Source of the DNA: a virus
Reading direction: 5' to 3' (one strand)
IMG/VR virus record: IMGVR_UViG_3300009703_000131
Location: 1 to 21,430 of that record
DNA length: 21,430 nucleotides
In this document: positions 1-21,430 of the stretch, piece after piece
Layout of the letters: every line of letters starts with the position of its first letter
Position numbering within the stretch: the first letter of the stretch is position 1
Program-made: the position numbers and the translations under genes
Notes under the pieces: generated by a model
Database searches by the model: none
Seen by the model: only the letters and a program-made list of their open reading frames with translations
What the model was told of the DNA's origin: nothing

Positions 1-263
1 GAAATAACAAGATGTGATGCATCAGAAGCGCCTGTATTAGTGCTAATTGATGAAATAGTATATTCCGTGGACGCGCTTCCTGTAACAAAGAAGGTGTCAC
101 CAGCAGCCCAGTTAGCATGACCATTACCATCAAGGTCGGTCAGCTCAAACGATGAAAGAGCTATTGTTGTTGCGGTACCAGCATGGTTACCGGAAAAACC
201 AGCTGTGGAGGTGTCAGAGGCACCTACGAGATTATCATTAAAGTTGTTGGTCCATTTTGGCAT
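1..263 (-). CDS. Partial protein of unknown function, possibly a virion protein (5' part only)
   Basis: Reading leftward from ATG at 263-261, the frame stays open for 87 codons and leaves the window at base 1, so only the N-terminus is visible. It starts MPKWTNNFNDN and continues rich in Ser, Thr, Gly, Ala and Asn with few charged residues, a composition common in phage fibre or decoration proteins. I see no catalytic motif or signal peptide. The start is supported by a TAAATA late-promoter element on the minus strand at 272-277, 8 nt upstream, the same layout as other genes here. It follows the 297-725 gene on the same strand. The existence of the gene is fairly certain; the structural role is only a guess from composition. 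Confidence 0.6.
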   Translation of the reverse strand, partial: MPKWTNNFNDNLVGASDTSTAGFSGNHAGTATTIALSSFELTDLDGNGHANWAAGDTFFVTGSASTEYTISSISTNTGASDASHLVI

Positions 264-271
264 ATCACTAA

Positions 272-277
272 TATTTA
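272..277 (-). promoter_or_regulatory. T4-late-like promoter element (TAAATA) for the partial gene at 263
   Basis: Minus strand reads ACTAAATATTAGTG, with the start codon 8 nt after the TAAATA core. It matches the element found before most genes in this window. Confidence 0.55.
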
Positions 278-296
278 GTCTCTAGAGTTCGGTTTT

Positions 297-725
297 TTAA
301 TCGTCATCATTAGAAATTAGATATCCTTTTAAGGATTGTTCCAATGCGCTAAGGTCTTGAGCAATTCTTGTAATCTTCTTAGTCTCACTGCGCGACACGT
401 CGTTAAACATAGTATCACAGTCAGCATCAGCTAATTGTCGTTGGATTGACCCTTCAGTACCATTGAGAAACTCGACAAATTCACCAACTCTACCAACCCA
501 ACTTTCAATTGTACCTCTTTGTGCGGTGTTTTGGTCTTTTCTCCAGCTAACACCTGGATTGTCTTGTACGTCATCGATAGCATCCATTGTGCCTGAGCTA
601 ACATCATCAGATGCTGCATCGATTGGCGCCGGTGCTTCAGGAGCATCACTTACCGCAGGTACATCTAAATCGGTAATTTCCGGCTCCTCTAGTAAAACTC
701 TAAATTGCTTCTCAAAATAGTTCAT
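297..725 (-). CDS. Acidic phage protein of unknown function
   Basis: A 142-residue protein beginning MNYFEKQFRVLLEE. Residues 15-60 are rich in Asp, Ala and Pro and look disordered. Residues 60-142 are more helical, with a WVGRVGEFVEFL segment (about 76-87) and an acidic tail ending NDDD. I do not recognise the family. Small acidic proteins of this type in T4-like phages are often core, scaffold or minor virion components, but that is inference. A strong late-promoter element lies 9 nt upstream of the ATG, and 55 bp separate it from the divergent gene at 781. Two other reading frames across this interval are shadows without their own promoter. Confidence 0.7.
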   Translation of the reverse strand: MNYFEKQFRVLLEEPEITDLDVPAVSDAPEAPAPIDAASDDVSSGTMDAIDDVQDNPGVSWRKDQNTAQRGTIESWVGRVGEFVEFLNGTEGSIQRQLADADCDTMFNDVSRSETKKITRIAQDLSALEQSLKGYLISNDDD

Positions 726-734
726 AGATGTAAT

Positions 735-740
735 TATTTA
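735..740 (-). promoter_or_regulatory. T4-late-like promoter for the 297-725 gene
   Basis: Minus strand ACAATAAATAATTACATCT then ATG; the core is 9 nt from the start codon. Its AATAAATAATTAC string is also found before the tail sheath gene, which makes a shared promoter convincing. Confidence 0.7.
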
Positions 741-765
741 TTGTAGTTGAACAGCTTTTCAGCAA

Positions 766-771
766 TAAATA
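766..771 (+). promoter_or_regulatory. T4-late-like promoter for the 781 gene
   Basis: Plus strand GCAATAAATACTTGTAAGC then ATG at 781, with 9 nt between core and start codon and no Shine-Dalgarno. It is divergent from the minus-strand promoter at 735-740. Confidence 0.65.
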
Positions 772-780
772 CTTGTAAGC

Positions 781-1185
781 ATGCCAGAAAAGAAAAATAA
801 ATTAGTTCTCGAAGATTTGACAGCATTTCAAGATAAATGGGCTTCTGGTATGTCAGGTCGCGCAGTTGGGCCTCGCCAATTAACGTTGTTAGATTTATTA
901 GGTCGGTCTGATAAAGATCACCAGCACCCTAACAATGTACAAGTTCAAGGTCCAGACATATATGGATCTCAATTAATGGAAGAACTCTTAGGAGACCTCT
1001 TTATACAAGCGCAAAAAGTAAAGGACGCGTTACGTACTGCTCAAAAAAGCCCGGTTATTCAAGACAGACGTTCGGCTCAAGCTCAAATAGCCAAGATTAT
1101 TAAAAAAGCTGGTATTATACAAAAGCTTGTATCGTCAATGGGTACTGATGTTGGTGATTTCAGAGTTGAAAAACCAGAAAAGTAG
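781..1185 (+). CDS. Conserved-looking phage protein of unknown function
   Basis: A 134-residue, charged, mainly helical protein starting MPEKKNKLVLEDL. It has no membrane segment, signal peptide or cysteine motif. The C-terminal half (about 60-120) is basic and helical, with repeated Ala-Gln-Lys segments that could form a coiled coil. I do not recognise it. It heads a plus-strand block of five small genes (781-2621) and has a late-promoter element 9 nt before the ATG. The next gene begins 14 nt after its stop. Late expression suggests a role in particle assembly or lysis, but nothing in the protein confirms this. Confidence 0.65.
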   Translation: MPEKKNKLVLEDLTAFQDKWASGMSGRAVGPRQLTLLDLLGRSDKDHQHPNNVQVQGPDIYGSQLMEELLGDLFIQAQKVKDALRTAQKSPVIQDRRSAQAQIAKIIKKAGIIQKLVSSMGTDVGDFRVEKPEK

Positions 1186-1192
1186 TATAATA
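1186..1192 (+). promoter_or_regulatory. Possible variant late promoter before the GTG start at 1200
   Basis: The TATAATA string lies 7 nt before the GTG, directly after the TAG stop of the preceding gene. It resembles the TATAAATA/TAAATA element but is not an exact match. Confidence 0.35.
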
Positions 1193-1199
1193 TTATAGA

Positions 1200-1595
1200 G
1201 TGATAGACATTATCCGGTCAGTAGTTATTACTTGTATTGTCAGCGCCGCTGTTTCGTGGTTTCTAACAAACTTTAACATTTATTTTTGGAGCGGCTTCGC
1301 GTTTATTACCGTGCTTCAGTTTATAGGTTGGTTCGCATTCTCCTATTACACCAAAAGCCAAGTAGAGACAGCCGCATTAGAGTTTCAACAATCGTTGGTT
1401 TCCGAAATATCTAAGAACGAAATTATGTTACCATGCACATTTTGTGATCATCCTAATATAGTACCTATAAGCGTAGATCGAGACAATGATTTTGTATGCG
1501 AAGAGTGTGACAAAATAAATTCTGTATATATGGAAATACAAGCAGTAGCACAAACACAACCCGTTGACACAACAAAAGGAATTGAGGTAAAGTAG
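1200..1595 (+). CDS. Membrane protein with C-terminal zinc ribbon
   Basis: A 131-residue protein starting with GTG (first residues MIDIIRSVVI). Two hydrophobic stretches at about residues 5-24 and 27-49 form a likely membrane hairpin. A short helical linker follows (52-72), then a zinc-ribbon-like module: C79-x2-C82 (CTFC) and C100-x2-C103 (CEEC), with 17 residues between the pairs. Thr- and Gln-rich residues end the protein. This predicts a membrane-anchored protein with a cytoplasmic or periplasmic metal-binding domain. The function is unknown. It ends with its TAG immediately before the ATG of the next gene, so it is probably co-translated with 1596-2621. Confidence 0.7.
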   Translation: MIDIIRSVVITCIVSAAVSWFLTNFNIYFWSGFAFITVLQFIGWFAFSYYTKSQVETAALEFQQSLVSEISKNEIMLPCTFCDHPNIVPISVDRDNDFVCEECDKINSVYMEIQAVAQTQPVDTTKGIEVK

Positions 1596-2048
1596 ATGGA
1601 TAATCTTTGGGATACATTTGATACCAAATCCGCCAGTGGAGTACAACCCGTTGGGAAACTACCACCAAGTACAACCTACAAAGAGTTAGCTAATCAAATT
1701 GTAGCAATGTACAAACATCACAATGTTGAAGATTATCAGCAGTATAAAAAGGGTAAGACACTAACGCTAACGGAGGATCTGGATTATACTATCTATCTTA
1801 CACATACAATACGGTTAATTATGCAGTGCGTTCGCGAGGAGATGCAAAAAGAAGATGATATTGAAAAGCGACAAGAGCAGCTTATAAAAATTTCGGCAAT
1901 GGAAAAGGCTTTTCTGTCACTTTCAGATTTATTGAAATCATATGATTTTAAGCTTGACAAAAAATCGGTAGCTATTATACTTCATGGGTACTTAGACGAT
2001 AGTTTAAGGAACATTTTTAGAGAATATGAAAGCAATAAACGCACTTAA
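1596..2048 (+). CDS. Helical phage protein of unknown function
   Basis: A 150-residue protein starting MDNLWDTFDTK. After a Ser/Pro/Thr-rich segment (about 12-27) it is almost wholly helical and charged, with a coiled-coil-like stretch near 80-112 rich in Glu, Lys and Gln. No catalytic or membrane motif is visible. The start directly follows the stop of the upstream gene and has GAGG about 9 nt before the ATG, so normal ribosome binding is plausible here, unlike at the promoter-proximal genes. Its 3' end overlaps the next gene by 23 nt. The layout suggests a co-expressed set; the role is unknown. Confidence 0.65.
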   Translation: MDNLWDTFDTKSASGVQPVGKLPPSTTYKELANQIVAMYKHHNVEDYQQYKKGKTLTLTEDLDYTIYLTHTIRLIMQCVREEMQKEDDIEKRQEQLIKISAMEKAFLSLSDLLKSYDFKLDKKSVAIILHGYLDDSLRNIFREYESNKRT

Positions 2049-2292
2049 TATTGATGTTAACGAAAAGGTTAACGTAAACGATACCGAAGATATGACTTTA
2101 TACGAGTTCGCGCGCTGGACGTCGCTACTTCGAGGGATTGAGCTAATCGAAGGTAAGGCCCGTCAGTTAAAAATTAATTTAGAAGATGATAAGACGTGGA
2201 TTAAGCCGTTAGCGCTTCAAAAATATATTGACGAAGAGACTCCAAGTGTAGTTGCTGAAGTAAAAGTGTTAATTGACAACGAAGAAGAATAA
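2026..2292 (+). CDS. Small acidic phage protein of unknown function
   Basis: An 88-residue protein starting MKAINALNIDVNE and ending DNEEE. It is acidic and soluble, with a likely helical centre (about 25-50). It overlaps the upstream gene by 23 nt in another frame and shares the TAATG stop/start junction with the next gene at 2290-2294, a layout typical of translational coupling. I do not recognise the family. Confidence 0.6.
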   Translation: MKAINALNIDVNEKVNVNDTEDMTLYEFARWTSLLRGIELIEGKARQLKINLEDDKTWIKPLALQKYIDEETPSVVAEVKVLIDNEEE

Positions 2293-2621
2293 TGCATTAC
2301 ATTATTGGCACAGAAATTTTGATCCCAGAGCAACGTGCAATGGGAAACTCAGGTATTCAACCGGTAAACTCAACTCAAGTACAAAAAAGGAATAAAGGTA
2401 TTGGCCCATTCCAACCAGGCGTTCATTATCGGCTGTATAATATTCGTGTAAACCGTGATACAAACAAATTACAGTATACATTCGAGTGTAGCCATGGTGA
2501 GCCGTTGATCGTACCATTCGAAAGTGTTGAAGAGGCTGAGAAATATATTTCAGCAGCACGAGGTGAATCGTTACCTAGGAAAGATCAGGTATCTATTAAT
2601 AACGATACACGTATGATTTAA
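2292..2621 (+). CDS. Phage protein of unknown function
   Basis: A 109-residue protein starting MHYIIGTEILIPEQ. Residues 35-85 have a beta-rich pattern (HYRLYNIRVNRDTNKLQYTF, then a CSHGEPLIVPF segment) followed by a helix, which suggests a small alpha/beta domain. One Cys-x-His pair is present but no full metal site. The start overlaps the previous stop (TAATG), and the stop overlaps by 4 nt the stop of the convergent neck gene on the other strand. There is therefore no room for a terminator between the convergent units. The function is unknown. Confidence 0.65.
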   Translation: MHYIIGTEILIPEQRAMGNSGIQPVNSTQVQKRNKGIGPFQPGVHYRLYNIRVNRDTNKLQYTFECSHGEPLIVPFESVEEAEKYISAARGESLPRKDQVSINNDTRMI

Positions 2622-3340
2622 TAATAGTCGCCGTATACGTCGTCGCCATCATTAACATCTGTATAATCGAATGTTTTCTTAGCTTCTGTGTCGATATCAT
2701 CAACAATCTTTTTAGTTTCTGTTTGAGGATTAGTGTATCCTGAAAGCCTTCCAGAGAAGCTGTTGTCATATACTTGATCAGAAACTTTTTCAGCAGTTAA
2801 TCCTGGCTCGAATGTGTAGTCTAAACGTTTAGCTTTAACTTGCCAAACGTAATGACCGGCTAATGGGTTAATTGCATCAACTTGTTGATCTAAACGTTCA
2901 GTAATTTCAAATGACTTACCGCCTCTGTCTCCAGGCCTGTCGTCGCCGTATTCAGTTAGTGTAAATATGTCGCCTGACTTAGGTTCTGTAACTTGTTCTC
3001 CTGCAACTGATAAAGAACTCATAGTTGTCGAGAATGTAGATATGGATAACCACCCAGTTATATCATCATCCCCTTGTAATCCAAACTTAGACAGTAAAAT
3101 TGAACCTTCATTCAATGTAAGTAGCATAACCGTTTTAATAGCGTTGTGATAACTACCAGTTGGGTGCTCACCGTATACCATATCATGACCTGAAGTAGAG
3201 TAATTATATACAAAGTATTCAACTTCTTGACCGTATAGGTTTATCTGCTCTTTATAATAACCGTCAAAGTTAGACCGTTCATTAGAGTTATTGCCTTTAT
3301 CGGTAAACCTAAACGTTTCATTTGTATAGTACGGTTTCAT
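2618..3340 (-). CDS. gp14: Neck protein, T4 gp14-like head-tail connector component
   Basis: A 240-residue protein. T4 gp14-type neck proteins help to seal the portal vertex and join head to tail. Features recalling that family are, in order: LYGQEVEYF (35-43), where gp14 proteins have an IYGxDVxY motif; a YGEHPTGSY segment near 57-65, like their GEDP-type motif; LLSKFGLQ near 83-90, like their LFSKFGLE; a PKSGDIFTL segment near 119-127 and a following FEIT strand; and a YVWQVKAKRLDYTFEPGL strand pair near 164-181. The C-terminus is acidic and ends in tyrosines. The length is near the usual size of gp14 (about 250). The start overlaps the upstream nucleotidyltransferase stop (TAATG), so the two genes are co-expressed. 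The assignment rests on remembered family patterns, not on a search. Confidence 0.6.
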   Translation of the reverse strand: MKPYYTNETFRFTDKGNNSNERSNFDGYYKEQINLYGQEVEYFVYNYSTSGHDMVYGEHPTGSYHNAIKTVMLLTLNEGSILLSKFGLQGDDDITGWLSISTFSTTMSSLSVAGEQVTEPKSGDIFTLTEYGDDRPGDRGGKSFEITERLDQQVDAINPLAGHYVWQVKAKRLDYTFEPGLTAEKVSDQVYDNSFSGRLSGYTNPQTETKKIVDDIDTEAKKTFDYTDVNDGDDVYGDYY

Positions 3341-4479
3341 TATTTTTCTAGGCAGTATGCTTTATTTTGAGGGTCAAAGTATAACATAATACCACTTGTA
3401 CCGAGAAATTTAGGGTTATGTTTTAACAGACCAGTGTTAATTTCATTTTTGTCCATACTATATTTTGGTATAATATAGTTTAGATCAGCTTGGGACAAAA
3501 TAACCTTTCCAGCTGGTTTTTCGCGCAATGTTTCTATCTTGTGATTAAGGGACGCGTCAACTTTATGCATGTCAGGTACAAAATTTTGATGTAATCGACC
3601 GCCGCCTGTGCCCCATTTTTGCTGTCTTTTACCTCTCTCTTGCTTCTCACCAGCGCCCATAAATTTTTGTACACTTTTAGGTAACGCATACACATCCTTA
3701 AATGGTTTGAGATCTTCTTCTACCGGTTCATCATTAACATTTTCAGAATATATCTTATCATACGCTTGAGTTATAGAGTTAATTAGCATTCCCATTGCAC
3801 CGGTATTTCTAAGCTCTTTGAACGCTAAGTTCTCTACCGAAAATTCACCTTCATTTTCAAGACCGCTTTGCCTCATTCGTTTTATTTTCTTTTTTAACAA
3901 ATTACCTTTATTGTAGTACTGTTCAGCTTCTTCAGGCGTAATGTCTCCAGAGATTCTTTCATGTAATTTTTTAATTGTACTAATTATAGTTTTAGATTTC
4001 TTTATAACATCACGCTCGTCTATTTCCGGTGGCGACCAAGTCGGTTGTTTTATCCATTTATCATTTAACACTGAATATAACCCCGACGCTATATGCGGTT
4101 CATCTGTATCTTGAAAATACACCTCAACTTCATGACCCTTTATGACTATATTGTGCCGTAAATTCCACATAAACCGCTTACCGTCTAAAGCTTGCTTTAC
4201 TAGATCTTCATCATCATTGAGCTTATTAAATTTAAGAAGTATATGCAGATCGATATCCGAATATTTGGTGTAGTTATAGTTGGCTAACGACCCTGTAAGT
4301 TGAATATCATCAATAACACTAGATGTAACATCAGTTTCAGCAATAAAATCGTTTACTATTTTTAATAGTTTTGATCTTATGCCGGAATTAAACGATGATT
4401 CGTTATCCCATAGACCGGGATGTAGATCCTTCTGGTAATAGGTATTCTCAACGTATGGATATAACTGATCGAACAGCAT
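3340..4479 (-). CDS. Nucleotidyltransferase-fold protein
   Basis: A 379-residue protein. Residues 62-78 carry the polymerase-beta/minimal nucleotidyltransferase signature: G63-S64 followed by D75-x-D77 (TGSLANYNYTKYSDIDLH). A third acidic strand, GHEVEVYF near 115-122, supplies the expected last carboxylate. Such enzymes transfer NMP groups to nucleic acids, proteins or small molecules. Residues 160-215 are helical and basic. The C-terminal half (about 250-379) has no family I recognise and includes a Gly/Arg/Gln-rich basic stretch near 275-298. The active-site residues are intact, so activity is plausible; the target is unknown. The late promoter sits 9 nt upstream, and the gene is followed without a gap by the gp14-like neck gene, which implies late expression and perhaps a role in virion assembly. 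Confidence 0.75.
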   Translation of the reverse strand: MLFDQLYPYVENTYYQKDLHPGLWDNESSFNSGIRSKLLKIVNDFIAETDVTSSVIDDIQLTGSLANYNYTKYSDIDLHILLKFNKLNDDEDLVKQALDGKRFMWNLRHNIVIKGHEVEVYFQDTDEPHIASGLYSVLNDKWIKQPTWSPPEIDERDVIKKSKTIISTIKKLHERISGDITPEEAEQYYNKGNLLKKKIKRMRQSGLENEGEFSVENLAFKELRNTGAMGMLINSITQAYDKIYSENVNDEPVEEDLKPFKDVYALPKSVQKFMGAGEKQERGKRQQKWGTGGGRLHQNFVPDMHKVDASLNHKIETLREKPAGKVILSQADLNYIIPKYSMDKNEINTGLLKHNPKFLGTSGIMLYFDPQNKAYCLEK

Positions 4480-4488
4480 TTCTACTTA

Positions 4489-4494
4489 TATTTA
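4489..4494 (-). promoter_or_regulatory. T4-late-like promoter for the nucleotidyltransferase/neck unit
   Basis: Minus strand CATAAATATAAGTAGAA then ATG; the core is 9 nt from the start. The CATAAATA octamer differs from T4 TATAAATA by one base. It begins right after the T-run of the preceding terminator. Confidence 0.7.
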
Positions 4495-4496
4495 TG

Positions 4497-4527
4497 AAAA
4501 AAATCCCCTGCTACCACGCAGCAGGGG
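4497..4527 (-). terminator. Intrinsic terminator after the small membrane-protein gene
   Basis: The arms CCCCTGCT (4505-4512) and AGCAGGGG (4520-4527) form an 8-bp perfect stem with a 7-nt loop. On the minus strand the stem is followed by A and then seven Ts. It terminates transcription from the 4553-4741 gene just before the next promoter. Confidence 0.85.
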
Positions 4528-4552
4528 GGTGACAATAATGTTTTATAAAAGA

Positions 4553-4741
4553 TTATTTGTCTTTAGCCTTACCAACATTTAATGCAAGCATGTCAACGAC
4601 ACCGTAAACTTTCTTTACAATGCCATCATCCTTAGGAGTCGGTGTGAGCGCAGCAATTGCTGATGCAACCGAAACAATACCTGTTAAAATAGCGACAAGG
4701 TCACTCTTGTGGGCGAGAACCCAATTTAATATATCTGCCAT
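4553..4741 (-). CDS. Small single-span membrane protein, possible holin
   Basis: A 62-residue protein starting MADILNWVLAHKSD. One hydrophobic segment (about 14-33, rich in Ala, Val and Ile) is followed by Pro-Thr-Pro-Lys-Asp and a basic amphipathic tail ending KAKDK. The size and topology would suit a single-span holin or another small phage membrane protein, but there is no diagnostic motif and no endolysin is visible in the window. It has its own late promoter 8 nt upstream and its own strong terminator 26 bp downstream, so it is an independent single-gene unit, suggesting that its dose or timing is set separately. Confidence 0.6.
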   Translation of the reverse strand: MADILNWVLAHKSDLVAILTGIVSVASAIAALTPTPKDDGIVKKVYGVVDMLALNVGKAKDK

Positions 4742-4749
4742 AGCATAAT

Positions 4750-4755
4750 TATTTA
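4750..4755 (-). promoter_or_regulatory. T4-late-like promoter for the small membrane-protein gene
   Basis: Minus strand GACTAAATAATTATGCT then ATG, spacing 8 nt. The first three bases of the core are the TAA stop codon of the lysine-dehydrogenase-like gene (4753-4755). Confidence 0.65.
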
Positions 4756-5838
4756 GTCTTTTAAGAGACTATTTAATATATTATTGAAGTCTGTATATGG
4801 CACATCAGAATACCCAAGAGCCATTGGTAATTTAATGTCACCGCCCCTGTTTTGCTTAATTCTCTTATCGAATACCTTCGTTCCCATAAGAGATCCTACT
4901 GTACTTATGGAAAACGCTGTAGCTTTTTGCATCGCAGAAAATTTATCACAGCTACGTACGATTTTTTCGTAAGTTCTAGTAGTATCCCCCGCAGTAACGT
5001 CTGATCTTAATATAACTAGGTCAGAATCGTTCTTGTCCCCGGAGCAACCGGTTTCGAAAACCTTTTTCATAGTGTCAGAATCTAATTTACAATCGTTATG
5101 TAGAAATTTAACAATGTCAATGTGACCTGGATATCTAAATGTCTTATAAGAACAGTTTTTAACGCCACGATTCTTCATACTCATTAATGTATGCGACACT
5201 CCACCTGATGTATAAAAGGCTTCCAGTTCACCTAACCCTGTATTTACATTTACAAGGCCTGACATACCCTTAACAGTAACTAATTTACCACCTCTTAGTA
5301 CCAAACAATCATCAACATATTCATTGATCAATCCATCTATTGACCATGTTACCATATAATTCATTACATTACGTTTTACTACAGGTAACCCACCGACGTA
5401 CATGTTAATGTTATCTATATTAGATAGCCCACACGCTAAATGTTCCGTAACAATGTTAATCCATCCAGGAGCAAGGCCTAGATCTGTAAATACCGGTGCT
5501 GTTGCCTTCTCTTTTGCAAATTGATTAATTTCTTCAGATACATCAACTCGCCCACCAAGGTCGCAGTACCGTATATTGTTTGTTATACAATATTTGGCAA
5601 CAGGTAGCAATTGATGATAAGGTAAACTGCATACAACGATATCTGGGTCTGTGTCTCGAAGCAATTTCTTAAACGACTTGTCGGATTTCAAATGTACAAA
5701 CGTATAGTCTTTAACAAGACCCTTAAGTTTGTATTCTGCAGGAACTACATCGGCACATATAAGTTTATATCCAAGTTTATTCATTGCATATGCAATGCAT
5801 TGACCCATCCTACCTAATCCAAATACGACAGCTTTCAT
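4753..5838 (-). CDS. Lysine 6-dehydrogenase-like enzyme (saccharopine dehydrogenase family)
   Basis: A 361-residue NAD(P)-dependent oxidoreductase. A Rossmann GxGxxG (G7-L-G9-R-M-G12) is followed by D30 at the end of strand 2, which favours NAD. Family landmarks follow: CDLGG (92-96), DLGLAPGWIN (119-128), YVGGLPV (147-153), LEAFYTSGG (205-213) and YKTFRYPGH (231-239). They fit lysine 6-dehydrogenase, which oxidises the epsilon-amino group of lysine to allysine (2-aminoadipate semialdehyde, cyclising to piperideine-6-carboxylate), better than the longer saccharopine reductases. Relatives such as carboxynorspermidine dehydrogenase remain possible. I prefer ATG at 5838 over a TTG six bases upstream because it lies 10 nt from a late-promoter core and starts directly at the MKAVVFG strand. 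An aldehyde dehydrogenase that could take the product lies just upstream. Confidence 0.75.
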   Translation of the reverse strand: MKAVVFGLGRMGQCIAYAMNKLGYKLICADVVPAEYKLKGLVKDYTFVHLKSDKSFKKLLRDTDPDIVVCSLPYHQLLPVAKYCITNNIRYCDLGGRVDVSEEINQFAKEKATAPVFTDLGLAPGWINIVTEHLACGLSNIDNINMYVGGLPVVKRNVMNYMVTWSIDGLINEYVDDCLVLRGGKLVTVKGMSGLVNVNTGLGELEAFYTSGGVSHTLMSMKNRGVKNCSYKTFRYPGHIDIVKFLHNDCKLDSDTMKKVFETGCSGDKNDSDLVILRSDVTAGDTTRTYEKIVRSCDKFSAMQKATAFSISTVGSLMGTKVFDKRIKQNRGGDIKLPMALGYSDVPYTDFNNILNSLLKD

Positions 5839-5847
5839 TATCAATTT

Positions 5848-7368
5848 TTATTTAGACATACCTTGAGGAAATGCTATATCTTCTCCATGGTTAACAGTCC
5901 ATGACATTGTATGAGTTACAGCTTGCCAGGTTTTAGCTGCAGACGGAAAGCCATTACCGCTCTTCTTTACTCCTCCAAACGATAAGTGGCTTTCCGCTGC
6001 AATGGATCCTCCATTCCAGTAACACATACCAGTATCGCAGTTATCTCTACAGTAACGTGCAATGCGGTAATTGTTAGTTAGAATGCCAACTGCCAATCCA
6101 TACTCTGTATCATTATAAATTCTTACCCCATCCTCTACAGTATCAAACGGTATTAATGCAACGTGAGGACCAAACACTTCATTTCTAAGATAAGGAGCAT
6201 CACACCCGCGCCATTCAACCTTATATACCGTTGGTGTAACATAATAAGTACCATTTTCGCCAGTATATTCCGGTGATAATAATACTTCAGCTTGAGTGTC
6301 TCTTAATACATGGTCATTATAACTTCGAACTTTTGCAAATCCTTGCTCATTAATAATAGGGCCGTAGTACATATCTTCATTTACTGACCCATCTTTATTA
6401 AACGGATTACCTGTCTTTATTTCTTTAGCTTTTGCAGCGAACTTCTCACAAAACTCATCATATACACTTCGCTGTACAATCATTCTACCAGATGATACAC
6501 AACGCTGACCAGATAACTTAAATGCACTAGCGATAGCTGCATCTACTGCCATATCGATATCAGCATCATCAAAAACAATACAGGCAGATTTACTACCCAT
6601 TTCACAACTAGTTGTTTTATGCCAGCTTTCAGCAGCTACTTTACGAATTAACTGACCTACTTCAGCACTACCGGTAAAGCAAATATGATCCACACCGGCT
6701 CTACAAAGCCAGTCACCTGTTTCACCTTTACCGTGAACAACATTCATAACACCAGCTGGTAAGCCTGCATCATGATAAATCTGCATTGCCAGATGTGTAG
6801 ATAATGGAGCATCTTCCGAAGGTTTAACGACAACTGTATTGCCTTCAACTAACGCCGGTGCTGCGTTCCAAAACATTCCAATAGCTAGCGGGAAATTAAA
6901 CGGAGTAACAATTGCAATAACACCTTTTGGTTTGCGAACCATATATGAATCTTTTTCTGGTAGTTCAGATGATACAATATCACCTGTTGGTGTCCTTCCC
7001 GAACCAAAAGCAAATTGAGCCATGTGTAAAGCTTCGTTTACTTCAGCAATAGATTCGTTATAGTTCTTGCCTGTTTCTTTAGAAATAGCAGTTGCGAGAG
7101 AAACCTTACGCTGTTCAACAAGTGTTGCAACATTATTAAGTATTTCTGCTCGTTCAAGCCTACTCTTTGATTTCCATTCTGTAAAAGCAACTTTTGCACA
7201 ATTAACTGCTACTAATACTTCGTCTTGTGTCGACAACGGAAATGTACCTAACACTTCCCCAGTAGCAGGGTTAATATTGTTGTATTCTTCAGTTGTGAAA
7301 TCCGCTCCCTCAACGCCAATACGGTGATGAATGAATTCTCCGTTTATGTAATTTCCGTAATCTGTCAT
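5848..7368 (-). CDS. NAD(P)-dependent aldehyde dehydrogenase
   Basis: A 506-residue full-length ALDH-superfamily enzyme that oxidises aldehydes to carboxylates. All key residues are present: oxyanion N158 in TPFNFP, cofactor-binding K182 in VVKPSE, GSAEVG at 233-238, general base E256, nucleophile C290 in SGQRCVSSGR, and E397 in NEVFGP. One oddity is CEMGSK at 255-260, where most family members have ELGGK; the catalytic Glu is kept. Next to a lysine 6-dehydrogenase-like gene, the likely substrate is 2-aminoadipate semialdehyde, giving 2-aminoadipate, but the motifs alone do not fix the substrate and succinate- or betaine-type aldehydes are possible. The ATG overlaps the stop of the upstream VOC gene (ATGA), and the next gene starts 9 nt after its stop, so the three are one operon. 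Confidence 0.93.
   Translation of the reverse strand: MTDYGNYINGEFIHHRIGVEGADFTTEEYNNINPATGEVLGTFPLSTQDEVLVAVNCAKVAFTEWKSKSRLERAEILNNVATLVEQRKVSLATAISKETGKNYNESIAEVNEALHMAQFAFGSGRTPTGDIVSSELPEKDSYMVRKPKGVIAIVTPFNFPLAIGMFWNAAPALVEGNTVVVKPSEDAPLSTHLAMQIYHDAGLPAGVMNVVHGKGETGDWLCRAGVDHICFTGSAEVGQLIRKVAAESWHKTTSCEMGSKSACIVFDDADIDMAVDAAIASAFKLSGQRCVSSGRMIVQRSVYDEFCEKFAAKAKEIKTGNPFNKDGSVNEDMYYGPIINEQGFAKVRSYNDHVLRDTQAEVLLSPEYTGENGTYYVTPTVYKVEWRGCDAPYLRNEVFGPHVALIPFDTVEDGVRIYNDTEYGLAVGILTNNYRIARYCRDNCDTGMCYWNGGSIAAESHLSFGGVKKSGNGFPSAAKTWQAVTHTMSWTVNHGEDIAFPQGMSK
5849..5854 (-). promoter_or_regulatory. T4-late-like promoter before the lysine-dehydrogenase-like gene
   Basis: Minus strand TCTAAATAAAAATTGATA then ATG at 5838; the core is 10 nt upstream. 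It lies inside the last codons of the ALDH gene, whose TAA stop overlaps it. It could give the third cassette gene extra late transcription. Confidence 0.5.
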
Positions 7369-7922
7369 GATAATTCTTTTGTACTGTTCATTAAATCTTT
7401 AACATTATCTTCACAAAAACCGTCACCTTCTCGCGAGATTAATTCGTAGATAACACCGGTTAGTTCAGAAGGTTTTGTGAATACTTGAATAAGGCCCGGG
7501 CATGTCATAGGCTCTTCAGAAAGGAACTCGGCATATCCTTTTTCTTTCCATTCGTTCATAGTTTGTGCCACATTATCACACTGATAAGCAATATGATGAA
7601 TGCCGCCCACCCCGCCGCGAGCAGCAACCCAATCACCAACAATAGATCCCACAGGACCATCACTAACAAAGATTTCACACGGTGCATGTAATGAAATATC
7701 TTCCTCTTCATAATCTTCTAAACATAAAGTTGTAAATTGAGACCATTCTTTAGTTTCTCTTGGTCGCTTTTCTGGTGGAACCAAAGCTAAGCAGTCTGCT
7801 TTTGAGCCGTCATCGAATTCTATTTGAAATTCCGTACCAATGGTATATCCTAAAGCCGCTTTTAAGAATTCAGCTGTCTTATATCTGTCTTTAACTCTAT
7901 ACGCGATATGATCCAGTCTCAT
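7365..7922 (-). CDS. VOC-superfamily (glyoxalase/dioxygenase fold) metalloenzyme
   Basis: A 185-residue protein with the vicinal-oxygen-chelate pattern. LDHIAYRV opens module one (metal ligand H5). GGIHHIAYQC at 106-115 opens module two (ligand H109 or H110), and GVIYELI at 156-162 supplies the terminal Glu (E160). VOC enzymes include methylmalonyl-CoA epimerases, glyoxalases and hydroxyphenylpyruvate-type dioxygenases. The length is above single epimerases (about 140) and below full dioxygenases (350 or more), so the reaction cannot be named. A Cys-rich C-terminus (GDGFCEDNVKDLM) follows. It is the first gene of the operon with ALDH and the lysine-dehydrogenase-like enzyme, so it may act on an intermediate or side product of that path. 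No clear TAAATA precedes its ATG; TAATATATCTTA directly before it may be a variant. Confidence 0.8.
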   Translation of the reverse strand: MRLDHIAYRVKDRYKTAEFLKAALGYTIGTEFQIEFDDGSKADCLALVPPEKRPRETKEWSQFTTLCLEDYEEEDISLHAPCEIFVSDGPVGSIVGDWVAARGGVGGIHHIAYQCDNVAQTMNEWKEKGYAEFLSEEPMTCPGLIQVFTKPSELTGVIYELISREGDGFCEDNVKDLMNSTKELS

Positions 7923-7956
7923 TAAGATATATTAGCTTCATGCGCCGCAAAATCAA

Positions 7957-7962
7957 TAAATA
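7957..7962 (+). promoter_or_regulatory. T4-late-like promoter for the metallothionein-like gene
   Basis: Plus strand TCAATAAATATAAGT then ATG at 7968, with only 5 nt between core and start codon. It lies in the 45-bp gap between divergent genes. Confidence 0.65.
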
Positions 7963-7967
7963 TAAGT

Positions 7968-8132
7968 ATGAGCCAAGATACAGAATGTACATGTAATTGT
8001 GGACCTACTCCAGGTCCATGGGGTCCAGGTCAGGGATGCTGTGATTGTAAATGTCAGCATTGTAAGCACTGCAGCGAAGATTGCGCTTGTGAGTGTCACG
8101 ATGAAGACTCGAAAGATAGTAAATGTTTATAA
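7968..8132 (+). CDS. Metallothionein-like cysteine-rich mini-protein
   Basis: A 54-residue protein. It has 13 cysteines (7, 9, 11, 24, 25, 27, 29, 32, 35, 39, 41, 43, 53) and histidines at 31, 34 and 44. The order is a CTCNC cluster, a Gly/Pro/Trp hinge (GPTPGPWGPGQG, 12-23), the dense cluster CCDCKCQHCKHC (24-35), then CACECH (39-44) and an acidic/Lys tail ending KCL. Repeated Cys-x-Cys and Cys-x-x-Cys spacings are the hallmark of metallothioneins, which bind Zn, Cu or Cd as thiolate clusters. It is not obviously colinear with cyanobacterial SmtA. The late promoter 5 nt upstream and the neighbouring 8145 gene, with its own promoter overlapping this stop, support a real gene. Metal buffering or delivery late in infection is inference; a redox or structural role is also possible. 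Confidence 0.72.
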   Translation: MSQDTECTCNCGPTPGPWGPGQGCCDCKCQHCKHCSEDCACECHDEDSKDSKCL

Positions 8133-8133
8133 A

Positions 8134-8139
8134 TAAATA
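8134..8139 (+). promoter_or_regulatory. T4-late-like promoter (tandem TAAATA) for the 8145 gene
   Basis: Plus strand TATAAATAAATATAGAT then ATG at 8145. Two overlapping TAAATA cores lie at 8130-8135 and 8134-8139; the first is a full T4-like TATAAATA octamer (8128-8135) and begins with the upstream gene's TAA stop. Spacing from the second core to ATG is 5 nt. Confidence 0.7.
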
Positions 8140-8144
8140 TAGAT

Positions 8145-8423
8145 ATGCATAACGAACACGATTTAATCTGGGAGAGCTACCAGAAAGTTAATGAGAACAT
8201 ACCTTTGCAGTCGCAACAAGGGCTTGATCTTCACAAGCAATTAAAGCCATTAATATATGCTGTTAGAACATATCGTGATGCTGGTGTTCGTGACGACAAC
8301 GCAGTAAGTGTACATGTAAATGATTTGCTCAAACAAGGTGTGCCTCATGAGAACATTAAGCATGTACTTAGTCAAGCTTATTCAGAAGAAGATATAGCTG
8401 GTTTTCTTAATCTTCAGCGGTAG
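8145..8423 (+). CDS. Small helical phage protein of unknown function
   Basis: A 92-residue protein starting MHNEHDLIWESYQKVNE. It is soluble and mostly helical. The second half (about 40-90) alternates short helices with Gly/Pro turns (VNDLLKQGVPHENIKHVLSQAYSEEDIAGFL), like a small helical bundle. No enzyme motif is seen and I do not recognise a family. It has a strong late promoter of its own. The last 17 nt overlap the end of the convergent lipoprotein gene on the other strand. Confidence 0.7.
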   Translation: MHNEHDLIWESYQKVNENIPLQSQQGLDLHKQLKPLIYAVRTYRDAGVRDDNAVSVHVNDLLKQGVPHENIKHVLSQAYSEEDIAGFLNLQR

Positions 8424-8637
8424 CAGGTAATGCACCAGCATACCAACCTTCAGGTAGTTGCATCTTGTTCTTAGACAATACCCATTCACCATCTTTAAGA
8501 ACATACACCTTACCGGATACATTTGGTCCAATACGTACAATTTGAGCTTGAGTGTCTACGAAGACAACCTTAGTGGATCCACAACCCATAAAAAGAACTG
8601 CGGCGCTAGTCAGTAGAAGAATCTTTATTGCTTTCAT
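8407..8637 (-). CDS. Small lipoprotein, possible outer-membrane spanin or lysis lipoprotein
   Basis: A 76-residue protein with a typical export signal: basic MKAIK, a hydrophobic core (6-17) and an FMGC lipobox with C19 as the probable lipidated residue. The mature part is about 58 residues with a beta-like pattern (VRIGPNVSGKVYVLKDGEW, then LPEGWYAG). Its start lies inside the end of the upstream 8606-8791 gene in another frame (32-nt overlap), which resembles the Rz/Rz1 arrangement of phage spanins, where a small lipoprotein gene overlaps its partner. It lacks the proline-rich mature region of classic Rz1. The lipoprotein call is firm; the lysis role is inferred from context. Confidence 0.75.
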   Translation of the reverse strand: MKAIKILLLTSAAVLFMGCGSTKVVFVDTQAQIVRIGPNVSGKVYVLKDGEWVLSKNKMQLPEGWYAGALPATAED

Positions 8638-8791
8638 CTTTTGATTTCTTTTCTGCCTCTAGTATACGCTCACGCCATGCATTTTTCAACTTCTCAGGCG
8701 TTTTATCTGCGTTTGATGCTTTGGTGTCTTTTTTAATTTCACCAGAAAAGAACTCTAAAAGAGCAGCAAACAATTGTTTAAGCCATAACAT
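8606..8791 (-). CDS. Small amphipathic or membrane-associated protein, possible lysis partner
   Basis: A 61-residue protein starting MLWLKQLFAALLEFFSGE. A hydrophobic N-terminal helix (1-17) is followed by a highly charged Lys/Glu/Asp-rich tail. The helix is shorter than a standard membrane span and holds a Lys and a Glu, so a peripheral or amphipathic membrane helix is as likely as a true span. It heads a two-gene unit with the overlapping lipoprotein and has its own promoter directly after a terminator. An i-spanin or pinholin-like role is possible, but it is short for an i-spanin and the identity is unproven. Confidence 0.6.
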   Translation of the reverse strand: MLWLKQLFAALLEFFSGEIKKDTKASNADKTPEKLKNAWRERILEAEKKSKDESNKDSSTD

Positions 8792-8796
8792 ATGAT

Positions 8797-8802
8797 TATT
8801 TA
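8797..8802 (-). promoter_or_regulatory. T4-late-like promoter for the 8791/8637 gene pair
   Basis: Minus strand TTATTAAATAATCAT then ATG at 8791, spacing 5 nt. It follows immediately after the T-run of the terminator at 8805-8831. Confidence 0.65.
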
Positions 8803-8804
8803 AT

Positions 8805-8831
8805 AAAAAAAGCCCGGCTCAAGGCCGGGCT
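8805..8831 (-). terminator. Intrinsic terminator after the acidic-protein gene
   Basis: The arms AGCCCGGC (8811-8818) and GCCGGGCT (8824-8831) form an 8-bp GC-rich stem with a 5-nt loop. On the minus strand the stem is followed by a run of Ts (complement of A 8805-8811). It lies 27 bp after the stop of the 8858-9679 gene. Confidence 0.88.
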
Positions 8832-8857
8832 ACTAATTGAAGGAACTGTTATTTTAA

Positions 8858-9364
8858 TTAGTGGCTAAAAGCGTTACCGCCTTTAACGTTACCTACTTTG
8901 TTACCCTTACCAGTCATATGGGCAACCGCGTCTTTAGCAGCTTTGGGCTTGCCACCGTCTTCTTGACCACCAGCATCGCTGCTTGCTGACCCGCCGTCAG
9001 TGCTAAGTGCAGCTTTGTTATTTTTGCCGGTTAAGTGACCAACAGAGTCGGGGGCTGCCTGGAGCTCAACGTGGCTCTCTGGCATTTCGAGGTCGTCCTC
9101 TCCCTCGGTATCTTCAATGTCTTCAATGTCGCCCATGTCTTCGTCTTCGCCACCGCGAAGCTCGTCTAGGATACCTTGAAGCTCGCCGATGAGGGATTCG
9201 AGCCGCCCAGCGACATCGCCGCCTTCACCCATGTCTTCATCGCCGTTCAGGTCCATGTCGTCGCCGCCCATGTCCATGTCATTGCCGAGGTCGAGATCGA
9301 GGTCTCCACCCATTACATCTTCGAAAAGTTTGTCGAAACTGGTTTGATTAGATTTTTCCTTCAT
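8858..9364 (-). CDS. Alternative, internally initiated 168-residue form of the acidic protein
   Basis: ATG at 9364-9362 opens in frame within the longer 8858-9679 gene and is preceded, 8 nt away, by a textbook late-promoter element (minus strand AAATAAATAATTCTACA then ATG). The product, MKEKSNQTSFDKLFEDVMGG onward, holds the whole acidic domain, the amphipathic helix and both H-x-TGK-x-NK motifs. This may be the original gene boundary, with the upstream 105 codons being a separate gene whose stop was lost, or a true nested gene giving two isoforms. Confidence 0.5.
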   Translation of the reverse strand: MKEKSNQTSFDKLFEDVMGGDLDLDLGNDMDMGGDDMDLNGDEDMGEGGDVAGRLESLIGELQGILDELRGGEDEDMGDIEDIEDTEGEDDLEMPESHVELQAAPDSVGHLTGKNNKAALSTDGGSASSDAGGQEDGGKPKAAKDAVAHMTGKGNKVGNVKGGNAFSH

Positions 9365-9679
9365 TGTAGAATTATTTATTTTGCTGGCCTCATTTTTTAC
9401 AGCCTTTTTACTACTTTTTACCGGGTGCGATAAATTTTCTTCATTATACGCTGATTTACCTTTCTTATCTTTTTTGGTATCATTCTCAACGTCTTCGACT
9501 CCTTCAGCAGCTTCAGGTCCCGAATCTTTAATCATTTTATGGCCAGCATCTTTGCTGAACGCACCATTATCAGCTTTGGCGTCCACCGCAACGTTCTCGT
9601 TTAATTGTGACTGTTCCGGTTTTTCGCTAATGTTATCGGAGTATATGTCTCCTAAATCTTCAAAATACTTGCTAGACAT
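8858..9679 (-). CDS. Highly acidic protein, possible scaffold/core or virion protein, with internal start
   Basis: A 273-residue frame. Residues 1-105 are charged and Lys/Glu/Asn-rich (MSSKYFEDLGDIYSDN). From M106 a second module begins (MKEKSNQTSFDKLFEDVMGG). It contains a long Asp/Gly/Met-rich acidic run (124-155), an amphipathic helix (157-176, RLESLIGELQGILDELRG), another acidic run (177-200) and a tail with two copies of a motif, DSVGHLTGKNNK (211-222) and DAVAHMTGKGNK (250-261). No enzyme fold is apparent. The composition and position next to terminase would suit a prohead core or scaffold protein, which is inference. A canonical late promoter and ATG lie inside the frame at 9373/9364, so a 168-residue product is likely in addition to, or instead of, the long form. 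The base composition of the acidic part is much richer in GC than its surroundings. Confidence 0.65.
   Translation of the reverse strand: MSSKYFEDLGDIYSDNISEKPEQSQLNENVAVDAKADNGAFSKDAGHKMIKDSGPEAAEGVEDVENDTKKDKKGKSAYNEENLSHPVKSSKKAVKNEASKINNSTMKEKSNQTSFDKLFEDVMGGDLDLDLGNDMDMGGDDMDLNGDEDMGEGGDVAGRLESLIGELQGILDELRGGEDEDMGDIEDIEDTEGEDDLEMPESHVELQAAPDSVGHLTGKNNKAALSTDGGSASSDAGGQEDGGKPKAAKDAVAHMTGKGNKVGNVKGGNAFSH
9373..9378 (-). promoter_or_regulatory. Internal T4-late-like promoter within the acidic-protein gene
   Basis: Minus strand AAATAAATAATTCTACA then ATG at 9364; the TAAATAATT string matches the sheath and tube promoters and the spacing is 8 nt. It is read in frame as Lys-Ile-Asn-Asn, avoiding the stop codons its other frames contain. 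Confidence 0.6.
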
Positions 9680-9680
9680 G

Positions 9681-9686
9681 TAAATA
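9681..9686 (+). promoter_or_regulatory. Probable late promoter for the terminase, in a divergent 30-bp gap
   Basis: The plus strand TAAATACTTATTAATATT lies between the divergent starts at 9679 and 9710, so a 23-nt distance to the terminase ATG leaves room for a short leader. The minus strand reads AATATTAATAAGTATTTAC then ATG, with no exact TAAATA, so the minus-strand promoter is a weak variant or lies elsewhere. Confidence 0.45.
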
Positions 9687-9709
9687 CTTATTAATATTGA
9701 TGCCCTTTT

Positions 9710-11452
9710 ATGAACAATCAGTCAGATAAAAATTACTATCTAGGCAACAAAAAGTTACCCAAATCTACAGCTGAGTTCGATTGGACACCGAAAATGGTGA
9801 ACGAACTTAAGAAATGTAAGAGGAATATATTATTTTTTGCTGAGAATTTCTTTTATATTGTGAACCTAGACCGCGGTAAAGAGAAAATTAAACTATTCAA
9901 ATGCCAAAAACGCGTATTACGTAGTTTACGAGATCATAGATTCGTAGCACTACTAGCATCCCGTCAGATTGGTAAAACCACGTTAATGACAATATATTGT
10001 CTGTGGATTGCATGTTTTGAAGACGATCAACGTATCCTTATTGTAGCTAACAAAGAGCAGACAGCCAAGAACATATTCAAAAGAGTGCGGCTAGCTTATG
10101 AGATGTTACCAAACTATCTTAAACCCGGTGTTGTTGAATATGGTCAAACGTCACTAGTGCTATCAAACGGCTCTAGTATTGGTATATCCACTACATCGTC
10201 AGATGCAGGTCGTGGTGATTCCTGTAATGTGTTGGTATTGGATGAGCTTGCATTTATTGACAATCATTTAGTTGACCCCTTTTGGAAATCGGTATTCCCT
10301 ATTATCTCATCTTCAAAAAAATCTAAAATCTTTATCGCTAGTACCCCTAATGGCTCCGATAATTTGTTTCACAAATTATACACTAATGCTGATAAAGGTG
10401 TATCTAATTGGAAAGCAGAGCGCGTAGATTGGTGGGAAATACCCGGTCGCGATGAAGCATGGAAAGACGATACTATTAAAGCCCTTGGTTCAATGGAAGC
10501 ATTTAATCAAGAATTTGGAAATGTGTTTATACAAACAGGCGAGTCAGCTATTGACGACGCTCTCTTTGACCAATTAAAACAAGAATGTTCAGAACCTGAG
10601 TATGTGTTTGATGAAGGTTCCTATTTGTTGTGGGAAGAACCAAAACAGGACCACATATATACAGTGGGTGTTGATGTGGCGGAAGGTATTGGTGACAACG
10701 CGTCTGTAGCACAAATATTAGATATAACGGATTTGACTAATATAAAACAGGTAGCTGTTTATCATAATAATAAGATATCCCCATATAACTTTACTACTAA
10801 ATTAAAAGAAATTCTTCAACATTGGGGATCACCACCTGTAGCAATTGAAAGAAACAACTGTGGTGCACAGGTTGTCGATAATTTACATAATTTACACTCC
10901 TATTATAATATGGTTAACTTTGCACCTAATAGTACTACCAAAAGGAGTTATGATACTCGTTTAGGGGTCACTGCTCATACTAATACCAAATATAAAGGTG
11001 TAATAAACATGCGATATTGGATCAACCAATTAAATGTTATCCGATTCAAAGATGTACGTACATTAAACGAATTGAAATCATTCGTAAGGTATCCAAATGG
11101 TACTTGGTCTGCAAGAAAAGAAGCGCAGGTATTTGATGATAGGGTTATGAGTTTAATTTGGTCCTTAATTTCCCTTGAAGGTACAATTACTGAAAAATAC
11201 TATGATATTGTGAAGCGAGATGATAACGGTAAACCGCTAATCATTAAAAGCATGGATTACGGTATTAAAGAATTCGTTAATCCGCTTTCAATGTACAGTA
11301 ATGAAAAGGAAGTTGGATTAAATAATCCAAACCCAGTTGTGTTCGGTACTAATGAGGCAGTCGATGATGACATATCACAATTAGAACAGATGGGATGGGT
11401 TATGATGGGTGATAAACCTGATGCAGGAGACAATACATGGCTGACAACTTAA
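9710..11452 (+). CDS. terL: Terminase large subunit (T4 gp17-like)
   Basis: A 580-residue DNA-packaging motor that threads DNA through the portal using ATP and cuts concatemers. The N-terminal ATPase has Walker A SRQIGKTT (84-91), of the gp17 SRQxGKT type; Walker B LVLDE with D178 and catalytic E179; and the coupling motif STPNG (211-215). The C-terminal RNase-H-like nuclease has the acidic triad D322 (VGVDVAEG), E380 (AIERNN) and D476/D477 (FDDRVM). The length is near that of gp17 (610). No small terminase is visible nearby. The start ATG has no Shine-Dalgarno. The last 16 nt overlap the next gene, so translation is probably coupled. Confidence 0.96.
   Translation: MNNQSDKNYYLGNKKLPKSTAEFDWTPKMVNELKKCKRNILFFAENFFYIVNLDRGKEKIKLFKCQKRVLRSLRDHRFVALLASRQIGKTTLMTIYCLWIACFEDDQRILIVANKEQTAKNIFKRVRLAYEMLPNYLKPGVVEYGQTSLVLSNGSSIGISTTSSDAGRGDSCNVLVLDELAFIDNHLVDPFWKSVFPIISSSKKSKIFIASTPNGSDNLFHKLYTNADKGVSNWKAERVDWWEIPGRDEAWKDDTIKALGSMEAFNQEFGNVFIQTGESAIDDALFDQLKQECSEPEYVFDEGSYLLWEEPKQDHIYTVGVDVAEGIGDNASVAQILDITDLTNIKQVAVYHNNKISPYNFTTKLKEILQHWGSPPVAIERNNCGAQVVDNLHNLHSYYNMVNFAPNSTTKRSYDTRLGVTAHTNTKYKGVINMRYWINQLNVIRFKDVRTLNELKSFVRYPNGTWSARKEAQVFDDRVMSLIWSLISLEGTITEKYYDIVKRDDNGKPLIIKSMDYGIKEFVNPLSMYSNEKEVGLNNPNPVVFGTNEAVDDDISQLEQMGWVMMGDKPDAGDNTWLTT
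11426..11431 (+). promoter_or_regulatory. Shine-Dalgarno supporting the 11437 start
   Basis: AGGAGA lies just upstream of ATG 11437, inside the terminase gene. It is the clearest Shine-Dalgarno I see in the window and contrasts with the promoter-proximal genes, which have none. Confidence 0.6.
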
Positions 11453-12090
11453 ATCAAGCAATGTTAAATAAAGCGCGGAAAGATAAATTTATCTTATCTT
11501 TCACCGTCCCTGGATGTCTAAAGAAGATTGCTGAGAAAACAGATCGAGGCACATTCCATAAAAGCGACAATTCAGTATTACCCGATAAAATACAATATTC
11601 GGTTCACGGAGCTGTTGTACCTACTGTTAGTGTACCTTCAGTTGACGTCCCATATGCTGGCCAACATCTTAAAACATCAGGCCACGTTCGAGACGCATAT
11701 GACGACGTGACGGTAAGTTTTACTGTTGATAATCAGTTTAACAATTACTGGTACATATATAAATGGCTAGATATTTTGAACGATGATAGTACCTCTGTTT
11801 ATGATAGTAAGGGTATTGGCAATACACATCATCTACCATACCCTGGAGCAGATGAGCTTGCACCTCAATCTTCAAGATTCGTTCATAACGACCCTAAATT
11901 GATGGAAGATTATCAAACTAATTTTTCTTTATATGGGTTAAACGAATATAACAAAAATTCGGTAGAATTTACATATATCAATGCTTTTCCAGTATCGTTA
12001 GGTAATATTGATTATAGTTACCGCGACTCAAGTGAGATTGATTGCTCCTTTACCTTCAGTTTCTCACAATTATTAGTTAAATTGCTTTAG
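11437..12090 (+). CDS. Putative tail-tube-fold protein, baseplate or tail completion
   Basis: A 217-residue protein starting MADNLNQAMLNKARKDKF. An opening strand, FILSFTVPGC (18-27), and a closing set of strands, FTYINAFPVSLGNIDYSYRD (177-196) then CSFTFSFSQ (201-209), resemble the end of gp19-fold tube proteins, where an AFP-x-SLG-like turn precedes the last strands. An insertion near 120-165 is rich in His, Pro and Asp. It is distinct from the main tube gene at 14612, so it may be a tube-like terminator, initiator or neck component. The start is set by an AGGAGA site and overlaps terminase by 16 nt. Position next to the sheath gene supports a tail role; the exact identity is uncertain. Confidence 0.6.
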   Translation: MADNLNQAMLNKARKDKFILSFTVPGCLKKIAEKTDRGTFHKSDNSVLPDKIQYSVHGAVVPTVSVPSVDVPYAGQHLKTSGHVRDAYDDVTVSFTVDNQFNNYWYIYKWLDILNDDSTSVYDSKGIGNTHHLPYPGADELAPQSSRFVHNDPKLMEDYQTNFSLYGLNEYNKNSVEFTYINAFPVSLGNIDYSYRDSSEIDCSFTFSFSQLLVKLL

Positions 12091-12117
12091 CTCTATAAAA
12101 ATTGTTGTCAGATACAA

Positions 12118-12123
12118 TAAATA
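12118..12123 (+). promoter_or_regulatory. T4-late-like promoter for the tail sheath gene
   Basis: Plus strand ACAATAAATAATTACGACT then ATG at 12133, 9 nt from core to start and no Shine-Dalgarno. The ACAATAAATAATTAC string is identical to that of the 725 minus-strand promoter. Confidence 0.75.
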
Positions 12124-12132
12124 ATTACGACT

Positions 12133-14592
12133 ATGGCACTTAAAAATATTTCATCACCAGGCGTACAAATTAGCGAAGTAGACGCAACAGGCGGCGCTTC
12201 GTTTGCAGGCGGAACAAGCGTTCTCATCCCGGGCTTTGCATCACAAGGACCGGTAGACGAGGTATTCGCAGTTGGCAGTATGGGCGAATTTGAGCTTATC
12301 TATGGTAAGCCAACAAACTCTGCAGAACGTTACTTTTATCAAACAGCGAAAGCGGTATTCAATAGCGCTTCAACAGTATTAACCACTCGCTTACCATATG
12401 GCTCCGGTAGCGGTCTTGGCGTATCAGATAAGTATACTGCTCTATTCTATCCTGTTTTCCCATATCGCTCAACCGATGGTGCTAATGTTGGTGGCTCTAA
12501 TGAAACAGTTAATATGAGCGTTTCTGGTGGCGCTGCAGGTACAGCTGGTATATCACTTTCAAGTAATGGTGTAAGTACATATTTGCTTGGTAAGCCACAA
12601 TTAGTCGAACTTACAAGAACACAATACCAAGATTTGCAACAAGGCAACTATACTTGGTCTGATAGTGTTAGATTTAACTACAAATTCACATCAGACAGCT
12701 CTACATGGGGCCAAGCTGGTATGATTGTAACAAATACCTCAAGAACAGCCATTAATGACAAGTATGAAGGTTACTACGTAGCAATTGCTGACAATACTCA
12801 GCTTAACCCTGCTACTAACTTCACATCTGTTAAGAAGCATTTCACAGTAAATGAGCAAAGCCAAGACTTAACATTGGAAGTGCCAGTTGCTCGTAGAAAC
12901 TTCACGCTATCCGGAACACCGACAAGTAATGATGACAGTGTTTCAGAAGTATTAGAAGGTATTGCCTCGTTTGACATTTCCGGCAACGAGTTCAAAGACA
13001 CTTTAACACTTGGCTTATTCAAGCTTAAGACATCCATCTTTAGTACAGACGTTCTCAAGTTAGATTATGTTCTTGCTGAAAGCTACCTCGGTTCGCTTGA
13101 TGCATGGCGTAAATTGCAGAACCCAGCCGGTGGTAACCCATTAACATTCTTCTTAGGTGATGTCGAAGACGGTTCACCAAACATTGAAGTGTTTGTTAAC
13201 CAGCACCTTTCGTATTCCACAGGAACATGGATGGATAGCGCTGGTAATACACCGCTCAAGTCTGTAAGAGTTTTAACTGATCAGTTATATACTGACTCTA
13301 GCAACGTCTCATTGTCCGGTAACGGCGGAGTATCTAAAGCTGCTTTAGATGACCTTCGCAGACAAACAAATAACTGGGGCGGAGGATCCGTTGGGTTTAC
13401 AACAGATACAACATCTGTTAGTGGTGCTGATGCATTAATTCCGCTCGGTACATATCAGAAATCTAACCCAACTACAAAAGAAATTGGTAGTGTACCTGAG
13501 AAGTTGGAAAGATTGTTCAGAACAATTGATAATGTTGACCTTGTTAACATTGACATTAGTGTTGAAGCGGGACTAGGAACCATTTACACTGGTGCTCAAT
13601 GGAATCAGACTTACGGTCCTGCGAACTTCCGCGGAGATACATTTGACGATGAAATCACAGTTAATATTGGTGCCATTGATCACGACAATGACGACAATAC
13701 AACAGGATTCTATCAGATTAGTGACGATGCAGAGTTTGCTGCTGAACAGTTAGCGATTAGAGACAATTACAGAGCAGTCTTTAATAAGTTTGACGATTTC
13801 GCACAATTTAATAGAAAAGACCACTTGCATATTGCAGATGCTCCAAGATATCTGTTCGTGCAAGGTATTAACCAGAAAATAATGGAAGACAAGCGTAATA
13901 CATTTACGCAAGCAGTCTACTGGCCACTCCGTCATGTTTACGGTCACGCCAATTCGAGTTACTCGACAGTATTCGGTAACTGGGGTAAGTGCTACGAGAG
14001 TAGTACTGATAAGATGATGTGGTGTCCGTTCTCTGGTTATGCTGCAGGGGCAATGTCCAATAACGATGCGTCGTTTGGACCATGGTATGCACCAGCTGGA
14101 TTTACTAGAGGTAGATTCGGTGGTCTAATTGATTTGGCGGTCATACCGTCACAAAAACACAGGGATCAATTATATCGGATTAATGTTAACCCGGTAACAC
14201 AGTTCCCAGGAGAAGGAATGGTAATCTTCGGTCAGAAGACATTCTTTAGAAAGCCGAGTGCGTTTGATAGACTTAATGTACGTAGGTTGTTCTTGTACCT
14301 CGAGAAGATGGTTCGCAACATTATGAAATATTATGTGTTCGAGCCTAACACCTTGCTAACAAGAACGGCAGTACTTAACGAGTTAACGCCACGGTTTGAA
14401 AACATCAGGGTCAATCAAGGTATGTATGACTTCTTGATCGTCTGCGACGACAGAAACAATACACCTACTACGATTGATGCCAATGAGTTGGTGGTTGACA
14501 TTTACGTCAAACCAGTTCGTGCCGCTGAGATCATATTGGTTAACTTCTACGCAACTAGAACTGGCCAGGACTTTAGCGAAATCGTTAGTTAA
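12133..14592 (+). CDS. gp18: Contractile tail sheath protein (T4 gp18-like)
   Basis: An 819-residue main sheath protein; copies polymerise around the tube and contract to drive it through the envelope. The N-terminus ISSPGVQISEVD (5-16), then TSVLIPGFASQGPVDE and a segment matching FELIYGKP, is the standard sheath opening. The C-terminal region (about 640-819) holds the conserved core, including GRFGGLIDLAVIPSQK, a RLNVRRLFLYLEK helix, and a final VVDIYVKPVRAAEIILVNF strand pair used in subunit handshakes. The middle (about 100-560) is variable and probably forms surface-exposed insertions. It is about 160 residues longer than T4 gp18 (659). It has its own late promoter, and the tube gene follows 19 nt later, as in T4. 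Confidence 0.95.
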   Translation: MALKNISSPGVQISEVDATGGASFAGGTSVLIPGFASQGPVDEVFAVGSMGEFELIYGKPTNSAERYFYQTAKAVFNSASTVLTTRLPYGSGSGLGVSDKYTALFYPVFPYRSTDGANVGGSNETVNMSVSGGAAGTAGISLSSNGVSTYLLGKPQLVELTRTQYQDLQQGNYTWSDSVRFNYKFTSDSSTWGQAGMIVTNTSRTAINDKYEGYYVAIADNTQLNPATNFTSVKKHFTVNEQSQDLTLEVPVARRNFTLSGTPTSNDDSVSEVLEGIASFDISGNEFKDTLTLGLFKLKTSIFSTDVLKLDYVLAESYLGSLDAWRKLQNPAGGNPLTFFLGDVEDGSPNIEVFVNQHLSYSTGTWMDSAGNTPLKSVRVLTDQLYTDSSNVSLSGNGGVSKAALDDLRRQTNNWGGGSVGFTTDTTSVSGADALIPLGTYQKSNPTTKEIGSVPEKLERLFRTIDNVDLVNIDISVEAGLGTIYTGAQWNQTYGPANFRGDTFDDEITVNIGAIDHDNDDNTTGFYQISDDAEFAAEQLAIRDNYRAVFNKFDDFAQFNRKDHLHIADAPRYLFVQGINQKIMEDKRNTFTQAVYWPLRHVYGHANSSYSTVFGNWGKCYESSTDKMMWCPFSGYAAGAMSNNDASFGPWYAPAGFTRGRFGGLIDLAVIPSQKHRDQLYRINVNPVTQFPGEGMVIFGQKTFFRKPSAFDRLNVRRLFLYLEKMVRNIMKYYVFEPNTLLTRTAVLNELTPRFENIRVNQGMYDFLIVCDDRNNTPTTIDANELVVDIYVKPVRAAEIILVNFYATRTGQDFSEIVS

Positions 14593-14595
14593 CAT

Positions 14596-14601
14596 TAAAT
14601 A
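14596..14601 (+). promoter_or_regulatory. T4-late-like promoter for the tail tube gene
   Basis: Plus strand CATTAAATAATTACAAGTT then ATG at 14612, spacing 10 nt. It fills the 19-bp gap between sheath stop and tube start. Confidence 0.7.
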
Positions 14602-14611
14602 ATTACAAGTT

Positions 14612-15151
14612 ATGCCACAGACACAAAAAATTAAAGACTTCTACACGGTTGCGCAAGCGCGCGACTTTACACGACAATTCCAGTTCAGAGTCTCTAAGAT
14701 GACTGATCGGGGAACAGACGTCCTCACGCCAGACGATCTTGTTTATGTTACCGCGGCTGAATTGCCGGCGCGTACAGTAAACAACATCGCTGTACCGTAC
14801 ATGGGACTTCAGTTCAACGTACCCGGTGCTGCTTCTTATCCTGGTTCGGATGGTTACCAAATTACATTCCGTTCCGATATGGAGCAAGTTATTCGCAGAG
14901 TATTTGAAAACTGGCAGAGAGGTGTTTTTGACGACAGAACCTCCACAGGTAACTATCGTATCAATGCTACTTCTCGTATTGTTTTAGACTTGCTAGATAA
15001 TAGCTTCAATACACAGCGTCAATACGTTCTTCACGGTGTATGGCCACAGCAGGTAGGTAATATTGCTTACGACTTGACTGGCAACGGCGACGTACTTACG
15101 TTCCAAGCCACAATGTGTTATCAGTACTGGACACGCGGTATTATCGAGTAA
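14612..15151 (+). CDS. gp19: Tail tube protein (T4 gp19-like)
   Basis: A 179-residue protein, near the 163 of T4 gp19; it stacks as hexameric rings to form the inner tube. The family pattern is clear: an N-terminal FQFRVSKM strand (24-31), LPARTVNNIAVPYMGLQFNVPG (51-72), the TFRSD strand near 87-91, a VIRRVFENWQ helix (95-104), and the C-terminal GVWPQQVGNIAYDL turn (143-156) leading to the last strands. It lies directly after the sheath gene, as expected. It has its own late promoter, and a hairpin follows its stop, which suits a separately controlled, highly expressed gene. Confidence 0.92.
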   Translation: MPQTQKIKDFYTVAQARDFTRQFQFRVSKMTDRGTDVLTPDDLVYVTAAELPARTVNNIAVPYMGLQFNVPGAASYPGSDGYQITFRSDMEQVIRRVFENWQRGVFDDRTSTGNYRINATSRIVLDLLDNSFNTQRQYVLHGVWPQQVGNIAYDLTGNGDVLTFQATMCYQYWTRGIIE

Positions 15152-15176
15152 TATTAATATACAGCATAGCTTGAGT

Positions 15177-15206
15177 TTATCCGGTAACCTTAGGGTTATC
15201 GGATAA
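15177..15206 (+). terminator. Hairpin after the tail tube gene, overlapping the next promoter
   Basis: The arms TTATCCGGTAACC (15177-15189) and GGTTATCGGATAA (15194-15206) pair over 13 bp with one G-T pair and a TTAG loop. No long T-run follows (ATATTTTAT only), so it is a weak terminator or an mRNA-stabilising 3' hairpin for the tube transcript. Its right arm runs into the TAAATA core of the next gene. Confidence 0.6.
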
Positions 15207-15209
15207 ATA
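15204..15209 (+). promoter_or_regulatory. T4-late-like promoter for the baseplate tube gene
   Basis: Plus strand GGATAAATATTTTAT then ATG at 15216, spacing 6 nt. The first bases are part of the hairpin stem at 15177-15206. Confidence 0.6.
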
Positions 15210-15215
15210 TTTTAT

Positions 15216-16976
15216 ATGGATAATGCTGGGCCAATACAACAAGGGCAATTCGTCGGCAACGCACGCGGGAAATTCGATCCATCAGTCATAGATGGAGCAC
15301 GACGTTTTCAAGCGGGAAATCTGCCAAATGCACAGCGGTGGTACTGGCCAAGCGGCGCGCTGCAGGCAATGGATGTTACCGACTCCCAGCCGAACAGATC
15401 GTGGGATCGCAAAGTTCAACGTTCAAATGCATATCAAAACATTTCAGAATTTGTACAAGGAATTGCCGGGCCAGGTACAAAATCTCCAATATGGAGCAAT
15501 ATTACAACAGGCAATTCATCGCCTATTAATGTTAGAGCAAGCTTTTTTGATGTTTTGCAAAAATGGGAAGCAGCTATACCGTTAAATGAACTCTGGATGG
15601 TATTCTTTACAATACCACAAATTGTTACTGATGAAGCTATGAGCGATTGGGGCGAAAATTCTATAGTTAAACCAGTACAAGAAACCGGGTCGATTAATCA
15701 AAGCAAAGCAATGCTTACTAAACCTGAATTTCAGCAACATATAGGATGCGCGTTCGCCCAAACCGTCCAAATACCGCCAGAACAAATAGCTATTGATCAA
15801 GTTGGTATACCAAATAGTAGAGGATTTTTATCAGGTCCAGTTATACAACAACGACAACGTTTCGCGTCTCTCAACATTGAGTTCTTAGAAACGAATGTTT
15901 CTTTTGTTGACTTTTTAATTAGACCGTGGGCTATATTAGGTTCACACTTCGGTGCTGTAGCGAGACAGGACGTTAAAATACGTACTAATGTAATGTTAGT
16001 AAACTTCGCAAAGGCAGGAGTAGCCGTCCATCCAGATCCGGTAACAGCCCGCTATATGGCTAATGAAGAGTATAGTGAAACATCTTTTGATTTGAAAAAT
16101 ACTCGTGGATTTGTACCTCGAAAGATTTGGATGTTTGACGGTTGTCAACCTATCAATATTAGCCAGGAACGGTACTCACATACATCTGAAGGTTCAGTTG
16201 ATCGCCGAGACACAGAATGGATATTTAAGAAATATCAGGTTATGTTACCTGATCAATTAGCAAGCACTTTCAATCAGGTACAACAAACTGAAAAACAAGA
16301 TGTTGAAAATCTATACAAACATGATATTCCTAGCCCTGTGAATGATCCAGAAAAGGAGTCTGCAACATATTGGGGTATAAATCGTGGAGGTCAATCTGAA
16401 TCGCAGTTAACAACTAAAGACGCGGAAGGTGAGTATATACATCAATCACAGGCAAATCCAGTAAATGCTGCAAACTTAGAAAATGCAGCTGCAGAGGCTG
16501 CTAAGTATTGGAGCGGGCTAGATTACGATCCTGCTTCAGAAACAGAGTACGTTGTTATAGATGGAGTTAGACAGCTAAGCCCGGAACAAAAGAAATGGGT
16601 CCCTGGTAAGCCGTTATCTAGTGGCGGTTATTCAAAGGACGGCGGTCAACCGAGAACATTAGCTGATTATAACTCAAAGCTTAAATCTGCCACAAAGCAA
16701 GCTAACACGACGATTGATCAGCAGCTCGCTGGTGAGGATGAAGTAACTCGCCGCTACATGGCTAACGAAGAGTATATAGATCATGATAAGATTAATGCTA
16801 ATAGGCGTACACTAGAAACGTCTCACGGCATACAAGGCAATGATGCATTAAACCCACTTCCATCAGTTCAAAAGGCAGCTAGAGATTATGGAGCTGGCCC
16901 ACCGCAACGTTATGGGTTAAACCCAGTAACGGCTCGTCGCGGTTCAGATGTGTTTAGTTTACTTTTCGGCATATAA
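15216..16976 (+). CDS. Baseplate tail-tube initiator-like protein (gp48/gp54-like)
   Basis: A 586-residue protein. The centre (about 105-345) has the pattern of baseplate tube-initiation proteins: FDVLQKWEAAIPLNELWMVFF (111-131), AQTVQIPPEQIAID (181-194), SLNIEFLETNVSFVDFLIRPW (218-238), IRTNVMLVNFAK (255-266) and FVPRKIWMFDGCQPINIS (299-316). In T4, gp48 and gp54 (about 320-365 residues) cap the baseplate and nucleate the tube. This protein is much longer, with a Gln/Ser/Asp-rich C-terminal extension (350-586) that looks flexible. An 11-residue motif ending RYMANEEY occurs twice (276-286 and 510-520), and VTAR recurs at 571-574. It follows the tube gene and precedes gp26-like genes, consistent with a baseplate module. 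Confidence 0.7.
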   Translation: MDNAGPIQQGQFVGNARGKFDPSVIDGARRFQAGNLPNAQRWYWPSGALQAMDVTDSQPNRSWDRKVQRSNAYQNISEFVQGIAGPGTKSPIWSNITTGNSSPINVRASFFDVLQKWEAAIPLNELWMVFFTIPQIVTDEAMSDWGENSIVKPVQETGSINQSKAMLTKPEFQQHIGCAFAQTVQIPPEQIAIDQVGIPNSRGFLSGPVIQQRQRFASLNIEFLETNVSFVDFLIRPWAILGSHFGAVARQDVKIRTNVMLVNFAKAGVAVHPDPVTARYMANEEYSETSFDLKNTRGFVPRKIWMFDGCQPINISQERYSHTSEGSVDRRDTEWIFKKYQVMLPDQLASTFNQVQQTEKQDVENLYKHDIPSPVNDPEKESATYWGINRGGQSESQLTTKDAEGEYIHQSQANPVNAANLENAAAEAAKYWSGLDYDPASETEYVVIDGVRQLSPEQKKWVPGKPLSSGGYSKDGGQPRTLADYNSKLKSATKQANTTIDQQLAGEDEVTRRYMANEEYIDHDKINANRRTLETSHGIQGNDALNPLPSVQKAARDYGAGPPQRYGLNPVTARRGSDVFSLLFGI

Positions 16977-16979
16977 TAG

Positions 16980-16985
16980 TAAATA
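16980..16985 (+). promoter_or_regulatory. T4-late-like promoter for the GTG-started 16992 gene
   Basis: Plus strand AGTAAATATACTAT then GTG at 16992, spacing 6 nt. An ATG at 16990 overlaps the GTG but is followed at once by TGA, so GTG is the real start. Confidence 0.6.
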
Positions 16986-16991
16986 TACTAT

Positions 16992-17912
16992 GTGACCGAA
17001 TTCGTATTTCCAATAAACATTTTTAGCAGAGATATTCCTCAAAATTTCCGCGAATTCAAAAATAAGCATTATAAAGATATGGTTAAAACCATTCTTATAG
17101 AAGACAATAAAGTCTTCGAGCGGTTTGTTGATAATTTAATTAGCGAGCTTTGTGCAGATAAGGATTTCAACACGAGTATACTAACTGGTATAGATAAACT
17201 GTATATCATGCTTATACTAAGAGCTCAGTGCGTCTCCCATGAAATAACATTCACATCAGAAACAACTGACGATGAGAAAGCTCAAGTAAAAATACCTGTT
17301 AGTATGGCAGAAATTATTGAGACGTTGGGTGGGTATGAACTTGAATATACATATACAGTAACCGATGGTAAAATTAAAATAGACGGTACTTTACCTAAAG
17401 GGTTATATTATGAAGACGTATATGACGTAGCTGCAGATACTTTGAGCTCAATTACATTTAATGGTACAGTTACTGATGTAACAAAAATCAGCTTACAAAA
17501 AAAGAGAAATATACTTTCAACATTGCCGTCATTTGTTCTCCCTGAAATATTAACATACATTCAAAAGCAGGATGAAATTGTTAAAGAAAAGCCTATTATA
17601 TCAATTAACACGCAAAAGAAACTACCCTTTAATACTAAGTTTGATATGCATTTATATAATGGTACAATTCCTGAAATTATAAAAATGCTCTTCAATACAC
17701 AGCTCAAAGAATTCTATAATAACGAATATATTTTAATGAGACGGTTCAAATTTAGTTACGAAGCTATACAAGAATGTACTCCATTAGAGTTGGCAATGTA
17801 TTATGATATTATACATTCTGATATTGAACGAGAAAAAGCAGAACAAGAACAACAGTCAAAAGGCGGTAGTTTAGATCCAGCTCCTAGTGCAATGGCCCCA
17901 GAATCGGGTTGA
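16992..17912 (+). CDS. Baseplate hub assembly protein, T4 gp26-like family (first paralogue)
   Basis: A 306-residue protein starting from GTG (TEFVFPINIFSRD). The IDKLYIMLILRAQCVSHEITF segment (about 67-87) matches the pattern of T4-type gp26 baseplate proteins, where an Asp-x-x-Tyr-hydrophobic-x-x-Arg helix is followed by a strand. The C-terminal part includes MRRFKFSYEAIQECTPLELAMYYDII (248-273), a compact helical region, then a low-complexity Glu/Gln/Lys/Ser tail. In T4, gp26 belongs to the hub assembly pathway with gp27, gp28, gp29 and gp51. The next gene looks like a relative. The family call is from remembered patterns and is moderately secure; gp51-like is an alternative. Confidence 0.55.
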   Translation: MTEFVFPINIFSRDIPQNFREFKNKHYKDMVKTILIEDNKVFERFVDNLISELCADKDFNTSILTGIDKLYIMLILRAQCVSHEITFTSETTDDEKAQVKIPVSMAEIIETLGGYELEYTYTVTDGKIKIDGTLPKGLYYEDVYDVAADTLSSITFNGTVTDVTKISLQKKRNILSTLPSFVLPEILTYIQKQDEIVKEKPIISINTQKKLPFNTKFDMHLYNGTIPEIIKMLFNTQLKEFYNNEYILMRRFKFSYEAIQECTPLELAMYYDIIHSDIEREKAEQEQQSKGGSLDPAPSAMAPESG

Positions 17913-17930
17913 AAAACAGACCTAGGTACG

Positions 17931-17936
17931 TAAATA
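17931..17936 (+). promoter_or_regulatory. T4-late-like promoter for the 17943 gene
   Basis: Plus strand CGTAAATAGTTTTA then ATG at 17943, spacing 6 nt, in the 30-bp gap after the preceding stop. Confidence 0.6.
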
Positions 17937-17942
17937 GTTTTA

Positions 17943-18830
17943 ATGAGCACTGTTAGTGTTAAACCCACAGATACAACGGAGTCAGTTAACTACGTTGACG
18001 TACTTAAGAATATTGAAGATTTTTACACGGAAAACACCGTGGCAGCATTTTGTCCAACAACGGGCTCTACACTTAATTATAAGCCGTTAACAGTTGAGCA
18101 ATTAAAGAAATTCATCGAGCTCCAAGTCGCAGCGACAAAAGACGAATACGGTGTATTACCGGGTCTCGAGATTGTCAATGAATTAAACAAAGTTATTACA
18201 GATAACAATTCCGACCTGGGAGAGAAGCTATTAGACGCATTAACCATTATTGATCGCGACTCTGTGCTAGTACAATTAAGAGCAAATACTAAGGCTACAG
18301 CTGACGTAGTTCTTCAAGATGACATTACAGAAACAATTGATTTATCAGAAATTGTCAAATCGATTAAAAGCGGCAAATTACCTGCAAAGCTTAAGACAAG
18401 AAAGAAAACATTTACGTATGATTCTGGATCTATAACGCTCAATATTAAATTACCGACATTACGTAAAGATGCAGAGATTAACAATAAATTTAGAAAGCGC
18501 GTTTTACCAAAACTTCAAAAAGGTAGAAAGCAAGTTGAAAAAGACCTTGATCAAATTATGAGCCAGGTTTATTTCTTAGAAATTTGCAAATATATTGATA
18601 CATTGGAAATTAAAAAAGGCAAAACAGTTAATACTGTTAAGTTTAGTGATATTGATACATTTGATCAGAATTTCTTACTTCTCGAAAAATTACCAACACA
18701 AATCGTAACAGAAGTGTCAGATTTCATGTCATCTGTACGCAAGTATAGAGATGAAGTTTTTTGTTATGAAAATAGCGATGGTAAAACAGTTCCTCTTGAT
18801 ATTGACATTGCTTTATTTGCCGGAATTTAA
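17943..18830 (+). CDS. Baseplate hub assembly protein, T4 gp26-like family (second paralogue)
   Basis: A 295-residue protein starting MSTVSVKPTDTTESVN. The CPTTGSTLNYKPLTVEQLKKF segment (38-58) fits the opening of T4-type gp26 baseplate proteins, where a TGxxxxYRPxxVxxxK pattern is usual. Next come a helical region with IDRDSVLVQLRANTKA (about 103-118), a basic middle (145-190) and an acidic C-terminal half with a coiled-coil-like segment. The C-terminus PLDIDIALFAGI is hydrophobic. It sits between another gp26-like gene and the putative tape measure, so hub assembly or a tape-measure-linked role is plausible. Family assignment is moderately secure. Confidence 0.55.
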   Translation: MSTVSVKPTDTTESVNYVDVLKNIEDFYTENTVAAFCPTTGSTLNYKPLTVEQLKKFIELQVAATKDEYGVLPGLEIVNELNKVITDNNSDLGEKLLDALTIIDRDSVLVQLRANTKATADVVLQDDITETIDLSEIVKSIKSGKLPAKLKTRKKTFTYDSGSITLNIKLPTLRKDAEINNKFRKRVLPKLQKGRKQVEKDLDQIMSQVYFLEICKYIDTLEIKKGKTVNTVKFSDIDTFDQNFLLLEKLPTQIVTEVSDFMSSVRKYRDEVFCYENSDGKTVPLDIDIALFAGI

Positions 18831-18841
18831 GTATTTTCACT

Positions 18842-18847
18842 TAAATA
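18842..18847 (+). promoter_or_regulatory. T4-late-like promoter for the putative tape measure gene
   Basis: Plus strand CTTAAATATTTGTAGAG, 18 nt before the ATG at 18866, one of the longer leaders in the window. A small inverted repeat (TTTAAGT 18826-18832, ACTTAAA 18839-18845) overlaps it and the preceding stop. Confidence 0.5.
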
Positions 18848-18865
18848 TTTGTAGAGTAATCCGGT

Positions 18866-21430
18866 ATGGCGAAAGATGCTAAACAACAAGCCGAAGAACT
18901 CGTCAACCAAAATAATCTGTTAATTAATAAGCTTCTAGGTAAGTTTAGTGATTTTTTTACTGGCGAGGCTAAGGAGAAGAAGCAGGAGAGGGCTGTTGCT
19001 AAAGGTGCAGCACCTGAACGTGCGTCTTTTCGTCAAACTTCATATACTGTTCAAACCGGTATCAAGCGCGGCTCAACAATTGTAGGTCCTGGTGTATTCT
19101 GGGACAAGCTATTCGCAAAGTTAGCACCTGGTGATGATGGAGAGGATCCAATACCTAAAAAATTACCACCATGGTGGAAAGATTTGCTAGGTCCAGCATT
19201 ATTAATTTTAGGTGGATTAGCTGCTTTTATAAAAGGCATCATGACCGATGGACCTCTCAAAGGATTTTTAGCTTTATTAGCTAAAGGAGGTATAATGGGA
19301 GGTCTCCAACTATTATCAAAAGTCTTAGGTAGAGCTGTAGGTGCAGCTGTTCGAGGTCTCGGGGCAGTTTTTGGAGATGACGCTGTAAAAGGTGTACTAC
19401 AATCGCTGCGGTCAAAAGTTGGAGCAATTTTTAAGCCAGTAAGTAGATTCTTTTTGAGTACGCTGCCTAAATTTTTTATTCGATTAATCGCACCTGCGCT
19501 TAAATTGGTAGGTATCGGTGGTAAAGATATCTTTAAGGTTGTTCTTAGATCGCTCGGATTTATTGCTAAGAACTTACGGTTCATACCGTTTATTGGTGCG
19601 CTTATAAGTTGGGCATTTGCATATAGTAGATTTAAGTCAGGAGACGTTATTGGTGGTGCAATTGATTTAGTAGCTGGGTTTACTTCATTCCTACCACCAC
19701 CTATCGGTATACCGCTAAGTATTGGTTTGGGAATTTTGAATGCTGTTCTTGATGCGAAATCTGGAGGAGCAACTGGTAAACAACAACAAGCAAAAGGCGA
19801 CATGCTAAAGCGTTGGGGTAAAAAGATATTTGAGCTCGCTGCCAGTGTACCGCCAATTAGCAATGTATATCATTTAGCTAACGCTATTATACAAGGCGTT
19901 AGCGGTAACTGGAAAGCCGCGGCTAATCATTTCATGTGGTCTATACCACTTGTAGGAGATGTTCTTAGATGGTTTGATATTGGCGGATTCAAGACCGAAA
20001 CTGGTGAGCCTATAAGAGGCGATAAAAATACATTCTGGGCTAGATTCAAATCATTTATATACGGTATGTCTCCAATTGCTCAGCTAGTCGGTGTGTATAA
20101 AGGTATAAAATATGCCCTTCAAGGCCAATGGAAGCTTGCTGCGACATCTCTTGTATATGGTATACCATTTGTAAGCACAGTTATAGATTGGTTCGGAGGT
20201 CCCTCTACTGCTGAAGAGGCGGTAGAAGATATGGGAAATAAAAACGGGTTCTTCCAAACCATTAAAAATTATATGTTAGAGTCGTTCCCTATAAAGAACC
20301 TCGTGCAGTTTGTAACTGGTGTTAAAAGCGTTTTAACAGGAGACGTTGCTAAAGGTTTTCTCGACATGGGATATGCATTACCGTTGTTTAGTTCAATATC
20401 TAGTTGGTTAGGAGGCCCTGCTTCTGGAGATGAAGCAAAAGAGACATTAGGTGATAAAACTAGCTTCTGGTCTAGAGTAAAACAGCTTGTATATGGTATG
20501 TCGCCCATAAGTTGGATTATAGGCATAGGAAAGGGTATAAAATATGCCGTACAAGGTAAATGGCAATTAGCGGGTTCGTCGCTCGTATATGGTATACCGA
20601 TGTTAAGTACTGTTATTGCTTGGCTTGGAGGGCCCGCAACAGCTGAAGAAGCGGTAGAAGATATTGGTAATAAAGACGGCTTTTTCCAAAGTATAAAGAA
20701 TTATATACTTGGAATGTACCCCGTTAGAAATTTCGTACAATTTGGTGCAGGTATTAGAAAAATAATAGGCGGTCAAATTATGTCCGGTCTAACAGACGCA
20801 GCTTATGCCATTCCATTGCTTGGCAAAATTGCAGGGTGGTTAGGCGGACCTGAAACAGCTGAAGAAGCGCAAGCTGATCTTGGAACTAAAAACGGTTTCT
20901 TTAACAGCATCAAAAATTGGATAATGGAAAGATATCCAGTTAAAAACCTTTTACAGTTTGGACAAGGTATAGGTCAGATATTTGGTGGCGAATTTATAGG
21001 TGGCTTATCTAACATGGCTTATTCCGTACCATTCTTTGGATCGCTTGTTTCATTCTTCGGAGGGCCCGAAACAGCTCAAGAAGCGCAGCAACAAATTGCA
21101 ACAAACGGTTCTGGATTTTTCAAATCGTTCAAGCATAGGGCTTTGAGAAAGGTACTTGGATGGGTACCTAAATCGGTACTTGGCGTATCTGTTAGGAGTA
21201 GAGTAGCTAAGATCTTAGGCATTAACATGAATGAGCCTATTCAAGATGATAATATCGCCGGCGAAGCAGATAAAACAGCTAAGACAATTGATACATCTAG
21301 CAGCTCATTAAATAAAGCAAGTCAGAATATATCTAAATCAACTAAGAAGATTGAAGACGCTTCAGCCGGCTTTGGTAAATCAAGTCCCGGTGTCTGGGAA
21401 TATCTAGACTCCGCAAGCGAACAAATAAGC
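18866..21430 (+). CDS. Putative tail tape measure protein with tandem repeats (3' end beyond the window)
   Basis: The frame is open from ATG 18866 through the last base, 855 codons with no stop, so the C-terminus is missing. Residues 1-55 are charged and coiled-coil-like (MAKDAKQQAEELVNQNN). Residues 100-310 contain several hydrophobic, Gly/Ala/Leu-rich segments that could span membranes. Residues 316-750 are six tandem repeats of 72-74 residues, each with a Phe/Trp-rich start, a short G-x-W or G-x-(I/V/F) turn, an IP or LP hydrophobic stretch and a W-x-GGP linker into an acidic helix (EEAxxDxGxK). After 751 comes a basic segment, then a Ser/Lys/Asp-rich helix-like region. Length, hydrophobic helices and a place after tube and hub genes fit a tape measure protein that sets tail length; there is no peptidase motif in the visible part. 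Another large virion protein is possible. Confidence 0.6.
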   Translation, partial: MAKDAKQQAEELVNQNNLLINKLLGKFSDFFTGEAKEKKQERAVAKGAAPERASFRQTSYTVQTGIKRGSTIVGPGVFWDKLFAKLAPGDDGEDPIPKKLPPWWKDLLGPALLILGGLAAFIKGIMTDGPLKGFLALLAKGGIMGGLQLLSKVLGRAVGAAVRGLGAVFGDDAVKGVLQSLRSKVGAIFKPVSRFFLSTLPKFFIRLIAPALKLVGIGGKDIFKVVLRSLGFIAKNLRFIPFIGALISWAFAYSRFKSGDVIGGAIDLVAGFTSFLPPPIGIPLSIGLGILNAVLDAKSGGATGKQQQAKGDMLKRWGKKIFELAASVPPISNVYHLANAIIQGVSGNWKAAANHFMWSIPLVGDVLRWFDIGGFKTETGEPIRGDKNTFWARFKSFIYGMSPIAQLVGVYKGIKYALQGQWKLAATSLVYGIPFVSTVIDWFGGPSTAEEAVEDMGNKNGFFQTIKNYMLESFPIKNLVQFVTGVKSVLTGDVAKGFLDMGYALPLFSSISSWLGGPASGDEAKETLGDKTSFWSRVKQLVYGMSPISWIIGIGKGIKYAVQGKWQLAGSSLVYGIPMLSTVIAWLGGPATAEEAVEDIGNKDGFFQSIKNYILGMYPVRNFVQFGAGIRKIIGGQIMSGLTDAAYAIPLLGKIAGWLGGPETAEEAQADLGTKNGFFNSIKNWIMERYPVKNLLQFGQGIGQIFGGEFIGGLSNMAYSVPFFGSLVSFFGGPETAQEAQQQIATNGSGFFKSFKHRALRKVLGWVPKSVLGVSVRSRVAKILGINMNEPIQDDNIAGEADKTAKTIDTSSSSLNKASQNISKSTKKIEDASAGFGKSSPGVWEYLDSASEQIS
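19811..21115 (+). repeat. Tandem 72-74-codon repeats in the putative tape measure gene
   Basis: Six units in frame: 19811-20032 (degenerate, 74 codons), 20033-20248, 20249-20464, 20465-20680, 20681-20896 (each exactly 72 codons, 216 bp) and 20897-21115 (73 codons). Units 2 and 4 of the array start FW-x-R-x-K and contain YGMSPI and GIKYA; units 3, 5 and 6 start FF-x-x-IKN and contain a P-(I/V)-(K/R)-N motif. The linker WxGGP-x-(T/S)-x-x-EA is shared by the last five units. Alternation suggests duplication of a two-unit block. Confidence 0.85.

Follow-up and report, generated by a model that had tools for sequence, protein, structure and literature searches.

T4-type late promoters predicted on or beside start codons in an uncultured T4-superfamily phage and its relatives

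Introduction

Textbook accounts of late transcription in phage T4 take it for granted that leaders bear a Shine-Dalgarno (SD) sequence. The T4 late promoter element TATAAATA spans positions -13 to -6 (PMC1524935). In cells, leaderless genes with a -10 box adjoining the open reading frame (ORF) are transcribed with host sigma factors (PMC3160421; for Deinococcus-Thermus, PMC12340547), and the TA-led class is defined by a -10-like signal about 10 to 12 bp upstream of the start codon together with the absence of an SD (PMC3160421). Among phages, the Thermus phage phiYS40 makes leaderless middle and late mRNAs (Sevostyanova et al. 2007, as described in PMC3594737). In pelagimyophages, late promoter prediction failed in one study (PMC7029224). 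A literature search, which was not exhaustive, found no report of leaderless late genes in T4-like phages; in the Melnitz paper, the word "leaderless" occurs in a reference title.

Here we analyze a viral DNA of 21,430 nt (IMGVR_UViG_3300009703_000131, positions 1 to 21,430; GC content, 39%), referred to as the window. Its homologues of gp17, gp18, gp19, and baseplate proteins mark it as late-gene DNA from an uncultured myovirus of the T4 superfamily. An Rfam scan of the window gave no match, and the ALDH gene was no clue to the host, as its matches (24 to 37%) were to unrelated bacteria. We compared the window with relatives (contigs G001, G002, G003, G004, G005, and G009, locus L004, and terminase loci), with phages T4, KVP40, S-PM2, and Syn9, and with HTVC008M, a cultured SAR11/Pelagibacter phage that proved to be a mixed case. 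Gap denotes the number of nucleotides between the TAAATA core (or -10 element) and the start codon.

Results

TAAATA lies 5 to 10 nt before most late genes. A first-pass annotation had listed short distances between TAAATA and the start codons of about fifteen units, and every listed gap was verified on the sequence (Table 1). TAAATA stood at a gap of 5 to 10 before 14 of the 26 gene starts in the window; when the motif positions were shifted circularly (21,330 shifts), no more than 3 starts were hit (mean, 0.09). Over the entire window the motif is not overrepresented (26 observed versus 33 expected), and hexamers of equal composition approached its score only when they overlapped TAAATA itself. 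The two exceptions described as having longer leaders, 9710 and 18866, were verified, yet in many relatives the counterpart of 9710 is preceded by TAAATA at a gap of 9 to 11. In the window, the TAAATA before 9710 is part of a near-palindrome common to the divergent gene 9679 (variant form TAAGTATTTAC-ATG, gap 5).

Table 1. Predicted promoters and terminators of the window, with the terminase gene
Position	Strand	Feature	Gap and start codon	Remarks
272..277	-	late promoter core TAAATA	8, ATG 263	predicted leader 3 nt
730..740	-	late promoter TAAATAATTAC	9, ATG 725	predicted leader 4 nt
766..771	+	late promoter core	9, ATG 781	divergent partner of 730..740
1166..1193	+	host-type sigma70-like promoter TTGAAA-N16-TAATAT	6, GTG 1200	predicted leader 0; alternative -10, TATAAT, 2 nt earlier; same layout in L004
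4489..4494	-	late promoter core	9, ATG 4479	1 nt past terminator T-tract
4495..4530	-	intrinsic terminator CCCCCTGCTGC GTG GTAGCAGGGGA, T7		adjoins late promoter of 4479
4750..4755	-	late promoter core	8, ATG 4741	
5849..5854	-	late promoter core	10, ATG 5838	overlaps ALDH stop codon
7929..7956	-	host-type sigma70-like promoter TTGATT-N16-TAATAT	6, ATG 7922	first gene of metabolic cassette
7957..7962	+	late promoter core	5, ATG 7968	predicted leader 0
8134..8139	+	late promoter core	5, ATG 8145	further copy, overlapping, at 8130 with gap 9
8797..8802	-	late promoter core	5, ATG 8791	immediately past terminator AGCCCGGCCTTGAGCCGGGCT and T-tract
9373..9378	-	late promoter core within ORF 8858-9679	8, in-frame ATG 9364	conserved in L004
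9681..9686	+	TAAATA	23, ATG 9710	terminase; overlaps divergent TAAGTATTTAC promoter of 9679
9710..11452	+	terminase large subunit, gp17-like		query for finding relatives
12118..12128	+	late promoter TAAATAATTAC	9, ATG 12133	tail sheath
14596..14606	+	late promoter TAAATAATTAC	10, ATG 14612	tail tube
15204..15209	+	late promoter core	6, ATG 15216	
16980..16985	+	late promoter core	6, GTG 16992	baseplate hub-like
17931..17936	+	late promoter core	6, ATG 17943	T4 baseplate-like
18842..18847	+	late promoter core	18, ATG 18866	longer predicted leader

The spacing peaks at a single position in relatives. TAAATA was enriched 17-fold in the first 30 nt upstream of 922 ORF starts in the relatives, and the distances peaked sharply at exactly 5, with 130 sites at gap 5 and 60 at gap 6. 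Annotation-free counts gave the same picture: ATG followed at gap 5 in 30 cases versus a background of 4 in G001, 42 versus 3.3 in G004, and 135 versus 13 in the terminase loci. The start-anchored excess in G004 had a P value of 5e-52 in a simple Poisson test. ATG was enriched at this gap (253 versus a background of 36), whereas TTG and CTG were not. T4, KVP40, S-PM2, and Syn9 differed: they had 0 to 3 occurrences at gaps of 5 to 11 and 22 to 40 at gaps of 12 to 45. What the T4-type late promoters share with those of the window and relatives is the TATAAATA-like TAAATA core before virion and other late genes, the lack of a -35 element, a gp55 homologue (here, in the relatives), and a preference for A 6 nt downstream.

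The predicted start point lies on or near the start codon, and SD motifs are missing. From the location of TATAAATA at -13 to -6 in T4, a gap of 5 would put +1 on the A of the ATG. The position at offset 6 after TAAATA was A in 70% of cases and was preceded by a pyrimidine in 72%, and this pyrimidine-A persisted where the start codon was 7 to 11 nt away. As the first-pass annotation had claimed, genes abutted by a promoter lacked an SD: none was found in 11 short-gap ATG genes of the window, compared with 3 of 9 genes without TAAATA. Two genes internal to operons carried SD-like sequences, as also claimed (AGGAG at 11437 and GAGG at 1596). At short gaps, the SD share was 0% in the window and 0 to 9% in relatives, in contrast to 77% of the T4 genes with TAAATA at 14 to 40 nt. 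The arrangement resembles that of cellular TA-led genes, with a TA-type -10 element about 10 to 12 bp before the start and no SD; the difference is that here two sigma grammars, one of host type and one of the phage, do so within one viral genome.

Upstream room is scarce. Terminators ended 0 to 8 nt before TAAATA in 28 cases in the family, and in 26 of these the start codon followed at gap 5, 6, or 9; in comparators, the gaps in such cases were 22 to 42, save for one in HTVC008M. Divergent start codons 13 to 30 bp apart shared a single palindromic TAAATATTTA. Short-gap TAAATA was nearly missing from overlapping genes internal to units (0/38, 1/36, 1/56, and 2/49), which argues for a promoter and not a ribosome signal, and on these grounds we rejected TAAATA as a translation signal.

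Relatives encode gp55 homologues. The first-pass annotation had suggested looking for gp55, gp33, and gp45 homologues elsewhere in the genome; gp55 is not present on the 21-kb window fragment, and phrog_234 matched short, diverged gp55 homologues in G001, G003, G004, and G005 (E values of 1e-24 to 1e-30; two were rescanned). T4 gp55 ends in a clamp-binding motif at its C terminus, which gp55 of G001, G004, and G005 lacks (the alignment row for G003, a wrongly chosen short frame, was set aside); with such a protein, the promoter might be opened and the start site chosen in a different way. The gp45 sliding clamp was matched in G002, G003, and G009 only, with the PHROG model phrog_223; Pfam PF02916 matched nothing, controls included. 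Ribosomal protein S21, which might modify initiation, is encoded by HTVC008M and Melnitz; we claim no link, since the contigs of the clade lack it.

Host-type promoters show an equivalent spacing. Before replication genes of the relatives, TTGA-N16-TATAAT peaked at exactly gap 6, in 60 genes of the family that include those for gp55, SSB, primase, and DNA polymerase. By the sigma70 spacing, gap 6 would again place +1 on the start codon. The peak was clear in G001, G003, and G004; the annotation-free count was 12 versus 1.2 in G001 and 11 versus 1.7 in G004 and had no clear peak in G005. Counting TATAAT before ATG loosely, without annotation, gave weak results, the motif being common in AT-rich DNA, and we used the anchored and stricter counts alone. 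The window has two gap-6 candidates, at 1200 and 7922. The idea of a late-gene programme is supported, but the layout is not confined to late genes.

Discussion

The gap-5 peak, the initiator, the missing SDs, the packed terminators, the divergent starts, and the gp55 homologues all support the proposal that transcription begins at or beside the start codon. We consider it very probable that these are T4-type late promoters with +1 on, or 1 to 5 nt before, the start codon, and that the mRNAs are leaderless or nearly so. Most late units would have their own gp55-type promoter, TAAATA-WTWAY-A, at which RNA would start 6 nt past the core, the T4 distance; this +1 A would either be the first letter of the start codon or lie 1 to 5 nt ahead of it. 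Translation would proceed from the 5' end, with a 5'-terminal AUG recognized without SD contact. For the window and relatives we strongly infer leaderlessness from the DNA itself, although the original wording fits the window only in part: a leader of 0 nt is predicted for just three late-promoter genes, and most of the others have predicted leaders of 1 to 5 nt.

Could TAAATA-WTWAY instead be an A/U-rich element that recruits ribosomes or enhances translation, with transcription starting further upstream? Bacteria that make weak use of SDs do have A/U-rich upstream regions, and the genes without promoters in G004 and G005 also have little SD. However, overlapping internal genes need translation too and lack the motif, and its sequence is that of the late promoter core of T4; upstream, hardly any space is left, or none, between it and a terminator or a divergent start codon; the initiator A keeps its 6-nt distance when the ATG shifts; and TATAAT with its TTGA -35 element behaves alike at its own correct offset. 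We regard this explanation as improbable. About equally improbable is that the RNA polymerase of the clade starts at an offset other than that of T4, giving short leaders without an SD, or that processing makes the 5' ends. The divergence of the gp55 homologues would allow for another offset, but the TAAATA peak at 5 and the TATAAT peak at 6 both fit known distances from -10 to +1, and the pyrimidine-A stands at offset 6.

The promoters might also be real and translation begin further downstream, at codons that are in frame and have SDs of their own, so that leaders exist. Start codons are indeed predictions; nevertheless, the first and second codon positions are under purifying selection from codon 2 onward, counting from the first ATG, the enrichment at gap 5 holds for ATG but not for TTG or CTG, and annotated starts in HTVC008M (gp2, gp4, tail tube cap, and baseplate) lie at gap 5. 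We judge this slightly less likely still. Chance or AT-rich intergenic composition deserves practically no credence: the motif is not overrepresented in the window overall, but the circular-shift and hexamer controls contradict this explanation, the peak in relatives occupies a single position, and the pattern is absent from T4, whose GC content (35%) is lower than that of the window.

With transcription predicted to start on or next to the start codon, and with replication genes of the relatives preceded by host-type sigma70 promoters in an equivalent arrangement, leaderless expression appears, on genomic grounds, to be genome-wide, and the hosts of the clade would thus be predicted to translate leaderless mRNA efficiently. 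We somewhat favor extending this to a whole T4-superfamily clade in which early and late genes are expressed from +1-at-start promoters under two sigma grammars, in hosts that favor leaderless mRNA.

How unusual is this? The layout is unlike that of T4, KVP40, S-PM2, and Syn9, but a phage programme of leaderless mRNAs has a precedent in phiYS40 (PMC3594737). As in phiYS40, a class of phage genes is predicted to be expressed as leaderless mRNA; here, in contrast, the phage belongs to the T4 superfamily, the promoters are of the gp55 type, and the early promoters, of sigma70 type, appear to give leaderless mRNAs as well. Moving the same promoter core onto the start codon amounts to a natural experiment on the exchange of SD-led for leaderless initiation. 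Such placement may also explain late promoters missed by promoter finders that expect a leader.

HTVC008M combines both layouts. TAAATA is at gap 5 in 10 of its genes, mostly without an SD, among them the annotated divergent genes gp2 and gp4, whose start codons are 26 bp apart. Its other TAAATA genes differ in having gaps of 18 to 31 and strong SDs, and it has no clear sigma70 peak at gap 6. The coexistence of the two arrangements in the genome of one cultured SAR11 phage makes the question directly testable.

TAAATA elements abut start codons in the window and its relatives

The first-pass annotation of the window, 21,430 bp from a virus record with T4-type genes (see table), held that late promoters (TAAATA) abut start codons and that late mRNAs would therefore be leaderless. 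All the TAAATA-to-start gaps it listed were correct when re-read on the sequence. TAAATA was not over-represented over the whole window (26 found versus 33 expected), and yet it lay 5 to 10 nt upstream of 14 of the 26 gene starts (called with a simple gene caller), compared with at most 3 starts in 21,330 circular shifts of the motif positions.

Features of the window and leaders predicted from the TAAATA-to-start gap
Feature	Position	Strand	Predicted leader (nt)
Cassette: saccharopine-dehydrogenase-like protein, aldehyde dehydrogenase, glyoxalase-family protein	4753-7922	-	
Terminase large subunit (T4-type)	9710		
Tail sheath (T4-type)	12133-14592		
Tail tube paralogues (T4-type)	11437 and 14612		
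Head-closure Hc2-like gene	2618-3340		
Baseplate-hub-like gene	16992		
T4-baseplate-like gene	17943		
Starts	7968, 8145, 8791		0
Starts	15216, 16992, 17943		1
Starts	263, 4741, internal 9364		3
Starts	725, 781, 4479, 12133		4
Starts	5838, 14612		5

Relatives were gathered by terminase (52 loci) and by sheath (20 loci), with longer contigs for four of them (G001, 105 kb; G003, 112 kb; G004, 225 kb; G005, 204 kb); the loci overlap in part, and duplicates were removed. TAAATA was 17-fold enriched upstream of 922 distinct ORF starts, and the distance plot peaked sharply at gaps of 5 (130 sites) and 6 nt (60 sites), with few sites beyond 11; the Poisson values calculated assume independence. A count of ATG triplets behind TAAATA that used no gene calls reproduced the peak in G001 (30 versus a background of 4), G004 (42 versus 3.3) and the terminase loci (135 versus 13), and placed it at gap 6 in G003. 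In contrast, the same treatment of T4, KVP40, S-PM2 and Syn9 yielded only 1, 2, 0 and 3 sites at gaps 5 to 11, most sites lying farther upstream (22 to 40 sites at gaps 12 to 45). A quick terminase tree, with some long branches, set the window's mostly short-gap clade apart from these four phages with full support. The cultured SAR11 phage HTVC008M carries both layouts within its genome, and two back-to-back TAAATA copies lie within the 26 bp separating its annotated gp2 and gp4.

Predicted transcription starts fall at or beside the ATG

The T4 late core TATAAATA spans -13 to -6 (PMC1524935; PMC2988020), which puts +1 at the sixth base after its last A. In the relatives this base is A, usually behind T or C, whether or not it belongs to an ATG: where the ATG is 7 to 11 nt away, it is A in 70% and preceded by a pyrimidine in 72%, and at gap-5 sites C or T directly precedes the ATG in 91%. 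Start-codon enrichment at gaps 5 and 6 involved ATG and slightly GTG; TTG and CTG, counted likewise, showed none. By T4 geometry, gap 5 would mean no leader, and the T4 offset together with the sixth-base A predicts leaders of 0 to 5 nt in the window. In Lactococcus cremoris, leaders below 5 nt form a class apart from normal leaders of ∼40 nt (PMC10986495).

As the first-pass annotation had proposed, genes behind an abutting TAAATA lack Shine-Dalgarno (SD) motifs, which occurred in 0% of short-gap genes in the window, G004 and G005, 3% in G001 and 9% in G003; anti-SD pairing energies were near shuffled-sequence values. T4 genes with TAAATA at 14 to 40 nt had SD motifs in 77%. Within HTVC008M, the figures were 17% of short-gap genes (n = 12) and 8/8 genes with TAAATA at 14 to 40 nt. 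Because coding constraint (codon positions 1 and 2 conserved, 3 freer) begins directly behind the proposed ATG, this is very likely the real start. Ribosomal protein S21 is encoded by the cultured phages HTVC008M and Melnitz, and by none of the clade contigs searched.

The surrounding layout has little or no space for a leader. Intrinsic terminators end 0 to 8 nt ahead of TAAATA in 28 family cases, and in 26 of them the start codon follows at gap 5, 6 or 9; comparator sites of this kind have gaps of 22 to 42, except for a single site at gap 5 in HTVC008M. The window holds two units of this type, at 4479 and, from inspection, at 8791. Divergent start codons in relatives are just 13 to 30 bp apart, often with a palindromic TAAATATTTA serving both directions, as where GTAAATATTTATACTAAT separates CAT from ATG in locus L020. 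Could TAAATA instead be a ribosome signal? We rejected this possibility, since short-gap TAAATA is nearly absent from overlapping unit-internal genes (G001, 0/38; G003, 1/36; G004, 1/56; G005, 2/49); in other positional classes it reaches 13 to 57%.

The window is a fragment without gp55, the late sigma factor gene. Searching outside it revealed gp55 homologues in G001, G003, G004 and G005 (two re-scanned). Its core motif, the class of genes it serves and its sigma factor place the system with the T4-type late promoters. Homologues in three relatives (L110 1459-1932, L112 1426-1908, L113 1456-1938) are short with acidic tails, and they lack the motif by which the C terminus of T4 gp55 binds the clamp.

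Candidate host-type promoters share the layout

The predicted leaderless layout held for late genes (gap peak 5) but was not confined to them. The -10 hexamer TATAAT clusters ahead of clade starts as well, here with the gap at exactly 6; when paired with a TTGA -35 element, in most cases 16 bp farther up, it precedes 60 family genes at gap 6, 22 at gap 5, 12 at gap 7 and roughly 1 to 10 at most other gaps. At gaps 5 to 7, T4, S-PM2 and Syn9 had none and KVP40 three. A strict gap-6 count without gene calling gave 12 versus 1.2 in G001, 4 versus 0.6 in G003 and 11 versus 1.7 in G004, and did not confirm the peak in G005. The host-type -10 box occupies -12 to -7, so gap 6 again places +1 at the start codon. 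Two promoter grammars with different offsets and the same endpoint are the strongest internal check short of RNA. Genes with this layout encode single-strand binding protein, primase, RNA ligase, helicase, DNA polymerase and, in G001, gp55 (L076 7500-7973); in the window it occurs at 1200 and 7922. From this we infer efficient translation of leaderless mRNA by the host already before the first phage protein appears.

A -10 box adjoining the start codon is accepted as marking a gene without a leader (PMC3160421; PMC12340547). A leaderless phage programme, which the first-pass annotation considered unusual, has a precedent in phiYS40, where most middle and late mRNAs lack leaders (PMC3594737). 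The kind is therefore known; we found no report of leaderless late genes in T4-like phages in the literature searched, and the T4-like version predicted here is apparently new in that literature.

Other features of the window

The tail sheath has 819 aa (G001, 1013 aa; T4 gp18, 659 aa by annotated coordinates), and its C-terminal part alone is matched in cultured phages. The predicted product of 7968-8132, which lies behind a gap-5 promoter, is rich in cysteine, has 54 aa and matched no protein family. The three-gene cassette looks like an auxiliary lysine/aminoadipate-type pathway, with a sigma70-like, predicted leaderless promoter ahead of 7922 and a late promoter ahead of its last gene. Within ORF 8858-9679, TAAATA and an in-frame ATG (9364-9378, minus strand; element kept in relative L004) suggest a putative nested, shorter late product. 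The start of this ORF itself has the variant TAAGTATTTAC at gap 5 (9679-9710), and TAAGTA is likewise enriched ahead of starts in relatives.

Follow-up and report, generated by a model that had tools for sequence, protein, structure and literature searches.

The window analyzed here, the whole 21,430-nt stretch of DNA of IMG/VR virus record IMGVR_UViG_3300009703_000131 (positions 1 to 21,430), raises the question of what three metabolic enzyme genes do between the neck and terminase genes of a phage. Based on the sequence alone, an earlier reading had described these genes as a tightly coupled, lysine-oxidation-like cassette, suggestive of an auxiliary metabolic module, that lies within a structural gene region and whose products keep their key residues. 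The features considered are the following:

2618..3340, minus strand: head-closure (Hc2)-like neck protein (context)
4505..4527, minus strand: terminator-like hairpin with a 10-bp stem, 7 G-C, and a T run (consensus scan only)
4553..4741, minus strand: PHROG 9685, a small phage protein flanking the insertion on the left
4753..5838, minus strand: lysine-6-dehydrogenase/saccharopine-dehydrogenase-like enzyme (DH), 361 aa from ATG
5848..7368, minus strand: NAD(P)-dependent aldehyde dehydrogenase (ALDH), 506 aa, phage-specific clade
7365..7922, minus strand: VOC-superfamily enzyme (VOC), 185 aa, first cassette gene
8407..8791, minus strand: pair of short, overlapping phage ORFs of 76 and 61 aa, flanking the insertion on the right
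8858..9679, minus strand: acidic 273-aa protein adjoining TerL, conserved flank
9710..11452, plus strand: T4-type terminase large subunit, TerL (context)

The three cassette genes are intact and coupled on the minus strand (4753-7922), as described previously. VOC and ALDH overlap by ATGA, and ALDH and DH are separated by 9 nt if DH starts at the ATG at 5838, which is likelier than the TTG at 5844 from which the ORF was listed (4753-5844, 363 aa). Gene order and strand are kept across dozens of diverged contigs, and in each of the three genes, differences at third codon positions far exceed those at second positions, a pattern that indicates purifying selection. Together, these two observations argue that the arrangement did not arise by chance.

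The cassette is an insert within the neck-terminase block of a T4-like phage of the marine type. In addition to the Hc2-like and TerL genes, tail tube and sheath genes were identified in the window, confirming the structural setting. To the left of the insert, the PHROG 9685 gene is also present in relatives without the cassette, and the hairpin at 4505..4527 lies downstream of the minus-strand block; to the right, homologs of the 76- and 61-aa ORFs stay beside the gene at 8858-9679 and TerL. In close relatives, the same site is empty. A true phage context and variable presence among relatives are the marks of a phage auxiliary metabolic module, and the phage-gene flanks and the empty site bear out this part of the sequence-only reading.

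The same enzyme set is common to many unrelated phages, including giant ones. Searches of IMG/VR yielded ~95 VOC loci and 66 DH loci, for which alignment queries were needed, as scans with single DH and ALDH proteins returned nothing or only 5 loci. A same-strand ALDH gene was present at 50 of the 66 DH loci, upstream in every case, and VOC was also present at 37. Carriers of the VOC family include phages of 300-640 kb, and in large phage contigs, the cassette genes are scattered rather than clustered. Of 20 records of large or huge phages with a standalone VOC, 14 also contained ALDH; DH was detected in 4 of 21 huge phages with VOC, and a class-III aminotransferase was found in 3 of 24 huge-phage records with VOC. 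LR756504 has VOC, ALDH, and DH; in LR756511, which gave no DH match, VOC and ALDH are accompanied by an L-lysine 6-transaminase homolog. The VOC-ALDH-DH trio, for which co-occurrence elsewhere had been proposed as a check, is a real unit.

Judged by sequence profiles and a predicted structure, the closest solved relative of DH is L-lysine 6-dehydrogenase. DH matched Pfam Sacchrp_dh_C above the cutoff (76.2 bits) and Sacchrp_dh_NADP just under it. In a profile search, the best match was PDB 3ABI over the full length (E 1e-59), which is identified as L-lysine 6-dehydrogenase (PMC10413350). The AF2 model of DH (pLDDT 92) likewise retrieved 3ABI first both with Foldseek (E 2e-22) and with VIA (Z 37.2, rmsd 2.4, 330 aligned, 22% identity), followed by the carboxyspermidine dehydrogenase fold (Z 34.3), with homospermidine synthase at Z 25. 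DH and 3ABI, which is Pyrococcus horikoshii PH1688, have in common GxGxxG, DxGxAPGxxNI, VGGLP, TWS..LI.EY, and LR..GH; the identity, however, is only ~22%. Among 33 phage DHs, the glycines of the NAD-binding Rossmann motif (G9xG11xxG14) are invariant and D32, the Asp following strand 2, is nearly so. In a midpoint-rooted tree with 3ABI as the one lysine dehydrogenase reference and no carboxyspermidine dehydrogenase outgroup, the phage DHs formed one clade (100/100), the nearest sampled relatives were uncharacterized, and 3ABI was placed elsewhere. No ALDH or VOC neighbors were found beside the cellular DH relatives.

Kinship of DH with polyamine enzymes had been named as one finding that would speak against a lysine enzyme. 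Members of the carboxyspermidine dehydrogenase family have an active-site His-Glu-Glu tripeptide (PMC10413350); this HEE string is missing from 32 of the 33 phage DHs, including that in the window, and the match to the carboxyspermidine dehydrogenase profile was confined to the N-terminal domain (E 2e-5, 12% identity). Although the folds are alike, we rejected a carboxyspermidine or homospermidine dehydrogenase/synthase identity for DH based on sequence profile and motif.

ALDH is a clear member of its superfamily (Pfam Aldedh, 427.6 bits), and the oxyanion Asn (N158), cofactor Lys (K182), Glu base (E256), and catalytic Cys (C290) are invariant in 23 sequences. It scored 271.6 bits against the piperideine-6-carboxylate dehydrogenase model NF050084, i.e., below the curated cutoff of 730, and matched many ALDH families equally, including glutamate-semialdehyde dehydrogenase models.

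For VOC, Pfam matches were limited to Glyoxalase_4 and Glyoxalase, with none to DUF1338, and all NCBIfam scores were below their cutoffs (41 bits versus 115 for methylmalonyl-CoA epimerase, TIGR03081). The ligand set H5, E83, H110, and E160 as well as R9 are invariant in 29 sequences; the ligands are of the glyoxalase/epimerase type, while the C terminus, with the motif GFC.DNVK.LM.ST, is dioxygenase-like. Metal sites of the glyoxalase I/epimerase type have four protein ligands, H, E or Q, H, and E. By alignment only, H5, H110, and E160 coincide with the epimerase ligands, and E83 may correspond to the fourth, given a one-residue loop shift. The invariant E83 suggests a putative four-ligand metal site, which would be unsuited to an oxygenase. 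Structurally, hydroxymandelate synthase/HPPD and methylmalonyl-CoA epimerase ranked above glyoxalase I: the catalytic half of the former matches the whole VOC chain (Z 17-19), and the epimerase matches in ligand positions and second module, although identity to all of these enzymes is only ~20-25%. Hydroxyglutarate synthase with 2-oxoadipate was also matched (Z 13.2). This enzyme (HglS/FLO7, DUF1338) has the VOC fold and the same His-His-Glu metal residues, and the H5/R9 spacing in phage VOC, with the Arg four residues beyond the first His, equals that of His70/Arg74 in HglS, whose Arg74 contacts 2-oxoadipate at the distal carboxylate (PMC7286885). The phage protein differs in its extra invariant Glu83, in falling outside the DUF1338 family, and in being about half the size (185 aa versus the 306-residue solved FLO7 chain; HglS numbering exceeds 400).

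The VOC family was present in 1 of 296 Bacteroidota genomes and had no plasmid match, and on these grounds, we rejected the idea that it is an ordinary bacterial lysine gene. In the sole bacterial operon (L029), a VOC with 60% identity lies beside genes for a saccharopine dehydrogenase and a piperideine-6-carboxylate dehydrogenase, the latter scoring 767 bits and thus above the curated cutoff of 730.

Sister cassettes in other phages add further enzymes. Some phages have an L-lysine 6-aminotransferase homolog alongside DH or in its stead. These transaminases from sister cassettes and huge phages scored 468, 468, 503, 507, and 511 bits against TIGR03251, all under the cutoff of 520.8; the next family reached only ~200-226 bits and ornithine transaminase ~144-168 bits. 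The best PDB match was the Mycobacterium tuberculosis lysine epsilon-aminotransferase (E 2e-102), and among 50,697 phage records, the sole close match was in LR756511. Several cassettes carry an arginine dihydrolase homolog (NF052232, 219-249 bits; PDB Sll1336, E 1e-60), and some combine it with the lysine-aminotransferase-like gene and DH. In some cassettes (L107, L108, and L139), a SpeD-like gene is located directly between ALDH and DH. SpeD homologs from sister cassettes matched Pfam AdoMet_dc with 41.6 and 39.6 bits (cutoff 25), and KES and YTC, i.e., the Glu-Ser cleavage site and the downstream Cys, are conserved in 10 sequences. We also observed one sister-clade copy convergent with a saccharopine dehydrogenase gene (L255), an arrangement given little weight because its other neighbors are unrelated. 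One neighbor family was called HAD-like by eye from a DIDET motif and had no Pfam match.

With modest confidence, we read the cassette as a transferable auxiliary metabolic module of phages for oxidizing a basic amino acid side chain, most likely that of L-lysine. We infer the route, from its substrate and direction to the VOC step and the benefit, as follows. DH would take off the epsilon-amino group, turning Lys and NAD+ into allysine/piperideine-6-carboxylate, NH3, and NADH; the L-lysine 6-aminotransferase of some phages would join or replace it. ALDH would convert allysine to 2-aminoadipate with formation of NAD(P)H. VOC, as a metal enzyme, would act on one of the carboxylated intermediates of the lysine route. 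Our best guess for its substrate is 2-oxoadipate, made by a host transaminase and then processed as hydroxyglutarate synthase would do; the window cassette itself has no 2-aminoadipate transaminase. The metal site suggested by E83 argues against this step, and a role as an isomerase or epimerase would be about as likely. For the infected cell, the net yield from the basic amino acids of the host would be reducing power, a carbon skeleton, and nitrogen in free or transferable form.

The 3ABI-like DH, the lysine aminotransferase homolog, and the L029 operon support the path from lysine via allysine to 2-aminoadipate that had been proposed from sequence alone. The logic is that of bacterial lysine catabolism, in which L-lysine 6-transaminase or lysine dehydrogenase is followed by piperideine-6-carboxylate dehydrogenase; the phage route differs in that ALDH lies outside the curated piperideine-6-carboxylate dehydrogenase family and VOC is added as a partner. 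Thus, the proposed path stands in part: the low ALDH score, the apparent separation in the tree of the phage DH clade from 3ABI, and the arginine/ornithine-type enzymes in relatives count against it. So do the joint presence of DH and the aminotransferase-like gene, which would be redundant if both use lysine, and the finding that most huge phages with VOC have no detected DH or class-III aminotransferase. For the additional suggestion that the module makes a modified amino acid for a virion or DNA component, we found nothing in its favor.

The SpeD-like decarboxylase and arginine dihydrolase genes of sister cassettes make ornithine and arginine live rival substrates. The dihydrolase homolog would supply ornithine, DH would be an ornithine delta-dehydrogenase, and ALDH a glutamate-semialdehyde dehydrogenase, a function for which its scores are as good as for others, giving a path from arginine/ornithine via glutamate-5-semialdehyde to glutamate. 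In a report on virus-encoded polyamine enzymes, the substrate of the tested phage SpeD homologs of this type was ornithine or arginine, and none decarboxylated lysine (PMC9992855). We judge this path unlikely since DH is nearest to lysine dehydrogenase, the aminotransferase scores far higher as a lysine than as an ornithine enzyme, and the genes in L029 are a lysine set.

The position of the SpeD-like genes and the second rank of the carboxyspermidine dehydrogenase fold would also fit a polyamine module in which DH uses diamines as substrates or produces a carboxylated polyamine, the SpeD-like enzyme decarboxylates, and ALDH clears aminoaldehydes. Given the weak profile match, the missing His-Glu-Glu, the lower structural score of homospermidine synthase, and the lack of SpeD near the window cassette and most loci, this is improbable. 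We assign a similarly small probability to detoxification of reactive carbonyls, in which a glyoxalase-like VOC and a broad ALDH would scavenge aldehydes that arise during infection, with DH as an accessory. VOC and ALDH do co-occur even without DH, and the H-E-H-E ligands and MRLxHxxxR start of VOC resemble those of glyoxalase I (Escherichia coli GlxI) and, in the alignment, of methylmalonyl-CoA epimerase; however, glyoxalase I ranked lower structurally, and the tight coupling to DH and the aminotransferase of sister cassettes would be left unexplained.

Phage auxiliary metabolic cassettes are already known as a kind, and their usual themes are photosynthesis, nucleotides, phosphate, and sulfur. 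In the open-access literature, we found no earlier report of a cassette like this or of lysine auxiliary metabolic genes in phages. The report on virus-encoded polyamine enzymes likewise concerns phage genes for basic amino acid metabolism, including SpeD homologs; its subjects are decarboxylases, arginase, spermidine/homospermidine synthases, and enzymes of acetylation, and the passages considered describe no VOC-ALDH-DH set (PMC9992855). More speculatively, and doubtful at this point, VOC may be the founding member of a new family of compact and mostly viral enzymes that complete the breakdown of lysine, e.g., by converting 2-oxoadipate to 2-hydroxyglutarate or by a new isomerization of allysine, piperideine-6-carboxylate, or aminoadipate, in which case phages of several size classes would encode lysine degradation during infection. 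The exchange of DH for the lysine aminotransferase homolog makes the substrate directly testable. If the lysine reading is true, phages would mine the basic amino acids of their hosts, i.e., lysine and perhaps arginine/ornithine, for nitrogen, reducing power, and carbon, and a function would be assigned to a VOC family common in phages but rare in bacteria.

The window, a 21,430-base virus record and a fragment of a T4-like phage, encodes the terminase large subunit (TerL), a tail tube, a tail sheath and a head-closure-like gene (Hc2), together with a cassette of three genes:

7365-7922, minus strand: VOC, a metal-binding superfamily enzyme (ORF)
5848-7368, minus strand: ALDH, an aldehyde dehydrogenase (ORF)
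4753-5838, minus strand: DH, lysine-6-dehydrogenase/saccharopine-dehydrogenase-like, from the ATG (in the ORF list, from a TTG 6 bases upstream)

The sequence-only reading described three tightly coupled genes, and this description is accurate with respect to the coordinates, the ATGA overlap of VOC and ALDH, and the 9-nt gap between ALDH and DH. Between the window and the homologous loci L001 and L022, all three genes differ far more at third (0.45-0.62) than at second (0.08-0.28) codon positions, the pattern expected of functional proteins. Divergent from the VOC gene lies a 54-aa ORF (7968-8132, plus strand) with 13 cysteines and a metallothionein-like composition, which is below the length limit of the default ORF list and has a 66% identical counterpart at the same position in L022/L265 and L070/L266. 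Beside the neck gene, a 379-aa protein (3340-4479, minus strand) has a weak nucleotidyltransferase match and homologues of strongly variable length among relatives.

The VOC-ALDH-DH trio is a real unit. Searches of IMG/VR with a VOC alignment and a DH alignment yielded 95 (80 kept) and 66 relatives, respectively. ALDH lies on the DH strand, always upstream of DH, in 50 of the 66 DH loci. The expectation that the three genes co-occur elsewhere was borne out, as 37 of the 66 loci hold both ALDH and VOC, with VOC upstream of ALDH in 34. All these counts are not independent, as some loci are near-duplicates and some are two places on one contig. VOC was found in just 2 of 50,697 GenBank phage records, both huge phages. 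Of 20 records from large or huge phages in which VOC stands alone, 14 have an ALDH distant from it (in LR756511, at 320 kb and 195 kb, respectively), while the search gave no ALDH match in the VOC-containing record G327. The presence of VOC and ALDH together, though unlinked, argues for a shared pathway.

The cassette in the window is an insert in the neck-to-terminase block, which is common to IMG/VR relatives retrieved by TerL. The arrangement seen in the window, with the cassette placed between neck genes and TerL, recurs in L265/L022 and L269/L019 and also in L001 and L002, the latter two retrieved by VOC. The cassette is absent from this site in L271, L272 and L311 (TerL 71-81% identical), in which the ~700 bases from the 62-aa gene to the acidic TerL-adjacent gene hold small phage ORFs only, and in more distant relatives retaining both Hc2 and TerL. 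Other copies occupy very different settings, e.g., adjoining ribonucleotide reductase genes (L144); therefore, the cassette moves as a unit. Lineages seem to have exchanged VOC genes inside a fixed cassette. The VOC of the window has 80% identity to that of L001 and only 50-58% to those of L022, L070 and L019; TerL of L022/L070 is 91% identical and ALDH of L019/L022 79-83% identical.

By profile, the nearest solved protein to DH is the L-lysine 6-dehydrogenase 3ABI (E 1e-59, full length), followed by saccharopine dehydrogenases (1e-28 to 1e-19). In comparisons of the AF2 model (pLDDT 92), 3ABI also ranked first (Z 37.2, 22% identity), ahead of carboxyspermidine dehydrogenase (Z 34.3, 12% identity) and saccharopine dehydrogenases (Z ~31). 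The concern that DH might be carboxyspermidine-dehydrogenase-like was not substantiated: the profile match was 2e-5 over the N-terminal domain only, and the HEE tripeptide, a feature of that enzyme (PMC10413350), is absent from 32 of 33 phage DHs, including that of the window. In a maximum-likelihood tree, these 33 DHs form a single clade (support 100/100); of the relatives sampled, four uncharacterized cellular proteins are nearest to it, and 3ABI falls outside it, grouped with the DH of the huge phage LR756504. DH thus belongs to the lysine/saccharopine dehydrogenase superfamily, and phylogeny does not fix its substrate.

The companion genes bear on the substrate. In L079-L087, L145, L148, L150 and L158, ALDH is followed by an arginine dihydrolase homologue and an aminotransferase. 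The latter scores 468 bits against L-lysine 6-transaminase (next family ~220), and its best PDB match is the Mycobacterium tuberculosis lysine epsilon-aminotransferase. The same aminotransferase, at 503-511 bits, is present in the huge phages LR756511, G327 and G328, all with VOC, in which no DH was detected; cassette and huge-phage scores are below the model cut-off of 520.8 bits. As judged from the gene content of huge phages and sister cassettes, DH and the aminotransferase, which are mutually unrelated, each accompany VOC/ALDH, and the nearest characterized relatives of both attack the lysine epsilon-amino group. Other cassettes have gained a SpeD-like pyruvoyl decarboxylase (PF02675). Phage SpeD homologues described in the literature decarboxylate AdoMet, ornithine or arginine, and none lysine (PMC9992855). 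These additions, with the arginine dihydrolase homologue, keep alive the alternative that arginine/ornithine, rather than lysine, are the substrates.

Further genes are found in or beside cassettes. In L012 (10814-11530) and L047 (10296-11048), an N-terminal HAD-like domain, named by eye from a DIDET motif, is fused to the SpeD-like domain, and the two are separate neighbors elsewhere. Between ALDH and DH lies a ClpP-like protease gene in L010 (10136-10918) and in some ten further cassettes (PF00574 in L012), or a UDP-glucose dehydrogenase-like gene in L144 (7145-7990), L023 and L147, set within a ribonucleotide reductase gene cluster. In L008 (6893-8004), with equivalents in L009, L013, L014 and L015, a MotA/TolQ/ExbB-type phage protein (PF01618) and, following it, a membrane-anchored protein, ExbD/TolR-like by eye, adjoin the cassette. 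In L141, a DH without ALDH or VOC nearby is immediately preceded by an actin-like "Volactin" family protein (PF25216; 6742-7968).

The VOC model (pLDDT 86) matches the catalytic halves of hydroxymandelate synthase (Z 18.6) and HPPD (Z 17.2), methylmalonyl-CoA epimerase (Z 14.8) and hydroxyglutarate synthase with 2-oxoadipate (Z 13.2). Its C-terminal motif is similar to that of HPPD, and H5, H110 and E160 align with the ligand positions of methylmalonyl-CoA epimerase. R9, at H5 +4, is invariant in 29 sequences; because Escherichia coli glyoxalase I is arranged alike at H5/R9, all that R9 indicates is the probable binding of a carboxylate. In hydroxyglutarate synthase, the residue at His70 +4 is Arg74, to which 2-oxoadipate binds through its distal carboxylate (PMC7286885). 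E83, also invariant, may serve as a fourth ligand of the metal, which would favor an isomerase over an oxygenase; overall, we consider the two at similar odds.

The VOC family is sporadic in cells: a pattern scan across 84,980 species genomes gave 12 loci, of which some lie on phage-like contigs, and 1 of 296 Bacteroidota genomes has it. On the bacterial contig L029, VOC (60% identical), a piperideine-6-carboxylate dehydrogenase above its curated cut-off and a saccharopine dehydrogenase lie in a row, which on this single contig is suggestive of a lysine-catabolism operon containing this VOC. A MAG labeled SAR202 has a phage-like contig with ALDH-DH (L169; G010:C9) and a second contig with VOC (L037) that matches an IMG/VR contig at 100% identity; this link is possibly a host hint or a binning artifact.

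We found nothing in support of the earlier suggestion of a modified amino acid for a virion or DNA component. We found no report of such a cassette in the open-access literature, which does not prove novelty. With lysine as substrate, the route we infer would lead, by steps that are all predicted, from lysine through allysine to 2-aminoadipate. Our best reading is that the cassette is a mobile phage module for side-chain oxidation of a basic amino acid, with lysine the most likely one and VOC as a partner.

Follow-up and report, generated by a model that had tools for sequence, protein, structure and literature searches.

The window analysed here, a virus record of 21,430 bases taken at its full length, carries T4-like terminase, tail sheath, and neck genes, and since its terminase shares at best approximately 39% identity with cultivated-phage terminases (e.g., that of Sinorhizobium phage phiM9), the lineage is an uncultured one. 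A short, extremely Cys-rich frame in this window raises the question of whether such a phage encodes a metallothionein of its own, as an earlier note on this DNA had proposed. The plus-strand frame at positions 7968–8132 is translated as MSQDTECTCNCGPTPGPWGPGQGCCDCKCQHCKHCSEDCACECHDEDSKDSKCL; it comprises 54 codons with 13 Cys (24%) and 3 His, as that note had counted. These 16 potential ligands within 54 residues occur in CxCxC, CC, CxxC, and HCxHC spacings, and CxC, CxxC, and HCxHC arrays at such a ligand density are the hallmark composition of metallothioneins. The features of the locus are as follows.

7365..7922, minus strand: divergent gene of the VOC superfamily (Glyoxalase_4), with weak similarity to methylmalonyl-CoA epimerase.
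7955..7962, plus strand: T4-type late-promoter-like box AATAAATA, ending 5 nt upstream of the ATG, with one mismatch to TATAAATA.
7968..8132, plus strand: metallothionein-like gene (54 amino acids, 13 Cys and 3 His), from translation, sister-lineage comparison, and randomisation.
7983..8000, plus strand: N-terminal box ECTCNC, residues 6–11 (Cys 7, 9, and 11), identical in the sister protein.
8001..8030, plus strand: invariant hinge GPTPGPWGPG, residues 12–21 (7 of 10 codons synonymously changed, none replaced).
8031..8099, plus strand: C-terminal ligand cluster CC.C.C.HC.HC...C.C.CH, residues 22–44, with 9 Cys and 3 His, all retained in the sister protein.
8100..8132, plus strand: variable acidic/Lys tail that includes Cys 53 (replacements at 7 of 10 residues in the sister protein).
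8128..8135, plus strand: exact late-promoter box TATAAATA for the next gene (ATG at 8145), overlapping the stop codon at 8130–8132.
8145..8423, plus strand: neighbouring gene of 92 amino acids, of which only the N-terminal DLIWESYQ is shared with the L001 counterpart.

The GPTPGPWGPG stretch separates a 3-Cys box from a Cys/His-rich part. The hinge that the earlier note had described is therefore present, but the two parts on either side of it are unequal, with 3 Cys on its N-terminal side and 10 on its C-terminal side, and with only three Cys the N-terminal box could not form a classical multi-metal cluster by itself.

When the whole window was randomised 1000 times with a first-order Markov (dinucleotide) model and the most Cys-rich frame of at least 40 amino acids was scored each time, the top frames had a median Cys content of 11% and a maximum of 20%, and 24% was reached in none of the 1000 sequences. 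When 2.9 million viral contigs were scanned with a peptide pattern, an ortholog was found in two IMG/VR contigs (L001 and L002), which are 99.6% identical and represent one sister lineage; a scan with the pattern HCxHC...CxCxCH returned the sister contigs together with one antisense (GSS)n repeat. The ortholog, MDSECTCNCGPTPGPWGPGCKCCGCRCQHCKHCNDGCKCECHEEEPKNKCCIGIEEGEIQ, lies as in the window, with the VOC gene on one side and the gp17 block on the other. The window protein and its ortholog are 54–60 amino acids long with 13–15 Cys (24–25%), and are about 67% identical at approximately 27% nucleotide divergence. All 16 Cys and His of the window protein (13 of 13 Cys and 3 of 3 His) were retained in the sister protein, where residue 22 is a further Cys, whereas only 19 of the 36 other residues were retained (hypergeometric P = 3.9e-4); this and the other conservation statistics represent one comparison of two independent lineages and are correspondingly thin. 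Within the hinge, seven of the ten codons had changed silently and none by replacement, whereas the remaining non-ligand residues were kept at only 9 of 26 positions (P about 4e-4 by direct count).

The nucleotide differences between the two lineages were distributed 9/10/29 over the first, second, and third codon positions of the Cys frame, with a dN of 0.24 and a saturated dS. Two overlapping frames with GTG starts (7999–8136 on the plus strand and 7953–8099 on the minus strand) compete with the Cys frame and were judged weaker because this distribution fits coding in the Cys frame. Since the frame, its start, its promoter spacing, and its ligands were kept while the nucleotides diverged by approximately 27% and third positions changed silently, the pattern of substitution indicates that the 54–60-amino-acid frame is a genuine, selectively kept gene. 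The same comparison shows strict selection on all 13 Cys and 3 His, and likewise on the Gly/Pro/Trp turn. The claim that this is a real phage gene is thereby borne out by an ortholog at the same place in a sister lineage, and the Cys pattern, whose loss in related phages the earlier note had named as grounds for abandoning the idea, was preserved in full.

The box AATAAATA lies 5 nt upstream of the ATG, as had been claimed, and L001 has the box CATAAATA with an identical 5-nt gap. The late motif reported for marine T4-like phages is NATAAATA (PMC2984593), and AATAAATA, together with the spacing in L001, represents a box of this type at a promoter-like distance. The only exact copy of TATAAATA within the window is at 8128–8135, 9 nt ahead of the ATG at 8145; because it covers the stop codon, the overlap of the stop with the next promoter also holds. 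Going by the predicted promoter box, the best reading is that the Cys-rich gene is a late gene of a T4-like phage. In T4 late promoters, a 5-nt gap places +1 at or beside the ATG, so that, with the transcription start site extrapolated from T4, the mRNA would lack a leader; by this analogy, the transcript of the Cys-rich gene is probably leaderless. TAAATA was found in the 40 nt upstream of 9 of the 17 long genes in the window (within 10 nt in eight, and at 23 nt in one more), where chance alone would give about 0.02–0.04 per gene over those 40 nt. The cores lay about 5–6 or 9–10 nt before the ATG (e.g., the boxes at 735–742, 764–771, 7955–7962, 8128–8135, and 12116–12123), and the arrangement was similar in relatives. 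TAAATA close to the ATG thus appears to be a general trait of this phage group, for which leaderless or almost leaderless late mRNAs would follow from T4 geometry.

Although the Cys-rich composition and the conserved ligands bear out the description of the protein as metallothionein-like, membership in a metallothionein family found no support in profile or sequence searches. With membership of PF02069 defined as a profile match above 33 bits, neither the window protein nor its ortholog matched, nor did anything in the whole records, whereas the control SmtA matched at 1.5e-20. The Cys-rich protein matched no family in Pfam, NCBIfam, or PHROG, including zinc-finger families. Among the PDB sequences, no metallothionein was matched by the window protein or by the two-row profile, whereas SmtA retrieved 1jjd and 6gv6/6gv7 and human MT2 retrieved many metallothionein chains. 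Membership of PF02069 or of another metallothionein family was rejected on these grounds, the profile and PDB searches being negative while the controls worked. The alignment scores of the Cys-rich protein to SmtA and human MT2 were within or near those of shuffled sequences. With MymT, among six comparisons made, the L001 protein scored above all but 0–0.6% of the shuffles and the window protein did not. Because MymT itself lies outside every Pfam family, a negative Pfam result is compatible with a metallothionein. A tblastn search of cultivated phages gave no match and was uninformative, because the low-complexity (SEG) filter loses even the known ortholog; a DNA search of the same collection returned only short chance matches. 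Matching the Cys spacing against viral contigs returned antisense or out-of-frame simple repeats and chance peptides among the matches listed, PGPWGPG was found in bacterial genomes only as chance peptides, and a literature search with limited coverage of subscription journals found no paper on a phage-encoded metallothionein. Metallothioneins are broadly defined (PMC7387436) as proteins of <10 kDa with a very high Cys content and CxC/CxxC arrays, and the phage protein has these properties (54–60 amino acids, 24–25% Cys), as well as a Cys pattern selectively conserved in two lineages (P = 3.9e-4). Its sequence suggests that it may work like a metallothionein; its membership in a named family is not supported.

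SmtA and BmtA (PF02069) resemble the phage protein in being small (~54–56 amino acids) and Cys/His-rich, and the SmtA control sequence has a ligand set similar to the C-terminal 9 Cys and 3 His found here. However, the phage protein differs from them in its Cys spacing, its larger number of Cys (13–15), its CxCxC boxes, and its conserved Gly/Pro/Trp hinge, and it lacks a YCxxxCA-type motif, just as its gene lacks an adjacent SmtB-type repressor. The mycobacterial copper metallothionein MymT is likewise small, CxC-rich, and without a Pfam family, and can be weakly aligned (CGCR...HC...C.C), but it has fewer Cys and no hinge, and credible homology to the phage protein is lacking. Vertebrate MT2 is also Cys-rich, with CxC/CxxC runs and a linker connecting two Cys-rich parts, but it has 20 Cys and no His, in contrast to 13 Cys and 3 His, and its linker has no conserved Pro or Trp; the alignment score of the window protein to MT2 fell inside the shuffled range. 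The single Trp of the phage protein is in the hinge and is invariant across the proteins of both lineages; a Trp in this position is atypical for classical metallothioneins, although bacterial metallothioneins do have a few aromatic residues. YdaE of the Rac prophage is reported (PMC6892955, citing Blindauer 2002) to be a short zinc-binding SmtA-like protein, and to that extent it is a (pro)phage-encoded counterpart; it differs in its weakly SmtA-like sequence and in belonging to a cryptic prophage, and it is not a T4-like late gene. A true PF02069 member, annotated as a hypothetical protein, was found in the record deposited as 'Microcystis phage MaAM05' (MW495066.1, 111775–111996; L070, 2998–3219). 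This is a metallothionein in a phage-deposited record, but its sequence is unrelated to that of the Cys-rich protein; because the record also has bacterial fliM, fabI, and engB, its phage nature is doubtful, and it may be bacterial or mis-assembled.

The distribution of the gene was examined in 59 terminase-anchored viral loci and 79 VOC loci. The VOC frame starts at 7922 and is divergent, 45 nt from the Cys-rich gene, in agreement with the earlier note, and its product shows conserved His/Glu residues, as would be expected for a metal site. The next relatives (L005, L006, L007, and L010–L012), with terminases 72–77% identical, have the VOC gene, mostly adjoining an aldehyde dehydrogenase (ALDH) gene, and lack the Cys-rich gene. 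Across the 79 viral VOC loci, a Cys-rich neighbour was seen in no contigs but the two from the sister lineage; approximately 75 others, including those of the closest relatives with the VOC–ALDH cassette, had none. In 24 whole records, the Cys-rich gene was found nowhere outside the sister lineage, and the two-row profile, searched without a positive control, matched none of 20 further records, including cultivated T4-like phages. The search beside VOC/ALDH in related phages that the earlier note had suggested thus favoured no link: in the nearest relatives with the same VOC position, L005–L007 and L012, the slot is filled differently (in L012, by an unrelated small ORF plus a conserved ~80-nt stretch). 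As judged from this synteny, the Cys-rich gene is a lineage-specific accessory passenger, carried in a variable slot next to the terminase gene, and its proximity to the VOC gene is therefore no evidence of a functional link.

Several observations concern the slot and its surroundings in their own right. The conserved ~80-nt stretch (GTCAACCTAGATGTAGTGTGAGCTTGCA...TAGGAGG..CCGG...CATTTAGGTTGAC) is present at L005 735–845, L006 560–668, L007 2085–2190, and L012 7885–8000 (minus strand, upstream of VOC), in the place that the Cys-rich gene occupies in the window and L001. It folds as a long hairpin (consensus −31 kcal/mol, with one compensatory pair in four sequences); no match was obtained when the slot was scanned with Rfam and for tRNAs, and the stretch is possibly an RNA element. 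The slot ORFs (window 8145–8423, L001 8172–8576, L002 1483–1887, and L012 8022–8393) share only the N-terminal motif DLIWESYQ / NLIFEAYL. Between L001 and L002, a stretch of ~150 bases in the 5′ half of the ORF held 22 differences, with none elsewhere nearby; this gene is possibly diversifying or recombining, and has a putative capsid-targeting leader. The VOC–ALDH cassette (window 4753–7922, minus strand) recurs in dozens of viral contigs (L193–L270), several of which have a saccharopine-dehydrogenase-like gene after it; records several hundred kb long contain the VOC gene as well.

We regard it as fairly probable that this uncultured T4-like phage makes, late in infection, a cytosolic, reduced, metallothionein-like protein that holds Zn and/or Cu(I) in a thiolate cluster and serves as a putative metal buffer or store. 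A metal–thiolate cluster is suggested by the 16 conserved potential ligands and their CxCxC, CC, CxxC, and HCxHC spacings, and the N-terminal box, with just three Cys, probably combines with the Cys9His3 part at the C-terminus. The Pro/Gly/Trp turn would fold the N-terminal CxCxC onto this cluster, and the 13 thiolates and up to three imidazoles could together bind about four Zn(II) ions, or a larger number of Cu(I). With less assurance, the late-made protein might buffer or store Zn/Cu during the turnover of host metalloproteins, keeping free metal from harming late phage protein synthesis and assembly, and its thiols might quench oxidants late in infection. AlphaFold, run on the two-sequence alignment and with no metal, gave a mean pLDDT of 50 and no confident fold; this is uninformative for a protein that would need metal to fold, and apo-metallothioneins are expected to be disordered.

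Other explanations account for parts of this evidence. The hinge is conserved as strictly as the ligands, beyond the needs of a passive linker, and CQHCKHC and the CxxxC pairs are compatible with zinc-binding knuckles, so the protein could be a compact zinc-finger-like adaptor in which one or two structural Zn sites (CxxC/HCxHC) display the PGPWGPG surface to a host or phage protein, with no metal buffering; YdaE, reported as a short zinc-binding prophage protein (PMC6892955), offers a precedent. We consider this unlikely, because the 13 Cys in 54 residues, with their CxCxC and CC runs all retained, exceed the needs of one or two structural sites, and no zinc-finger family was matched. A role as a thiol/redox protein, in which the Cys would act as a reductant sink or form disulfides (under late oxidative stress or in an exported disulfide-rich peptide) and metal would be incidental, is suggested by the high thiol density and by the fact that metallothioneins also scavenge reactive oxygen (PMC7387436). 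However, CxC pairs and adjacent CC are unfavourable to ordinary disulfide folds, no signal peptide was seen at the N-terminus (MSQDTECTC), and the retention of all three His beside Cys points to metal ligands, which together make this reading quite improbable.

The position of the gene among structural genes, with a late-type promoter, would also suit a capsid- or virion-associated late protein that brings metal into the particle or supplies it to virion metalloproteins, and the next gene and the slot ORFs of relatives begin with the hydrophobic–acidic motif DLIWESYQ / NLIFEAYL, which we take to resemble a capsid-targeting leader. The metallothionein-like protein itself has no such N-terminal motif, however, and close relatives with the same virion genes lack the gene, so that it is dispensable for assembly; the chances of a virion role are accordingly slim. 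The cooperation with the VOC enzyme proposed in the earlier note, as its metal donor or partner, rested on divergent genes 45 bp apart and on the His/Glu residues, but a Cys-rich neighbour is confined to two sister-lineage contigs of 79 VOC loci and the VOC–ALDH–SDH cassette is inherited without it; rejected by the synteny of these loci and of the relatives' cassettes, the partnership is hardly conceivable. A chance Cys-rich frame with no gene would explain why the frame is short, belongs to no database family, and occurs in two lineages only. It is equally hard to credit against a frame, start, promoter spacing, and ligands kept despite ~27% nucleotide divergence, third positions having changed silently, and was rejected on the basis of the sister-lineage conservation, the codon pattern, and the 0 of 1000 randomisations.

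A metallothionein-like thiolate-cluster protein, lineage-restricted and in an unusual place, thus represents the best, though unproven, reading of these sequences. More tentatively, lytic T4-like marine phages may have invented or captured a metallothionein family that is unrelated in sequence to the cellular ones, expressed late from a probably leaderless mRNA, with its CxCxC box folded onto Cys9His3 via PGPWGPG, and providing a Zn/Cu store of their own during virion production. Genes of this kind are missed, because profile libraries all fail and the low-complexity filter of tblastn hides even an ortholog of about 67% identity; a search with the filter off could tell whether marine phages commonly carry small, Cys-rich late genes. 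The phage side of metal handling in infection is almost unexplored, and if the protein binds several metals, a lytic phage would bring its own metal buffer to the infection.
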